A DNA stretch of 64,000 nt from an uncultured Sphingomonadaceae bacterium (GTDB lineage: Bacteria; Pseudomonadota; Alphaproteobacteria; Sphingomonadales; Sphingomonadaceae): contig CANMNF010000002.1 in NCBI GenBank assembly GCA_947499255.1, positions 942,430 through 1,006,429 on the forward strand, in the 5' to 3' direction. Under the pieces are notes generated by a model. That model was not told the DNA's origin and did not search any database. It saw nothing but the letters and a program-made list of their open reading frames with translations. How positions within the stretch are numbered: the stretch's first letter is position 1; each line of letters opens with the position of its first letter. A program made the position numbers and the translations under genes. Positions 1-64,000 of this stretch are shown one piece after another.

Positions 1-2176
1 CGAATTGGGCACACCCGATGTATTGGCAGCAAGCGATCGAATTCAGGTCAACGGCAATCTGACGCTTGATGGTACGTTCAACGCAACGGATGTCGGCAAT
101 TTTGGTGATGGTGTGTATCGCTTGATCGATTACACCGGAACTCTGACCGATAATGGTCTTGAAGTTGGCGACTTGCCGGGCGATGTTCTGCCTTCACAGC
201 GCGCAATTCAGGTTTCCCAAGCTGGCCAAATCAACTTGATCGTGGCGACAGAAGCTCCGGCTATCCAGTTCTTCGATGGTATGGATGTTCTTGGCGATCG
301 CGTGATTGACGGCGGTGACGGTGTTTGGGATCTGACCACCACCAACTGGACGGATGCCAATGGTGAACTGAACAACGTGTTCGGTGAGAACTTTGCTGTA
401 TTCACGGGTGCTGCTGGAACAGTAACAGTCGAAGATGACCTTTCGTTCTCGGGTATCCAGTTCATCACTGATGGGTACGTTATCGAAGATGGCGGTGGCA
501 GTTTGACCATCGTCGATAACTTCAGAGACGATAGCACTGACGTGGATGAGAACACCAATTTCCGTGTCGATCCTTCGGTAACTGCAACGATCAACGCAGA
601 AATCCTTGGTACCAACAGCCTCACCAAGCTGGATGCTGGTACGTTGGTTCTCGGCGGCGACAGCACCTATAGCGGCGAAACTTTCGTTGCTGGTGGTACG
701 TTGCAGGTTAATGGCAGCGTAACCTCTGCGGTTACTGTTCAATCAGGCGGTACGCTTTCCGGCACAGGTTTGTTGGGCGGTTTGACTGTCGATGGTACGC
801 TTTCAACCGGTGTCGATGGTCTTGGACAGATTACTGTCAATGGCCTCACGACCTTTAACGCAGGTTCGATCTTCGATGTTGAGCTGACATCAGATGGCGA
901 TGGTGACGTTCTTGGTGTACAAGGCAGCACCGTTATCAATGGCGGCGATGTCGCGATCACCTACGCAGATGGCGATTACGGTAACGCTACGGTTTATACC
1001 ATTTTGGGTGCATCCGCGGTTCAGGGTACATTCGACAGCATCACCGACAATCTCGACAACGTTGACTCGTTCTTGCAATATAACGGCATTCGGGTTGAAG
1101 TTGTCGCCTTGCGCAACGATGTGTTGTTCTCCCAGTTCGGCACGACCGCGAACCAAATTGCCGTTGGCACGATCTTTGATGGCACACCTACCAACGGTGT
1201 TCTGACCCGTGCGCTGCTGTTTGCAGAGCAGGATGAAGCGGTTGCTGTGTTGGATGAGCTATCTGGTGAAGCCTTCGCGGTCACATTGGATCACATCGTA
1301 CGCAGTGCGCACGAGTATCGTCGCCCGTTCGTTGACCGGATGTCCGAACCTGTCGAAGCTGGCGTCGTTGTTTGGGGCGAGCTTGGTGTGGGCAAGGTTG
1401 AGTTCGATGCGCAAACTGGCTTTGCTGGCTACGATGTTGATCGTTCATCCTACGCAAGCGGACTTGAGTTCGGCTTTGGCGAAACCAGCAAAATTGGTGC
1501 TGGCGTCAACTGGGTCGAAGACAATATCGAAATCATCGGTCGCGATGGCGCTGGTACACTCCAGGCCATCACAGCCTTCGGCTATGGTTCGTTCGATTTG
1601 GGTGGCCTGGCGATCAGGCTTGGTGGGGGTTATTCCTTCATCACCAATGAAATCGATCGTTCGCTCGCATTCTTCGGAATTAATGAGCAAGTGTCGAGCG
1701 ACGAAGAAGGTTCGCAAGTTCAGGTTTATGGTGAACTGGCTTACGGCTTTGGCGGGGAAGCATTCCGCGTCGAACCTTTCATCGGTGGTTCTTACTCCAA
1801 GACAGACCTTGACGGCTTCAGCGAAGTTGGTGGACAATTTGCCAGCGTTGCCGCTGCGGGCGTTGATGTAGATCAAACCGTTGGTACCGCAGGTGCTCGT
1901 GCATTCGGTGGTATCGGACCGCACATTTACATCGAAGGTGAAGCGGCAGTCGATAAGTACTTCGGCGATACCCCCGCAACACGACTGCTGAACCTCGGCA
2001 ACCTGCCAGGCTCCTTTACCGTGGCAGCTGATGAGCGTGACGACGTGCTTGTCAGAGGTAGCGTAGGGTTCGGTTTCGAACTGGGCGCTGGTCGCCTTGG
2101 CTTTTCGGGCACCGGCGCGAAGAGCGGCGACGTGAGCGAATTTGGCGGTCAGGTCAGCCTGGATTACAGCTTCTGA
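1..2176 (+). CDS. Autotransporter (type V secretion), 3' part of gene
   Basis: The reading frame is open from the window edge and stops at 2174-2176; the apparent TTG start at position 5 is only where the window cuts in, so the gene is partial at its 5' end. Residues up to about 420 of the visible part are a Gly/Asp/Thr-rich passenger, including an autotransporter-associated repeat around residues 200-270 (LVLGGDSTYSGETFVAGG). The last ~280 residues, from about VVWGELGVGKVEFDA, form a beta-barrel translocator with alternating aromatic/hydrophobic strands ending in YSF, the C-terminal Phe expected of an outer-membrane protein. Known role of the family: the barrel inserts in the outer membrane and the passenger is displayed or released. 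The passenger's function cannot be told from sequence. A double terminator follows. Confidence 0.88.
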   Translation, partial: ELGTPDVLAASDRIQVNGNLTLDGTFNATDVGNFGDGVYRLIDYTGTLTDNGLEVGDLPGDVLPSQRAIQVSQAGQINLIVATEAPAIQFFDGMDVLGDRVIDGGDGVWDLTTTNWTDANGELNNVFGENFAVFTGAAGTVTVEDDLSFSGIQFITDGYVIEDGGGSLTIVDNFRDDSTDVDENTNFRVDPSVTATINAEILGTNSLTKLDAGTLVLGGDSTYSGETFVAGGTLQVNGSVTSAVTVQSGGTLSGTGLLGGLTVDGTLSTGVDGLGQITVNGLTTFNAGSIFDVELTSDGDGDVLGVQGSTVINGGDVAITYADGDYGNATVYTILGASAVQGTFDSITDNLDNVDSFLQYNGIRVEVVALRNDVLFSQFGTTANQIAVGTIFDGTPTNGVLTRALLFAEQDEAVAVLDELSGEAFAVTLDHIVRSAHEYRRPFVDRMSEPVEAGVVVWGELGVGKVEFDAQTGFAGYDVDRSSYASGLEFGFGETSKIGAGVNWVEDNIEIIGRDGAGTLQAITAFGYGSFDLGGLAIRLGGGYSFITNEIDRSLAFFGINEQVSSDEEGSQVQVYGELAYGFGGEAFRVEPFIGGSYSKTDLDGFSEVGGQFASVAAAGVDVDQTVGTAGARAFGGIGPHIYIEGEAAVDKYFGDTPATRLLNLGNLPGSFTVAADERDDVLVRGSVGFGFELGAGRLGFSGTGAKSGDVSEFGGQVSLDYSF

Positions 2177-2183
2177 TCAAACG

Positions 2184-2220
2184 ATGCGGTGCGGGCAATT
2201 GTTTGCTCGCGCCGCATTTT
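2184..2220 (+). terminator. Intrinsic terminator after the autotransporter
   Basis: A 15-bp stem (ATGCGGTGCGGGCAA pairing with TTGCTCGCGCCGCAT, two G-U pairs) with a very short loop is followed by TTTT. It lies 7 nt after the autotransporter stop codon. Confidence 0.75.
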
Positions 2221-2248
2221 GATTGCACGTTTGTTGAATGGATAAAGT

Positions 2249-2287
2249 AAGGCACGTCACCCTAGAAGGTGGCGTGCCTTGTTTTTT
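2249..2287 (+). terminator. Second intrinsic terminator, strong
   Basis: The stem AAGGCACGTCACC / GGTGGCGTGCCTT (13 bp, one G-U pair) with a 6-nt loop is followed by G and six T. It is the second of two tandem terminators after the autotransporter. Confidence 0.85.
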
Positions 2288-2289
2288 AC

Positions 2290-3230
2290 ACCAGTCAAAA
2301 CCTGCAAAGTACCCTCGTTACACGACCCCAATTGCGGGATCGATCAACGCTATGGCGGAGAGCAAGTGCGGCTTGTTGGTGGTTTTGAACGGTCTCACCT
2401 GGAAATAGTATCGCCGATGGGCGCGGCCAAGATCGGCGAAATCGCCGGGGTGATAAGCCGTTTGACTATCTTTGCGAGCGGTGTCCGTGCAAGAGGCGAT
2501 CCCAACGGGGAATTTCAACGCCTTGTATACGATTTACGATAGTGGTCCCGAAACCTGCCAAGGTCTCACTTCGATAGACATAAGGTTCTGCCGACGGGTC
2601 TGGTCATACAATGCGGAGGTTTATCGCGCTGATCAGACTGCCTAAATTGGGCTTGCTGACCAGACACCTTCCGGGGCGTTGAACAGCGCGAATTTCGAAT
2701 ATGGCTTTTTCGCCACATGGATATCAGACATTCTGGGGGCCACCAGGAGGGCACGCCTCAATGTTGCTATAGGAGGACCTCTCGCAGCTTACCGGGCGCG
2801 GCACATCCTAGATGCGATCGCTCAACCCTATACGGCTCTGCGCCGAATGCGGCATCCTGCCGACCGGTATAGAGCTTTTGATACCACCTGCGATCTACAT
2901 CGCGGATAGTCTTTGGCCTCCTACGGCGCTGCATATCTTTCGTAGATCAACAAACTTTCGCCCAGCGCTTCTTTTGGCAAGGGTCGGACAATCTCGTTTG
3001 TCGCCGACCTTTTTCGGCCAACTTCCAATGCTATTGCAAGGAACATGAGCGATTGATTTTGAGCGGGATGGATGTCACGAAGTGTCTCGGGTTTGAAGCC
3101 GGAAATTTGCGGGCGGAGAGCCTGTGATTGGCGCGGCGGTGGTTTGTTTGCAAGCTTGTAGGACTGACCATTTCGGACCCGCGAACAATTCTTGGTGCTC
3201 GTTGACCAATTCACCATTCGTCCATTCGGG
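2290..3230. other. About 0.95 kb without a recognisable gene
   Basis: No frame here combines a ribosome-binding site, typical codon use and a recognisable protein. Short frames on both strands (for example + 2279-2542, + 2679-2909 and - 2921-3457) have compositions rich in Arg, Cys and Trp like non-coding shadows. Base composition looks more mixed than in the neighbouring genes, so a decayed gene or acquired remnant is possible, but no family could be named. The 3' end must hold the promoter and leader of the gene starting at 3281. Confidence 0.5.
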
Positions 3231-3280
3231 AACTCATAGAGCCGGGCGAGATCCCACGTTAAAAGACAAGAGGAAGAGCC

Positions 3281-4909
3281 ATGAAAAGATCGACGAGCCT
3301 GTTGCTTGCCGGGTTGTGCGCGGCATCCACGCTCCCTGCCTATGCGCAATCGACAGACAAGGCAGCGGATAGCGAACGGGGAGGTTTCTTCCTGCCGGAT
3401 TATTCCTATGCCGGTTATCGTTTCGGGGAAGAACAAATCCCTGTCGATTTCGGGCAAGCTTTCATGGTGGCAGATTACGGCGCGCGGGCCGATGACGAGA
3501 TCGATGACACTGCGGCAGTGAAGGCCGCCATGGATGCCGCCTACAAGGTTAATGGACCGGTGCGGATCGTCTTTGGCCCCGGCAAATATATCCTGACCGA
3601 AGTGTTCGCACTAGACCGCTCGCAGACCGTAATCCAAGGTGCCGGGCCGGGCGAAAATGGGACACAGTTGCATTTCCCGCTTCCCTTGGACACGATCGAA
3701 AACAACGGCAAGTTTGACCGGGACCGCGTTGAGTACGACCGCAAAAAGGCCGAAGACGATAGTCTCCCTCGTCTGTACCAATCTCCCCATTCCTGGACCG
3801 GTGGGCTTTTCTGGATCGGTAAGGGCGGCGGCGGCAGCAATGGACGTGCAGAATTGACGCAGTTCCTCGTGGGTGCGCGGGAAAGCGAAGTCATAGGTGT
3901 GCGATATCCCAACAGGCTTCGTGAAGGCGATTGGGTGGAGATCACTTGGAACACCGAGGAAAAAGACGCTATCATAACCGAATTGTATGGCGATACCGAT
4001 CTTGAGATCGGTCCAGCCCATTTCAACAGCAAGAACCCTGTGGTGACCCATCGTAGCAAAATTGCTTCGATTGATGGAAATGCAGTGACCTTGCGGTCTC
4101 CGATGCCACATCCCGCCAGCGCTGATGTGCCTGCCATGATAAGTGTCTGGTCTCCGGTGGAACAGGTCGGGATTGAGGATTTGGCAATCACTTTTCCCGA
4201 CACGCCGCATCTGGGGCATCACAGGGAGCTGGGCTATAACGGTATTTTCATGACCAACGCCGTTGATAGCTGGGTAAGCAATGTCACCATTCTGAATGCT
4301 GATGCAGGGATTTTGACCCATACGTCAGCCAATTCGACATATCGGGACATTACAACACGGGGTGAGCGTCTGGCGCATTACTCTGTGCATATCGGCAGCT
4401 CGAACGGCATCCTGGCTGAACGGGTGAATGCATACAATCCGGTCCGCCATACGTTTTCGTTCAACACAAAATCGGTCCGTTCAGTATTCAAAGACAGCGT
4501 TGGCTGGACGACCCCGATGTTCGACCAGCATGCCGGCGCGAACAACCAGAATTTGTATGATAGCATCACCATGCATATCGAAGCCGAGCGCAACAGGGAT
4601 GATGAGGCTTACTACGATTTGTGGCGAGGGACCGGTTCGTCCCGGTGGCAACCGGGCAGCGGGCGTTACAACACAAGCTGGAACACGCAGGTAATCGTAA
4701 AATCAGGCGCGGCGGACGATGAGACGGTCATCCTGCAAGGTCGCGGTGAAGGGCCAGAGGCGCGTGTGATCGGTGTGTATGGCAACAGGCCATTCGAAGT
4801 CGCTTACGTCCCGCAGCCCGTGGCGGAATATGTGAACGAAAAAGTGACCGCCATCCCGTCGCTTTACGAATTCCAATTGCAACAAAGGCTCGCCAAAGCA
4901 GCGCAGTAA
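3281..4909 (+). CDS. Secreted right-handed beta-helix protein, pectate-lyase-3-like (putative polysaccharide lyase/hydrolase)
   Basis: 542 residues. The ATG is preceded by AAGAGGAAGAG, and residues 1-23 are a clear Sec signal peptide (MKRSTSLLLAGLCAASTLPAYAQ). Residues ~65-115 match the start of the pectate-lyase-3/GH28-like beta-helix fold: VADYGARADDEIDD followed by AAVKAAMDAA and FGPGKYILTEVF, ending in a QGAG turn. The rest shows the N/G/V-spaced rungs of a parallel beta-helix, with residues ~300-440 the most regular. No catalytic residues could be assigned with certainty, so lyase versus hydrolase is open. It faces, tail to tail, an operon of two sulfatases and a GH105-type hydrolase, which suggests an extracytoplasmic role in cutting a sulfated uronic-acid polysaccharide (inference). 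Confidence 0.7.
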   Translation: MKRSTSLLLAGLCAASTLPAYAQSTDKAADSERGGFFLPDYSYAGYRFGEEQIPVDFGQAFMVADYGARADDEIDDTAAVKAAMDAAYKVNGPVRIVFGPGKYILTEVFALDRSQTVIQGAGPGENGTQLHFPLPLDTIENNGKFDRDRVEYDRKKAEDDSLPRLYQSPHSWTGGLFWIGKGGGGSNGRAELTQFLVGARESEVIGVRYPNRLREGDWVEITWNTEEKDAIITELYGDTDLEIGPAHFNSKNPVVTHRSKIASIDGNAVTLRSPMPHPASADVPAMISVWSPVEQVGIEDLAITFPDTPHLGHHRELGYNGIFMTNAVDSWVSNVTILNADAGILTHTSANSTYRDITTRGERLAHYSVHIGSSNGILAERVNAYNPVRHTFSFNTKSVRSVFKDSVGWTTPMFDQHAGANNQNLYDSITMHIEAERNRDDEAYYDLWRGTGSSRWQPGSGRYNTSWNTQVIVKSGAADDETVILQGRGEGPEARVIGVYGNRPFEVAYVPQPVAEYVNEKVTAIPSLYEFQLQQRLAKAAQ

Positions 4910-4931
4910 GACAAACAATCGCACACATAAC

Positions 4932-4974
4932 AAAGCCCGCCGCTCCTGTTCAAAACGGGAGCGGCGGGCTTTTT
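4932..4974. terminator. Bidirectional terminator between convergent genes
   Basis: The long perfect stem AAAGCCCGCCGCTCC / GGAGCGGCGGGCTTT is extended inward by TGTT/AACG and flanked by A-rich and T-rich tracts. It sits between the stops of the beta-helix gene (+) and the GH105-type gene (-), so it can serve both. Confidence 0.88.
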
Positions 4975-4989
4975 CATGCAATCGGTATT

Positions 4990-6237
4990 TTATTTAGCGA
5001 GTTCGGCTACCTCAGCTGCGGCCAGAAGTACTGCTCCCACGCCATAAAGCTGGGTATCGGACTTGAGCACTGGCTCAGGTGCTTTGCCAACTTGCTGGAC
5101 CCATTCCACTTTGCCATCTGCAGCAACAGCATCGGCGATCGCATTCCAGCCATTTGTAACGGTGCCGCCAAACTCATCGGCGCTCAAATAACCATGATTG
5201 AGACCCCATGCCAGACCAAAGGTGATAAAGGCCGTGCCGCTGGTCTCCGGAGTTGTCACCGCGTCGGGATCCATTAGTGATGCAGGCCAATAGCCGTTTT
5301 CACGCTGCAGCGGCTTCATTGCCCGTGCCATTTCCTCAAACAGCGTTACATAGCGCGCCCGGTTGGGATGATCTTTTGGCATGTCTTCCAGTAGCAAAGC
5401 CAGTCCACCAAAAACCCATCCATTGCCACGGCTCCAAAACACTGGTTTGCCATTCGGGCTTTTGGCATCGAAATACCGGCTGTCGCGGTAGAACAGATGC
5501 AATTCATCGTCATACATATAATCGGTGGCAGCCCAGAATTCCTTGTCAGCATAGACGCTGTATGCCTGATTGCCGGTGGCATTTGCCATTTGCTGCCAAA
5601 GACGCGGCGCCATGAAAAGCGCATCGGCCCAGCACCAGCGTTCCTGACATGTGCCTTCCCACCGCGTGCGAGAGGCAGGAATAAACTCGAGCGAATTTGT
5701 CGGCTCGTCAGCCAGGATCAGGTCAAGGCGCGCCTGTGAGGGGGCGATAACCGCAGGATCTTTGGTCTTTTCGTAAAGCCACATGTAAGATTGGCCGATC
5801 GTATAATAATCGGCGTGACGCAATTCGCTTCCAAGTTCAAAATTGTTGCGCGATATTTCGCTGGCGACAGCCGCTGCTGCTGCATCGTCACCAGTATGGT
5901 CGGCCCAATGCGTCATTCCGATAAACAGGCTGGCCTGAACCCAACCAAGCGGATCTTCGGTATCGTGCAGGAAAGTTCGAACATAGGGAAATTCATCAAG
6001 CCGCACACGCTGCCAATCAGCCACTTTTTGACCCTTAGCGAGCACGTCTGCTTTGCTTGGCAAGCCGTCAAGCGTGGTTGCCATCATTGGGGCAGCAGCG
6101 CTTTTTTGCATCCCTGTCTCAGCCGTTTGCGCCGTACATGCGGCCGAGCCAAGCGCCAATGCGCCCGCAGCTCCTGCCAGCAATGTTTTGCGCAGGCGAT
6201 ATCCAACCGTGTTTGCTTTTCCAAAAATACGTGTCAC
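4990..6237 (-). CDS. GH105/GH88-type unsaturated uronyl (rhamnogalacturonyl) hydrolase, exported
   Basis: About 415 residues from the chosen GTG at 6237, which has AAAGGA 8 nt upstream and gives a compact export signal (RKTLLAGAAGALALGSAAC, possibly a lipoprotein). A longer frame from GTG 6315 overlaps the upstream stop (GTGA) and remains an alternative. The body is an alpha/alpha-barrel with family landmarks CQERWCWADALFMAP and WSRGNGWVFGGL and a C-terminal SGTAFITFGLAWGLN segment. The family removes 4,5-unsaturated uronic acids from the ends of oligosaccharides made by lyases, acting by hydration of the double bond. Last gene of an operon with two sulfatases, consistent with trimming of sulfated lyase products. 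Confidence 0.82.
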   Translation of the reverse strand: MTRIFGKANTVGYRLRKTLLAGAAGALALGSAACTAQTAETGMQKSAAAPMMATTLDGLPSKADVLAKGQKVADWQRVRLDEFPYVRTFLHDTEDPLGWVQASLFIGMTHWADHTGDDAAAAAVASEISRNNFELGSELRHADYYTIGQSYMWLYEKTKDPAVIAPSQARLDLILADEPTNSLEFIPASRTRWEGTCQERWCWADALFMAPRLWQQMANATGNQAYSVYADKEFWAATDYMYDDELHLFYRDSRYFDAKSPNGKPVFWSRGNGWVFGGLALLLEDMPKDHPNRARYVTLFEEMARAMKPLQRENGYWPASLMDPDAVTTPETSGTAFITFGLAWGLNHGYLSADEFGGTVTNGWNAIADAVAADGKVEWVQQVGKAPEPVLKSDTQLYGVGAVLLAAAEVAELAK

Positions 6238-6311
6238 GTTTTCATCCTTTTTTTTCAACCAAAAATTTGTCGCATCATCATCTAAGCATTGCCCAGCTTT
6301 TGATGCTGTAT

Positions 6312-7943
6312 TCACATGGGTCCATGGCGCTTGTTCAGTCGCAAGGCTTCCATTTCTGCCAGAATGCCTGCCATCGCCGGATCATCCGCGATGTTGAGAC
6401 GTTCGAACGGGTCTTCGCGCAGATCATACAATTCGGTGTCGAGCACCAAGTTATCTGTTGTCCGGAACCATGAGACATAGCGAAAATCTTTCGTGCGGAC
6501 AGCATAGCCCATGATGCCTTTGCCGTCTCTTCCGCGATAGAATTGCGTAAGCGCAGCATCCTTGAAATCCTGATCAGGGTTTTCCAGCAAAATTTCGAAA
6601 TTTTCGCCTTCAAGATCGGAGGGTGCGGTCAGGCCAGCCATCGCTGCGAGCGTTGGAAACAGGTCAATCGTTTCGACAATCGCCGATGTTCGGCGACTTT
6701 CGCGATCTCCGGGCATGCTGATCATCAGCGGAACGCGGGTGTCGATTTCCAGATTGGTGTGCTTGTTGAAAGCTCCGTAATCACCAACCTTATATCCATG
6801 ATCGCCCCACAGAACGATGATCGTGTTCTCTTCAAGATCAAGTTCTTTCAGCGTATCGAGAACTTTCCCAACCAACGCATCGGCATAAGAAATAGCAGCA
6901 TAATACCCATGGTTCATTTTTCTGACGAAGGGATCGGAGAAGCCTTCCCCAGCCTGCGGCGTCCAGGGATAATTGCGCAATTCGCCTGAGTTGTTGACCG
7001 AATATCGCGAGGCATTTTCAGGCGGCGCGGTTATTGTCGGCATTGGCACGGCCGCCTCATCGTACAAATCCCAGTATTTCTTGGGTGCGTTGAACGGCAA
7101 GTGTGGCTTGCGGATGCCTACAACAAAGAAGAAGGGTTTGTCTGTTTGCGCCAACCGATGCATTTGCTGAACAGCGAACAACGTGTTTGCACCATCGATA
7201 TGGCCCGCATCATCAACATTGGCGATTTCATAAGGCGCAGGGCGCCATGGCTTTCCGGCTTCATCCCGCCATTTTACCGCTTCGAGATAGCTTTCGGGAT
7301 TGACCATCTTCTGACGCATTTTCCAAGAGCGATCCGATTCATGGTCAAGCACGGGCATCGACCAGCCATCCTCGCTATCATGATAGAGGTGATAGATTTT
7401 TCCCACCCCTACGGATTCATATCCATTGGCCTTGAAAAAGCCGTTCATAGTCCGCTCTGCCGGGATCGCGTCCTGCACAAGCTTGGTCGTATCTCTGCTA
7501 TAATAAATCTGCGTTGTGTCCGGGCGCAGGCCTGACATAAGAGCGGCGCGTGAAGGTGAACATGTCGCCATCGGGACATAGGCGCGATCAAAGACCAAAC
7601 TACGTGCCGCCAGCGCATCGATATTGGGCGTGACAGCAAATGTGTCGCCATAAGCGCCAAGGCTTGGCCGCAGATCATCGATGGCCAGAAACAGAATATT
7701 GGGTGGCCTATCTTCCTGCGCATTCGCGATAGCCGGGCTTACCGCCAGAAATGCGAGGGCTGCCACAAGCTGTGGGATGTGAAAACAACTCCGGACAAGG
7801 CCCGTCACGATATCTGCAAATTCCTCCCAAGCGGACACATGGCTGCTTGGATGCATCTGCCTTGCCTCGCCATGTGCAGGAGCTGACGCGACTTTGGAGT
7901 GGTCGACGGGATTATGGTCGATGGGGTTTAGGTTTGCGTTCAT
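6312..7943 (-). CDS. Sulfatase, iduronate-2-sulfatase-like (copy 1)
   Basis: 543 residues from ATG 7943, which overlaps the upstream sulfatase stop (ATGA). An alternative ATG at 7856 has AAGG upstream and gives a shorter leader. The signal peptide hydrophobic core is LVAALAFLAVSPAIANA. Sulfatase landmarks: metal-binding DDLRPSLGAYGD, the formylglycine motif CSPSR, KPHLPFNAPKKYWDLYDE, and GDHGYKVGDYGAFNKHTN, the arrangement of iduronate-2-sulfatase relatives. The Cys should be oxidised to formylglycine by a maturase not seen here. Predicted role: periplasmic desulfation of a sulfated uronate/hexose oligosaccharide. It is very similar throughout to the next sulfatase, indicating tandem duplication. 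Confidence 0.88.
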   Translation of the reverse strand: MNANLNPIDHNPVDHSKVASAPAHGEARQMHPSSHVSAWEEFADIVTGLVRSCFHIPQLVAALAFLAVSPAIANAQEDRPPNILFLAIDDLRPSLGAYGDTFAVTPNIDALAARSLVFDRAYVPMATCSPSRAALMSGLRPDTTQIYYSRDTTKLVQDAIPAERTMNGFFKANGYESVGVGKIYHLYHDSEDGWSMPVLDHESDRSWKMRQKMVNPESYLEAVKWRDEAGKPWRPAPYEIANVDDAGHIDGANTLFAVQQMHRLAQTDKPFFFVVGIRKPHLPFNAPKKYWDLYDEAAVPMPTITAPPENASRYSVNNSGELRNYPWTPQAGEGFSDPFVRKMNHGYYAAISYADALVGKVLDTLKELDLEENTIIVLWGDHGYKVGDYGAFNKHTNLEIDTRVPLMISMPGDRESRRTSAIVETIDLFPTLAAMAGLTAPSDLEGENFEILLENPDQDFKDAALTQFYRGRDGKGIMGYAVRTKDFRYVSWFRTTDNLVLDTELYDLREDPFERLNIADDPAMAGILAEMEALRLNKRHGPM

Positions 7944-9604
7944 ACCGGGCCATGCCCTTTTGCCCGGCGAATTCTTTCCATCTGCATCACAATATGCGCC
8001 AAGGCGGGATCGTTCACCACGTTGACTTTTTCATGCAGGTCGCCGCGCAGATCATACAGTTCAATCGCGTCGGCTTCGCCTGTTTCGGCCATCATCCACG
8101 CAACGTAGCGGAAGTCTTTGCTGCGCACGGCATAACCCATCACATCTTTGCCGTTTTTGCTGCGATAAAATTGCTGTAAAGTCACCTCTTTGAAATCCTG
8201 ATCGGGATTTTCGAGCAGTTTCTCGAAGCTCTCACCATGCAGGCCACCGGGCGCTTCAAGACCGGCCAGGCTAGCCAATGTTGGGAACAGGTCGATTGTT
8301 TCCACAAGTGCATTTGTGCGCCGCGCATTGCGATTTTCAGGCAAGCTGATCATCAGCGGAACGCGCGTATCGATTTCAAGATTGGTATGCTTGTTAAAAG
8401 CACCATAATCGCCGATCTTGTACCCGTGATCACCCCACAAAACGATGATCGTGTTGTCGTCCAGATTAAGCTCTTCAAGAGTGTCAAGCACTTTGCCCAC
8501 CATCGCATCGGCATAAGAAACAGATGCGTAATAACCGTGGTTCATCAAGCGGATAAAGGACTGCGAATATTCCGCACCGCGCTCACCCACACCGGCATAA
8601 TTGTGCAATTCCCCTGAATTGTTCATCGTGTAGGCAGCCGCTTTCTCAGGCGGCCCAGTGCGTACGGGCATCGGCACCTGCGCTTCATCGTAAAGGTCCC
8701 AATATTTCTTGGGAGCATTGAATGGCAGGTGTGGTTTGCGAATGCCGACTGCCAGAAAAAACGGCTTTTGCGATTGCGCCAGGCGGTGCATTTCCATCAC
8801 AGCGAACAGCGTATTCAACCCATCGACATACCCGGCATCACCGACATTTCCAGCTTCCCAGGGGCGCGGTTTGGACTTGCCACTGCCAATCCACGAAAGA
8901 TAGGTTTCCGGCTCTACAGATTTGCCGCGAAGCTGTATGGAGCGGTCGGCCCAGTGGTCCAAGACCGGCGTGGACCAACCCTCTTCGCTGTCTTCATGCG
9001 TGTGGTAGATCTTGCCAATGCCAACCGTTTCGTATCCCGCGGTTTTGAAAAAACCGTTCAACGTGCGCTCTATCGGCACCACGTCCTCGACCTTTTTGGT
9101 CTCAAGATTGCTGAAGTAGATACCCGTCGTATCGGGGCGCAAGCTGGACATCAGGCTAGCGCGCGAGGGCGAGCAAGTGGCCATTTGCACATAGGCGCGA
9201 TCGAACACCAGACTGCGTTGTGCAAGCGTGTCTATATTCGGCGTGATGGCGAAATCATCGCCATAAGCGCCAAGGCTGGGGCGCAAATCGTCAACCGCAA
9301 TGAACAGGATATTGGGCGGACGCTTTTCCTGAGCGGCAGCGCTGTTGGTGATCATGCCAAAAGCCAGAGCCAACGCCGTCAAAGCTTTGCCCAAACGCGA
9401 CCCTAAACGCGGCCCCAAACGCGATGCCGGGAAGAGCGCTGGCCAATTCTTTGCAGGAAATATAACGCTTCTCTCCAAAACACATCTCTCCAAAACACAG
9501 TCGCGAAACAGCGCGAAACAGCGCGAAACAGCGCGAAACAGGCAGACCTTAACAATTTTGTCTCGTTTTTGGTCTGCTTGGTCGGATCGACAGCGAGTTC
9601 GCAA
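7940..9604 (-). CDS. Sulfatase, iduronate-2-sulfatase-like (copy 2), first gene of operon
   Basis: The frame opens at a TTG at 9604, but the first ~70 residues (Cys/Arg-rich, encoded by short DNA repeats) look non-coding. The true start probably lies near the signal peptide KALTALALAFGMITNSAAA, for example the TTG at about 9394 with AGGG upstream. Catalytic landmarks match copy 1: DDLRPSLGAYGDDF, CSPSR, KPHLPFNAPKKYWDLYDE, GDHGYKIGDYGAFNKHTN. It differs mainly in the C-terminal ~60 residues and in the loop after NPGELHNY-type segments, which may give different substrate preference (inference). Overlapping stop/start with copy 1 and the GH105-type gene indicates one transcript. Confidence 0.85.
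   Translation of the reverse strand: MRTRCRSDQADQKRDKIVKVCLFRAVSRCFALFRDCVLERCVLERSVIFPAKNWPALFPASRLGPRLGSRLGKALTALALAFGMITNSAAAQEKRPPNILFIAVDDLRPSLGAYGDDFAITPNIDTLAQRSLVFDRAYVQMATCSPSRASLMSSLRPDTTGIYFSNLETKKVEDVVPIERTLNGFFKTAGYETVGIGKIYHTHEDSEEGWSTPVLDHWADRSIQLRGKSVEPETYLSWIGSGKSKPRPWEAGNVGDAGYVDGLNTLFAVMEMHRLAQSQKPFFLAVGIRKPHLPFNAPKKYWDLYDEAQVPMPVRTGPPEKAAAYTMNNSGELHNYAGVGERGAEYSQSFIRLMNHGYYASVSYADAMVGKVLDTLEELNLDDNTIIVLWGDHGYKIGDYGAFNKHTNLEIDTRVPLMISLPENRNARRTNALVETIDLFPTLASLAGLEAPGGLHGESFEKLLENPDQDFKEVTLQQFYRSKNGKDVMGYAVRSKDFRYVAWMMAETGEADAIELYDLRGDLHEKVNVVNDPALAHIVMQMERIRRAKGHGPV
9390..9540. repeat. Short direct-repeat block at the 5' end of the sulfatase operon
   Basis: Three kinds of tandem repeat lie side by side: about three 12-bp units of the type CCCAAACGCGAC (about 9390-9426), two 15-bp units CTCTCCAAAACACA(T/G) at 9471-9500, and four 10-bp units (T/G)CGCGAAACA at 9501-9540. 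Translated, they give the unlikely protein stretches RLG-RLG-RLG and CVLERCVLER. They suggest slipped-strand repeats in the leader rather than coding sequence. Confidence 0.7.
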
Positions 9605-9980
9605 TGCGAACCATCGCTGGCCGACAGCTATTGCTGGCTATCAGCTTCGATGGAACGTGCCTAGGAAAAGTTGCGTTAAAGCAAGGGGGTGCTGGCGACT
9701 TTGAAGCAAAGTGCTCTTGCTTGATGCATTTTGTCCAATCCCGCACTGATCTTAAGACGGAAAGGGTGTGCCACATGATCCGCTACTGAGTCCGCCACTC
9801 GGGCCGAGCACAGTGGCCTTATCCGCTGCCTTCTTTGGACCTTTATATTGGCTTTGCGACATTCGCGACCGAAACCCACGTCTGCAAAAAAGAGGCAAAA
9901 GGGAAACTTATCGTATTTGGTGCGTTGGCAACTTCTGATAGGATTGTTTTCCAGTGATTTTTAGATCGAAGGGAGTTGGC
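9605..9980. other. Divergent intergenic region, sulfatase operon / cytochrome c
   Basis: About 375 bp between the divergent sulfatase operon and the cytochrome gene. A short + strand frame (9604-9789) has no ribosome-binding site and no recognisable family, so it is not called. It must hold two promoters, but no convincing -35/-10 pair or operator was seen. Confidence 0.5.
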
Positions 9981-10499
9981 ATGAAGAAGACCAAGTTGAT
10001 CGGGGTTGCCTTTGCAGCAGGATTGGTAGCAGCATGTGGTGGCGGCGCGCCGGAAGAAGCGGCTGATGACGATACAGCCGCTGCAGAAGTAGAAGCACCT
10101 GCCGAGCAAGCCGCTGCTGAAGCTCCTGCCGATGCCGGCCCTCCCGCTGCAGATTCCACCGATACCTTGGACGGAACGGTCTTTGCCAATTTCACAGGTA
10201 ATGCGGCAGCTGGTGCAGAAGTTTTCAAACAGTGCATGGCGTGTCACGTGGTTGAGCCTGGCCAAAATCGCACCGGCCCAACACTTGCAGGCATTATTGG
10301 CCGCGCAGCTGGTACGGTCGAAGGGTATAGCTATACCCCCGCGAACGCGAATAGCGGCATCACCTGGACACCGGAAAAAATGTTCCAGTATCTTGAGAAT
10401 CCGATGCGCGTGATTCCAGGTACGAAAATGGCTTTTGCTGGCCTTAAGGATGCACAAGATCGCGCTGACGTGATCGCTTATTTGCAAGATCCACAATAA
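9981..10499 (+). CDS. Membrane-anchored class I cytochrome c (lipoprotein)
   Basis: 172 residues from ATG 9981 (GAAGGGAG upstream). Residues 1-19 are a lipoprotein signal with lipobox LVAAC (Cys19). Residues ~22-65 are an Ala/Glu/Pro-rich flexible linker. The cytochrome domain begins near residue 70, with heme motif CMACH (85-89) and likely axial Met150 in GTKMAF, as in mitochondrial-type/c2/c552 cytochromes. A single heme on a tether resembles membrane-bound electron carriers such as cytochrome cy. It lies at the end of the photosynthesis cluster next to hemA, so it could shuttle electrons between the bc1 complex and the reaction-centre cytochrome PufC or an oxidase (inference). Confidence 0.85.
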   Translation: MKKTKLIGVAFAAGLVAACGGGAPEEAADDDTAAAEVEAPAEQAAAEAPADAGPPAADSTDTLDGTVFANFTGNAAAGAEVFKQCMACHVVEPGQNRTGPTLAGIIGRAAGTVEGYSYTPANANSGITWTPEKMFQYLENPMRVIPGTKMAFAGLKDAQDRADVIAYLQDPQ

Positions 10500-10522
10500 A
10501 ACGGCGGCATTAAAGCTGAAAC

Positions 10523-10560
10523 AAAAAGGGCGCCTGCCATTGCGGCAGGCGCCCTTTTTT
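10523..10560. terminator. Bidirectional terminator, cytochrome c / hemA
   Basis: The perfect stem AAAAAGGGCGCCTGCC / GGCAGGCGCCCTTTTT lies between the convergent cytochrome and hemA stops, with T-tracts on both strands. Confidence 0.9.
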
Positions 10561-10574
10561 GTGCGTGATCGCGA

Positions 10575-11804
10575 TTACGCGGCGACGTCGCGCCGAGCCA
10601 GCTCACATTGTGACCAGATATCGCTAAGTGCGGTTATCAACCGGTCAATGTCATCACCGCTGTGCACCGGTGAAGGGGTGATGCGCAGCCGTTCTTCCCC
10701 GCGCGGCACGGTGGGATAATTGATCGGCTGTACATAGATGCCGTGATTGTCCATCAACCAATCGCTGATCCGTTTGCATTTGTGCGGGTCACCCACCATC
10801 ACCGGAATGATGTGGCTGGGATTGGGCAGATGCGGGATGCCCAGCATATCAAGCCGGGTGCGCACCTGACGCACAGTTTCCTGATGCAGATCGCGTTCCG
10901 CCTGGCTATTTTTAAGATGCTTTACGCTTGCACAAGCCCCGGCAGCAATCGCTGGGGGCAGGGCGGTGGTAAAGATAAAGCCGCTGGCAAAGCTGCGCAC
11001 AAAATCGCACAGATCAGCAGATGCTGCGATATAGCCGCCCATTGTGCCATAGGCTTTGCCCAGCGTTCCTTCGATCACGGTGATCCTGTCCATCAAGCCT
11101 TCACGTTCAGCAACGCCGCCACCGCGCGGGCCATATAGACCTACGGCGTGGACTTCATCGATATAGGTCATCGCGCCATGTTTTTCGCACACGTCGAGAA
11201 TGTCAGCGATAGGGGCGATATCGCCATCCATGGAATACACGCTTTCAAACGCCACCAGCTTGGGGCGATCAGCGGGATATTCGGCCAATTGGCGATCGAG
11301 ATCCTCAACATCGTTATGCTTCCAGATGCGCCGTTCAGCTTTGGAATACCGGATGCCTTCGATCATGGAGGCATGGTTCAACGCATCGGAAAACACCACG
11401 CAATCAGGAATGCGCGCGGCCAAAGTGCCAAGGCCTGCCCAATTGGAAACGTAGCCTGAGGTGAACAACAGCGCAGATTCCTTGCCATGCAAATCGGCCA
11501 GCTCTTGTTCGAGCAGCACGTGATGATGGTTTGTGCCCGAAATGTTGCGAGTACCACCAGCACCCGCACCGCATTCATCAAGAACCTTGTGCATCGCATC
11601 GATTACAAGTCGGTTCTGCCCCATGCCAAGATAATCGTTGGAGCACCACACGGTGACTTCCTGCGTTTCACCATCGATATAGCGCGTGGCATGGGGGAAC
11701 GCCCCACGGTGCCGCTCAATCTCGGTGAAGATACGGTAGCGGCCCTCTTCTTGAACGCCTGCCAGTTCCTGCTTGAAATACGCCTCGAAATCCATCTTTG
11801 GCAT
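10575..11804 (-). CDS. hemA: 5-aminolevulinate synthase
   Basis: 409 residues from ATG 11804 (GAAGAGGG directly upstream; a longer frame to 11855 lacks such a site). Condenses glycine and succinyl-CoA to 5-aminolevulinate, the first tetrapyrrole step in alphaproteobacteria. It is a PLP alpha-oxoamine synthase: N-terminal [21 protein letters not shown] at about 81-90, [10 protein letters not shown] at 216-225, and the Schiff-base Lys250 in [12 protein letters not shown]. Last gene of the bchF-to-hemA block, 17 nt after puhE, so precursor supply is expressed with pigment genes. Another hemA copy may exist elsewhere. Confidence 0.96.
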
Positions 11805-11821
11805 CCCTCTTCTTCTCGTCC

Positions 11822-12595
11822 TTATGAGCGATGGCCGGGCAATGCCCAACCCCAAAGCGCGCCATCGCGAAATGGCAGCGCAAGAAACAAATGTTCAGCC
11901 GCCCCAAGGACGCTGAGTGCGAATAACAAGCTGGCCCCGATCATCTCAGGACTTCCCGGCGCAGCATTGTATGCGGTGTGGCCTAGCCATGCAGACAATG
12001 CCGCCGCGGCTGTGAATGAGGCTATCATCAGCGGGTGCAGGCGCTGCGGCCCGTAATAGCTGGTGAGATAGCGCAAATGACCCGGCAGAATATCGGTTTG
12101 TTTGTTAGGCACACCGACAAACAGGTTCAGCTTGGTCGAAAGACGCAGCACGAACATCAGCATAAAGACCATTGCACCAATTTGATTGGGCATCATCCAG
12201 CATAGCGAGACGAGCAAAACGGCTGTCACTGCAAGGCCGATCTCGTGATAGATTACCGCCATGCTGGCATGCGTAAACCTAGCCCAGCCGCGCGCATCGG
12301 GCGGGCAAGCTTCACGGCGCGGGCCAGCGGTGGCGCCAGTGAGAAAGCCGATTTCATGCCATGCCCACACCATTAACGCGCCGGCAAATGCAACATAGAC
12401 CGCCCATGCTGAAACACTTTGTGCAGCGAACAATATCATCACCAAGCCACCAATTCCCATCACGCCGCCGATCATCAGGCTGCGCGGGAAAGTTTCCCGG
12501 TTGCGGTTATCAAGCCAAGCGATCAGCCCGGTTGCAAAGAACCAGACCATCACCGTGAATACGACCGGTAATATATGGCCGCTGAAACTTACCAT
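11822..12595 (-). CDS. puhE: Photosynthetic complex assembly protein PuhE
   Basis: 257 residues, overlapping the acsF stop by 7 nt. A polytopic membrane protein (about 7 hydrophobic segments, beginning [21 protein letters not shown]) found almost only in photosynthesis clusters of purple bacteria. In Rhodobacter the homologue modulates bacteriochlorophyll synthesis and RC/LH1 assembly. Position between acsF and hemA is the usual one for aerobic phototrophs. No catalytic motif is visible. Confidence 0.9.
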
Positions 12596-13698
12596 GCAGG
12601 TTGCAGCCTGATGGTTTGTGGAAGTTCATTGGATTTGGTGCGGTGGAAATACATCCGGCCAAAGGCGAAAGCAGCCCCTGCCATGCCGCGCGCGCGCAGG
12701 AATACGCCGCCAATGCCGCCGCGTTCTTTGCCTTCAGAGATGCGATTGGAGGCCTTGAGCAAGCTTTCCATCTTGCGGCGGAATGCAGGATCATCGGTGT
12801 CCAGTTCGACGGGGAAGACCTGACGGCTGATCTGCGTGCAGATGCGGAACACATCATAGTCATACTGCGTCGGATCGACGCCCAAAGCTTTATGAAAAAC
12901 AGGCCGCGCATGATCGCGCACAAACATCGTGGCGTAAACCGATAGCAGGAAGAACCGCACCCACAGCTTGTTCAGACCTGTCAGCAGCTTGGGATCAGCG
13001 CGCAGCAGCATGGCGAAAGCTTCACCATGGCGGAACTCATCATTGCACCATTCTTCAAACCAGTTGAAAATCGGATGGAAGCGTTTTTCCGGGTTCTTTT
13101 CCAGATGGCGGAAGATCGCGATATAACGCGCATAGCCAATCTTTTCAGAGAGATAGACCGCGTAAAAAATGAACTTCGGTTTGAAAAATGTATATTTTTT
13201 GGCCTTGGTCAAAAAGCCCAGATCAACGCCGATCCCGGCATCTTTCAATGTCTCATTGATAAAGCCAGCATGGCGGCTTTCATCGCGCGCCAGCAGTTTG
13301 AACAGCTGTTTTACATCGGGGTTCTTCGTCCGCTTGGCGATTTCAGCATAGAGGATGCAGCCGGAAAACTCCGAGGTCATGGAGCTGACGAGGAAGTCGA
13401 TAAATTCGGCGCGCAATTCAGGTTCGAGCCCTTCGATCACGCCATCAAAAGTCGCATCGCGTTTGAAATGCTTCTTGTTGGGATCACCGATCATCTCTGC
13501 GATCAAGGCATCCCATTCTCCGCGAACGGATGATACGTCAATGGCATCGAGTGCATCATAATCGGTGGTATAAAAACGCGGGGCCAGCACCGTTTCTTTG
13601 GTGGCGATGGCCATCACATCGGGGGTTTCGCCAATGGCATCTGGAGCGGCCTCAGCGGCGCTATTTTGAGCAGGGGCAATTTTGGTTTGGGCGTTCAT
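12589..13698 (-). CDS. acsF: Mg-protoporphyrin IX monomethyl ester oxidative cyclase (aerobic)
   Basis: 369 residues; start ATG 13698 overlaps the upstream stop (ATGA). Forms ring E of protochlorophyllide using O2. It is a di-iron ferritin-like protein: the two carboxylate/His motifs are seen in [12 protein letters not shown] and [14 protein letters not shown], with further Glu ligands in [15 protein letters not shown]. The oxygen-independent BchE is not present in this window, which fits an aerobic phototroph. Its place inside the puh block is characteristic of AAP clusters. Confidence 0.96.
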
Positions 13699-13982
13699 TT
13701 TACAGTCCCCGGTGTAAAGCTGACTTCGTAAAGCTCAGCGAAATCGAAATAAGCGGCGATGCGGGTGGTGAGACGTTGCCAGGCGGTTGCGCGGGTGACG
13801 GTAGCCATGCGTTCAACGCTGACTTTCTCGCCAAAGGTAATCTGGATCGGATCGCCATGCACGCGCACCTGATCGCCCGGCTCGATGGAAACATCATCGG
13901 CCAATTCCACATGGGCGTGGAAATGATCGGGGCTTTGCTCGATAGCGATGTGGCAAGCAATGTCGAAGCTGCGCGCGCTCAT
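13695..13982 (-). CDS. Small conserved PGC protein between puhC and acsF, function unknown
   Basis: 95 residues, with ATGA overlaps at both ends (puhC stop/its ATG; its stop/acsF ATG), strong evidence of translation. No transmembrane segment or cofactor motif. A middle stretch [21 protein letters not shown] reads as a small beta-rich domain, and the C-terminus (residues ~60-90) is amphipathic, with [20 protein letters not shown]. Small proteins are common at this position in AAP clusters. A role in cyclase or RC assembly is guessed only from position. Confidence 0.8.
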
Positions 13983-14479
13983 GCGGCGTCTCCTGTTTTA
14001 AGCAAAGTCATGAAGACCGCGCGGTTGTCCGGGCCAAAGGCGCCAAGCTCAATCGTGCGGTCAGTGGCCATATCGACGAGAGATAGCGACCCATCTTCCC
14101 ACAAGGTCAGGCGAAAAGCAGGCTCTGCACCAATGCCATAGGCGCGTCGTTCGCGGGCCATGCCGCGCATAACGCCGCGAATGAAACCGCCACTTTGAGT
14201 CTCTGTTTCAATAATGCGGACCTCTTCACCCGTTGTCGCATCATTGATAACCACCGAACCGTCGTCACGGTCGGAAAAGGTCAATTCGCGCACTTGCATC
14301 GCGCCAACATTGGCCTGTGCACGCACTGTTGCAGGGACAGCTTCGCGTTCGAGATACCCCATGCGCACAGCGCCCGTCATCGCAATCGTTCCCAGCACCA
14401 ACGCACCTGCCGCGATCAGTGCCGGGCGCGGGACCGTTTGTTCGTGGCTATGGTCGTGGGTTTTGGACGCGGTGCTCAT
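13979..14479 (-). CDS. puhC: Photosynthetic complex assembly protein PuhC
   Basis: 166 residues. A short cytoplasmic N-terminus (TASKTHDHSHEQTVP) leads into one transmembrane helix (ALIAAGALVLGTIAMTGAVRMGY), followed by a periplasmic domain with RELTFSDRDDGSVVI and IETETQSGGFIRGVMRGMAR, the conserved PuhC signature. PuhC helps organise the RC-LH1 core in Rhodobacter. Overlaps puhB and the following small gene by ATGA. Confidence 0.92.
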   Translation of the reverse strand: MSTASKTHDHSHEQTVPRPALIAAGALVLGTIAMTGAVRMGYLEREAVPATVRAQANVGAMQVRELTFSDRDDGSVVINDATTGEEVRIIETETQSGGFIRGVMRGMARERRAYGIGAEPAFRLTLWEDGSLSLVDMATDRTIELGAFGPDNRAVFMTLLKTGDAA

Positions 14480-15093
14480 GCGGGCGACTCCGTAAGTGGG
14501 CCAATGGGCGCATCGGCAAGGGTGCTGCTTTCATTGGGCACGATTTGGTTGCAGGCTTGCGCCAAAATGCGCGCAGCTTCTGGTGCATTGGCAAGAGCGC
14601 GCAGCATTGGCTGCGGCTTTCCAAGGCGAAGGGGCCGGGCATGGGGCCACAAGACGGCATAACCAAGCTTGTGCCGTTCTGAAATCTCAAGCGCGATATC
14701 GCCCAGATCACCGCCATGGCCGCGAAGTTGAGCCGAAGCGATCAGCTTCAAAGGCAGATTGATGCACTTCTCCAACGCCACACCAATGCGCATCACAACG
14801 CGGCGATTGGTGATGGTGTACACCGTGGTTTTCCCCACGCCCCAGGCAAATAGGGAAAGCAGGCCAAGCGTTACGACCATTGCGATCAACGTCGCAATCA
14901 TGCCGCCGATACTGCCGCTTACCAAGGCAAACGCTGCCAAAGCGATGAAGTAAAAACCGATCCAGCGCGTGAACAAGGCCGTGCGGGCAAAGGTGCGCCA
15001 ATCGGGCGAACCCTGCCACAAAATCCGCTCCCCTTCGGGCAGATGGCCCGGCAGGCCGCGGATCGGCTCATGTTCGTATTCGGTTATACGCAT
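14476..15093 (-). CDS. puhB: Photosynthetic complex assembly protein PuhB
   Basis: 205 residues. Starts MRITEYEHEPIRGLPGHLPEGE, the conserved PuhB N-terminus, then WQGSPDWRTFARTALFTRW, two to three membrane helices (residues ~45-95) and a bacterial PH-like domain (VYTITNRRVVMRIGVALEKCI). Known homologues promote reaction-centre assembly. Overlaps the puhA stop by 10 nt. Confidence 0.92.
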   Translation of the reverse strand: MRITEYEHEPIRGLPGHLPEGERILWQGSPDWRTFARTALFTRWIGFYFIALAAFALVSGSIGGMIATLIAMVVTLGLLSLFAWGVGKTTVYTITNRRVVMRIGVALEKCINLPLKLIASAQLRGHGGDLGDIALEISERHKLGYAVLWPHARPLRLGKPQPMLRALANAPEAARILAQACNQIVPNESSTLADAPIGPLTESPA

Positions 15094-15866
15094 GGTTCTT
15101 GCCGATCACGATTTGCATAAAGATAACCGCCGCCAAAATAGGCAACGATGCGCTCTTCTTCATAGCGGGTGATTTCCGCCGCGCCCGCAACGGCGGGCAC
15201 GCCGTCATAATCGGCTGCATTGATCGCATCGAGATAGACTTTACCACCCCAGATACGCGCCATCGCCAGCGGGGCGAGCACCGTCTTGGTGCCGGTATCT
15301 ACAGCAAGGTACCGCACGATGGCTTCGGCCCGGTCAACCCACAGATCAACCACTTTGCCAGCGACTTTGCCATCGGCTGCAATCACATTCATGCCGCGCG
15401 GATCATTGCTCAGTTCAGGAATGATCATCGATACCGCTTCAAGATTGTCGTCAGCTGCCATTGGCACAATGCGAACATGGCCGTGTGCATCAAGATCGGG
15501 GTATTTCGCGCGGTCTGCATAAGCGGCAGGGCCAATGCCATCGACCAGCGGATTGCCGGTGGGCACGTAAGGTGATCCGCCAAACGGCTCGAGGCGCTCG
15601 GCTGCGATATCAACCGGGTCGCGGTCATTTAAATCGGGCGCCAGTTTGATGCCGCGGTCAAATGGCAATCTGAAGCGCTTTGGCTCGGCATCCTGCAACG
15701 GACCTCCGATGCCCTCAATCATGCCGGTCATCTCGTCTTCGAGCGGATAGCCTTCGCGGCGATCTTCGCGCCTTAGCCAAAATATAAGACCGATAAAGAA
15801 GAGGAAGAACAGCGTCAGCGCTATCTCCGCTACATCGATAGATCCCACAATATTTCCATCGGTCAT
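15084..15866 (-). CDS. puhA: Photosynthetic reaction centre H subunit
   Basis: 260 residues. A single N-terminal membrane helix (IALTLFFLFFIGLIFWLRRE, residues ~14-33) is followed by the cytoplasmic beta-barrel domain with YPLED, NPLVDGIGPAAYADR, GKVVDLWVDRAEAIVRYLAVD and a C-terminal EITRYEEERIVAYFGGGYLYA. It caps the L/M core and guides protons to QB. Follows lhaA by 22 nt and heads the puh genes, as in other purple bacteria. Confidence 0.97.
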   Translation of the reverse strand: MTDGNIVGSIDVAEIALTLFFLFFIGLIFWLRREDRREGYPLEDEMTGMIEGIGGPLQDAEPKRFRLPFDRGIKLAPDLNDRDPVDIAAERLEPFGGSPYVPTGNPLVDGIGPAAYADRAKYPDLDAHGHVRIVPMAADDNLEAVSMIIPELSNDPRGMNVIAADGKVAGKVVDLWVDRAEAIVRYLAVDTGTKTVLAPLAMARIWGGKVYLDAINAADYDGVPAVAGAAEITRYEEERIVAYFGGGYLYANRDRQEPCV

Positions 15867-15888
15867 ATCGCATTCCTTTCCCGCGCGC

Positions 15889-17328
15889 TCATGTTGGAAA
15901 CTCGCTCAATCCGAACTCGCCCTGAGACCGGGCCGGCGCTGCGTTCGGTGAGAGATGCTGGCCGCGTCCGACCAGCGGGCCGAGCACGACAAGCGTACCC
16001 AGCAAAAGAATGATTTCGGTGATGTAGACGACACTGTAGCCTGTCGCCCGAGAAGCGATGGCAGTGCCCAATTGATCGCTGAGTGCAAGATAGGCGATGC
16101 CATCGCGCAGCAATCCGCCAGCAGCAATCGCAAGGCCAGCACAGCACGCTTGCACTGCGCCCCAAACTCCAAGGGTCAGGCCAGCGCCGCCTTCTTGCGC
16201 CAGCGCCATCGTGGCAACCAAAGTGCCTACGGAAAACAATCCGATGCCAAACCCGATCGCCACCGCACCCAAAGCCAGCATCACAGGTGATGCAAATGGG
16301 GCAGCGAACAATACCAGAAGAAACGCGCAGATACCCGAAGCAGCGCCATATCCAGCCATCCGCAAAGGATTGGCGCGGCGCGACATTGCGCGGCCCGCGA
16401 TGGCAAATCCCAGCAATGCTCCAAAAGCCCAGCCACCGGTAAGCCCGGTGGTAGCGCCCACAGACAGGCCAAGAATCTCGCCGCCATAAGGCTCCAGCAA
16501 AGCATCCTGCATCGCGAAAGCAGCGGCTCCAAGGCCCACTGCCAGCATCAGGCGCGCCGCATTGGGGCGACGAATAAACTCACGCCACACCGTTTTGAAC
16601 GGCACTTGCGGTGTTTCATCTTTGGCTAAGGGGCGTTTGCGCGCTTCCTGCTTCCAAAGTGCGACGAGGTTCAAAACGAAGGTGATCACCGCCGCGCCTT
16701 GGATGACTTGCGCAAGGCGGGTGGGTGAGAAATTATATAGCAGCGAACCGATGGCCAGCGCTGCAATCATCATGCCCGCCAAAAGCATCACATAAAGCAG
16801 TGCAACAGCGCGCGGACGCTTTTCAGCAGGCGCAAGATCGGTGGCCAGCGCAAGGCCAGCGGTTTGCGTTGTGTGCAGACCTGCGCCCGTCAGCAAAAAT
16901 GCCAGCATCGATGCGCCAACACCCACCGCGTACACATCAGGCCGGCTCATCAAGATCAGCGCGAAAGGCATGATCGCAAGCCCGCCAAACTGCATTAACG
17001 TGCCAAACCAGATAAACGGCACGCGCCGCCATCCCAGCACAGAGCGGTGCGTATCCGATTTGTGCCCGATCACTGCACGAAACGGCGCGATCAACAAAGG
17101 CACTGCAATCATCAAAGCAACCAGCCATGCAGAAACGCCCAGCTCAACAATCATAACCCTGTTCAACGTGCCCGAAAGCAGCACCGTTGCCATGCCCACG
17201 CTCACCTGAAACAGCGCCAAACGCAGCAGGCGCGCCAGCGGTAGCTCCACTGATGCCGCATCAGCAAAGGGCAGCCAGTCCATGGCAACCCTGCTCCATT
17301 TTGCAGCGATGGTGGGGCTTTGGCTCAT
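15889..17328 (-). CDS. lhaA: Light-harvesting complex 1 assembly protein LhaA (PucC-family MFS)
   Basis: 479 residues with about 12 transmembrane helices. PucC/LhaA features: WLPFADAASVELPLARLLRLALFQ near the N-terminus, NRVMIVELGVSAWLVALM, and AVIGHKSDTHRSVLGWRRVPFIW. Members insert or deliver pigments/LH polypeptides during antenna assembly. Upstream of puhA as in all related clusters; ATGA overlap with bchM. A paralogue lies at 29436-30788. Confidence 0.93.
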   Translation of the reverse strand: MSQSPTIAAKWSRVAMDWLPFADAASVELPLARLLRLALFQVSVGMATVLLSGTLNRVMIVELGVSAWLVALMIAVPLLIAPFRAVIGHKSDTHRSVLGWRRVPFIWFGTLMQFGGLAIMPFALILMSRPDVYAVGVGASMLAFLLTGAGLHTTQTAGLALATDLAPAEKRPRAVALLYVMLLAGMMIAALAIGSLLYNFSPTRLAQVIQGAAVITFVLNLVALWKQEARKRPLAKDETPQVPFKTVWREFIRRPNAARLMLAVGLGAAAFAMQDALLEPYGGEILGLSVGATTGLTGGWAFGALLGFAIAGRAMSRRANPLRMAGYGAASGICAFLLVLFAAPFASPVMLALGAVAIGFGIGLFSVGTLVATMALAQEGGAGLTLGVWGAVQACCAGLAIAAGGLLRDGIAYLALSDQLGTAIASRATGYSVVYITEIILLLGTLVVLGPLVGRGQHLSPNAAPARSQGEFGLSEFPT

Positions 17329-18034
17329 CCGCGTTTCACCAGTTCAAGCGCTTGCGAGGTGTAAAACCCGCTGGAGACACGGTGACTGCGGCCAATGCGC
17401 CAATCTGGCAATTGCGCTAGAGCGCTGCGCAATTCGTCTTCGTTCACCGGCATGATGGCAGGCGCACGGTCACTGCGCGGGAAGAACTTGCCGACCTTAT
17501 GCATCGCGCCCAGCATTTTGGTGTGCGGAGCAAAAGTGAACACCATCGAAGAAGCGCACCGCTGGCCAAGGCGGGCCAGCGTGGTAACGATGTCGGAAGC
17601 ATCATAATGGATCAGCGAATCCATCGCGGCAACATGGTCAAACGCGCCCAAAGCCGGGTCCGTCATATCGCCCACATGCCAAGTAACTTTGCCGTGACCG
17701 ATAAAGCCGGGGCTACGCTCACGCGCCACATCGATCAGACCGCCTGCAATATCGACGCCGGTAACTTCGGCACCCCGACAAGCTGCCAGCGTGCTAAGCG
17801 CGCCAGTGCCGCAACCGGCATCCAGCACGCGGCAACGGCGCAAATCTTCAGGCAACCAGCTCATCAAAGTCGAACGCATTTCATCGCGGCCCGCGCGCAC
17901 CGTTGCGCGGATGCCGCTGACCTTGGCGTCCGATGTCAGATCAATCCACGCTTTGCGCGCCGTCCCATCGAAATACGCGGCGAGATTTTCGCGTTTGGTT
18001 TCATAGGCCGATGGCAAAGGGGCGCGGCTGGCCA

Positions 18035-18035
<1 letters not shown>
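17325..18035 (-). CDS. bchM: Mg-protoporphyrin IX O-methyltransferase
   Basis: 236 residues. Uses S-adenosylmethionine to methylate the C13 propionate of Mg-protoporphyrin IX. SAM-binding motif VLDAGCGTGALSTLAACRGAE near residue 70, acidic EVTGVDIAGG, and ATVRAGRDEMRSTLMSWLP typical of BchM. Its ATG shares a base with the bchL stop (TAATG), and it hands product to AcsF encoded in the same block. Confidence 0.96.
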
Positions 18036-22524
<4,489 letters not shown>

Positions 22525-22535
<11 letters not shown>

Positions 22536-24093
22536 AATGCGCTTTCGCATCATACAGCGTTTCAAGGTCAATCTGCGTCAGACCTTGCTCGGCGGCAAAT
22601 TTTTCTGTGTTTTTCCGTGCTTTACCGCGCACAAAAAATGGTATCTTCTTCAGCTCTTTTTGGGCGTCTGCTGTCCACAACTCGCCTTCATTCGCAGGCT
22701 CTGGTGCTGACAGTGGTTCAGACAGTGGCGCAGGAGTGGGCGCTGCCTCTGGCTGCGCGGTGCGCGGGGAATGGGCGGCCAGATGGCTGGCGCCTGCATC
22801 ATCGGCAAATTCAAAATCTTCGCGGAACATGACGAGCAAATGCTCTTCCAAGCCCATCACCAGCGGATGGACCCAGCTATCGAAAATTACGTTTGCGCCT
22901 TCAAAACCCATCTGCGGAGAATGCCGCGCGGGAAAATCCTGCACATGGACGGGTGAAGAGATAACGGCGCAAGGAAGGCCCAGTCGCTTGGCAATATGGC
23001 GTTCCATCTGTGTGCCCAAAACCAGCTCTGGCGAAGCTTCGGCAATGGCTTCTTCTACTGCGAGATGATCGTCTGTAATCAACGCAGGCACATCCAGTTT
23101 TTTCGCAGTTTCGCGCAATTCGCGGGCAAATTCGCGGTTATAACAACCCAACCCGCATACCTCGAAGCCCAGTTCTTCGCTGGCGATGCGCGCTGCCGCA
23201 ATCGCATGGGTGGCATCGCCGAAGATGAAAACGCGCTTGCCGGTCAGGTAAGTGGAATCGACCGAGCGGCTCCACCACGGCATGCGCGAGCCATCATCGT
23301 CCAAGGCAGGGGCTGGATCAACGCCGGCTAGCGCTGCAACAGAGCGGATAAACTCACGCGTCGCGCCAACGCCTATGGGGACAATGCGAATGGCGGGTTG
23401 ATCAAACGTCTTTTCAAGCCAGCGCGCGGCTTCTTCACCGATTTCTGGATAGAGCACGATGTTGAAATCAGCTGCGCCGATTTGGGTAATGTCTTGCGGG
23501 CTTGCTCCCAAAGGCGCGACCAGATTGACTTCAATGCCCAGCGCATCACAAATCTTGCGAATTTCAATCACATCATCGCGGTGGCGAAAGCCCAGACCCG
23601 CTGGACCAAGGATATTGACCAGTGCCACCTCGCCTTTGCGCGGAGTGACGGATTTGTCGGCCAGATTGCGGACAATCTGGTAAAATGTCTCGGACGCGCC
23701 CCAATTTTCCTTGCGGCTATAGCTTGGCAGTTCGAGCGGGATGGCCGGGCAGGGCAAATCCATCGCTTCGGCAAGGCCGGCAGGATCATCCTGAATAAGC
23801 TCCGCGGTGCACGATGCGCCCACAATCATCGCTTGCGGTTTGAAACGTTCGGCGGCCTCGCGCGCAGCTTGTTGGAAAAGGTCAGCGGTGTCTTTACCCA
23901 GATCGCGCGCTTCGAAAGTGGTGTAAGTGACAGGCGGGCGTTGACCGCGCCGCTCGATCATCGTGAACAGCAAATCGGCATAGGTATCGCCCTGCGGTGC
24001 ATGCAGCACATAATGCAGATGCTTCATCCCCGTTGCCACGCGCATTGCGCCAACATGGGGCGGGCCTTCATATGTCCAGACAGCTAGCTGCAT
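22525..24093 (-). CDS. bchB: Dark-operative protochlorophyllide reductase subunit B
   Basis: 522 residues. NifK-like half of the BchNB catalytic component. The N-terminus [20 protein letters not shown] carries Asp36 (in GDTYAD), known to be the unusual Asp ligand of the NB 4Fe-4S cluster, and [14 protein letters not shown] follows. The C-terminal light-independent reductase domain ([19 protein letters not shown]) is joined by an Ala/Pro/Glu-rich linker at about 435-475. Three nt after bchN. Confidence 0.97.
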
Positions 24094-24096
24094 ATC

Positions 24097-25907
<1,811 letters not shown>

Positions 25908-25953
25908 GTTCGGAGATACTGCCTCCTTAGATTGAGTCGGAGTCTTACGCCTC

Positions 25954-25969
25954 GACACTGCAAAGTGTC
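25954..25969. repeat. Inverted repeat next to the bchF operator
   Basis: GACACT-GCAA-AGTGTC is a perfect 6-bp inverted repeat with a 4-nt spacer. It overlaps the first half of the PpsR-type site at 25966 and lies within the predicted bchF promoter spacer. Confidence 0.55.
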
Positions 25970-25983
25970 AATCTATCTTGACG
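25966..25983. promoter_or_regulatory. PpsR/CrtJ-type operator overlapping the bchF -35
   Basis: TGTCAATCTATCTTGACG: palindromic arms TGTCAA/TTGACG six bases apart, one base off TGT-N12-ACA. Read on the - strand, TTGACA (25971-25966) could be the -35 of bchF, with GTAAGA or TAAGAC 17-18 nt on as a weak -10. A weaker related site (CGACAA-N6-TTGACA) starts at about 25982. Shared by divergent ppaA. Confidence 0.7.
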
Positions 25984-26120
25984 ACAATCTAAATTGACAC
26001 AGGCGATTGCTATCTCATTGACACAAGGGTACGCTGCCAATCTGGCTGGAGTCGGATTTGATCCAAGGCGGCTCACCAGATCGACGCAATCTGCGCCGCA
26101 ACCAGACTGGGAGAGTCTGT

Positions 26121-27017
26121 ATGGCTTGGGTAATAGGAAAAAGCTTCGCTGAACTCAGCTGGGCGCAAATGATGCCAGCGATCCGCAAAAGAAGCGCATC
26201 GCCAAAGTCGCATCTGCGCGATGCACCAAAACCGCGAACAGCGGACCTTGATGAGTTGATTGAAGGCGAAATCATACCGCGCCTGATGATGGCGCACACA
26301 GCGGATGTTGTGACATTCCCGCGCGCTGGCAATTCTAAAGTATCGCGTGAAGAGGCGGAACGTTTTGCCGGATTGCCGCTCATCGCGGATTCATCTGAAT
26401 TGATGGAAGAAGTCGACATGATGTTGGCTCGCGGTGTTTGTGTTGAATCTATCTTGATCGATTTGCTGGCACCATCTGCGCGCAAATTGGGCAAGTGCTG
26501 GGAGGATGATGTTTGCGATTTTGTAGATGTCACCGTTGGTTTGACGCGGCTGCACGAAGTGTTGCGCGAAGTGGCTTCGAAGTCGCCCGGTTTGCTGGGG
26601 CAGGTGAACGGTCCGCGTTCTGCGCTGTTTTCGCCAATGCCAGGTGATCAACACAATTTCGGTACGCTTATGATAGAAGAGATCTTTAGCCGGGCTGGAT
26701 GGAATAGCAGTTTGCTTGTCGCACCGACCCGATCAGAACTATTGGACGAAGTTGCCAGCCAACCTTTCGATGTGATTGGATTGACGCTTAGCAATGATTG
26801 CTCTAGCCGCGCGCTTACAGGTCTGATCACTGCCATTCGTAGTGTGTCGGCTAATCCGCAAATTCAGGTTTTAATCGGTGGCCGCTCGGTCAACGCTAAC
26901 CCCCTGATAGCAGACGAAGTTGGTGCCGATGGCACCGCTGACAATGCGCAATCGGCACTTGTGCTGGCGGATCAATTGGTAATCGAATCGCAGCCACTTC
27001 TGGTCTCTGCGATCTAA
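26121..27017 (+). CDS. ppaA: Cobalamin-binding photosynthesis regulator PpaA/AerR
   Basis: 298 residues from ATG 26121 (GGGAGAG upstream; the frame opens at a TTG 63 nt earlier). The C-terminal half is a B12-binding domain with DQHNFG (176-181) matching the DxHxxG cobalamin motif, His178 being the expected cobalt ligand, then FDVIGLTLSND and IQVLIGGRSVN. AerR/PpaA proteins bind B12 and modulate the PpsR/CrtJ repressor in response to light and oxygen. The next gene is ppsR, 13 nt away. Confidence 0.92.
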   Translation: MAWVIGKSFAELSWAQMMPAIRKRSASPKSHLRDAPKPRTADLDELIEGEIIPRLMMAHTADVVTFPRAGNSKVSREEAERFAGLPLIADSSELMEEVDMMLARGVCVESILIDLLAPSARKLGKCWEDDVCDFVDVTVGLTRLHEVLREVASKSPGLLGQVNGPRSALFSPMPGDQHNFGTLMIEEIFSRAGWNSSLLVAPTRSELLDEVASQPFDVIGLTLSNDCSSRALTGLITAIRSVSANPQIQVLIGGRSVNANPLIADEVGADGTADNAQSALVLADQLVIESQPLLVSAI

Positions 27018-27030
27018 TTCGGAGAAGGGC

Positions 27031-28476
27031 GTGCTCACTCGAAAGCACTCGATTGAAGACAAGCGCCCGCTTTCGAACGCCAGCCATTTGCATGGCTGGC
27101 TGGGAGCGGATGGCGCAGCGCGTCTCGCCATGCTCGCCGGCGATATTACTTTGGTTGTCGATGGCAAAGGGCAGATCCTTGATGGTTCTGCCAATAGCGA
27201 TCAGTTTCCCGATTTGGATCAATGGATTGGTTCTGATTGGCTGGAAATCGTAACGGTGGAAAGCCGCCCTAAAGTGATGGAATTGCTTTCCGCTGCACGC
27301 AAAATGGGCCTGCAGCAATGGCGGCAAGTGAACCACCCTTCCGCCAATGGCGATATTCCCATCCGCTTTGCCCTGCTTGGCACCGCTGACAAGGATCGCT
27401 TTATTGCCGTGGGTCGCGATTTGCGCGAAGCAGCAGCTTTACAGCAACGTATTTTGCAGGCGCAGCAATCGCTCGAGCGTGATTATTCCAAACTGCGGCA
27501 AGTTGAAAAACGGTTCCGCATGTTGTTTGAACTCTCATCACAGCCAGTGCTGGTGGTTGAAGTGTCAAGCAATCGTATTCGCGAAGCCAATCCTGCGGCG
27601 CATCGGTTGTTGGGCGCGGGTGCTGGTTCCTTGGCGGGGAGCCGTCTGCCCAGCCTGTTTGCAAAAGATTCGCGTGACCGTGTCCTGGCCCATATCGGTT
27701 CGGCCATGTCGGCGCGCGGTGTCGCACCTGTGAAGGTGGAATTGGCAAAAGATGCAGGTGCCGCGCTGCTTTCAGCAACAGGTTTTGTACAACAAGGCGA
27801 GCAATATCTGCTGCTTCGCCTGAGTGATCCCGATGATGGCGATCCATCGCTGCGCGCGCCTACCGAAAGCATCGTTGCGCAAATGCCCGATGCAATGGTC
27901 ATCGCTGACCGTGATATGAATGTATGCAGCGCCAACCTCGCTTTTGTGGAATTGGTGCAGGCGGCCAGCGAAGATCAGCTGCGCGGCGTTCCGCTATCAA
28001 CATTCGTTGGCCGGCCCGGCATCGATCTGGAAGCGATTGCCAAGCAGATCGAATCCGATGGTTTTGCCCGCAATGTCAGCACCATTATTCGCGCAGATGA
28101 AAATGGCTTTGATGAGCCTGTCGAGCTTTCCGCTGTCCGCACCAGCGAGGAATCGCCACATTTTGGTTTCGTAATTCGCCCAGTGGGGCGCAGGATGCGC
28201 GATCTTCCGCCATCCAACGATGATTTGCCGCGTTCGGTTGAACAATTGACCGATCTTGTTGGCCGCATGTCATTGAAAGACATTGTGCGTGAAAGCACCG
28301 ATTTGATTGAGCGTTTGTGTATTGAAGCTGCGCTTTCTTACACCAAAGACAACCGCGCTTCTGCTGCCGAAATTCTCGGCCTTAGCCGTCAGAGCCTGTA
28401 TTCCAAACTTCACCGTTATGGACTGACAAGCAGAGCTGACGGCAATGGCGCAGCCGCCTCTGAAAAGAACGGCTGA
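27031..28476 (+). CDS. ppsR: Photosynthesis gene repressor PpsR/CrtJ
   Basis: 481 residues, GTG start with GGAGAAGGG upstream. Three PAS-like regions (about 35-130, 160-270 and 285-390), linked by a helical stretch rich in Gln/Arg (QQRILQAQQSLERDYSKL), and a C-terminal Fis-type helix-turn-helix (ASAAEILGLSRQSLYSKLHRYGL). Cys430, just before the helix-turn-helix (LIERLCIEAAL), corresponds to the redox-sensitive Cys of CrtJ/PpsR. The family binds TGT-N12-ACA palindromes and represses bch, crt and puc genes aerobically. Such sites are visible at several places in this cluster, including just after its own gene. Confidence 0.94.
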   Translation: MLTRKHSIEDKRPLSNASHLHGWLGADGAARLAMLAGDITLVVDGKGQILDGSANSDQFPDLDQWIGSDWLEIVTVESRPKVMELLSAARKMGLQQWRQVNHPSANGDIPIRFALLGTADKDRFIAVGRDLREAAALQQRILQAQQSLERDYSKLRQVEKRFRMLFELSSQPVLVVEVSSNRIREANPAAHRLLGAGAGSLAGSRLPSLFAKDSRDRVLAHIGSAMSARGVAPVKVELAKDAGAALLSATGFVQQGEQYLLLRLSDPDDGDPSLRAPTESIVAQMPDAMVIADRDMNVCSANLAFVELVQAASEDQLRGVPLSTFVGRPGIDLEAIAKQIESDGFARNVSTIIRADENGFDEPVELSAVRTSEESPHFGFVIRPVGRRMRDLPPSNDDLPRSVEQLTDLVGRMSLKDIVRESTDLIERLCIEAALSYTKDNRASAAEILGLSRQSLYSKLHRYGLTSRADGNGAAASEKNG

Positions 28477-28486
28477 CTCCAATAAC

Positions 28487-28504
28487 TGTCAAAAAGAATT
28501 GACG
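28487..28504. promoter_or_regulatory. PpsR/CrtJ-type operator and -35 of bchG
   Basis: TGTCAAAAAGAATTGACG has arms TGTCAA/TTGACG. TTGACG (28499-28504) can serve as -35 with TAGCGT (28522-28527) as -10 after exactly 17 nt. The bases after it, CTTTG, recur at the bchF and bchC sites. Confidence 0.68.
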
Positions 28505-28533
28505 CTTTGTCTTGTCAGGCATAGCGTCCTTCC

Positions 28534-29436
28534 ATGGTCAAAACGGTTGCCTCGACTCCGCCTGTGCCGCTTCCGGCGGTGCGCGATGTTGTAGAGCTGC
28601 TCAAACCTGTCACATGGTTCCCCCCGATGTGGGCCTTTATGTGCGGCGTGGTGTCGTCTGGCGTTGCAATTACGGAAAACTGGATTTTGCTTGTCGCTGG
28701 CATTGTGCTGGCCGGTCCGCTTGTTTGCGGGACCAGTCAGGCTGTAAATGATTGGTATGATCGCCATGTCGATGCGATCAATGAACCCAACCGTCCCATT
28801 CCCTCTGGCCGGATAGCAGGCAATTGGGGTTTGCGCATTGCGTTGATCGGCTCGCTGATTTCGCTGGGCGTTGGTGCGCTGATTGGACCTTGGGTGGTGG
28901 CCGCGACATTCGTGGCTTTGCTTTTGGCATGGGGTTACAGCGCGCCGCCATTTCGCTTCAAGACCAATGGCTGGCTTGGCCCCTTTGTGGTGGGTTTGAG
29001 CTATGAAGGGTTAAGCTGGTTTACAGGCGCCAGCGCCATGGCCGGAGCGCTGCCAGCTGGCACTATCCTGCTGGTGCTTGGTCTTTATAGTCTGGGCGCA
29101 CACGGCATCATGGTCCTCAATGATTTCAAGGCGGTGGAAGGTGACAAGGCAACAGGGCTCCGCTCTTTGCCGGTTACCCTTGGCGTGCGGCGTGCAGCAT
29201 TGGTGGCCTGTGCAACAATGGCGGTGCCGCAAATCGCTGTAATTGCGCTGCTGGGCCTTTGGGGGATGACGCTTAGTGCGATGGTTGTGGGCATTTTGAC
29301 AGCGGTGCAACTGGCTTTGATGCCGCGCTTGATCAGCGATCCGGCGCGCTTTGCACCTTGGTATAATGCAACAGGAGTGATGCTCTACGTGCTGGGCATG
29401 TTGGCCGCAGCACTGGGGCTTGGAGGGTATATCTGA
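28534..29436 (+). CDS. bchG: Bacteriochlorophyll synthase (geranylgeranyl/phytyl transferase)
   Basis: 300 residues. UbiA-type membrane prenyltransferase, about 8-9 helices, that esterifies bacteriochlorophyllide a. Signatures: ELLKPVTWFPPMWAFMCGVVSSG, prenyl-diphosphate motif NDWYDRHVDAINEPNRPIPSG and GAHGIMVLNDFKAVEGD. No Shine-Dalgarno sequence precedes the ATG, and the predicted transcription start falls at or next to it, so the message may be leaderless. Stop overlaps the next start (TGATG). Confidence 0.96.
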   Translation: MVKTVASTPPVPLPAVRDVVELLKPVTWFPPMWAFMCGVVSSGVAITENWILLVAGIVLAGPLVCGTSQAVNDWYDRHVDAINEPNRPIPSGRIAGNWGLRIALIGSLISLGVGALIGPWVVAATFVALLLAWGYSAPPFRFKTNGWLGPFVVGLSYEGLSWFTGASAMAGALPAGTILLVLGLYSLGAHGIMVLNDFKAVEGDKATGLRSLPVTLGVRRAALVACATMAVPQIAVIALLGLWGMTLSAMVVGILTAVQLALMPRLISDPARFAPWYNATGVMLYVLGMLAAALGLGGYI

Positions 29437-30788
29437 TGGCAGAAACGCTCGACGGACGGGGTCTGGCGCAAGAAAGTCAAACGGCAATAAGTGCAACCGG
29501 AATGGGTTGGCCAGGGATTGTCCGGTTGGGCTTTGTACAGGCGGCGATTGGCGCGATTGTCATGTTGACAACCAGCTTGCTCAACCGCGTGATGGTGGTG
29601 GAATATACGCTGGTTGCTGGTATTCCAGCGGGCCTTGTTGCGTGGCATTATGCCGTGCAGCTGACGCGGCCTTTCTGGGGCCATGGCTCTGACAAAGGAC
29701 GCGAACGCACGCCTTGGATACTTGGCGGCATGGCTTTGCTGGGGATGGGCGCGTTGATCGCGGTCAATGCCACTATTGTGATGGCCGATATGCGTGTGGC
29801 GGGTGGTTTGGTGGCCGTGTTGGGTTTCACCATGATCGGTGCAGGCGTTGGCGCAGCGGGCACTTCGATGCTGGCATTCCTCGCCTCCAGCGTTGCGCCT
29901 GAACGACGAGCGGCTGCCGCTGCGACGACATGGATCATGATGGTTGCAGGCATCGTGATTTCGGCAGGAATAGCGGGCGCAATGCTAGAACCCTTTACTC
30001 CGCAACGTCTTGCGGTTGTGTCCAGCGGCGTTGTTTTGACAGCTTTGGTTGTGACCTTTGTTGCGCTCTTTAAGCTTGAAGCAAACACTGCGCCTTTGCC
30101 TGTTGATCGGCGCAAAAACTTGCGTGATCTGCCCACCCCCAGCTTTGCCGATGCGCTGCGTGAAATATTGCACGAAGGCGCAGCGCGGCGCTTCACATTG
30201 TTCATCTTTGTCTCAATGCTTGCCTATTCGATGCAGGATTTGATCCTTGAGCCGTTTGCCGGTTTGGTGTTCGGAATGACGCCGGGGCAATCGACCCAAT
30301 TGGCGGGCATTCAACATGGCGGCGTGCTTGTCGGTATGATCTTGGCTGGCGTTGGCGGCAGCGCGTTTGCGGGCCGCAAGCTCACAGATTTGCGGCTGTG
30401 GATCGTGGTCGGATGCATTGGTTCGGGCATGGCACTGGCCGGATTGGCGATGGCCGCATCCAACGGCCTTGGCTGGCCGCTTGAAGCCAACGTCTTTGTG
30501 CTCGGCTTTTTCAATGGTGTCTTTGCAGTTTCTGCGATTGGCGCGATGATGGGTCTGGCAGGCGCAGGCGAACGGACGGGCGAAGGCGTGCGCATGGGCG
30601 TTTGGGGTGCCGCACAAGCGATAGCTTTTGGCCTTGGCGGGCTGCTTGGCGCGATAGGCGTGGATCTTGCCCGCCGCGCTCAGGAGCAGGATGCAGGTGC
30701 ATTCCAGCTTATCTTTGCGATTGAGGCAGTTTTGTTTGTGGTTGCGGCAGGGCTTGCCATTCATGCCGCTGCGAAGAATAAGGGATAG
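29436..30788 (+). CDS. PucC-family MFS protein between bchG and bchP
   Basis: 450 residues, about 12 helices. PucC-type N-terminal half (GWPGIVRLGFVQAAIGAIV, LLNRVMVVEYTLVAGIPAGL, RPFWGHGSDKGRERTPWILGG). Often called Bch2 or ORF428 in purple-bacterial clusters. Presumed to handle bacteriochlorophyll or antenna assembly, but its exact role is unproved. Paralogue of lhaA at 15889-17328, in the conserved G-(pucC)-P order. Confidence 0.88.
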   Translation: MAETLDGRGLAQESQTAISATGMGWPGIVRLGFVQAAIGAIVMLTTSLLNRVMVVEYTLVAGIPAGLVAWHYAVQLTRPFWGHGSDKGRERTPWILGGMALLGMGALIAVNATIVMADMRVAGGLVAVLGFTMIGAGVGAAGTSMLAFLASSVAPERRAAAAATTWIMMVAGIVISAGIAGAMLEPFTPQRLAVVSSGVVLTALVVTFVALFKLEANTAPLPVDRRKNLRDLPTPSFADALREILHEGAARRFTLFIFVSMLAYSMQDLILEPFAGLVFGMTPGQSTQLAGIQHGGVLVGMILAGVGGSAFAGRKLTDLRLWIVVGCIGSGMALAGLAMAASNGLGWPLEANVFVLGFFNGVFAVSAIGAMMGLAGAGERTGEGVRMGVWGAAQAIAFGLGGLLGAIGVDLARRAQEQDAGAFQLIFAIEAVLFVVAAGLAIHAAAKNKG

Positions 30789-30792
30789 TCCG

Positions 30793-31986
30793 ATGGATCT
30801 GGATATTTATGACGCAGTAGTGGTTGGCGGAGGTCCCGCAGGAGCCACCGCCGCATGTGATCTGGCCAATGCCGGCAGGCGCGTGATGCTGCTCGACCGG
30901 GATGGCCGGATCAAGCCGTGCGGCGGCGCTGTGCCGCCGCGCCTGTTGGAAGATTTCGATGTGCCGCAAAGCTTGCTGGTGGCGCGCGCACGCTCTGCCC
31001 GCATGATCGCGCCATCGGATCGCAAAGTCGATATGCCGGTGGGTGAAATCGGCTATGTCGGCATGGTTGATCGCGATGTTTTTGACGAATGGCTGCGGGT
31101 TCGTGCGCAAAATGCCGGTGCTGAACGCGTGACTGGCGTTTTTGAACGTATCGAGCGTGATGAAACAGGTTCAACTGTAGTTTATCGCCGTGGACGCGGA
31201 GCGCCCGAAGAGCGCATCTGTACCAAGCTGGTGATCGGAGCAGACGGCGCCCGTTCGGCAGTGGCCAAGCAGAACATTCCCGGCGCACAAAACATGAAAT
31301 GCGTTTTTGCCTATCACGAGATTATCAAATCACCTGCCGAAACCCCCGAAGGCTTTGGTGGCACGCGTTGCGACGTGTTTTATCAAGGTAAGCTTTCGCC
31401 CGATTTCTATGCCTGGGTCTTCCCTCATGGCGACACGGCCAGCATCGGCACAGGCAGCGCAGTTAAAGGTTTTTCCCTGCGCGAGGCGATCAAGGATCTG
31501 CGCAGCGATATGGGTCTTTCCGATTGCGAGACGATCCGCCGCGAAGGCGCGCCGTTGCCGCTCAAGCCGCTTAAATGCTGGGACAATGGCCGCGATGTGA
31601 TCCTTGCAGGCGATGCAGCGGGCGTGGTCGCGCCATCATCGGGTGAAGGCATTTATTACGCGATGACCGGCGGACGCCATGTGGCTGGGGCCGCCAATGT
31701 CTTCCTTGCTACTGGCGATGCAAAAGCGCTGGGCAAAGCGCGGGCTACTTTCATGAAAGAACATGGCAAGGTCTTCTGGATCCTCGGCATGATGCAACAT
31801 TTCTGGTATTCAAGCGATAAACGGCGGGAGCGGTTTGTGGCTATGTGTGCGGATAAGGATGTGCAGGAATTGACGTGGCAAGCCTATATGAACAAACGGC
31901 TGGTACGTGCCAAACCCCTGGCACATATCAAGATATTCTTGAAAGATTGTGCGCATTTGCTTGGTTTGAAACCGGTCGCTAGATGA
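30793..31986 (+). CDS. bchP: Geranylgeranyl reductase
   Basis: 397 residues from ATG 30793; an upstream in-frame start at 30667 lies inside the preceding gene and is rejected. FAD-dependent: dinucleotide motif VVVGGGPAGATAACDLA, then RIKPCGGAVPPRLLEDF, and GDAAGVVAPSSGEGIYYAM near residue 275. Reduces three double bonds of the geranylgeranyl tail to phytyl. Overlaps tspO by ATGA. Confidence 0.96.
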   Translation: MDLDIYDAVVVGGGPAGATAACDLANAGRRVMLLDRDGRIKPCGGAVPPRLLEDFDVPQSLLVARARSARMIAPSDRKVDMPVGEIGYVGMVDRDVFDEWLRVRAQNAGAERVTGVFERIERDETGSTVVYRRGRGAPEERICTKLVIGADGARSAVAKQNIPGAQNMKCVFAYHEIIKSPAETPEGFGGTRCDVFYQGKLSPDFYAWVFPHGDTASIGTGSAVKGFSLREAIKDLRSDMGLSDCETIRREGAPLPLKPLKCWDNGRDVILAGDAAGVVAPSSGEGIYYAMTGGRHVAGAANVFLATGDAKALGKARATFMKEHGKVFWILGMMQHFWYSSDKRRERFVAMCADKDVQELTWQAYMNKRLVRAKPLAHIKIFLKDCAHLLGLKPVAR

Positions 31987-32465
31987 GCCGTACCTGGGTT
32001 CTTCCCGTTATTATTGCCGCTTTGGCAGCTCTAGCGGTTGCAGCGCTCGGCGCGACAATCACCGATTTGGGGCCTTGGTATCAAACTCTGGCCAAGCCCG
32101 ATTGGACGCCGCCTGATCCAGCATTTGGTTTGGGTTGGACGGTGATTTTTACACTTACTGCAATGGCGGCGGTCACGGCATGGCGCGCTGCACCAACATC
32201 GCAGGTGAGCGATACGTTGATTGGCCTGTTCGCTTTCAACGCATTTCTCAATATCACCTGGAGCCTGCTCTTCTTCCGTATGCAGCGCCCGGACTGGGCC
32301 TTTGCCGAGCTGATGCTTTTATGGCTTTCGATCCTTGCGCTGATCATCGTATGCTCGCGCTATTCCAAGCTCGCCGGGCTTTTGCTGCTGCCATATCTTA
32401 TTTGGGTGAGCTTTGCCGGCACGCTCAATTGGCATGTGATCGAGCTTAACGGACCTTTCAACTGA
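31983..32465 (+). CDS. tspO: Tryptophan-rich sensory protein TspO/CrtK
   Basis: 160 residues, five membrane helices. Family signature WYQTLAKPDWTPPDPAFGLGWTVIFTL, Trp/Asn-rich NAFLNITWSLLFF, and a C-terminal YLIWVSFAGTLNW. Binds porphyrins, and in Rhodobacter it affects pigment gene expression in response to oxygen. Following bchP is a common place in AAP clusters. Confidence 0.94.
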   Translation: MSRTWVLPVIIAALAALAVAALGATITDLGPWYQTLAKPDWTPPDPAFGLGWTVIFTLTAMAAVTAWRAAPTSQVSDTLIGLFAFNAFLNITWSLLFFRMQRPDWAFAELMLLWLSILALIIVCSRYSKLAGLLLLPYLIWVSFAGTLNWHVIELNGPFN

Positions 32466-32471
32466 GCACCC

Positions 32472-32729
32472 ATGATGGAATGGCTTTTCGCCAGTGGCCA
32501 CGCGGTCGATATCGTTCTTGCCGTTTTGGCAATTGAAGCAATTTGGCTGCGCACCAAAGGACGCAGCGCAATGGACATCGCGTTGCTCATGCTGCCTGCT
32601 GTCGCAATCCTGCTGGCTTTGCGGGCTGCGCTTGTTGGGGCGGACTGGCCGTGGATCGCGGTGCCGCTTGCGCTGTCTTTCCCGGTTCATCTTGCTGATC
32701 TTAAATCACGGTTTGGCAAACGCGATTGA
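32472..32729 (+). CDS. Small membrane protein at the end of the ppaA-tspO block, function unknown
   Basis: 85 residues, three hydrophobic helices (about 10-27, 36-52, 60-75), ending with the charged tail DLKSRFGKRD. Starts 7 nt after tspO, with a GAGCACCC leader but no strong ribosome-binding site, so probably translationally coupled. No family name recognised. Presence in the block suggests a pigment or membrane-assembly role (inference). Confidence 0.75.
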   Translation: MMEWLFASGHAVDIVLAVLAIEAIWLRTKGRSAMDIALLMLPAVAILLALRAALVGADWPWIAVPLALSFPVHLADLKSRFGKRD

Positions 32730-32745
32730 TACATCACCCAAATGA

Positions 32746-32785
32746 ACAATCGCCCGGCCAAGCGATGGCTTAGCCGGACGATTGT
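32746..32785. terminator. Terminator-like hairpin between convergent blocks
   Basis: The stem ACAATCGCCCGGC / GCCGGACGATTGT (one mismatch) encloses a second 4-bp stem AAGC/GCTT. It sits between the small membrane gene and pufC, which converge. No strong T-tract, so it may act mainly as a 3'-end stabiliser. Confidence 0.55.
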
Positions 32786-32810
32786 CCCGATCCCGAATTT
32801 TTGAGGGGGT

Positions 32811-33890
32811 TTAACTCGCGGCTGCGATCTCCACAGCCGCGGCATCCTCATCATCCGCCTCATCCAGGATTGGTGCGGTGAAATCCAGCGGTTCACGCAA
32901 AAGTGCAGGATAATCTGCCACCATGCTCACCCCGCCCATTGGCTTGTTTTGTCCCTGATGACAGGTGCCGCACTGAACCTTAAACGGATCGCCTTCAGCG
33001 CCAAGGCGGTTTTCCGGGAAAATCCCTGCCAGCGGCGAGATGTAGCCATCGTTGACATCGCGAACCATTTGCACGCCGTGCCACGCCTGCACACGGGCGG
33101 GGCCACTGATCGACCAGTCAGCAAAGTTTTGCGAGTTGTGGCAATGCACACAGTTCACACCCAGCGATTCGGAGAAATGCATCATCAAACCATAGGTCTG
33201 CTCTGCTTCCATCGTGGTGACTTCGTGGTCCTCTTGCGGATGCATGGAGACCCCGCTGACGCGAACGCTCATCGGTTCGCCAAGATCACTGCCAAAGTAT
33301 GAGCCGAAGCTCTCATATGGCAAAGAACTGAACGCAGAAGCTGGAACCGGCATATTCTGCCCGTTCACCTTACGCTCAATCGGATTGCCCGAAGGAGCAC
33401 CTGCCAGCGTGTAATAATTTTCCGGCACCGGATTGCCGCGGTGGCAGGTCCAGCACGTGACGCCGGTATCTTTTACATGGCTGTCCCAGCTGATGTTCAC
33501 CTTCTGGTTCATCTGGATCATGCTGCGTGCAACAGCTTTGGTATAGACCTCATCGGAAGCCATATTCGCCGGGTTGTGGCAATAATTACAGCCTTCTTCG
33601 GGCGAAACCCACTCCGTAATCGCGGCCATGAAGTAATCAAATTCTTCACGGCTGATATTGGAGAGAACTTGCACGTTTTCATACGCTTCCCCGGCGGTCA
33701 CTTCGCCGGGAGGAGGCAGATCATAAGGCGGCGCGGGCACTTCGGCCACGATCGCAGCGCTATCGAGATTGACCTGAGCCATGCCCGTCCCGCGATAGCC
33801 TGATTGCTCCAGCGTCTTTGGTCCCGGCTCACAAGCGACAAGCGCCAATGCCGCCGCCGCGACGCCAGTGAGAGCTAGTGCCTTATGCAT
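32811..33890 (-). CDS. pufC: Reaction centre tetraheme cytochrome c subunit
   Basis: 359 residues. Lipoprotein signal with lipobox ALALVAC (Cys20). Four heme motifs: CNYCH (101), CWTCH (146), CVHCH (247) and CGTCH (307), paired as usual. It donates electrons to the oxidised special pair. A short acidic C-terminal tail (DEADDEDAAAVEI) extends past the usual end. The ATG shares a base with the pufM stop. Presence of PufC rules out the PufX/soluble-only arrangement of Rhodobacter. Confidence 0.97.
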   Translation of the reverse strand: MHKALALTGVAAAALALVACEPGPKTLEQSGYRGTGMAQVNLDSAAIVAEVPAPPYDLPPPGEVTAGEAYENVQVLSNISREEFDYFMAAITEWVSPEEGCNYCHNPANMASDEVYTKAVARSMIQMNQKVNISWDSHVKDTGVTCWTCHRGNPVPENYYTLAGAPSGNPIERKVNGQNMPVPASAFSSLPYESFGSYFGSDLGEPMSVRVSGVSMHPQEDHEVTTMEAEQTYGLMMHFSESLGVNCVHCHNSQNFADWSISGPARVQAWHGVQMVRDVNDGYISPLAGIFPENRLGAEGDPFKVQCGTCHQGQNKPMGGVSMVADYPALLREPLDFTAPILDEADDEDAAAVEIAAAS

Positions 33891-34867
33891 TATACGCCTC
33901 CTGTGCTAAGAGCCGGATCGACCATTCCGGTATCGGGATAGGCGGGGGCATAGCCATGCTCCTGCGCCCACAAATACCAGTTATCGACCACTGTTCCGGT
34001 AAGCAGAATGCCAATACCGCCGGTCAGCGTGGTCAAAACTGCAAACCACCATGCCCAGCGGTGGATTGATTCCATCGTTGCGTTGAAACCCATCGTCCAG
34101 CGCCAGAACAGACCAGCGCGTTCCGAAGCTGTTCCCCGGTCAACGATCTGCTCGATCTCACGCTCACCGCCATAACGGCCAACCGCCAAAATGGTCGCCC
34201 CGTGCATCGCGAAGAGCAGGGTTGAGCCATAAAGGAACACGATTGAGAGAGCGTGGAACGGGTTGTAGAAGAGATTGCCATACCGGATGGAGAACGCAGC
34301 CGTCCAATCCAGATGTGGGAAGATGCCATAAGGCACCGCTTCGGCCCAGCTCCCCATGAACATCGGCCGGATAAAGCCCAGCACAATCATCAGGAAAATC
34401 GCCGAAGCAAAGGCCCAGCTGACATGCAGCCCCATGCCAAGCGCCTTGGCGCGGGCATATGTGCGATACCACCAGAGCAACACCGATGTGGTGAAGAAAG
34501 CACCTGCCATGATGAACCAGCCGCCTTCGGCCAGCGGCACAAACAGGCTAAAGCCATATTCAGGGCCTGGCGGTTCAAGCGACAGCCAGAAAAGCTGGCG
34601 CACAAATTGCACCGGATCCCAGCCCACTGAGGCGAGCATATTCAGCCCGATAATCTCGAAAGCAATCAAGCCACAAACAAGCGACACCACGCCTGTCCAG
34701 CCAAGATAGACCGGGCCGATCTGCGCTTGTCCGATAAGGCCCATCCAATTGCTGAATGTGGTCCCGGACTTGCGGTGTTCCTGCCCATATTTGAGCGGTA
34801 CGCCCATTTCCGGTTTGCCCCGGACCTGGACCTGCGTGAATATATTCTGATAGCGCGGCATCAACAT
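33890..34867 (-). CDS. pufM: Photosynthetic reaction centre M subunit
   Basis: 325 residues from ATG 34867 (GAGGAG 7 nt upstream). Five membrane helices. Landmarks: [54 protein letters not shown] (with the special-pair His) and [10 protein letters not shown]; iron-ligand Glu in GGEREIEQI. Pairs with PufL to bind four bacteriochlorophylls, two bacteriopheophytins and quinones. Confidence 0.98.
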
Positions 34868-34878
34868 ACGCTTACTCC

Positions 34879-35700
34879 TCAGGACCAAATCGGCAGGTTA
34901 AGCCACCAGGTCCACCATTCGGGCCATCCACGCGTCCAGAACGGACCGGAAATGACAATACAGATCGCGCTCCAGAAGCCGGCATTCAAAGCCAGCAACA
35001 AGCCGACGCGGTGAATACCCAGCGTGCCGACAGAATAGCCGATCAGATCGCGGAAGAAGGTGTCTTCGTGTTCAGGGCTTTTGACTTCTTCGCCTTTGGC
35101 CGGATTCACCGCCGAAAGGACCAAAGCGCCATGCAGCGCGAGCGCCAGCGTCGTGGTGAAGAAGAAGCTCACCGCGAGCATGTGAGCAGGGTTATAATGG
35201 AAGTGCAGATATTGATATCCGACATTCGAAACCCAGTCCAAATGGCTGAAAATGCCATAAGGAAAACCATGTCCCCATGCGCCCAGCATCAGCGGACGGA
35301 TCACCACCAGCGTGACGTAAGCGAAGATGGCGACGCCAAAAGCAACAGGGACGTGATATCCCATGCCAAGCTTGCGGCAAATCTCGACTTCCCGCATCGC
35401 CCAACAAACGAAAGAGATTATCGCGCAGACCGTGATGACCTGCCAAAATCCGCCTTCTTTCAAAGGTGCTAATGCAAGACCATAGCTGAGATCGGGCGGG
35501 GCGATCGATATCAGCCAAGGGTTCCACGTTGCCCCTTGTGAGGCCGCATAGAAGATCAACATCGTGCCAAGCAGAGTGAAGATCGTGCCGACAACTCCAA
35601 AGAAGCCGACATAGAAGGGGCCAAACCAAAAATCGAACAGGTCCCCACCGATCAATGTGCCGCCACGCACACGATATTTGCGCTCGAAACTGAGGAGCAT
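34879..35700 (-). CDS. pufL: Photosynthetic reaction centre L subunit
   Basis: 273 residues. Starts [25 protein letters not shown] with AAGGA 8 nt upstream. Five membrane helices. [24 protein letters not shown] carries the special-pair and accessory-chlorophyll His residues, and the C-terminal helix includes [17 protein letters not shown] with an iron/quinone-region His. Follows the pufA-pufL hairpin. Confidence 0.98.
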
Positions 35701-35756
35701 AGCCCATTCCTTCCCCAGGCATATCCCGGGTAGCTTAGTGTTTATCCTCGACCGGT

Positions 35757-35788
35757 GAGGTGCCGGTGGCAGCGCCAGCCGGCACCTC
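35757..35788 (-). other. pufA-pufL intercistronic hairpin (mRNA stabiliser)
   Basis: GAGGTGCCGG / CCGGCACCTC, 10 bp, extended by TGGC/GCCA around a 3-nt loop with one bulged base. No T-tract, so read-through into pufLMC is expected. Comparable hairpins in Rhodobacter protect the 5' pufBA message and raise LH1 over RC levels; the same role is inferred here. Confidence 0.75.
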
Positions 35789-35827
35789 TCGCACAGTCGA
35801 ATGGTTCAGGTCGTGTTGACCGTTATC

Positions 35828-36016
35828 CTACGGCGTTGCTGCAGCTGCAGCAGCCGAACCCAATTGCGCCGTTGCGGCAGCATTAGGGCCATCCAGCCAA
35901 TTGTACGTATCTGTACTCAGCAAGATGAAGTGGATGGTGAAAGCCAGCACCGCCAAAAAGACGTGCAGGCCAACCAGGGCAGTGCGCGGATTGAAAGTCA
36001 TCCAAGCTCTCCACAT
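35828..36016 (-). CDS. pufA: Light-harvesting complex 1 alpha polypeptide
   Basis: 62 residues, one membrane helix. MWRAWMTFNPRTALVGLHVF start and the bacteriochlorophyll-ligating His in FTIHFILLSTDTYNWL are both canonical. The C-terminal tail after NWLDG is unusually Ala-rich (AAATAQ...AAAAAATP). Lies 47 nt after pufB. Confidence 0.96.
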   Translation of the reverse strand: MWRAWMTFNPRTALVGLHVFLAVLAFTIHFILLSTDTYNWLDGPNAAATAQLGSAAAAAATP

Positions 36017-36063
36017 GGTATTTCTCCTTAATTAAGTTGAAAAATCAGCGTCTTGTTTCGGGA

Positions 36064-36222
36064 TTACCCGATCCAGGGACGCCACATCCACACCAACAGG
36101 TGCGCCACGACCGCGATGCCCGTGAAGCCCATGAAGGTGGTCATGAACAGCTTGTGGAATTCCTTTGCCTCTTCAGGCGAAAGGTAAGTCCTCACGCCGA
36201 AGCGATCATCTGGCTCACTCAT
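36064..36222 (-). CDS. pufB: Light-harvesting complex 1 beta polypeptide
   Basis: 52 residues from ATG 36222, preceded by GAGAAAAGC; a longer frame to 36441 runs back into bchZ and is rejected. Canonical beta sequence: LSPEEAKEFHKLFMTTFMGF, one helix, ligand His in VVAHLLVWMWRPW. First puf gene. No pufQ between bchZ and pufB. Confidence 0.96.
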   Translation of the reverse strand: MSEPDDRFGVRTYLSPEEAKEFHKLFMTTFMGFTGIAVVAHLLVWMWRPWIG

Positions 36223-36251
36223 AGCTTTTCTCCAGTTTCGGTTATTGTGCG

Positions 36252-36332
36252 AGAGGCACCATGCCTCTGACGATATCCTCGCATTGGGCCGAAGCCTGGT
36301 GCAGGGATGGGGTGGCTTGCCACCGGGCAAGC
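36252..36332 (-). other. bchZ-pufB intergenic hairpins
   Basis: Two short perfect stem-loops: AGAGGCA-CCA-TGCCTCT (36252-36268) and GCTTGCC-ACCG-GGCAAGC (36315-36332). They lie in the leader of pufB and could mark the 3' end of the bch message, a processing site, or structure in the puf leader. No T-tract follows, so not a classical terminator. Confidence 0.5.
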
Positions 36333-36349
36333 GATCTGTGTGGGCGCGA

Positions 36350-37795
36350 TCATGCGCCGGAACCTTCGAGCAATGCGTCAGCCAATCGTTCAGCATTAAC
36401 ACGCGTGTCGCCTGCACGCCGCGCTGCTCTTTCAGCAGCATCGCGCAGACGTTTGGCGACGGAAATTCTCAAGAGCACCGGTTGTGCTTCGACCAGTTCA
36501 TCGAGCTTGGCCTTGGCATCATCATCCCAGGGCAATTCCCGTTCGATGCGCGCAGGCGTTGCTTCGGCCTCATCCATTTGCGTACCAAGCGGCAGGATAT
36601 GGAACAGCGCGTCAAACAACGCATTGCACACTTCTTGCACCAGATAGGTCGCGCCCGAATAGCCCATAAAAGGCGTGCCGGTATGGCGCCGAATAGCGGC
36701 ACCGGGGAAGCTGGCCGGAATGTAAATGCCGCGTCCGCCGCATTCGGCCATATACATGCGCTCATTATATGAACCGAACAGCACCAGAGGCGGGTTCTCG
36801 TGGATCTTGGCGCGCACGGTTTGGTTGTCCGGCTTGACACCAGCTGAGCGGCCAAAGCTGAACGCGCAGGGCAGGCCCATATCACCTTCGAGGAAATTCT
36901 TTAGGCCGCGCGCATATGTCTCATTCGCGACCACGCCGAAATTGGCGGTGCCGAAGAAATCTTGCGTGACGGAACGCCACAGATCCCACAGCGGTTTGAT
37001 CGTGGTGTGCTTTTCACGCTCGATAAACGGTTCTGGATCAAGGCCCAGCTCTTCGCCCAGTGCGCGCAGGAATTTGGTGGTGGATGTAAGACCAACAGGC
37101 GCCTGAAAATAAGGACGTTCCAGCAGCTCGCACAGATTGCGGCCATATTCGCGGTACATGCAGATATTGGCATCAGCCTGCGCCAATTTCCTGACATCGG
37201 CGAGATGCGTGCCAAGCGGGAAGGAGAGGTTCAGTTCTGCCCCGATCCCTTCGACCAGACGCTGGATTTCCGCCAGATCGCTGGCCATGTTGAACATGCC
37301 ATAGGCCGGGCCGATAATGTTGACGCGCGGCTTTTCACCTTCTTTGCGTTCCCGCAATTTGGGCATTTTCTTGGGGCCAAATTCGGTCCAAATCCAGCTT
37401 AAGGCGCGGTCTGCCGATTCCCACTGATCTTCATCAATGGTGCGCGGCAGGAAACGTTTGATCGTGGTGCCTTCAGGTGTAACCCCGCCCCCGATCATCT
37501 CTGAGATGGAGCCGGTCACGACGACCGACGGAAGTTCTGGATCAAGCGTTTCCCAAGCGCGCTTCATGGCCGCTTCGGTGCCGGTTTTGCCCAGCTCCTC
37601 TTCGCCCAAACCGGTCACTACGACTGGCAATTCATGCGGAGGCAGGCCGTCTGTGTAATGCAGCACTGATGTCACGGGCAGATTTTCACAACCTACCGGG
37701 CCATCGATAACAACCTGCAATCCCTTCACTGCGGTGAAGGCGTAAACTGCGCCCCAATATCCGCCGGCGCGATCATGATCGATAACGAAGGTCAT
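36350..37795 (-). CDS. bchZ: Chlorophyllide a reductase subunit Z
   Basis: 481 residues; ATGA overlap with bchY. NifK-like catalytic half of chlorophyllide reductase, which reduces ring B to make the bacteriochlorin. Landmarks: [35 protein letters not shown] (cluster-ligand Cys) and [23 protein letters not shown] near residue 390. C-terminal reductase tail [20 protein letters not shown]. Confidence 0.97.
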
Positions 37796-39336
37796 GAGCC
37801 GACCGCCTCGCTCGCTTTGCGCGCAGCAATGGTTTGGGCAGCAAATTTCTTCTTGAATTTGGGGCGATCCATCGGGGTATCGCTCCAGATCCCGGCGCTA
37901 TCGCCTTGGCCTACACCTTCAAAGAAATCGCGCATCTTATCAAAGCGGTCTTTGTTGCCCATCGCGGCATTGATGACTTGCGCCAAGCTGCCAGCACCTG
38001 CCGGACCCATCAAAGGACGCGCAGAGATGAGGTTAGTGAAATACAGCGCGGGCGTTCCGGCCTGTTTGGCGTGTTGCACAACTGGCGTCGTGCCAATGGC
38101 AAGGTCTGGGCCGAACTCTTCTACTGCGGCGATATCTTGCTCAAGGCTGGCGCGGTAATTTACCCGGCATCCTTTGGCCTCCAGCCATTCACGATCGGGA
38201 TCGGACCACGGCGTTTGCGGACACGCGGTGCCGACATAAGGCACATCCGCACCGCTTTCGATCAATAAGCGCGCGACCAGAAGTTCAGACCCTTCATAAC
38301 CAGAAACGGTCACCCGGCCTTTGATAGGCATGGCTGCAAGCGCACCTTTAATGGCGGGAAGGAAGGCGTTTTTCGCTGCGTCAATGCGTTCTTGCGCGAC
38401 CCCGCAAGCAGCACCAATGCCATCAAGCCAAGCTGCCGTGCCATCAACGCCCACCGGGGCAGAGCCGACAATCGAACGGCCAGCGGTTTCAAATTCGCGC
38501 ACGCTGGCGGTGTAAAATGGGTGGATCGCGGCAACAGTTGCGCAGTCCAATGCACTGTAAAGTTCACGCCATTCGCGTGTGGGAACGACCGGTCCGACCG
38601 ACAAGCCCAGCGGATCGAGCATTTGCCCGATGCCAACAGGGTCTGCTGGGAACATCTCACCAAGGAGTGTCACCGTGGGCCGGTCCGGCCGTTCCTTTGG
38701 CGCTGCAACAGGACCGGTTTCGGCCTCATTGCGTGCATAGGCCAGCATAGCGCCGGCCAAGACATCCTTAGCCTCGGCATGGGTCGGGATCCCGAAGCCA
38801 GGGACGTCTATTCCTACGATGCGCACGCCATTGATCTGATCTGGCAGCAGCCGCAAAGGCACGCCGGATGCAGTGGGTACGCAAAGGTTGGTGACAATGA
38901 TTGCGTCGTAATTTTCAGGATCGGCCAAATCTTCGACCGCTTCCTTGATATCTTCAAACAGCTTGCCGGTAACCAGCGTTTCAGAGCTGAAAGGAACATA
39001 GCCAACGGTGCGGCGCGCGCCGTAAAAATGCGACGTAAAGGTCAGCCCGTAAACGCAGCAGGCAGAGCCTGAAAGCACCGTTGCTGTGCGCCGCATCCGC
39101 AGGCCAACGCGCAGCGAGCCAAAAGCTGGGCACATGCTTTGCGGTTGATCATGCGGACCAACGGGATAGTCCGCCTCATATTGATCCAAGATATCACTTT
39201 TGCCTGCGTCACGCGCAGCTTGTTTGAGCGTGTCCTTGCTTGAACACGCGCCGCCACTGTCGCTGTTTGCAGCAGCGTCTGTGCCCAGATCAATGCGATC
39301 AGGCGTCCGCTCATCAGAGGCGATCAGATCAGTCAA
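37792..39336 (-). CDS. bchY: Chlorophyllide a reductase subunit Y
   Basis: 514 residues. NifD-like partner of BchZ. Cluster-region cysteines in [20 protein letters not shown] and [17 protein letters not shown], then [17 protein letters not shown] Ser/Ala/Asp-rich N-terminal ~35 residues precede the conserved part. Three nt after bchX. Confidence 0.97.
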
Positions 39337-39339
39337 AGA

Positions 39340-40338
39340 TCAGACCTCATCATACACCACCTCAAGGCTGGGCTTGGGTTCGAAAGAACCGCCGCGCATA
39401 TCGGCTTGTGTTGCAGGAACCAGCTGCACATTGCCGCCTGTATCTTCCGGGCTGAACAGATTGAGCAGGCCATCCTGATCCAGCGGTGAAGGCTGTTTGG
39501 GCGGTGCACTCGCGACATTGCTGGCGAGCTCTTCAAACAGGCCGCCCCATTCGCTGTCAGGTGTGCCGATGATTTGATAATTGGCCGATTTGCGGCGGAT
39601 ATCTTCATTGGCAGGGATCGCGCACAGCACAGGGATGTCGACAGCTTTGGCAAATGCTTGCGCTTCGCCCGTGCCATCATCCTTGTTCACGATCATGCCG
39701 GCAACGCCGACATTGCCGCCCATCTTGCGGAAATATTCCACCGCATGACAAACGTTGTTCGCCACATAAAGCGATTGCAGATCGTTTGATCCAACAACAA
39801 TCACCTTCTGGCACATGTCCCGCGCAATCGGCAAACCAAACCCGCCGCACACCACATCACCAAGGAAATCGAGCAGGACGTAATCAAAGCCCCATTCATG
39901 AAAGCCCAGCTTTTCCAGCAGCTCAAACCCGTGAATGATCCCGCGACCACCACAGCCACGGCCCACTTCCGGGCCGCCCAATTCCATCGCAAAAACGCCA
40001 TCACGCTGGAAGCACACATCTTCGATGGTAACTTCTTCGCCAGCAGCTTTCTTCTTGGAGGATGTCTCGATAATCGTGGGGCAGGACTTGCCGCCGAACA
40101 GCAGGCTGGTCGTATCCGATTTGGGATCACAACCGATCAGCAGGACGCGTTTGCCCTGTTGCGCCATCATGTAAGACAAATTGGACAGTGCAAAACTTTT
40201 GCCCGAACCACCTTTGCCATAAATCGCGATAACTTGTGTTTCAGACGTCACTTCGCCTGTGTGCACAGGGTCCGGCTCTTGCGCGGCTTCATCGCGCAAG
40301 GCCTGATCATTGGCGGATTGGGGATCAAGCATACTCAT
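39340..40338 (-). CDS. bchX: Chlorophyllide a reductase iron protein
   Basis: 332 residues. NifH-like: P-loop YGKGGSGKSFALSN, bridging cluster cysteines in GGPEVGRGCGGRGI and [12 protein letters not shown]. About 35 residues longer at the N-terminus than BchL, as usual for BchX. Transfers electrons to BchYZ with ATP hydrolysis. ATGA overlap with bchC. Confidence 0.97.
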   Translation of the reverse strand: MSMLDPQSANDQALRDEAAQEPDPVHTGEVTSETQVIAIYGKGGSGKSFALSNLSYMMAQQGKRVLLIGCDPKSDTTSLLFGGKSCPTIIETSSKKKAAGEEVTIEDVCFQRDGVFAMELGGPEVGRGCGGRGIIHGFELLEKLGFHEWGFDYVLLDFLGDVVCGGFGLPIARDMCQKVIVVGSNDLQSLYVANNVCHAVEYFRKMGGNVGVAGMIVNKDDGTGEAQAFAKAVDIPVLCAIPANEDIRRKSANYQIIGTPDSEWGGLFEELASNVASAPPKQPSPLDQDGLLNLFSPEDTGGNVQLVPATQADMRGGSFEPKPSLEVVYDEV

Positions 40339-41270
40339 TCAGCGTCACTCCAATCGAGAACCATTTTGAGGCAATCCGGCTCTAGGAATGCAGCTGGATA
40401 GGCGCTGGACGCCTCTTCAGCAGGCCGGATATGCGTGACGAGGCCATCGAGATTGAGGGCGCCATCGTCGATAAGCTTGCGTGTCGCAGCCAGATCTTCT
40501 GGCTGCCATTCTGCGGCAACGCGCAGGCGCGCTTCTGCTTGAAAAGCTTGCGGAAAAGCGAAGCTGAGGCGGTTGGCGTAAAAGCCCCCCAGAACGATCT
40601 CGCCATTGCGTGCAAGACGCCCGATCAATTGATCCAGCACATCGGCATTGCCGCTAACATCGATCACACAATTGTAATCCTGACGATCATCGTCCTTTGG
40701 CGCGATGACATCATATCCCACATTGCCAGTGCGCCGTTCAGCCTTGTTATCCCATACGATAGGAGCCGGCCCGCCGCGTGCGACCGCTATGCGTGCAAGC
40801 AATCTGCCGAGCACACCGTGGCCAACAATCAGTTCAGGCGCATCGCCGCTGGCAAGGATATGCATCGCAGTGGCGGCAAGGGCGCAAAGCGTGCCAGCTT
40901 CAGCCAGCGACTCGGAAACAGGAAGGGCGCGTGCAGATGGAATGACCAGCCGGTTGGCGGTGCCACCAAACAGGCCACGCGCTTCTTTATAACAGCTTGC
41001 GCCCGGCACGAAGACCCACTCGCCAATACGCTCCGCCACATCGGGCGCGGCATCTACGATGCGGCCTACGCTCTCATAACCAGGAACTAGCGGGTAACCC
41101 ATGCCCGGAAACCGCGGCATTTCGCCGGTCCACAGCAGTTTTTCGGTTCCTGCGGAGACACCGGAGAATTTCGTTTCGACAAGGACGTCGCCGGGGCCTG
41201 GCGCAACCAATTCGAGCGACCGCAGCGCCAAGCGCCGTGGTGCATCAAGTATGACTGCCATTGCCTCCAT
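40335..41270 (-). CDS. bchC: 3-hydroxyethyl-bacteriochlorophyllide a dehydrogenase
   Basis: 311 residues from ATG 41270 (AAGGGG upstream; the frame opens one codon earlier at TTG). Medium-chain dehydrogenase fold: ETKFSGVSAGTEKLLWTGEMP, PLVPGYESVGRI and nucleotide-binding VGHGVLGRLLARIAV. Oxidises the 3-hydroxyethyl group made by BchF to 3-acetyl. First gene of bchCXYZ-puf, with a PpsR-type site about 90 nt upstream. Confidence 0.95.
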   Translation of the reverse strand: MEAMAVILDAPRRLALRSLELVAPGPGDVLVETKFSGVSAGTEKLLWTGEMPRFPGMGYPLVPGYESVGRIVDAAPDVAERIGEWVFVPGASCYKEARGLFGGTANRLVIPSARALPVSESLAEAGTLCALAATAMHILASGDAPELIVGHGVLGRLLARIAVARGGPAPIVWDNKAERRTGNVGYDVIAPKDDDRQDYNCVIDVSGNADVLDQLIGRLARNGEIVLGGFYANRLSFAFPQAFQAEARLRVAAEWQPEDLAATRKLIDDGALNLDGLVTHIRPAEEASSAYPAAFLEPDCLKMVLDWSDAE

Positions 41271-41361
41271 CAACTATGCCCCTTTCGCGTTCCTCAAACC
41301 TCAGCACACTCTTCACAAAGGTGTGTCTGCCCGTTTGTCTTCCTAGACTAACAGCACAAAG

Positions 41362-41379
41362 TGTCAATGCAAATGGACA
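41362..41379. promoter_or_regulatory. PpsR/CrtJ operator upstream of bchC
   Basis: TGTCAATGCAAATGGACA is an exact TGT-N12-ACA site. On the - strand its downstream half is TTGACA, a -35, followed by CTTTG and, 16 nt on, TAGGAA as a possible -10. Predicted start is about 60 nt before the bchC ATG. Confidence 0.82.
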
Positions 41380-41388
41380 ATAATGTTG

Positions 41389-42573
41389 TCAGGCGCGCGC
41401 GACGATAATGCTGGCGACAAGCGGCTGACGGGTGGTGATTTGCCGGGTAGAAGCGAAGCCTGCGCGCTCAAGCATTGCAGTGATCTGCGCTGCACTACGC
41501 GGCCTGCCCGAGCGCATGGCCCATAGATACAGCCCGAAATAGGCATCCCCCATGCCTTTCGCGCCTGCCGTCTCAGCCATCGGTTCAGCGATAAGAAGGC
41601 GCGCGCCGGGGGCGAGCGCCTTGTGGATATTGCCCAGCAGTTTTTGCGCCGGTGCGTCATCATGATCGTGGAGAATGCGCACCAAGCTGATCAAATCGTA
41701 GCCCTTGGGCAGCGATTCTTCGAAGAAGTCACCGCCAAATGTCGCGACTCGGGCGCGGTGCGGCGCAAGGTGCGCGGTCTCCACCGCCTGCGCGGCCACT
41801 TGCGGCAGATCATATAAGCCCAGTTTTAACCGCGCATGTCTGTTCGCCACAGCACCTAGAAACGCACCGTGCCCGCCTCCTATATCGAGCAGCTTGACGT
41901 GTTTGGAAAAATCGTAGGCGGGCAAAACCTGTTCTGCGACAAGATGTTGAGAAGCGGCCATAAGTTCAGAATAAGCCCGCGCTTTTTCAGGATCGCGGCT
42001 ACGCTCTTCCGGCGTCCCGGCATAGGTCCAAAACTGCGACAAAGCCGTGGGCGTTTGCCGATCATCGTGCAGCAGAGCCAGTGGATCGGCAAGGTCTGTA
42101 TAAAGCAATTTGTGATGGCGGATCATCGCCTGCGCGCCGTGATTGGAGTGCAATGCCGCGCCTTGTTCGCCCAGCATCCACCAGCCCGGAGCCACCTCCT
42201 CGGCCAGATCGATGGCGGTTGCCGCACGCACCAGCCGCAAGGCGGCATCCTTTGACAATTGCGCGGCGTGGCCAATGGAAGCTGCGTCCGCCGGGCCGCG
42301 TTCTAACAGATCAAGCAACCCGCTCTCCACAAAGGCCAGCAGCGTTTGCGTATATGTAAAGCCTGCCAGCAAATCGAAAAGCTGGCGCGCGCGGCCTCTG
42401 GCGGCAGGGCGCGTGAAAGGCACAATGGTCATCCATCGTTGAAAGCCAGGTTTGCGCAAAAGCCGATTGCGCCAACCGACCCAGCGCACCTTCAAATTCC
42501 AACCCCAACCCTTGGGCCAATTCCTCGGCGAACCCTCTTCTGCGCCTATGCCCAATTGTTTGTCCTCACCCAT
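41389..42573 (-). CDS. crtF: Hydroxyneurosporene/demethylspheroidene O-methyltransferase
   Basis: 394 residues. Methylates the tertiary hydroxyl added by CrtC. Dimerisation-type helices at the N-terminus (RARQLFDLLAGFTYTQTLLAF), SAM motif KLLDIGGGHGAFLGAV near residue 230, and the LVRILHDHDDAPAQKLL region typical of plant-type O-methyltransferases. No Shine-Dalgarno sequence, and the predicted transcription start lies at the ATG. Read in the same direction as bchC, 118 nt upstream of it. Confidence 0.93.
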   Translation of the reverse strand: MGEDKQLGIGAEEGSPRNWPKGWGWNLKVRWVGWRNRLLRKPGFQRWMTIVPFTRPAARGRARQLFDLLAGFTYTQTLLAFVESGLLDLLERGPADAASIGHAAQLSKDAALRLVRAATAIDLAEEVAPGWWMLGEQGAALHSNHGAQAMIRHHKLLYTDLADPLALLHDDRQTPTALSQFWTYAGTPEERSRDPEKARAYSELMAASQHLVAEQVLPAYDFSKHVKLLDIGGGHGAFLGAVANRHARLKLGLYDLPQVAAQAVETAHLAPHRARVATFGGDFFEESLPKGYDLISLVRILHDHDDAPAQKLLGNIHKALAPGARLLIAEPMAETAGAKGMGDAYFGLYLWAMRSGRPRSAAQITAMLERAGFASTRQITTRQPLVASIIVARA

Positions 42574-42574
42574 A

Positions 42575-42592
42575 TGTCCAATTTACTGGACA
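42575..42592. promoter_or_regulatory. PpsR/CrtJ operator between crtF and crtD
   Basis: TGTCCAATTTACTGGACA: exact TGT-N12-ACA with fully symmetrical arms TGTCCA/TGGACA. It begins 2 nt from the crtF ATG, covering its predicted -10/start region, and TGGACA may be the -35 for crtD. Confidence 0.85.
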
Positions 42593-42605
42593 CAAGTGGT
42601 GTAAA

Positions 42606-42623
42606 CGTCAAATATATATGACG
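42606..42623. promoter_or_regulatory. Second PpsR-like palindrome, crtF/crtD
   Basis: CGTCAAATATATATGACG: same 18-bp geometry, outer T/A changed to C/G. Its - strand TTGACG could be the crtF -35, 17 nt from CAGTAA. Centre-to-centre distance to the first site is 31 bp (about three helical turns), compatible with cooperative binding. Confidence 0.6.
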
Positions 42624-42670
42624 AGGACTCGCAAGGAGGTCTCAGGAGAGAGCTAGCAAGGAGCGTCGCG

Positions 42671-44230
42671 TTGCGCGCCAAGGTCGTCATTGTCGGAGCA
42701 GGTATGGGCGGGCTTTCCAGCGCCGCTTTACTTGCCGCGCGCGGCTGTGATGTCACGGTGGTCGAGAAAGAAAACTGGGTTGGCGGCAAAGCGCGCGCTG
42801 AAACGGTTGATGGGCAAGCCATTGCTGCTGGCCCGACCGTCTTCACCATGCGCGATGTGTTTGAAGATATCTTCCGTGCCTGCGGTGCGCAGTTGTCTGA
42901 CTATATCGTGGCACAGCGCGCTGATGTGCTTGCCCGCCATGCCTGGAATGAAAGCGAGCGGCTGGACCTGTTTGCCGATCCTGCACGCAGCGAAGATGCA
43001 ATCGGCGCGTTTGCCGGGGCACAGGCCGCTCAGGGATACCGCGCATTCCGCCATCAGGCGCAGCGGGTTTACGATGTACTCGATCAAACAATGATGCGCG
43101 CGAACAAGCCTGCAACACCGCTGTCGCTGGTGTCGCGCATCGGCCTCACCCGCTGGAACGATCTGCGCGCCGGGCGCCCTTATGAAAGCCTTTGGAAAGT
43201 GCTGGGGGAGTTTTTCCCCGATCCGCGCTTGCAGCAGCTGTTTGGCCGGTATGCCACCTATTGTGGATCATCGCCTTTCGCCTCACCTGCCACGCTGATG
43301 TTGATCGCTCATGTCGAAGCGATGGGCGTGTGGTTGATCAAAGGCGGCATCAGCGCACTGGGCGATGCGATGCGAAAACTGGCCGAAAGCCACGGCGCCA
43401 CATTCTGCATGGGAGAGCCAGTTGCGCAGATTGATCGCAATTGGCGCAAGGTCACCGGCGTAACACTCGCCAGTGGAGAGCAAATCGAAGCCGATGCCGT
43501 CATCGTCAATGCCGATCCCACGGCGATGTCTGACGGGCTGCTTGGCAAAGCCGTGCGCAAAGCAGCGCGGCCAGTACGCAAGGATCAACGCTCGCTATCT
43601 GCCTATGTGTGGATGGCCCATACGCAGACGCATGGCTTCCCGCTCTCGCATCACAATGTCTTTTTCTCTGGCGACTACCCGCAAGAATTTGCCGAGATTA
43701 CCGATGGGCGCGCGCCAACCTCGCCCTCTGTCTATATTTGCGCGCAGGATCGCGCTGCTACAACAGATGCAACCGCAAAGGGGCGCGAACGCCTCCAGAT
43801 CATCGTCAACGCGCCTGCCAATGGCGATAGTCAGCCAAGCACTCCTGAGGAGATCGCACAATGTACAAAGGCCATGGAAATGACGCTCGCGCAGTGCGGC
43901 CTGACGCTGGAGCCGGACCGGCCGCAAACGGTGACAACCCCGGCGGCCTTCGCGAAGCTTTTCCCTTCGACGGGTGGGGCCCTTTATGGACGGGACTCGC
44001 ACCGATGGGCGGCGCCCTTCCAGCGCCAAGGCCCACGCGCGAAGATCCGTGGGCTTTACTGCACGGGCGGCGCGACCCATCCGGGGGCCGGTGTGCCGAT
44101 GGCAGCCTTATCCGGCAGTCTCGCAGCGCGGATGGTGATCGTGGACCACGTTTTGACCAAGCGATTCCACCCGGCGGGTACAGCTGGTGGTATGTCGACG
44201 CGATCAGCGCCGACGGTCAGCACGGCCTGA
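42671..44230 (+). CDS. crtD: 1-hydroxycarotenoid 3,4-desaturase (methoxyneurosporene dehydrogenase)
   Basis: 519 residues, TTG start with AAGGAG 9 nt upstream. Phytoene-desaturase family: FAD motif VIVGAGMGGLSSAALLAARG, ENWVGGKARAE, and the C-terminal GLYCTGGATHPGAGVPMAALSG. Desaturates hydroxylated/methoxylated acyclic carotenoids. After the conserved end (about 44140) the frame runs on for ~30 residues that read through the start of crtC in another frame. Confidence 0.92.
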   Translation: MRAKVVIVGAGMGGLSSAALLAARGCDVTVVEKENWVGGKARAETVDGQAIAAGPTVFTMRDVFEDIFRACGAQLSDYIVAQRADVLARHAWNESERLDLFADPARSEDAIGAFAGAQAAQGYRAFRHQAQRVYDVLDQTMMRANKPATPLSLVSRIGLTRWNDLRAGRPYESLWKVLGEFFPDPRLQQLFGRYATYCGSSPFASPATLMLIAHVEAMGVWLIKGGISALGDAMRKLAESHGATFCMGEPVAQIDRNWRKVTGVTLASGEQIEADAVIVNADPTAMSDGLLGKAVRKAARPVRKDQRSLSAYVWMAHTQTHGFPLSHHNVFFSGDYPQEFAEITDGRAPTSPSVYICAQDRAATTDATAKGRERLQIIVNAPANGDSQPSTPEEIAQCTKAMEMTLAQCGLTLEPDRPQTVTTPAAFAKLFPSTGGALYGRDSHRWAAPFQRQGPRAKIRGLYCTGGATHPGAGVPMAALSGSLAARMVIVDHVLTKRFHPAGTAGGMSTRSAPTVSTA

Positions 44231-45069
44231 CGATTATCGCTTTTCTGGGCAGCGTGTTCTCTCCTTATTACAAGAAGAGCGGCCGCAGCGATCCCATCAA
44301 TCACGCATCTTTGAATGTGGCGCTGTATGGTCCCAAAGCGCGCTGGGCGATGACCGAACATCCGCGTGGTGCGGTGAAACGGGATCGTGCATCTTTGAGC
44401 ATCGCGGCCAGCCATGTGGAATGGACTGGCGATGCTTTGCGCATCCATATTGAAGAACAGGATAAGCGCCTGTTCAATCCGTGGCAGCGCCCGGTGCGCG
44501 GCGTGGTGACGGTCTATCCCGATATGATCAATCGCACTGGCTTTGCGCTTGATGCTGACAATGCGCATATCTGGCATTGTCTATCACCGCGCGCGCGCGT
44601 GGAGGTGAAAATGGATGAGCCGGGTCTGTCATGGACTGGTGGCGGATATCTTGATCACAATCGCGGGTCAGAATCGTTGGAAGAGGGCTTTCGCCATTGG
44701 CATTGGTCGCGTGCGCATATTGGGCGTGAGGCGGTGGTTTGCTATGAAGGCACTCGCCGCGACAATTCGCGTTTCGCCAGCGCTTTGCGCTTTGATGCCA
44801 GCGGATCACCTGAACAAATAGATCTGCCTATGGTTGCGCCTTTATCCAATTCACGCTGGATGGTGAAACGCCAGACGCGCGCCGATAAGGGGCGGGCGAG
44901 GGTGCTCAAAACATGGGAAGATTCGCCCTTCTATTCCCGCTCAACCATCAGTTCTCACCTGTTTGGTGAGAAGGTTGTGGCCGTGCAAGAAAGCCTTGAT
45001 CTCGATCGGTTTACATCGCCTGTGGTGCAGTTCATGCTGCCATATCGGATGCCGCGCAAAAAGGGTTAG
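44005..45069 (+). CDS. crtC: Carotenoid 1,2-hydratase (hydroxyneurosporene synthase)
   Basis: 354 residues from ATG 44005; the open frame extends back to 43861. Adds water to the psi end of acyclic carotenoids. Family landmark FDQAIPPGGYSWWYVDAISA, then FLGSVFSPYYKKSGR, INHASLNVALYG and a C-terminal FQM-like VVQFMLPYRMPRKKG. The conserved part begins near 44135, so the first ~45 residues are doubtful. In-frame ATG/GTG codons nearer to it were not found, which forces a long overlap (at least 226 nt) with crtD. Its stop overlaps the opposite-strand 42-residue gene by 4 nt. Confidence 0.88.
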   Translation: MGGALPAPRPTREDPWALLHGRRDPSGGRCADGSLIRQSRSADGDRGPRFDQAIPPGGYSWWYVDAISADGQHGLTIIAFLGSVFSPYYKKSGRSDPINHASLNVALYGPKARWAMTEHPRGAVKRDRASLSIAASHVEWTGDALRIHIEEQDKRLFNPWQRPVRGVVTVYPDMINRTGFALDADNAHIWHCLSPRARVEVKMDEPGLSWTGGGYLDHNRGSESLEEGFRHWHWSRAHIGREAVVCYEGTRRDNSRFASALRFDASGSPEQIDLPMVAPLSNSRWMVKRQTRADKGRARVLKTWEDSPFYSRSTISSHLFGEKVVAVQESLDLDRFTSPVVQFMLPYRMPRKKG

Positions 45070-45194
45070 TCACGCGCTTCCTCGCGCGCATTCTTTTCCT
45101 TGTTGCGCCGGATTTCCCGGTTGACGGACCATATCTGATAAGCGCCAAACCCCAATGCTGCGACAGCCATAAAGGCAGGTTCGATCCAGTTCAT
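45066..45194 (-). CDS. 42-residue single-helix membrane protein after bchO
   Basis: MNWIEPAFMAVAALGFGAYQ begins the protein: one membrane helix (residues ~5-22), then a strongly charged tail (NREIRRNKEKNAREEARD). ATG 45194 overlaps the bchO stop (ATGA), good evidence for coupled translation in the bchI-D-O transcript. Too small to place in a family with certainty. A role with BchO/Mg-chelatase is guessed from position. Confidence 0.72.
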   Translation of the reverse strand: MNWIEPAFMAVAALGFGAYQIWSVNREIRRNKEKNAREEARD

Positions 45195-46093
45195 TGCGCC
45201 GGGCCTTGCGAGGGGTGCAATACATGATCTTGCATAAAAGCTGCGATCCTTTGCGCAGCCTCCTCAGGTTCTTCTTCATGCGCCAAATGGCCCATATTTT
45301 CGAGCACTTCCAGCGTGCAATTGGGCAGCAGCTTTGCCGCATTTTGAGCCGAGGACAGCGGCACGGCATTGTCTTGCCCGCCATGGATCAGATGTACATT
45401 TTGGGTGAAGCCGGGCAGGCGCTGGCTAAATGCGGACAGATCCCAACTTGCCATCATGGTAAGCGCGCCCTCGCAATGGCGGCTATTGCCAACAAGCTTG
45501 GAATAGCAGGCAAGCCCTTCGGCATCGATTTGCGAATTTGTGGCGCGTTTAAGAAATCGCTCCGCTTCACCCGGAATACGCGCAATGCCAGCAAACAGGC
45601 GCGGGGCGAGCGGATTGAGCAGCAGCAGTTTCGCCATGGCAGGGAAAAGCTGTTCGCCCAAACCTTCAAACGGCATCAGAGCCGGATTGTAACCGATGAC
45701 GGGGATGGGCTTATCAGCCTTTCCGCCCATATGCAGCGCGATGGCAACGCCTGCCGAATGGCCAACAATAGCTGCCGGTTCAACTTCCAAAACCTGCAAC
45801 AACGCATCAAGCGCGCGGCCCATGCCATCCAGGCTGCGACCTTGCCAACTGCCACCTGCGGTAAAAGCATGGCCGGGCAGATCGGGTGCGATCACGCTAT
45901 AATCCTTGGCCAAAAGCGGCAGGATCGTGCGCCAGCTATGGGTGGAAGCGCCGGTGCCGTGGAGTAGCAGCAGCGGCGGTCCTTCGCCCATGCGCTGCAC
46001 ATGCCATTTTAGCCCGCCGGCATGGACAAAGCTGCTGGCTTCCCGGTGCGGCCAATCGCCGCCATCTTCGCTCCATTTCAGGGGGCTTTTCAT
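45191..46093 (-). CDS. bchO: Alpha/beta-hydrolase BchO, Mg-chelatase accessory protein
   Basis: 300 residues. Alpha/beta-hydrolase fold: oxyanion LLLHGTGASTHSW, nucleophile elbow GHSAGV, acid region LIHGGQDNAVPL, and final His in LENMGHLAHEEEP. So a Ser-Asp-His triad is present, though the reaction is not known. Conserved with bchI and bchD in purple bacteria, and ATGA overlap with bchD. Confidence 0.93.
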   Translation of the reverse strand: MKSPLKWSEDGGDWPHREASSFVHAGGLKWHVQRMGEGPPLLLLHGTGASTHSWRTILPLLAKDYSVIAPDLPGHAFTAGGSWQGRSLDGMGRALDALLQVLEVEPAAIVGHSAGVAIALHMGGKADKPIPVIGYNPALMPFEGLGEQLFPAMAKLLLLNPLAPRLFAGIARIPGEAERFLKRATNSQIDAEGLACYSKLVGNSRHCEGALTMMASWDLSAFSQRLPGFTQNVHLIHGGQDNAVPLSSAQNAAKLLPNCTLEVLENMGHLAHEEEPEEAAQRIAAFMQDHVLHPSQGPAQ

Positions 46094-47778
46094 GCTGCAA
46101 CCTTAGGTTTGGCGGCGCTGACCGCTTGATGCAAAGCTTTGGCATCGGCGCGCGGCAGAGCGAGGAAGCGACCTTGCATTGCCTTGGCCAATAAAGCTGC
46201 ATCGGGTGAAGAGCGCGGCGAGATATCGATCACCAGACTATCCAGTCCGGCACGCGCAATGGCTTTGGCGGCATGTTCTGCATCCTCGCCAGCGCGCGAC
46301 CGGCTGGCTGTGCCGTCCGCTGCGATATTGGCGCGGCCATCGGTAAGCACGACCAATAAAGCTGTGCGCCCTTTGGCAATGATGGACGCCCCCATTTCAT
46401 GCGCCAGCGATAATCCTGCGGCGAGCGGTGTGCCGCCACCACCGGGCAAATCGCCCAAAGTGCGGCGCGCACGCGTGAGCGAGCGGGTGGGCGGCAGCAA
46501 CAGTTCCGCACCGTCGCCACGAAACGCGATCAGCGCGACTTCGCTGCGCGTCACATGGGCCTGTGCTAACATCAATTCCACCGCGCCTTTGGCTTCGGCG
46601 AGCCGGGCAAAGGCAGCCGAGCCAGAGGCATCGACGCAAAACACGGTGACCATGCCAGCGCGTTCTTCAAACCGGCGGATACGCAAATCCTGCTTGCGCA
46701 CGATCACGCCTTGGCTAGGCGATTGGACTGCGCGTTGGCGCAGCTTTTGCCAGGGGATCGCGGTGCGCAGCGTATCGATCAAGGCAAGGCGCGCGCCGCC
46801 TCTGGGCATGCCGGGCTGTGTGCCCAAAGGTCGCCCGCGCAACGCAGATTTGCGCCGCTTGCCAGCGGAACTCCCTGTGCCGCGCCGTTGCAGCTTCCCA
46901 TCCGCCATTGCAGCAAGGATATCGGGCGGAATGGCGGCCAATGCTGCTTCGAGCACGACATCTTCTACCTCGCCTTCAGAAGGCTGATTGGTGTCACTCT
47001 GGTTATCTTGCGTCGTATTATCTGGCTGATCCGGTTCGTTCGGTGGATCTTCCTCAGGCATCGGCATCTGGACGGCGCGCGGCGCAAATACAAGGCGCGC
47101 GGCAATGGTCAGATCGGCCTCCGCGATGGTCTTTCGGCCCTGAAATGCCGCATGGGCGCGGGCGGTTGTCGCAGCAAAAAGCATGGGCCGGATGGAATGA
47201 ATGCCCAAAGCTGCCGCAGTTGCCGCCAGTTTTCCCAAAGCCTCCTCATTCAGCATAGCCACTTGATCGATAGCGATCTGGCCCGCTGGCTTAAGCATTG
47301 TATCAGGCAGGCTTTCAGCGCGCGAAAGATCGCAATGAAACGCCGCGCGTTCCAGCAATGTCGCAGGCGGACGGTCATCGCTCTCAATGCCATCATCCAG
47401 CAGCACCAGTCCCGGCGCGCCATCGCCTGTATCCATCCCTTGCGCCAAACGCCCAGCCGTCGCTTCGGCCAGCCGTTCCGCCATCGGGATCAACAAGACG
47501 CCGCCTTTGGCTTCGGTTAGCAGTCCGGGCATGGCAATGGCTCGCCCCGCGGAAAGGCTGGCGGCAAGGTCTATCCCGCCAAGCAATCGTTCATCATCAA
47601 TGCCCGGTGGCAGGCGGTGAAGCCTTGCCGCATCGCGCAATGCCTCCACCAAATGTTCACGCGCCGGGCCAAAGCCGCGCAAGCTCACCCCGCCAAGCGC
47701 GCCCGGTGCGATCAGGAAAAGCTGCAAAGCCAATTGCGCATCCGCAATAGGATCAGGTGGCTGGCCAGGTGCGTCCAT
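46090..47778 (-). CDS. bchD: Magnesium chelatase subunit D
   Basis: 562 residues from ATG 47778 (MDAPGQPPDPIADAQLALQL); the frame continues back into bchI. N-terminal degenerate AAA+ domain (to ~240), acidic Pro/Gln/Asn linker (EEDPPNEPDQPDNTTQDNQ, about 250-285), and C-terminal integrin-I (vWA) domain with MIDAS motif DASGSAAF. Forms the ID platform that drives Mg2+ insertion by BchH. 7 nt after bchI. Confidence 0.95.
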   Translation of the reverse strand: MDAPGQPPDPIADAQLALQLFLIAPGALGGVSLRGFGPAREHLVEALRDAARLHRLPPGIDDERLLGGIDLAASLSAGRAIAMPGLLTEAKGGVLLIPMAERLAEATAGRLAQGMDTGDGAPGLVLLDDGIESDDRPPATLLERAAFHCDLSRAESLPDTMLKPAGQIAIDQVAMLNEEALGKLAATAAALGIHSIRPMLFAATTARAHAAFQGRKTIAEADLTIAARLVFAPRAVQMPMPEEDPPNEPDQPDNTTQDNQSDTNQPSEGEVEDVVLEAALAAIPPDILAAMADGKLQRRGTGSSAGKRRKSALRGRPLGTQPGMPRGGARLALIDTLRTAIPWQKLRQRAVQSPSQGVIVRKQDLRIRRFEERAGMVTVFCVDASGSAAFARLAEAKGAVELMLAQAHVTRSEVALIAFRGDGAELLLPPTRSLTRARRTLGDLPGGGGTPLAAGLSLAHEMGASIIAKGRTALLVVLTDGRANIAADGTASRSRAGEDAEHAAKAIARAGLDSLVIDISPRSSPDAALLAKAMQGRFLALPRADAKALHQAVSAAKPKVAA

Positions 47779-47785
47779 TGTGCGC

Positions 47786-48787
47786 TTATCCGAACAGTTC
47801 GTCCAACGCGCGCGCGATCCGCACGGTTGAACCTGTTTCATCCAGCACATCGCGCCGCAATCTATGGCGCAGCGCCATGGGAGCCACCGCAATCAAATGG
47901 TCGCGCCGGACCGCCTTGTCGCCTTTTAGCGCCGCCATAGCTTTCGCTGCGCGCATCAAAGTCAGTTCACCGCGCAAACCATCTGCGCCAACGGCAATAC
48001 AAAGACTTGCAGCATCTTCCAGCACATCATCAGGCACCGTCATCGTGGCCAGTTTCTTGCGGCCGCGCGCGATCTGCTTGAGGATCGCCTCATCCGCCGC
48101 GCGCCAATCCTTGGCAAAGCTCTCAGCATCGGCTTCTTGCGCAGCACAGCGGCGCATAATTTCAACCCGGTCAGCAATGGCTTCGGGTGTGCGCACTTCT
48201 ACCGATAAACCAAACCGATCGAGCAATTGGGGGCGCAGTTCGCCTTCTTCAGGATTGCCGCTGCCAACCAAAACAAAGCGCGCCCTGTGACGCACGGACA
48301 AGCCTTCGCGTTCAACCACATTTTCACCGGATGCTGCCACATCGAGCAACAGATCAACCAGGTGATCTTCCAGCAGATTGATTTCATCGATATACAAAAA
48401 GCCGCGATGCGCCTTGGCCAAAAGGCCCGGTTCAAACACCTTTTCGCCTGCACGCAATGCGCGTTCCAGATCGAGCGCGCCAACAAGGCGGTCTTCGGTC
48501 GCGCCAAGCGGCAGATCAACAAACGGCACAGGCCGTTTGCGCACTCGTCCCGAAGTGCACGGGTCAGGGCAGGTCCCCTTTTCTTCAGGCAAGCAGCCGA
48601 AGCGACAATCCTCGACCGCAGAAATAGGCGGGAGCAATTGGGCGAGCGCACGGGCGGCAGTGGATTTGCCTGTCCCGCGATCACCAAAGACCATCACGCC
48701 GCCAATCGCCGGCTCAACCGCCGCGATCAGCAAAGCGTCCTTCATCTCGTTTTGCCCAACGATTGCGGAAAAGGGAAAGCGCGCCAT
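47786..48787 (-). CDS. bchI: Magnesium chelatase subunit I
   Basis: 333 residues from ATG 48787 (MARFPFSAIVGQNEMK; AAAGGA just upstream). A TTG 51 nt earlier is possible but has no ribosome-binding site. AAA+ ATPase: Walker A GDRGTGKST, Walker B FLYIDEINLL, sensor-1 LVGSGNPEEG, and a cysteine-containing insert CRFGCLPEEKGTCPDPC. First gene of bchI-D-O. No PpsR-type palindrome was seen in front of it. Confidence 0.95.
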   Translation of the reverse strand: MARFPFSAIVGQNEMKDALLIAAVEPAIGGVMVFGDRGTGKSTAARALAQLLPPISAVEDCRFGCLPEEKGTCPDPCTSGRVRKRPVPFVDLPLGATEDRLVGALDLERALRAGEKVFEPGLLAKAHRGFLYIDEINLLEDHLVDLLLDVAASGENVVEREGLSVRHRARFVLVGSGNPEEGELRPQLLDRFGLSVEVRTPEAIADRVEIMRRCAAQEADAESFAKDWRAADEAILKQIARGRKKLATMTVPDDVLEDAASLCIAVGADGLRGELTLMRAAKAMAALKGDKAVRRDHLIAVAPMALRHRLRRDVLDETGSTVRIARALDELFG

Positions 48788-48887
48788 CCATCCTTTGTGA
48801 ACGAGTGCAGCGGGCGCGACAAGAGGGGTCTGCGACAATGGGGGGCAAACACCCCTGTTCGTGATTGCCTCAGCATTTGAAGCAAAT

Positions 48888-48924
48888 ACAAAAGGGGCCG
48901 CGCCATTGCTGGCACGGCCCCTTT
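48888..48924 (-). terminator. Terminator after the TonB receptor
   Basis: The stem AAAGGGGCCG / CGGCCCCTTT with an inner GCC/GGC pair lies 25 nt after the receptor stop. On the - strand it is followed by TTTTGTATTT. Confidence 0.7.
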
Positions 48925-48948
48925 GGGTTTGCGTATGTGGCTTAGAGT

Positions 48949-51480
48949 TTAGAAGCTCAAGCCGACTTCTACACCCACCAAACGCTGCGCGCCGGGCGAG
49001 ATGAAGGAACCGCCAAATTCAATCGCCGGGATCACCTCGTTGAGATATTGCTCGTCAAACAAGTTCTCAGCAAAAGCGGTGATGCGGATATTGTTCATTT
49101 CAACACCAACGCGCAGGTTGACTACGCCAAAAGCATCACGGCGCGCGGCGGAATAATCGGCATCGCCGACAAAGGCGGGCAAAGTCAGGCCATCGGGCCC
49201 TTTATCCAGCGGCAACAGACCAGAGAACAGCGTTGGGCGCTCCTGATCTTGCACGGTATGGAACCATGTCGGGCCAGTGAGGCGATAGTCAGCGCGCGCG
49301 ACAAAATCCATCGAGCTGGACAGCGGCACATCAATCTCACCGCCGATATTCAGCGTGTAATCCGCTGTATAAGGCGACTTGTTGCCCACCGTGTATGTCC
49401 GTGAAGAGTTTTCCTTGATCTCGCTTTCGGTCACATTGAAAGCACCAAACACGCGGAAGCCATCTGTTGGCTCAACGGTGAGGTTCAGCTCACCACCATA
49501 TAGCTCAACCTCATCAATGTTGGAGACAACGCGCAGCAGGCCAAACGGTCCAACGAAGAATTCGAAGAACTGCATATCATCAACCACGGTATAATAACCG
49601 GCGAGATCGAAAGTCACCATGCCATCAAACAGATTGCCTTTAAGGCCCGCTTCAAATGCGCTGGAGACTTCCTTGTCGTACTGATCTTCGATCGTCACAT
49701 CAGCGCCGATGAACTGGTTGAAGTTTGCATCGACCAGCGCGGCTGAGCCCTGATTGTTGAAGCCACCAGATTTAAACCCGATACCCCAGTTGGCATACAG
49801 GTTCAGATTTTCGCTGGCAGCATAGCTGATCGTGACTTTGGGTTGCGCTTGCTCAAAGGTTTGTGAGATCGGCATCAGATTGCCAAACGCCTGACCCGGA
49901 TTGATCGGACCCCCGGTAAACGGGTCTGTCGCGCCAACAGGCACCAGTGAATTGGTGTCGCGTTCCTCAATGTCATAACGGATCGCACCGCCAATCGTCA
50001 GCTTCTCCGTCGCTTCGATCTCAACAGAGCCAAACGCTGCATAAACATTGGTATCGAAGGCATCAGCCAAAAGCAGCGATGTGGGGTTTGAGCTGTCGGG
50101 ACCATTAAACAGCTGGCGGCTTACACCCAAGCCCAGATCGGCGCCGATACTGACCCCAACTTCGCGGTCAATAGTCAGGAAATACCCGCCAAGCTGCCAA
50201 GTAACTGGTCCGCCATTATCAACCGCTATGCGCACCTCGGCGCTGAAATCGGATTGATCACGCGTTTGCAGCTGTGTGCCATCGCAGGTGGAAGGGCTGT
50301 AAGCGCCAAATGTTGAACCAAGGCCGGTGTTGAAGATGAACGGGACGGGGATCTCGCCGATAAAACCGGGTTGATTAACCGGGAACCCGGTCAACTCTGC
50401 GGTGCTATCAAAACACGCGTTCACGGCAGCCTGGCCCGCGGGATCGGCGGCCTCGATAAAGCGACCAAAATCGGCCGATGTGCCATCAGCTGTCAGGATT
50501 TGCGAAACATCGGAATACAGCGCCCATGCCGTTAGCGTGACATCGCCAAAATCATGCTCAAGCTTGATCGATGCATCGAAGCTTTCTTGTTCATTGGTAG
50601 GGCGGATATTGCCGTAATAGTTGAACTCATGCTCATTCACATCTTCGAAAAACGCAGGGTTGGTGCCTGCAAAGTTGGGCAGGTGGAACGATGAATTGAA
50701 GTTGATCGATGCGCCGTCAATTTCTGAATAGCGAACTTTGGTATCGATTTCGGTATTGTCACCAGCTTCCAGGATTACCCGGCCATCAACAGACCATACT
50801 TCCTGATTATCGACCACGTCTTCTTGAAGGAACGTGTTGGTGAAAAAGCCATCGGTGCGGCGATAATATCCTGAAAGGACAAAGCCTGCAGTATCGCCAA
50901 GCGGCCCGGCAACATAGCCATTACCCTGAAAGGTGTTCTCATTCGCGCCGGAGACAACCAGCTCGCCTTCATAAAAAGAGCCAGGCTTCAATGTCTGCAA
51001 CACAACTGCGCCCGCCGCTGCGTTACGACCATACAGCGCGCCTTGTGGACCTTTAAGGATTTCCACCTGCGTCAACGTGCCTTGCACCTGATTGAGCTGC
51101 GCGGTGTTGGTCTTTAAAATGCCATCCACCACCAGTGCGATTGAACTTTCCGCATCGCGTGCGCCGTTAATGCCGCGAATGTTGACCTGCGTATCGCCAG
51201 CTTCTGCAGTCCCTGTAACGATGGTGACACCGGGCGTCAGCTGCGCAAAATCTGCAGCATTTTCAGCGCCGGTTTTTTCCAGGGCATCGGCGGTAAGAAC
51301 CGCGACGGAAACCGGGGCTTCCTGAAGCGTTTCATCGGTACGGCGCGCGGTGACCATAATGACGCTGTCTGCCGCATCGCTGGATTGCGCTTCTGGCGCG
51401 CCATCTTGAGCGATAGCAGCAGCAGGCGCGAAGGCACCGATGCTGAGTGAAGCGAGCAGATAAGCTTTGGTGAACCGCAT
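48949..51480 (-). CDS. TonB-dependent outer-membrane receptor
   Basis: 843 residues from ATG 51480; the frame opens 87 nt earlier without a signal. Signal peptide MRFTKAYLLASLSIGAFAPA. Plug domain ~45-170 (APVSVAVLTADALEKTGAEN; ILKGPQGALYGRNAAAGAV), then a 22-strand-type barrel ending VGVEVGLSF. Typical of sphingomonad receptors, which import siderophores, vitamins or organic carbon. No specificity can be read from sequence. Divergent from a GntR regulator whose likely operator lies between them, so the substrate is probably that of the hyu operon (inference). Confidence 0.92.
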   Translation of the reverse strand: MRFTKAYLLASLSIGAFAPAAAIAQDGAPEAQSSDAADSVIMVTARRTDETLQEAPVSVAVLTADALEKTGAENAADFAQLTPGVTIVTGTAEAGDTQVNIRGINGARDAESSIALVVDGILKTNTAQLNQVQGTLTQVEILKGPQGALYGRNAAAGAVVLQTLKPGSFYEGELVVSGANENTFQGNGYVAGPLGDTAGFVLSGYYRRTDGFFTNTFLQEDVVDNQEVWSVDGRVILEAGDNTEIDTKVRYSEIDGASINFNSSFHLPNFAGTNPAFFEDVNEHEFNYYGNIRPTNEQESFDASIKLEHDFGDVTLTAWALYSDVSQILTADGTSADFGRFIEAADPAGQAAVNACFDSTAELTGFPVNQPGFIGEIPVPFIFNTGLGSTFGAYSPSTCDGTQLQTRDQSDFSAEVRIAVDNGGPVTWQLGGYFLTIDREVGVSIGADLGLGVSRQLFNGPDSSNPTSLLLADAFDTNVYAAFGSVEIEATEKLTIGGAIRYDIEERDTNSLVPVGATDPFTGGPINPGQAFGNLMPISQTFEQAQPKVTISYAASENLNLYANWGIGFKSGGFNNQGSAALVDANFNQFIGADVTIEDQYDKEVSSAFEAGLKGNLFDGMVTFDLAGYYTVVDDMQFFEFFVGPFGLLRVVSNIDEVELYGGELNLTVEPTDGFRVFGAFNVTESEIKENSSRTYTVGNKSPYTADYTLNIGGEIDVPLSSSMDFVARADYRLTGPTWFHTVQDQERPTLFSGLLPLDKGPDGLTLPAFVGDADYSAARRDAFGVVNLRVGVEMNNIRITAFAENLFDEQYLNEVIPAIEFGGSFISPGAQRLVGVEVGLSF

Positions 51481-51573
51481 TTTGAATTCCCCGTTGTAAA
51501 ATTTATTTCGGTTAGCAATGGTCTTTTGTTCAAGAACGTTCCGGCTGCAACCGGTCTTGTTGGTCATGTTGAA

Positions 51574-51585
51574 TTTGTATACAAA
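51574..51585. promoter_or_regulatory. Palindromic operator-like site in the divergent TonB/GntR region
   Basis: TTTGTATACAAA, a perfect 12-bp palindrome in the ~150-bp region between the receptor start (51480) and the regulator start (51631). Length and symmetry suit a GntR/FadR-type dimer. A near copy overlaps the start codon at 52330. Confidence 0.65.
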
Positions 51586-51630
51586 GTGTGGTCATTCAAC
51601 ATCACCTACGAATCAGCGCCTGAGGAACCT

Positions 51631-52329
51631 ATGTCCAACGCTCATGCCAGCGTCTCTGCTAGCGCTTCCGATAGGGCTTATGCTGTTATAAGAGGGCTTA
51701 TCCTCGCTGGAGAGCTTGCTCCTGGTGCGCCGCTCGGAGAAGTTGCTCTGGCGCAGCGCTGCGGGGTATCGCGCACACCGGTAAGAGAGGCGCTGCGCAG
51801 GCTAGAGAGTGAATTGCTGGTGGTGCGGTCTGAATCGCAGCGCACATTTGTGGCGCAGTGGTCGCTTGATGATGTGGCTGATGCGTTTGAATTGCGAGCC
51901 ATTGCAGAAAGCTTGGCAGCTCGCCGCGCGGCGCAAAGCATGACGCCCGAAATCATTGAAAATCTGCAAAAATATTGTGATGCGATTGAAGATGCCACTG
52001 CCTCCGAAAAGCCTGATGTTGAGGCATTTCTTGAAGCCAATAGGGGGTTTCACATGCTCATTCTGGATGCAGCCGCTTCGCCTCGGCTGGCTGCCGTTTT
52101 AGCAACTTTGGTAGAACAGCCGGTGGTTTGGCGTACCGCACAAACATACAGCCGGGATGAATTGCGACGTTCGCACCGCGAACATTGTGAATTGCTCGGT
52201 GCCTTTGCTCGCGCAGACGGGGCATGGGCAAGCGATATAATGAGTGCGCATATCCGCCGGGCGTATCACGCCTATGCCGATGCGCATGGCAGCGCCGTTG
52301 ACACTGAGGCACAGAAGAAAGTGGGATAA
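51631..52329 (+). CDS. GntR-family (FCD/FadR-type) transcriptional regulator
   Basis: 232 residues from ATG 51631 (TGAGGAAC upstream). N-terminal winged helix (residues ~10-75: AYAVIRGLILAGELAPGAPL, GVSRTPVREALRRLESELL), then an all-helical FCD effector domain with FELRAIAESLAARRAA, FHMLILDAAASPRLAAVL and SHREHCELLGAFARADGAW, whose His/Asp residues commonly bind metal and carboxylate effectors. Stop and next ATG are adjacent (TAAATG). Probably controls both the receptor and the catabolic genes. Confidence 0.9.
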   Translation: MSNAHASVSASASDRAYAVIRGLILAGELAPGAPLGEVALAQRCGVSRTPVREALRRLESELLVVRSESQRTFVAQWSLDDVADAFELRAIAESLAARRAAQSMTPEIIENLQKYCDAIEDATASEKPDVEAFLEANRGFHMLILDAAASPRLAAVLATLVEQPVVWRTAQTYSRDELRRSHREHCELLGAFARADGAWASDIMSAHIRRAYHAYADAHGSAVDTEAQKKVG

Positions 52330-52340
52330 ATGTATACAAA
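52329..52340. promoter_or_regulatory. Near copy of the GntR palindrome over the HMG-CoA-lyase-like start codon
   Basis: AATGTATACAAA matches 10 of 12 bases of the site at 51574 and contains the 8-bp palindrome TGTATACA. It includes the start codon of the next gene, so part of the likeness may be chance. Confidence 0.4.
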
Positions 52341-53271
52341 TTCCATAGAAATGCTCGAAGTCAGTCCGCGCGATGGCCTTCAGAATGAACCGGAACAGGT
52401 TCCCACAGCCACCAAGCTGGCACTTATTGAGCGCGCGATTGCTGCCGGATCGCGCCGGATTGAAGTGACAAGCTTCGTCAATCCCAAAGCGGTGCCGCAA
52501 ATGGCTGATGCCGATGATGTGTGTGCCGGGCTGCCCGATCGCGATGATGTGACATATATCGGCCTGGTTATGAATATGCGCGGCGCCGAACGTGCAATCG
52601 CCACAGGCAGGATCAATCAGCTGGGCGCGGTTTGCGTGGCGACGGACACCTTTGCCCACAAGAATCAGCGCCAGACCAGCGATGGCTCTGTCGATATGGC
52701 GAAACAGATCATTGCGCTGGCCAAGCAATCGGGCCTCACTGCGCAGGCGACTATCGCGGCAAGTTTTGGCTGCCCGTTCGAAGGCGAAGTCGCCGAAGAC
52801 CGCGTCGTTGAGATGGCGGCGTCTTTGGCGCAAGCTGGCCCTGTCGAAATTGCGCTGGCTGATACGATAGGCGTTGGCAATCCCGCCCAAGTGGCAAGCC
52901 TTGTCGCAAAAGTGCGCAAGATCATTGATCCGCTGCCTGTGCGGCTGCACTTCCACAATACGCGCGGCACGGGCCTTGCCAATGTGTGGGCCGCGATTGG
53001 GGCAGGGGCGAGCACGATTGATGCATCTATTGGCGGCCTTGGCGGCTGTCCGTTTGCGCCCGGTGCTGCAGGCAATGTGGCGACCGAAGATGTGGCATAC
53101 ATGCTGGAGCGCGCTGGTGTTGAAACCAGTCTAGACCTTGATGCGTTGATACAGACAAATCGCTGGTTTGCCGATGCAATGAACAAAGATCTGCCCGCAA
53201 TGGTGGGCAAAGCGGGCGGATTTCCGCGCGTTGCCGAAGATAAACCCCAAGATGAAAGGGAAGTTGCCTGA
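52330..53271 (+). CDS. HMG-CoA lyase-family enzyme
   Basis: 313 residues. DRE-TIM-type lyase barrel. Catalytic residues of HMG-CoA lyase are all visible: Arg/Asp in EVSPRDGLQNE, metal-binding HFHNTRG, and the Cys loop GGLGGCPFAPGAAGN. The family splits 3-hydroxy-3-methylglutaryl-CoA to acetyl-CoA and acetoacetate; some relatives use other 3-hydroxyacyl-CoAs. Placed with a CoA-transferase and hydantoinase-like subunits, so it likely performs the final C-C cleavage of a CoA-activated intermediate (inference). Overlaps the next start (TGATG). Confidence 0.87.
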   Translation: MYTNSIEMLEVSPRDGLQNEPEQVPTATKLALIERAIAAGSRRIEVTSFVNPKAVPQMADADDVCAGLPDRDDVTYIGLVMNMRGAERAIATGRINQLGAVCVATDTFAHKNQRQTSDGSVDMAKQIIALAKQSGLTAQATIAASFGCPFEGEVAEDRVVEMAASLAQAGPVEIALADTIGVGNPAQVASLVAKVRKIIDPLPVRLHFHNTRGTGLANVWAAIGAGASTIDASIGGLGGCPFAPGAAGNVATEDVAYMLERAGVETSLDLDALIQTNRWFADAMNKDLPAMVGKAGGFPRVAEDKPQDEREVA

Positions 53272-55319
53272 TGCGTTATAGGCTGGGAGTCGATGTGGGC
53301 GGTACGTTTACCGATCTGCTGTTGTTCGACAATGAAACGGGGGCCTTCTGGCGCCACAAAACACCGTCCACTCCGCATGACAGTTCAGAAGGCATTCTGA
53401 CAGGTGTTGAGGCGATTACCAGTGAGGCCGATGTTGATGCCTCGCAAATCGAATTTTTTCTTCATGGCACCACGGTTGCAACCAATGCTGTGCTCGAAGG
53501 CAAAGGCGCACGCGTCGGCTTGATCGTCACCGAAGGTTACCGCGACATCATGCAAATCGCGCGCAGCTTTGTGCCCGGAGGCCTTGCTGCGTGGATCATC
53601 TGGCCAAAGCCGGAACCGCTTGCCGCGCTTGAAGATACGGTGACGGTCAAAGGCCGCATGGGTGCCGATGGCAAACAAGTGCGCGAAATTGATGAAGCAG
53701 AAATCCGTGAAAAGCTGACCGCGTTAAAAGATGCCGGCGTTGAAGCCATCACCGTCAGCTTGATGAATTCTTACGTCAATGGCGAGCACGAAGCGCGCAT
53801 TGGCGAAATCGCTGAAGAGATCATGCCGGGCGTACCCGTTTCGCTCAGTCATGAAGTGCTGCCCGAAATGCAGGAATACGAGCGCACGCTTTCCACCGTG
53901 GCCAATGCCTCGGTTCGCCCGGTGGTGAGCAATTATATCTCCAAACTGCGTGACAAGCTTGAGGCGGCCAAATTTGGCGGCAAGCTTTCGCTATTGCGTT
54001 CTGATGGCGGCTTGATGAGCAGCCAGAAAGCCGAAGAGCATCCCGTCAACATCCTCATGTCCGGCCCTGCTGGCGGTGTGACTGGCGCGCTGTGGGTTGG
54101 CAAGAATGCGGGCCTGAAAAACATCCTGACGCTGGATGTGGGTGGTACGTCAACTGACGTGGCGCTGATCGAAAATCTCACTCCGCGCCGTGTGCGGACA
54201 ACCGAAGTGGGCCACCTTTCGGTGCGCGCATCTTCGCTTGATGTGAAGACGGTTGGCGCGGGCGGCGGATCGATTGCGTATGTGCCTGAACTTACCGGAG
54301 CGCTGCGCGTTGGCCCGCAATCAGCGGGCGCTGCGCCGGGTCCGGTGGCGTATGGCAAAGGCGGTGAAGAACCGACTGTGACCGATGCCAATGTGGTGCT
54401 CGGCTATCTGCCCGAAGATCTGCTGGGCGGCGCGTTCAAGCTTGACCGTGAAGGGGCCAAAAAATCGGTTCAGAAGATTGCCGATGCGCTTGATATTCCA
54501 TTGATGGATGCCGCGCGCGGGATCATCGATATTGTGAACGAGAACATGTTTGGCGCCTTGCGAATGATCTCTGTGCAGCAAGGTTATGATCCGCGGCACT
54601 TTGCTCTGATGGGCTTTGGTGGTGCTGGTCCATTGCACGTAAATGCTGTGGCCCGCCTGATGGATAGCTGGCCCGCTGTATCGCCTGTTTCCCCCGGCGT
54701 GCTGTGTGCGCTTGGCGATGCGACAACGCAGATGCGGACAGAAACCGCGCGCAGCTTTAACCGGCTGGCTGGGCAAACCGATGTTGATGAACTGGTCGCA
54801 GTGCTTGATGAAATGGCTGCGCAAACGCGCGCTGAACTTACCAATGATGGCATTCCTGAAAGTCAGGTCACCAGCGAATTTGAAGTCGATGTCCGGTATG
54901 CCGGGCAAGCATTTGAAGTGCCGCTGACCATTGATCAGGAAACGCTGCGCGATAAGGGTATCGAAGGTATTCTTGAACGCTTCAATGAAGAACATCTGCG
55001 CCTGTTCACTTTCAACATGGATACCCCGCACGAAATCGTGAACCTGCGCGCTGTTGCCTTGGGCGAAGCACCGCAGTTACCCGCTGCCGAGCTCGAAAAG
55101 GGCGATGGCAATCCAGAAGGAGCCAAGATCCGCGATCACACGATGTGGATGGATGGCAAAGAGCAGCAAGGTGCGATCTATGACCGTTCGCGCCTTAAGC
55201 AGGGCGACAATATCCCGGGCCCCGCTGTCATCACCGAGATGGACTCTACCACCCTTGTTGAATCCGGATGTGTTGCAACGATCGATGCGGTCGGCAACAT
55301 CCTCATCAACCCCGCTTAA
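53271..55319 (+). CDS. Hydantoinase/oxoprolinase subunit A (ATP-dependent amidohydrolase or carboxylase family)
   Basis: 682 residues, full length for HyuA. Actin-fold phosphate loops GVDVGGTFTDLLLFDNETG (start) and ILTLDVGGTSTDVALIE (~285), plus LHGTTVATNAVLEGKGARVG and a C-terminal PGPAVITEMDSTTLV. The family couples ATP use to ring opening of hydantoins, 5-oxoproline or caprolactam, or to carboxylation (acetone/acetophenone carboxylases), with subunit B. Which applies here is not decidable from sequence. Confidence 0.9.
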   Translation: MRYRLGVDVGGTFTDLLLFDNETGAFWRHKTPSTPHDSSEGILTGVEAITSEADVDASQIEFFLHGTTVATNAVLEGKGARVGLIVTEGYRDIMQIARSFVPGGLAAWIIWPKPEPLAALEDTVTVKGRMGADGKQVREIDEAEIREKLTALKDAGVEAITVSLMNSYVNGEHEARIGEIAEEIMPGVPVSLSHEVLPEMQEYERTLSTVANASVRPVVSNYISKLRDKLEAAKFGGKLSLLRSDGGLMSSQKAEEHPVNILMSGPAGGVTGALWVGKNAGLKNILTLDVGGTSTDVALIENLTPRRVRTTEVGHLSVRASSLDVKTVGAGGGSIAYVPELTGALRVGPQSAGAAPGPVAYGKGGEEPTVTDANVVLGYLPEDLLGGAFKLDREGAKKSVQKIADALDIPLMDAARGIIDIVNENMFGALRMISVQQGYDPRHFALMGFGGAGPLHVNAVARLMDSWPAVSPVSPGVLCALGDATTQMRTETARSFNRLAGQTDVDELVAVLDEMAAQTRAELTNDGIPESQVTSEFEVDVRYAGQAFEVPLTIDQETLRDKGIEGILERFNEEHLRLFTFNMDTPHEIVNLRAVALGEAPQLPAAELEKGDGNPEGAKIRDHTMWMDGKEQQGAIYDRSRLKQGDNIPGPAVITEMDSTTLVESGCVATIDAVGNILINPA

Positions 55320-55330
55320 GGACGAGAACC

Positions 55331-57229
55331 ATGCCTGCACAAATTATCCAGGACAACACGACGCCTTTCGAGCGGAAGGACATTGATCCTGTAACGCTCG
55401 ACATCATCGAAAACGCATTGCGCAATGCGCGCATTGAAATGGATGCCACTTTGGTGCGCACCGCGATGAGCCCGGGCATTCGCGAACAAGGCGATGCCTT
55501 CCCTTTGATTGCCGATGCCAATGGCAAAATGATTGTCGGCCAGTTCGGCAGCTTTATCGGCGGCTTCCTCGACCAGTTTGAAGGTACGATCGAAGATGGA
55601 GACATGGTCTTCCTGTCCGATCCGTATAGCTGCGATGGCGCGATCAGCCACTCCAATGACTGGCTTGTCTTGCTGCCGGTTTATAAGGATGGCCGGTTGA
55701 TCGCATGGACCGCAATGTTCGGCCACCAAAGCGACATTGGCGGCAAAGTCGTTGGCTCGATGCCAATCGATGCGAACTCCATCTTCGAAGAAGGCGTGCG
55801 TATTCCGCCTGTCAAAATTTGGAAGAAGGGTGAGTATAATGATGACCTGATGAAGCTGGTCATGCATCAAACACGCAAGCCCGATTGGTGTCAGGCGGAT
55901 TTGAATGCTCTTATCGCCAGTTGCCGCGTGGCATCAAACCGCCTTATTGAAATGGCTGAGCGGTTTGGCGATGATGAATATTTCTCCGCCACACAAGAAC
56001 TGCTCGCCCGTAATCACCGCGCGATGAATGCGCTGATCGGTCAGGCGATTGCTGAAGAGCCGGTGAGCTTTGAAGATTATATCTGCGATGATGGGCTTGG
56101 TTTTGGCCCGTATAAGATCAAGTGCACGATGTGGCGCGAAGACGGCAAAGTGATCCTTGATTTTGAAGGCACCGATCCGCAATCCGAAGCCTCGATCAAC
56201 TTTCTGCTGAATGAGAACATGTTCAAGATGTTCTTCGGCATTTATATGATCATGGTCTTCGACCCGCAAATCCTGTTCAACGATGGCTTCTACGATTTGA
56301 TCGAAGTGCGCATTCCTGAAGGGTCACTGCTGAAGCCCAAATTCCCGGCGGCATTGTCGGGCCGAACCCATGCACTGGGCCGGATTTTCGATATTCTGGG
56401 TGGTCTGCTGGGTCAAAAAACGCCCGAATTCCTGAACGCGGCGGGCTTCAGCTCATCGCCTCACCTGTTCTATTCAGGTTGGGACAACCGCGAAGGGCGC
56501 GAAGGCGATTGGTTCCAGCTGTTCCAAATTGGTTTTGGCGGTATTCCCGGCCGTCCGATGGGCGATGGTCCCGATGGTCACTCACTTTGGCCCGGCTTTA
56601 CCAATGTGCCCAACGAGTTTCTCGAACGGTACTTCCCACTGCGTATTGAGCGGTATGAAACCGCGCCAGACAGTGGCGGTGCAGGCCTCCATCGCGGCGG
56701 CAATGGTATCCACATGACCTACCGTTTTCTTGCCGATGGTCAGATAGCCATTCACGATGATCGCTGGTTCGTCCCGCCTTGGGGCGTGAACGATGGCATG
56801 CCGGGCAAACGGGCCAGCAAAGTTCTGGAAAAGGCCGATGGCACAAGTGAGATCGTGGGCAACAAGCTTGACGATATCAAAGTGAGCGCAGGTGATCAGC
56901 TGCACTTCATCACCTGGGGTGGCGGCGGTTGGGGCGACCCGCTTGAACGCGACCCCGAAATCGTTGGCAAGGAAATCCGCCAGGGCCTCGTCACCGCAGA
57001 AGGCGCGCGTGATTATGGCGTTGTTGCAGATAGCAATGGCACAATTGACGAAGCGGCAACTGCCACCCTGCGCGAAGAAATGAACGCATCGCGTGAGAAA
57101 GGGAGCATCTTTAATTACGGCCCCTCAATCGATGAATTGCGCGCCAATTGTGAAGAGCAAACCGGACTGTCCGCTCCGATCCAGCCAGTATGGCATCGCC
57201 GAGGGGAGAGTTTGGAGGCAGCCGAATGA
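55331..57229 (+). CDS. Hydantoinase/oxoprolinase subunit B
   Basis: 632 residues from ATG 55331 (AAGGACG upstream). HyuB landmarks: DPVTLDIIENALRNARIEMD, DGDMVFLSDPYSC, FGHQSDIGGKVVGSMPIDAN, GGAGLHRGGNGIHMTYRFL and the GGGGWGDPLERDPE loop near the C-terminus. Works as a complex with subunit A. Its stop overlaps the next ATG (ATGA), so subunits and CoA-transferase are co-translated. Confidence 0.9.
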   Translation: MPAQIIQDNTTPFERKDIDPVTLDIIENALRNARIEMDATLVRTAMSPGIREQGDAFPLIADANGKMIVGQFGSFIGGFLDQFEGTIEDGDMVFLSDPYSCDGAISHSNDWLVLLPVYKDGRLIAWTAMFGHQSDIGGKVVGSMPIDANSIFEEGVRIPPVKIWKKGEYNDDLMKLVMHQTRKPDWCQADLNALIASCRVASNRLIEMAERFGDDEYFSATQELLARNHRAMNALIGQAIAEEPVSFEDYICDDGLGFGPYKIKCTMWREDGKVILDFEGTDPQSEASINFLLNENMFKMFFGIYMIMVFDPQILFNDGFYDLIEVRIPEGSLLKPKFPAALSGRTHALGRIFDILGGLLGQKTPEFLNAAGFSSSPHLFYSGWDNREGREGDWFQLFQIGFGGIPGRPMGDGPDGHSLWPGFTNVPNEFLERYFPLRIERYETAPDSGGAGLHRGGNGIHMTYRFLADGQIAIHDDRWFVPPWGVNDGMPGKRASKVLEKADGTSEIVGNKLDDIKVSAGDQLHFITWGGGGWGDPLERDPEIVGKEIRQGLVTAEGARDYGVVADSNGTIDEAATATLREEMNASREKGSIFNYGPSIDELRANCEEQTGLSAPIQPVWHRRGESLEAAE

Positions 57230-58434
57230 CGCAAGTAAACCCCGCCTCCAACCCAAGCGCGCTTAAAGGCTTGCGGGTGGTAGAGATGGGTCAACTGATT
57301 GCCGGACCGTTTTGCGGCCAGCTGCTCGGAGATATGGGCGCCGATGTGATCAAGGTGGAGCCACCTGGCCGCGGCGATCCCATGCGCGTGTGGGGGCAGG
57401 GCGAAGAAAAGGTCCAGTGGGAAGTTATTGCGCGCAACAAAAAGTCCGTCACTTGCAATCTGCGCGTTGCAGAAGGGCAGGAGATTGCCCGCAAATTGAT
57501 CGCAAGCGCCGATATTCTCATTGAGAATTTCAAACCCGGCACGCTGGAAAAATGGGGCATGTCGCCCGATGAACTCCATGCGATAAATCCGGGTCTGATC
57601 ATCGCGCGCATGTCCGGATATGGTCAGGATGGGCCATATTCCAACCGTGCCGGATTTGGTGGTATTGGCGAGGCGATGGGCGGCTGGCGGTATATCGTTG
57701 GCGAACCTGATCGCCCGCCTAGCCGGATGGGTGTATCCATCGGTGATACCTTATGTGCTAGCTATGGCGCGATGGGCGTGCTTGCCGCTTTGCATCATCG
57801 AGAGAAAACAGGTGAAGGTCAGGTCATTGATACCGCGTTGTATGAAGCGGTTTTGCAGGTCATGGAAGGGCTGGTGCCTGAATATGATCGCAACGGCTTT
57901 ATCCGCGAACGTTCTGGTTCGATCCTTAAAGGGATTGCACCATCCAACGTCTATACCTGTTCAGATGGCCCTTTCATGATCGGGGCGAACAATGATGCGA
58001 TTTTCGCGCGTCTTGCCAAAGCCATGGGCAAGCCAGAAATGGCACATGATGACAAGTATCAAACGCATCTGGCGCGTGGCCATAATCAAACAGAGCTTGA
58101 CGATATCATCAACGAATGGACAGCCACGCTGACCATGGATGAGCTTGATAAGCTGATGATCGAATATTCGATTCCAGCTGGACGCGTCTACACCGCGGCC
58201 GACATGATCGAAGATCCGCATTTTCAAGCCCGCGGCGCTATTGTCGAAGTGGAAACGCAGGATAACGGCCCGCTAAAAATGCAAGGTGCCTTTCCGCGCC
58301 TGTCAGGTTCGCCGTCCAGCATTCGCCGGCCTGCCCCGGCAACACCTGGCCAGGATAACGCTGCGATTTATGGAGATATATTGGGCTGGGATGATGATAT
58401 GCTTGCGGCCAAGCAAGCCGATGGCATCATCTAG
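57226..58434 (+). CDS. Class III (CaiB/BaiF, formyl-CoA-transferase-type) CoA-transferase
   Basis: 402 residues from ATG 57226. Family landmarks: LKGLRVVEMGQLIAGPFCGQ, DVIKVEPPGRGDPMR, GYGQDGPYSNRAGFGG, and Asp174 in SIGDTLCASYGAMG, the expected nucleophile, followed by LAALHHREKTGEGQ. Moves CoA between carboxylic acids via an aspartyl-CoA thioester. Likely activates the acid released by the hydantoinase-like complex so that the lyase can act on it (inference). Confidence 0.9.
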   Translation: MTQVNPASNPSALKGLRVVEMGQLIAGPFCGQLLGDMGADVIKVEPPGRGDPMRVWGQGEEKVQWEVIARNKKSVTCNLRVAEGQEIARKLIASADILIENFKPGTLEKWGMSPDELHAINPGLIIARMSGYGQDGPYSNRAGFGGIGEAMGGWRYIVGEPDRPPSRMGVSIGDTLCASYGAMGVLAALHHREKTGEGQVIDTALYEAVLQVMEGLVPEYDRNGFIRERSGSILKGIAPSNVYTCSDGPFMIGANNDAIFARLAKAMGKPEMAHDDKYQTHLARGHNQTELDDIINEWTATLTMDELDKLMIEYSIPAGRVYTAADMIEDPHFQARGAIVEVETQDNGPLKMQGAFPRLSGSPSSIRRPAPATPGQDNAAIYGDILGWDDDMLAAKQADGII

Positions 58435-58452
58435 GCTTGCCACCGTTCAAAC

Positions 58453-58486
58453 GCCCTGCGGCGCAGATTACTGCGCGCCGCAGGGC
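58453..58486. terminator. Terminator-like hairpin shared by convergent genes
   Basis: GCCCTGCGGCGC / GCGCCGCAGGGC, a perfect 12-bp stem with a 10-nt loop. The loop contains the stop codon of the - strand Kelch gene, so the left-hand arm lies in its 3' UTR and the right-hand arm in its last codons. The hairpin starts 19 nt after the CoA-transferase stop. No T-tract. Confidence 0.5.
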
Positions 58487-59553
58487 CCTTTGCCAGCTCC
58501 ATATCGCACAAGGTCTTGCCATGCCGGACCGCCACCGCGCGTGATGACGCCGCCTGTGGTGTAAATCGCAGGCGTACCGTTTTCCACCCGCGTTGCAGCT
58601 CCAAAGCCGTGACTGCCCTCGGGCATATCGGGCAAGCTGACACCGCCTTGGCCAGGCATGTGCCCTTCCACTTCGCGGTGAGCTGTGGTTTGTGCAACGC
58701 TTTCACCACCGAGGAACAAAGCAGAAGCCTTGTAAGTCGCCGCCGCCAAGCCTGCGCGCGGTGTGGGCAACGGATCGGCTGACGTGGACCAGCTATTGGT
58801 TGCAGGGTCATAAATGTCGATCTGGGGTATCGTAAGCTGAAATGTTTGCTCCGGCGCTTTGCTTAATCGTCCGCCAGCCAGCACGATCTTGTCGCCTGCC
58901 ACAGCGGCGGCGGTATGATCGCGTTTGCGCGGCGCATCGGCGAGGCGCTGCCATTCACCGCTTACGATATTGAAGCGGTCCGTCCACGCTACATGACCGC
59001 CGACATGGCCTATCTGTGCACCGCCAATGATGTAAATCCATTCGCCCATGCGGACAGAGGCGGCGGCACCGCGGCGACGGTCCTGGGGGATTTGTGGCCC
59101 CTCTCGCCAGCTATCTGAAGCGATGTTGTAAATCATCACAATGGGGATGGGGTCTTCGCGGGGATAGCCGCCTGTAAAAGCGCCGATCGCATACACATCG
59201 CCGTTTACTGCCACAGCTTGAAAATGATGGATTTGAAACGGCGCCGCGCTGCCTTTGGTCCAGATGCAGCTTGCCATGTCGAAAATGTCTGTACGCGGTT
59301 CGCCGCGCCCGCCCAGCAATACCAGCTTGCCATCGGTGTGAGCAAAGCTGCCTTCGGCGTGCTTTTCTGCCTTGGACCCATCGGCGGAGGGAACCACGCT
59401 CCATTGCGCCACGCCGTTGGCCGTTGATGCCGCCGATGATGCCGAAGCCGCCCCCGATGTCGCCCCCGATGCCGGTGCGATTTCTTCAGGAGGCGTGCAT
59501 GCGGCAAGAATGCTGAAAGTTGCCGTACAAAGCAGCGGAGAAAGTCGCGTCAT
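58468..59553 (-). CDS. Exported Kelch-repeat lipoprotein
   Basis: 361 residues. Lipoprotein signal MTRLSPLLCTATFSILAAC, then a low-complexity Ala/Ser linker (~30-45) and about five to six Kelch blades, for example GKLVLLGGRGEP, GDVYAIGAFTGGYP, EWIYIIGGAQIGHVGGH and DKIVLAGGRLSK, each followed by a WxxxxDP/P-type strand. A six-bladed beta-propeller of this kind binds sugars or partners. No catalytic signature seen. Convergent with the CoA-transferase gene. Confidence 0.82.
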   Translation of the reverse strand: MTRLSPLLCTATFSILAACTPPEEIAPASGATSGAASASSAASTANGVAQWSVVPSADGSKAEKHAEGSFAHTDGKLVLLGGRGEPRTDIFDMASCIWTKGSAAPFQIHHFQAVAVNGDVYAIGAFTGGYPREDPIPIVMIYNIASDSWREGPQIPQDRRRGAAASVRMGEWIYIIGGAQIGHVGGHVAWTDRFNIVSGEWQRLADAPRKRDHTAAAVAGDKIVLAGGRLSKAPEQTFQLTIPQIDIYDPATNSWSTSADPLPTPRAGLAAATYKASALFLGGESVAQTTAHREVEGHMPGQGGVSLPDMPEGSHGFGAATRVENGTPAIYTTGGVITRGGGPAWQDLVRYGAGKGPCGAQ

Positions 59554-59656
59554 AAAGGAAGCCCTCCTGAACCGATATGGTGTGCGACAACCTGCCGCTG
59601 ACCAAATCTGCTAACAGGTGGCGGGCAAAGTCAAGTTTGGCGAGCTGCGTGCTGGC

Positions 59657-60376
59657 TTAGTAGAAATCGTCTATAGAAGGTTCCGGCGCCATGGTAAGCG
59701 CGCCATAGACAATGCCCGCAGCCACCAATGCGACCACAATACCAAGCACTATCTTTGACGAGATGCCAATTTTGTCATCACCCAAAAGCGCGCGCGGTTT
59801 GCGGCCCGTTATCATCGGCCAGATCAATTGCTGCCGCTTCCAGATCCAGTAAAACAGGACAGCGGCAATATGGACCGCTGCGATCACTTGAATGGCTGTG
59901 AAGATGCGGTGATGCCACGAGGTCAACGTACCGGCCAGATCATCGCTCACCAGCGTATGAAACGGGCCATCGGTAAAGATATCATCGGTGGCAAAAAGGC
60001 CCGTGGCCACTTGGGCGCCGACAATGATGATGATCAATAGCACCACCAAACCGCCCAGGGGATTGTGGCCCGTCACAGGCTTGCTATCGCGTCGTCCCAA
60101 GGTTCGCAGATAGGCGAAAATCTTTGCCGGGCTGTACAAAAACCCGCTGAAGCGCACATGGCGTGTGCCTACCAAACCCCAGATAATACGAAAGATTATG
60201 AGGCCTGCGGCCAGATATCCAAAACGGAAATGCCAATCGATCCATTCAATGCCGGCTTCCGATGTCCACCAGGATCCGGCAAGGGAGATGACCAGCAACC
60301 AATGAAAAAGCCGCGTGGGCAAATCCCACACGCGCACGCTATCTGTCGCTAGCTTTTGCTGATCGCCCCCTGCCAT
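59657..60376 (-). CDS. Cytochrome b561-family di-heme membrane protein
   Basis: 239 residues. Four to five helices with heme-ligand His residues: VWDLPTRLFHWLLVISLAGS, FRFGYLAAGLIIFRIIWGLVG, SWHHRIFTAIQVIAAVHIAAVLFYW, plus RDSKPVTGHNPLGG. CybB/hydrogenase cytochrome-b type. Passes electrons between quinones and a periplasmic partner. The cytochrome c' gene lies 11 nt upstream in the same direction and is the likely partner, a frequent pairing. Confidence 0.88.
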   Translation of the reverse strand: MAGGDQQKLATDSVRVWDLPTRLFHWLLVISLAGSWWTSEAGIEWIDWHFRFGYLAAGLIIFRIIWGLVGTRHVRFSGFLYSPAKIFAYLRTLGRRDSKPVTGHNPLGGLVVLLIIIIVGAQVATGLFATDDIFTDGPFHTLVSDDLAGTLTSWHHRIFTAIQVIAAVHIAAVLFYWIWKRQQLIWPMITGRKPRALLGDDKIGISSKIVLGIVVALVAAGIVYGALTMAPEPSIDDFY

Positions 60377-60387
60377 CGTAATGGCCC

Positions 60388-60867
60388 TTATTTAGCGCGG
60401 TAGCTATCGTGGCAGTCTTTACAAGTTTGCCCCACTGCGCCCAGCGCCCGGCCAAAGCTGCTGGTATCTCCTGAATTGGCGGCCACTCTCAGCGCGTTGG
60501 ATGCTGTAACCAAAGCCGCTGCTTTCCGGTTGAAATCCGCTTTCGAAGTCCAAATGGCAGGCAAGGCATCGTTTTCAATTCCAGAGCTGCGCGTGTCTAA
60601 CGCGAAGGCTGCTGAGAGATCGCGCGCTTTGGCCGCGACATTGTTGGCATGGCGCACCATCACAGCTTTGTCCGCATCTGCACGTCCACGCGCGATGGCG
60701 GCCATTGGGCGCATCGAGTCGCCCATGGATTTGAGCAAGGCCTGGCGTTCTTCGATAGCTTTGGCTGCATTGTCCGCAGCGATTACCGAAGTGCTCTGCA
60801 TCGCTGCAATTCCCGCAAAAGCAGCAATGCCTGCCGCTGCGAACATGGATTTGTAAGAAAACATCAT
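60388..60867 (-). CDS. Cytochrome c' / c-556
   Basis: 159 residues from ATG 60867 (CAGGAG 10 nt upstream; a longer frame to 60963 has no signal). Signal peptide ending SVIAA. Four-helix-bundle cytochrome with the heme site at the extreme C-terminus: GQTCKDCHDSYRAK. Helix 1 motif AIEERQALLKSMGDSMRPM is typical. Class II cytochromes c bind NO or shuttle electrons with b561 proteins. Periplasmic. Confidence 0.9.
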   Translation of the reverse strand: MMFSYKSMFAAAGIAAFAGIAAMQSTSVIAADNAAKAIEERQALLKSMGDSMRPMAAIARGRADADKAVMVRHANNVAAKARDLSAAFALDTRSSGIENDALPAIWTSKADFNRKAAALVTASNALRVAANSGDTSSFGRALGAVGQTCKDCHDSYRAK

Positions 60868-61000
60868 AAAAATCAAACTCCTGAGTACTTCCCCACAAAA
60901 CATTTTTCGCACCGCTATATGATCGTCAGTCCAACAATTTGCCCATACCGGCGAGCCCGTCACTACTATACCGGTGATCCTTGAATTTGGGAGAGAAAAT

Positions 61001-61921
61001 ATGGCTATTTGCGCACTTGGCCTTGTCGGGCTTGGAAAAATCGCCTCCGATCAACATTTGCCCGCCATTGCGGCGAGCGCTGATTTCCACCTCAAAGCCA
61101 TCGCGAGCCCGGGTGTACGCCATGAAAGTATCGCCTGTTTCAACGAAATCGAGGCGATGATTGCAGATGCAAAGATCGATGCCATCACCATCTGCACACC
61201 GCCGGTGGGCCGCTATGCCTTGGCGAAGACGGCCTTGGAAGCGGGCTTTCCCGTGATGCTGGAAAAGCCGCCCGGCGCAACAATTACCGAAGTGCAGGCG
61301 CTTGCCGCGCTGGCGAAAGCCAAGGGCGTTCCCTTAATGACAAGCTGGCATTCACGCGAAGCACCCGGCGTTGCAACGGCCAAAGCCTGGCTGGAGGGCC
61401 GGACAATCCATGCGGTACGGATTGAGTGGCGCGAAAATGTGTACCGCTCTCATCCGGGGCAGGAATGGATCATGTCAGCAGGTGGCTATGGCGTTTTTGA
61501 TCCTGGCATAAACGGCCTTTCCATCGCGACGCACATCCTGCCTGATCCGTTGATCGTGCAATCAGGCGTGCTGGATGTGCCCGAAGGTCGCCAAGCGCCC
61601 ATTGCTGGCAAACTGTCGCTGAGCTGCGGCGATGCACCTGTCAGCTTTGCGCTGGATTTTCTGCGAGAAGAGCAACAGGTCCACATGATTGAGGTGGATA
61701 CCGATGCCGGCACGCTGCGCATGGATGATGGCGGCGATATCTTGACGCTGCCCGATGGCCCTGTGCCTTTTGGCGAGGAACGCGAATATCCCCGCCTTTA
61801 TGCAGCTTTTGCTGATCTGCTGGCTCGGGGGGAAAGCGATGTTGATCTTGCGCCGATGCAGGTTGTCGAAGACGCATTCTTCTTGTGCGAGCGCAAACAG
61901 GTTGCGCCATTCAGTTTCTGA
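61001..61921 (+). CDS. Gfo/Idh/MocA-family aldose 1-dehydrogenase (D-galactose/L-arabinose type)
   Basis: 306 residues from ATG 61001 (GGGAGAG upstream). Rossmann start CALGLVGLGKIASDQHLPAI, ICTPPVGRYALAKTALEAGF, MLEKPPGAT with the conserved EKP motif, and WHSREAPGVATAKAWL. The KIA-DQH-PAIAA signature is that of D-galactose 1-dehydrogenases and L-arabinose 1-dehydrogenases, which start non-phosphorylated sugar oxidation. Exact sugar not decidable. Confidence 0.85.
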   Translation: MAICALGLVGLGKIASDQHLPAIAASADFHLKAIASPGVRHESIACFNEIEAMIADAKIDAITICTPPVGRYALAKTALEAGFPVMLEKPPGATITEVQALAALAKAKGVPLMTSWHSREAPGVATAKAWLEGRTIHAVRIEWRENVYRSHPGQEWIMSAGGYGVFDPGINGLSIATHILPDPLIVQSGVLDVPEGRQAPIAGKLSLSCGDAPVSFALDFLREEQQVHMIEVDTDAGTLRMDDGGDILTLPDGPVPFGEEREYPRLYAAFADLLARGESDVDLAPMQVVEDAFFLCERKQVAPFSF

Positions 61922-61950
61922 ATTGCGAGCTGTCGGCGCTTTATCGCAAT
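61922..61950. terminator. Weak hairpin between convergent sugar dehydrogenase genes
   Basis: ATTGCGA / TCGCAAT, 7 bp with a 15-nt loop, filling the 28-bp gap between the two stops. Lacks a T-tract, so termination here is uncertain. Confidence 0.3.
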
Positions 61951-63428
61951 CAATTGCCAGACAGGAGCCGCGATGCGCCCTGCTGGTTCAAATCGCGCAC
62001 CAAAGCGATCAGATGCATACGAAAATTCTCATTGCCGCCCAGTTCTGCCGGGAAGATTTCGCGCAGGTCCAGCAGGCCTGAGACGCGGCTTTCCACCGTC
62101 GCTTTGGGATGGCCGATCCGTTCGAAAACAGGTGCCAGAGGATCATCGACGTTTATCGTGTAATCGCCATCATCCCTGCCGCCTGTGACCCATTGCATCC
62201 ATGCCGCGACGCCTAGTGTAAGGTGCTGGGGCGCGCGGCCCTTGCGGTAAAATTCGGCAATGGGTTCTATCAGACGCTGCGGCAATTTCTGCGATCCATC
62301 AACAGCAATTTGCTTTGTGCGATGTTGCAGAGCGGGATTGGCGAAGCGTTCAAAAAGCTGCTTGCGATAAGCTGCTAGATCAAGCTCTGCAGGCGGGGAA
62401 AGCGTACTTTGCGCCTCATCCCATAATTGCTCGACCAAAGCAGCACCTGCGGGCCGTGCAACGACCTCATGAATATATTCGATCCCCGCCAGCGCGCCCA
62501 AATATGCAAGCGTGGAATGCGCGCCGTTGAGAAGGCGCAGCTTGGCCTTTTCCCATTCCTCAACCGACCGGGTGATCTGCACGCCGGGCACATGGCTGAA
62601 ATCAGGGCGCTCACCGGCAAAGGCATCTTCGATCACCCATTGCATGAAGGGTTCTGTCTTGACCATGCCGGGATCTTCATATCCAGCGCGCTCTTGCAAA
62701 GCGGCGATATCTTCTGGCGTGGTGGCAGGGACAATACGATCAACCATCGTTTGCGGAAAAGCGGTTTCGCGCCCGATCCAATCTGCCAGCGTGCTGTCCC
62801 ACCCTTCGGCAATGCCAGTGACGGCAGCGCGCAGCCGCGCGCCATTGGCAGGCACGTTGTCGCAAGACAGGATCGTGAGCGGCGGCGCGTTACAAGCACG
62901 GCGCATTTCCAGCGCCTTGGCCAGAAACCCCGGCGCTGTGCGCGGTTTTTCAGGCCCGGTGCGATCATGCGCGATATCGTCATGGCCGTGCATCAATACA
63001 CCCGTTGCAGGGTCCAGCATGTAGCCTTTTTCGGTGATAGTCAGCGTAACAATATGGGTGTCCTTGCTGGCCAAAGCGTCAAGCAGCGCGGCTGGGTTTT
63101 CCGGGGCCACAATCACCCGGTCTATCGCGCCGATAATCTGGTCTTGCGCTCCTTCGCCATCTTGCACGCATAACGTGTAAAGCCCGTCTTGCGGCCCAAG
63201 CTGATCGGCCACACCGCGTGATCGCAGCGACGCGCCAACAATCCCCCAGCGCAAATCTCCTGCGTTCAGGCAGGCCTCAAAAGCTGCGGCCTGATGCGCG
63301 CGGTGAAACGCGCCCACGCCCAAATGCACTACGCCTTGCGATACAGCTTCGCGATCATAGGATGGCACGCTGATTTCGGCAGGCATTGTGCCAAGCATTT
63401 GGGGATTAGGGCGCGGTATGTCGGTCAT
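61950..63428 (-). CDS. Mannitol dehydrogenase/fructuronate reductase-family enzyme
   Basis: 492 residues from ATG 63428 (the frame opens three codons earlier at TTG; no clear ribosome-binding site). Long-chain polyol dehydrogenase fold: GVVHLGVGAFHRAHQAAAFE, TLTITEKGYM, LSCDNVPANGARLRAAV, and catalytic-Lys region KLRLLNGAHSTLAYLGALAG. Members reduce fructuronate (UxuB) or oxidise mannitol. Uronate metabolism would fit the GH105-type gene in the window's first part, but the two lie 57 kb apart. Confidence 0.9.
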   Translation of the reverse strand: MTDIPRPNPQMLGTMPAEISVPSYDREAVSQGVVHLGVGAFHRAHQAAAFEACLNAGDLRWGIVGASLRSRGVADQLGPQDGLYTLCVQDGEGAQDQIIGAIDRVIVAPENPAALLDALASKDTHIVTLTITEKGYMLDPATGVLMHGHDDIAHDRTGPEKPRTAPGFLAKALEMRRACNAPPLTILSCDNVPANGARLRAAVTGIAEGWDSTLADWIGRETAFPQTMVDRIVPATTPEDIAALQERAGYEDPGMVKTEPFMQWVIEDAFAGERPDFSHVPGVQITRSVEEWEKAKLRLLNGAHSTLAYLGALAGIEYIHEVVARPAGAALVEQLWDEAQSTLSPPAELDLAAYRKQLFERFANPALQHRTKQIAVDGSQKLPQRLIEPIAEFYRKGRAPQHLTLGVAAWMQWVTGGRDDGDYTINVDDPLAPVFERIGHPKATVESRVSGLLDLREIFPAELGGNENFRMHLIALVRDLNQQGASRLLSGN

Positions 63429-63474
63429 ATCTGGCAAAGCTTATGCAAGTGTGTGATTGATGGGGCAAGGGAGA

Positions 63475-64000
63475 GTGAAGGTGCACCGCCTTAATCGCCG
63501 CGATATATTAAAAATTACTACCGGTGCGGCAGCGGCCGGCACGCTACCGGCCTGCGTGGCATCACCGCAAACCCCTCAGTCCGAGGGCGGGGCACACCAT
63601 GGGCCACATGGCGGACCACTTAATGTCATTGTGCTCACCAGCGCGCATCATGCCGCGTCCACCATCGGCGCTTTTGGCGGTCCATTGTCAGCGATCAATC
63701 CCACCCCCATGCTCGATATACTCGCGCAGCAAGGCACATTGCTGAAATCTTCAGGCCAGTCTCTCGATCCACAGGCATTGGCGAAAGGAATGCAGGATGA
63801 GGGCTATCACACGGCGACATTTGGCAGTTGGTATGCCCCATATGGTCCAGAAGCATTTGATGCCTATCAGGTGCTGGAGCGCAACGATGATCACTTCGAC
63901 CCGCTGTTTTGGGCTGGCGGCGTTCGTGATGAGACACCCCGCCATGCGCGGATGAGCGGCCATGCCACCGATGCAATAGCCTCCTCAGCGCTGGATTGGC
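63475..64000 (+). CDS. Sulfatase-fold (alkaline phosphatase superfamily) protein, degenerate, 3' end outside window
   Basis: First 175 residues only. GTG 63475 with AAGGGAG just upstream (GTG 63481 also possible). Twin-arginine signal NRRDILKITTGAAAAG with a lipobox-like LPAC (Cys27). Residues ~49-92 follow the sulfatase start (LNVIVLTSAHHAASTIGAFG; PTPMLDILAQQGTLLKSS), and ~105-120 (GMQDEGYHTATFGSWY) follow the later GYxTxxxGKWH region. The metal-binding Asp pair is replaced by AHH, and the ~40-residue block carrying the CxPxR nucleophile is missing between them. Probably not an active sulfatase. Confidence 0.65.
   Translation, partial: MKVHRLNRRDILKITTGAAAAGTLPACVASPQTPQSEGGAHHGPHGGPLNVIVLTSAHHAASTIGAFGGPLSAINPTPMLDILAQQGTLLKSSGQSLDPQALAKGMQDEGYHTATFGSWYAPYGPEAFDAYQVLERNDDHFDPLFWAGGVRDETPRHARMSGHATDAIASSALDW

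What the first reader, a model, noticed from the sequence alone, without database searches (positions are those of the whole stretch)
25966..42623. PpsR operators whose half-site doubles as the -35 element, with a shared CTTTG extension
In three promoters (bchF, bchG, bchC) an 18-bp palindrome of TGT-N12-ACA type is placed so that its downstream half reads TTGACA or TTGACG in the direction of transcription, followed directly by CTTTG and a weak -10 about 16-18 nt on. crtF has the same layout with TTTAC. PpsR/CrtJ sites are known; the constant fusion of site, -35 and CTTTG would mean that repressor and sigma factor compete for the same bases.
Basis: partly seen in the sequence, partly recalled or inferred. 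Interest (0 to 1): 0.55.

Follow-up and report, generated by a model that had tools for sequence, protein, structure and literature searches.

The report
PpsR repressor sites overlapping bacteriochlorophyll promoters
The repeated motif is the known oxygen/light repressor (PpsR) site sitting on the promoter's -35 box, which is ordinary; less familiar is that one of these promoters carries two such sites fused end to end at a spacing that is nearly constant among related bacteria.

Summary
The three CTTTG sites are real. In bchF, bchG and bchC the downstream half of a PpsR-type palindrome reads TTGAC(A/G) and CTTTG follows. Half-site/-35 overlap, hence repressor-polymerase competition, is published for Rhodobacter capsulatus bchC (PMC5362033) and Dinoroseobacter shibae bchF (PMC10890935).

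"Constant CTTTG" fails: of 77 related genomes, TTGAC(A/G)CTTTG lies upstream of bchC in 1, bchF in 8, bchG in 4; only the window genome shares it in all three. What is conserved is a (C)TT lean on the outer flank of PpsR palindromes, also away from the -35; R. sphaeroides ChIP-seq motif strings already often end in CT. The crtF site has no CTTTG and no -10 at 16-18 nt.

Beyond the finding, spacing is promoter-specific. bchC: two palindromes 26 bp apart (65 of 77 genomes, 31 of 32 genera), the known geometry. bchF: two palindromes 16 bp apart, overlapping by CG (68 of 77; 31 of 32 genera; shuffles 0.1), also in other Alpha-, Beta- and Gammaproteobacteria but in 0 of 13 Rhodobacterales loci. bchG looks leaderless (63 of 68). 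Binding and transcription starts were not testable.

The parts
25966..25983 (-). bchF proximal PpsR-type palindrome CGTCAAGATAGATTGACA; its last six bases (25971-25966) are the proposed -35 TTGACA
   Evidence: sequence; score 15.0, tied second best of the window
25982..25999 (-). bchF second palindrome TGTCAATTTAGATTGTCG, 16 bp upstream, overlapping the first by CG (25982-25983)
   Evidence: score 13.0; offset 16 in 68 of 77 related genomes
25961..25965 (-). CTTTG at bchF; CTT read as outer flank of the operator
25942..25947 (-). proposed bchF -10 TAAGAC, 18 nt from the -35
   Evidence: sequence; column conservation at this place in relatives; start not mapped
26007..26035 (+). proposed divergent ppaA promoter TTGCTA-17-TACGCT, outside the PpsR palindromes
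   Evidence: sequence; read by eye in the relatives listed, not tested statistically
26058..27017 (+). ppaA/aerR-like gene with B12-binding domain
   Evidence: PF02310 32.5 bits, cut-off 32.1; name from domain and position
27031..28476 (+). ppsR
   Evidence: TIGR02040 389 bits, cut-off 275; PAS and HTH_8
28487..28504 (+). bchG PpsR-type palindrome TGTCAAAAAGAATTGACG; -35 TTGACG 28499-28504
   Evidence: sequence; score 15.0
28505..28509 (+). CTTTG at bchG
28513..28527 (+). TGTC half-site relic (28513-28516) and proposed -10 TAGCGT (28522-28527, spacer 17); bchG ATG at 28534, 6 nt after the -10
   Evidence: sequence
41362..41379 (-). bchC upper palindrome TGTCCATTTGCATTGACA; -35 TTGACA 41367-41362
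   Evidence: sequence; best score of the window, 15.5
41357..41361 (-). CTTTG at bchC, first five bases of the 8-bp linker
41336..41353 (-). bchC lower palindrome TGTTAGTCTAGGAAGACA, 26 bp from the upper, covering the proposed -10 TAGGAA (41345-41340, spacer 16)
   Evidence: offset 26 in 65 of 77 relatives
   Evidence: score 13.0
42575..42592 (.). palindrome TGTCCAATTTACTGGACA in the crtF/crtD gap, 31 bp from the other; on the plus strand its TGGACA could be the crtD -35 with AAATAT (42610-42615) 17 nt on
   Evidence: offset 31 is rare in relatives (2 genomes)

Best explanation
These are sigma70-type promoters of the photosynthesis cluster of a sphingomonad-type aerobic phototroph, with PpsR operators built onto the core promoter. 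The downstream half of an 18-bp PpsR palindrome is the -35 box, so bound PpsR and RNA polymerase exclude each other (the known mechanism). The CTT of CTTTG is mainly the outer flank of an extended operator, roughly AA-s-TGTCAA-N6-TTGACA-s-TT (s = C or G), and the following TG is chance. Each promoter keeps its own geometry: bchC two palindromes 26 bp apart, the lower over the -10 (spacer 16); bchG one full palindrome plus at most a relic half-site (spacer 17, probably leaderless mRNA); bchF two palindromes 16 bp apart overlapping by 2 bp (spacer 18). 16 and 26 bp are about 1.5 and 2.5 helical turns, so two dimers would stand in the same angular relation. Shown here: sequences, conservation, spacing. 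Inferred: PpsR binding in this organism, competition, transcription starts, two dimers on the fused site, and TT as a protein contact or shape feature.
For: ppsR lies between the sites. Published geometry of R. capsulatus bchC, upper palindrome -47 to -30 and lower -21 to -4, equals the window's bchC. D. shibae bchF: half-site mutations derepress and sites overlap -10 and -35. Half-site asymmetry. Fixed spacers to TAnnnT: bchC 16 in 38 of 75 (33 without one), bchF 18 in 44 of 73 (19 without), bchG 17 in 57 of 68 (3 without). Outer-flank T is the commonest base at +2 and +3 of all eight flanks tabulated; for the six flanks re-tested, T at +2/+3 is 0.51-0.73 against 0.21-0.30 further out in the same DNA. 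Offsets 26 at bchC (65 of 77) and 16 at bchF (68 of 77) against 0.1 in shuffles.
Against: No binding or start data for this organism. C at +1 is strong only beside the bchF and bchG -35 (0.77, 0.79) and weak beside bchC (0.15), which the flank account does not explain. TAnnnT is missing at the stated place in 33 of 75 bchC and 19 of 73 bchF sites, and that count tried the expected spacer first. The bchC upper site was chosen with a score that also rewards a lower palindrome at an 8-9 bp linker; the offset counts do not use that choice. Nine of 77 genomes lack offset 16 at bchF.
Confidence: 0.8

Rival explanations
1. CTTTG, or CTT, is an extended -35 or spacer element read by RNA polymerase or a third factor and shared by these promoters.
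For: C at +1 is 0.77-0.79 beside the bchF and bchG -35; agreement of the first five linker bases between promoters of one genome exceeds permutation, 0.382 against 0.332 per site, 0 of 2000; three-way identity in the window genome.
Against: The pentamer is in 1 of 75, 8 of 73 and 4 of 68 sites. TT also flanks the far sides of the palindromes and both sides of the lower bchC palindrome, where there is no -35. The agreement test is also raised for stretches outside the linker (U7-12, 7 of 2000; upstream, 12 of 2000), so shared composition can explain part of it. C is not preferred at bchC.
Confidence: 0.15
2. The upstream palindrome at bchF serves the divergent ppaA gene; the 16-bp fusion is crowding of two independent sites in a short gap, not a cooperative double operator.
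For: It lies between the divergent genes; in the eight Rhodobacterales plasmid loci two strong palindromes stand 95-144 bp apart, one on each side.
Against: Offset 16 is exact in 31 of 32 genera, and in Thiodictyon, where the divergent gene is ppsR, the pair lies 175-191 bp from the bchF ATG in a 424-bp gap, so it is not forced by crowding. The ppaA promoter seems to use TTGC.. further out (by eye).
Confidence: 0.25
3. The conserved palindromes reflect common descent of the cluster or another regulator reading TTGACGTCAA, not PpsR.
Against: Core positions stay while the inner N6 and flanks vary across 32 genera; in Chromatiaceae and Rhizobium loci the fused centre varies as PpsR half-site variants (TTTACGTAAA, ATACGTCAA); the same motif is the R. 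sphaeroides PpsR ChIP-seq motif.
Confidence: 0.05

Closest known systems
CrtJ-repressed bchC promoter of Rhodobacter capsulatus (PMC5362033; passages seen)
   Same: Two TGTN12ACA palindromes, 8-bp linker, upper over the -35 and lower over the -10; identical to the window's bchC and to most relatives.
   Different: Nothing essential at bchC; the fused 16-bp pair of bchF is not described in the passages seen.
PpsR-repressed bchF promoter of Dinoroseobacter shibae (PMC10890935; passages seen)
   Same: Sites over -10 and -35 of bchF, competition with sigma70 stated, half-site mutations derepress; four potential sites in the bchF-ppaA gap.
   Different: By the mutated positions given there the two functional sites are not fused; the window has a fused pair and no full lower site over the -10.
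R. sphaeroides PpsR ChIP-seq motif (PMC4344238, table 2; passages seen)
   Same: 20-nt strings with C at position 19 in 13 of 19 and T at 20 in 11 of 19 (three of the 19 strings are identical): the same CT flank.
   Different: bchF and ppaA are each given one separate motif; no fused pair listed.
Rubrivivax gelatinosus pucB/crtI PpsR sites (PMC4452267; abstract and passages seen)
   Same: Tandem sites with short linkers over the promoter; spacing (8 or 9 bp) changes cooperativity and redox response.
   Different: Linkers of 8-9 bp, not a 2-bp overlap; other promoters.

Membership tests
PpsR/CrtJ operator | TGTN12ACA-type palindrome (extended TGTC-N10-GACA) | tested here: met
   bchC upper and lower exact; bchF and bchG with C for T at one end
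PpsR/CrtJ operator | PpsR encoded in the same genome | tested here: met
   27031-28476, TIGR02040 above cut-off, PAS and HTH_8
PpsR/CrtJ operator | conserved at orthologous promoters | tested here: met
   75, 73 and 68 of 77 genomes at bchC, bchF, bchG
PpsR/CrtJ operator | binding by the PpsR protein | not testable with these tools
   no experiment
bchC-type tandem operator (R. capsulatus) | two palindromes with 8-bp linker (26 bp apart) over -35 and -10 | tested here: met
   window bchC; 65 of 77 genomes
bchC-type tandem operator (R. capsulatus) | same geometry at bchF and bchG | tested here: not met
   bchF has offset 16; exact lower TGTN12ACA in 0 of 73 bchF and 4 of 68 bchG sites
sigma70-type promoter | -35 and -10 with 16-18 nt spacer | tested here: inconclusive
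   conserved hexamers at bchG, weaker at bchF and bchC; starts not mapped
   1 of 75, 8 of 73, 4 of 68; absent at crtF

The most novel reading that the evidence does not exclude
bchF is controlled by a fused 34-bp double PpsR operator: two palindromes overlapping by CG, locked at 16 bp (one helical turn less than the 26 bp of bchC), the outer end serving as the -35. It is nearly universal in the phototrophic sphingomonads sampled and frequent in other Alpha-, Beta- and Gammaproteobacteria, but was found in none of 13 Rhodobacterales loci, the order of R. capsulatus, R. sphaeroides and D. shibae. Promoter-specific operator spacing would set how strongly and how redox-dependently each operon is repressed.
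Probability: 0.6. Interest if true: 0.5.

Novelty: new variant of a known kind. Interest (0 to 1): 0.38.

Why it matters
Repressor-on-the--35 is established for PpsR/CrtJ. The added value is a comparative record showing that each bacteriochlorophyll promoter keeps its own operator spacing nearly to the base, with a fused double site at bchF that the Rhodobacterales loci examined lack. If functional, rules of PpsR cooperativity drawn from Rhodobacter do not carry over simply to many other phototrophic proteobacteria, and operator spacing becomes a testable dial for redox and light control.

Tried and rejected
Constant CTTTG: rejected by counts. CTT as a general -35 extension: the genome-wide TTGACR-N16-18-TANNNT pattern gave 17 matches against 44 and 38 for the reversed control, so it says little. 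An rRNA-promoter control was abandoned: only 6 of 30 genomes returned an SSU match and I did not examine their promoters. ppaA using the mirror half-site as its -35: set aside by eye, because TTGCC../TAG..T recurs further out. My first attempt to anchor bchF on the most downstream palindrome took the most upstream one through a sorting error (second part); corrected. Notebook slips: it says 9 of 77 bchF genomes with the exact string; one search shows 8. No description of overlapping PpsR palindromes at bchF appeared in the searches in the held open-access library; subscription papers, figures and supplements were not seen, so this is not proof of novelty. L250 (titled as an acidobacterial MAG) has the fused pair and may be misbinned; it is counted among the 29 of 47.

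Full report
What is there. Between bchF and ppsR lies a gene with a B12-binding domain, ppaA/aerR by domain and position. The window is therefore taken to be from a sphingomonad-type aerobic phototroph; the species is not known to me.

Observation. The three palindrome-plus-CTTTG strings are exact. The plain TGTN12ACA pattern is not enriched (11 against 8.83 expected), nor is the number of 18-mers scoring 12.5 or more clearly above shuffles (18 against 17, 7, 7, 13, 10). TTGACRCTTTG occurs six times in the genome, three times here.

What lies beside it. At bchC the CTTTG begins an 8-bp linker to a second exact TGTN12ACA palindrome (41336-41353) covering the proposed -10. This is the geometry mapped at R. 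capsulatus bchC, upper -47 to -30 and lower -21 to -4 (PMC5362033, passages). At bchF the site overlaps a second palindrome 16 bp upstream (25982-25999). At bchG only a TGTC relic follows.

Relatives. 397 genomes of the family, drawn evenly from a larger group, were searched for BchC; 77 pass the cut-off, and all 77 have BchF and BchG. 154 stretches were taken. Palindromes passing my score were found at 75 (bchC), 73 (bchF) and 68 (bchG) of 77; the remaining 2, 4 and 9 were dropped from column counts. For bchC the choice also rewarded a lower palindrome at an 8-9 bp linker. Genus-weighted columns show TTGAC(A/G) close to invariant on the promoter side and looser on the far side; the raw counts are 63 of 75, 61 of 73, 66 of 68 against 17, 37, 37. 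Part of the bchF shortfall comes from an overlapping palindrome chosen by the score. Spacers to a TAnnnT hexamer, trying the expected one first, are 16 in 38 of 75 (bchC; 33 without any), 18 in 44 of 73 (bchF; 19 without) and 17 in 57 of 68 (bchG; 3 without).

CTTTG. The exact string lies upstream of bchC, bchF and bchG in 1, 8 and 4 of 77 genomes. Linker columns 1-3 are C .15/.72/.79, T .55/.68/.57, T .36/.71/.49 at bchC/bchF/bchG, weaker after that (T at 4.23/.38/.43; G at 5.32/.39/.33). Only the window genome shares a pentamer at all three (1 of 64 genomes with all three sites; 0.0076 expected by permutation), a rarity noted after the fact. Agreement between promoters of one genome is above permutation for linker bases 1-5 (0 of 2000) but also for the palindrome core and upstream DNA (7 and 12 of 2000), not for linker bases 6-8. 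Reading flanks outward, T is the commonest base at +2 and +3 at all eight flanks tabulated, among them both sides of the lower bchC palindrome and the far sides of the others, against 0.22 and 0.20 at 2226 control palindromes in the neighbouring, mostly coding DNA. As coding DNA is a poor match in composition I compared positions further out in the same DNA: T at +2/+3 is 0.51-0.73 and at +4 outward 0.21-0.30 for the six flanks tested. I conclude that TT belongs to the operator's outer flank. C at +1 is strong only beside the bchF and bchG -35 and stays unexplained. The R. sphaeroides ChIP-seq strings already reach two bases beyond the palindrome, with C in 13 of 19 and T in 11 of 19.

Spacing. 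Over the 154 stretches the distance between strong palindromes peaks at 26 (74 pairs, 27 genera), 16 (67 pairs, 29 genera) and 25 (30 pairs, 11 genera); 28 and 44 have 11 each and no other offset up to 70 exceeds 8. Per promoter at a lower threshold, 26 occurs at bchC in 65 of 77 genomes and 31 of 32 genera (25 in 20 genomes, 51 in 18, 52 in 16), 16 at bchF in 68 of 77 and 31 of 32, each against 0.1 in shuffles; at bchG 26 occurs in 15 of 77. Among 80 named BchF loci, the best matches to a sphingomonad alignment and so no random sample, 59 have offset 16: 30 of 33 that I classed as sphingomonad-type and 29 of 47 others, including Rhizobium, Brevundimonas, Hyphomicrobium, Rhodoferax and Thiocystis; the 18 others without it include Rhodoblastus, Rhodopila, Methylorubrum, Rhodoplanes and several Comamonadaceae besides Rhodobacterales. 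The five Rhodobacterales loci of that set (L224, L229, L256, L275, L277; order assigned from the record titles by recall) and all eight on plasmids lack it; in the plasmid loci two strong sites stand 95-144 bp apart. Thiodictyon and Novosphingobium plasmids have it. The shared CG explains why the window's proximal bchF site starts with C.

Mechanism. D. shibae: motifs overlap -10 and -35, 'thereby preventing RNA polymerase binding', and half-site mutations derepress (PMC10890935, passages). Spacing alters cooperativity and redox response in Rubrivivax (PMC4452267, abstract and passages). I infer the same kind of control here; 16 and 26 bp are about 1.5 and 2.5 helical turns (own arithmetic). 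Binding, starts and cooperativity in this organism are untested.

bchG start. In 63 of 68 genomes (30 of 31 genera) the first ATG lies 5-8 nt after the proposed -10; in the window 28534 is the first start codon of its frame and lies 6 nt after it. The mRNA is then probably leaderless or nearly so.

Verdict. The fused bchF operator and the fixed spacing classes are the part worth keeping.

Noticed in passing
28522-28536: bchG ATG lies 6 nt after the proposed -10; in 63 of 68 related genomes the first ATG is 5-8 nt after it, so the bchG mRNA is probably leaderless.
   Followed up: partly
41387-41404: A third PpsR-like palindrome (score 12.5) 25 bp upstream of the bchC upper site, at the end of the crtF frame; offset 25 occurs in 20 of 77 relatives and offsets 51-52 in 18 and 16. 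It may partly reflect the TGA stop codon.
   Followed up: no
26007-26035: Proposed ppaA promoter TTGCTA-17-TACGCT next to the bchF operator; relatives show TTGCC.. and TAG..T there, without a PpsR half-site on the -35 (by eye).
   Followed up: partly
42575-42623: crtF/crtD gap has two PpsR-like palindromes 31 bp apart; on the plus strand they could cover a crtD -35 (TGGACA) and -10 (AAATAT). This offset is rare in relatives (2 genomes).
   Followed up: partly
L250: A metagenome bin titled as Candidatus Sulfopaludibacter carries bchF with the proteobacterial fused operator; it may be misbinned.
   Followed up: no
811-828: A strong PpsR-like palindrome (score 15.0) inside the ORF at 5-2176; likely chance.
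   Followed up: no
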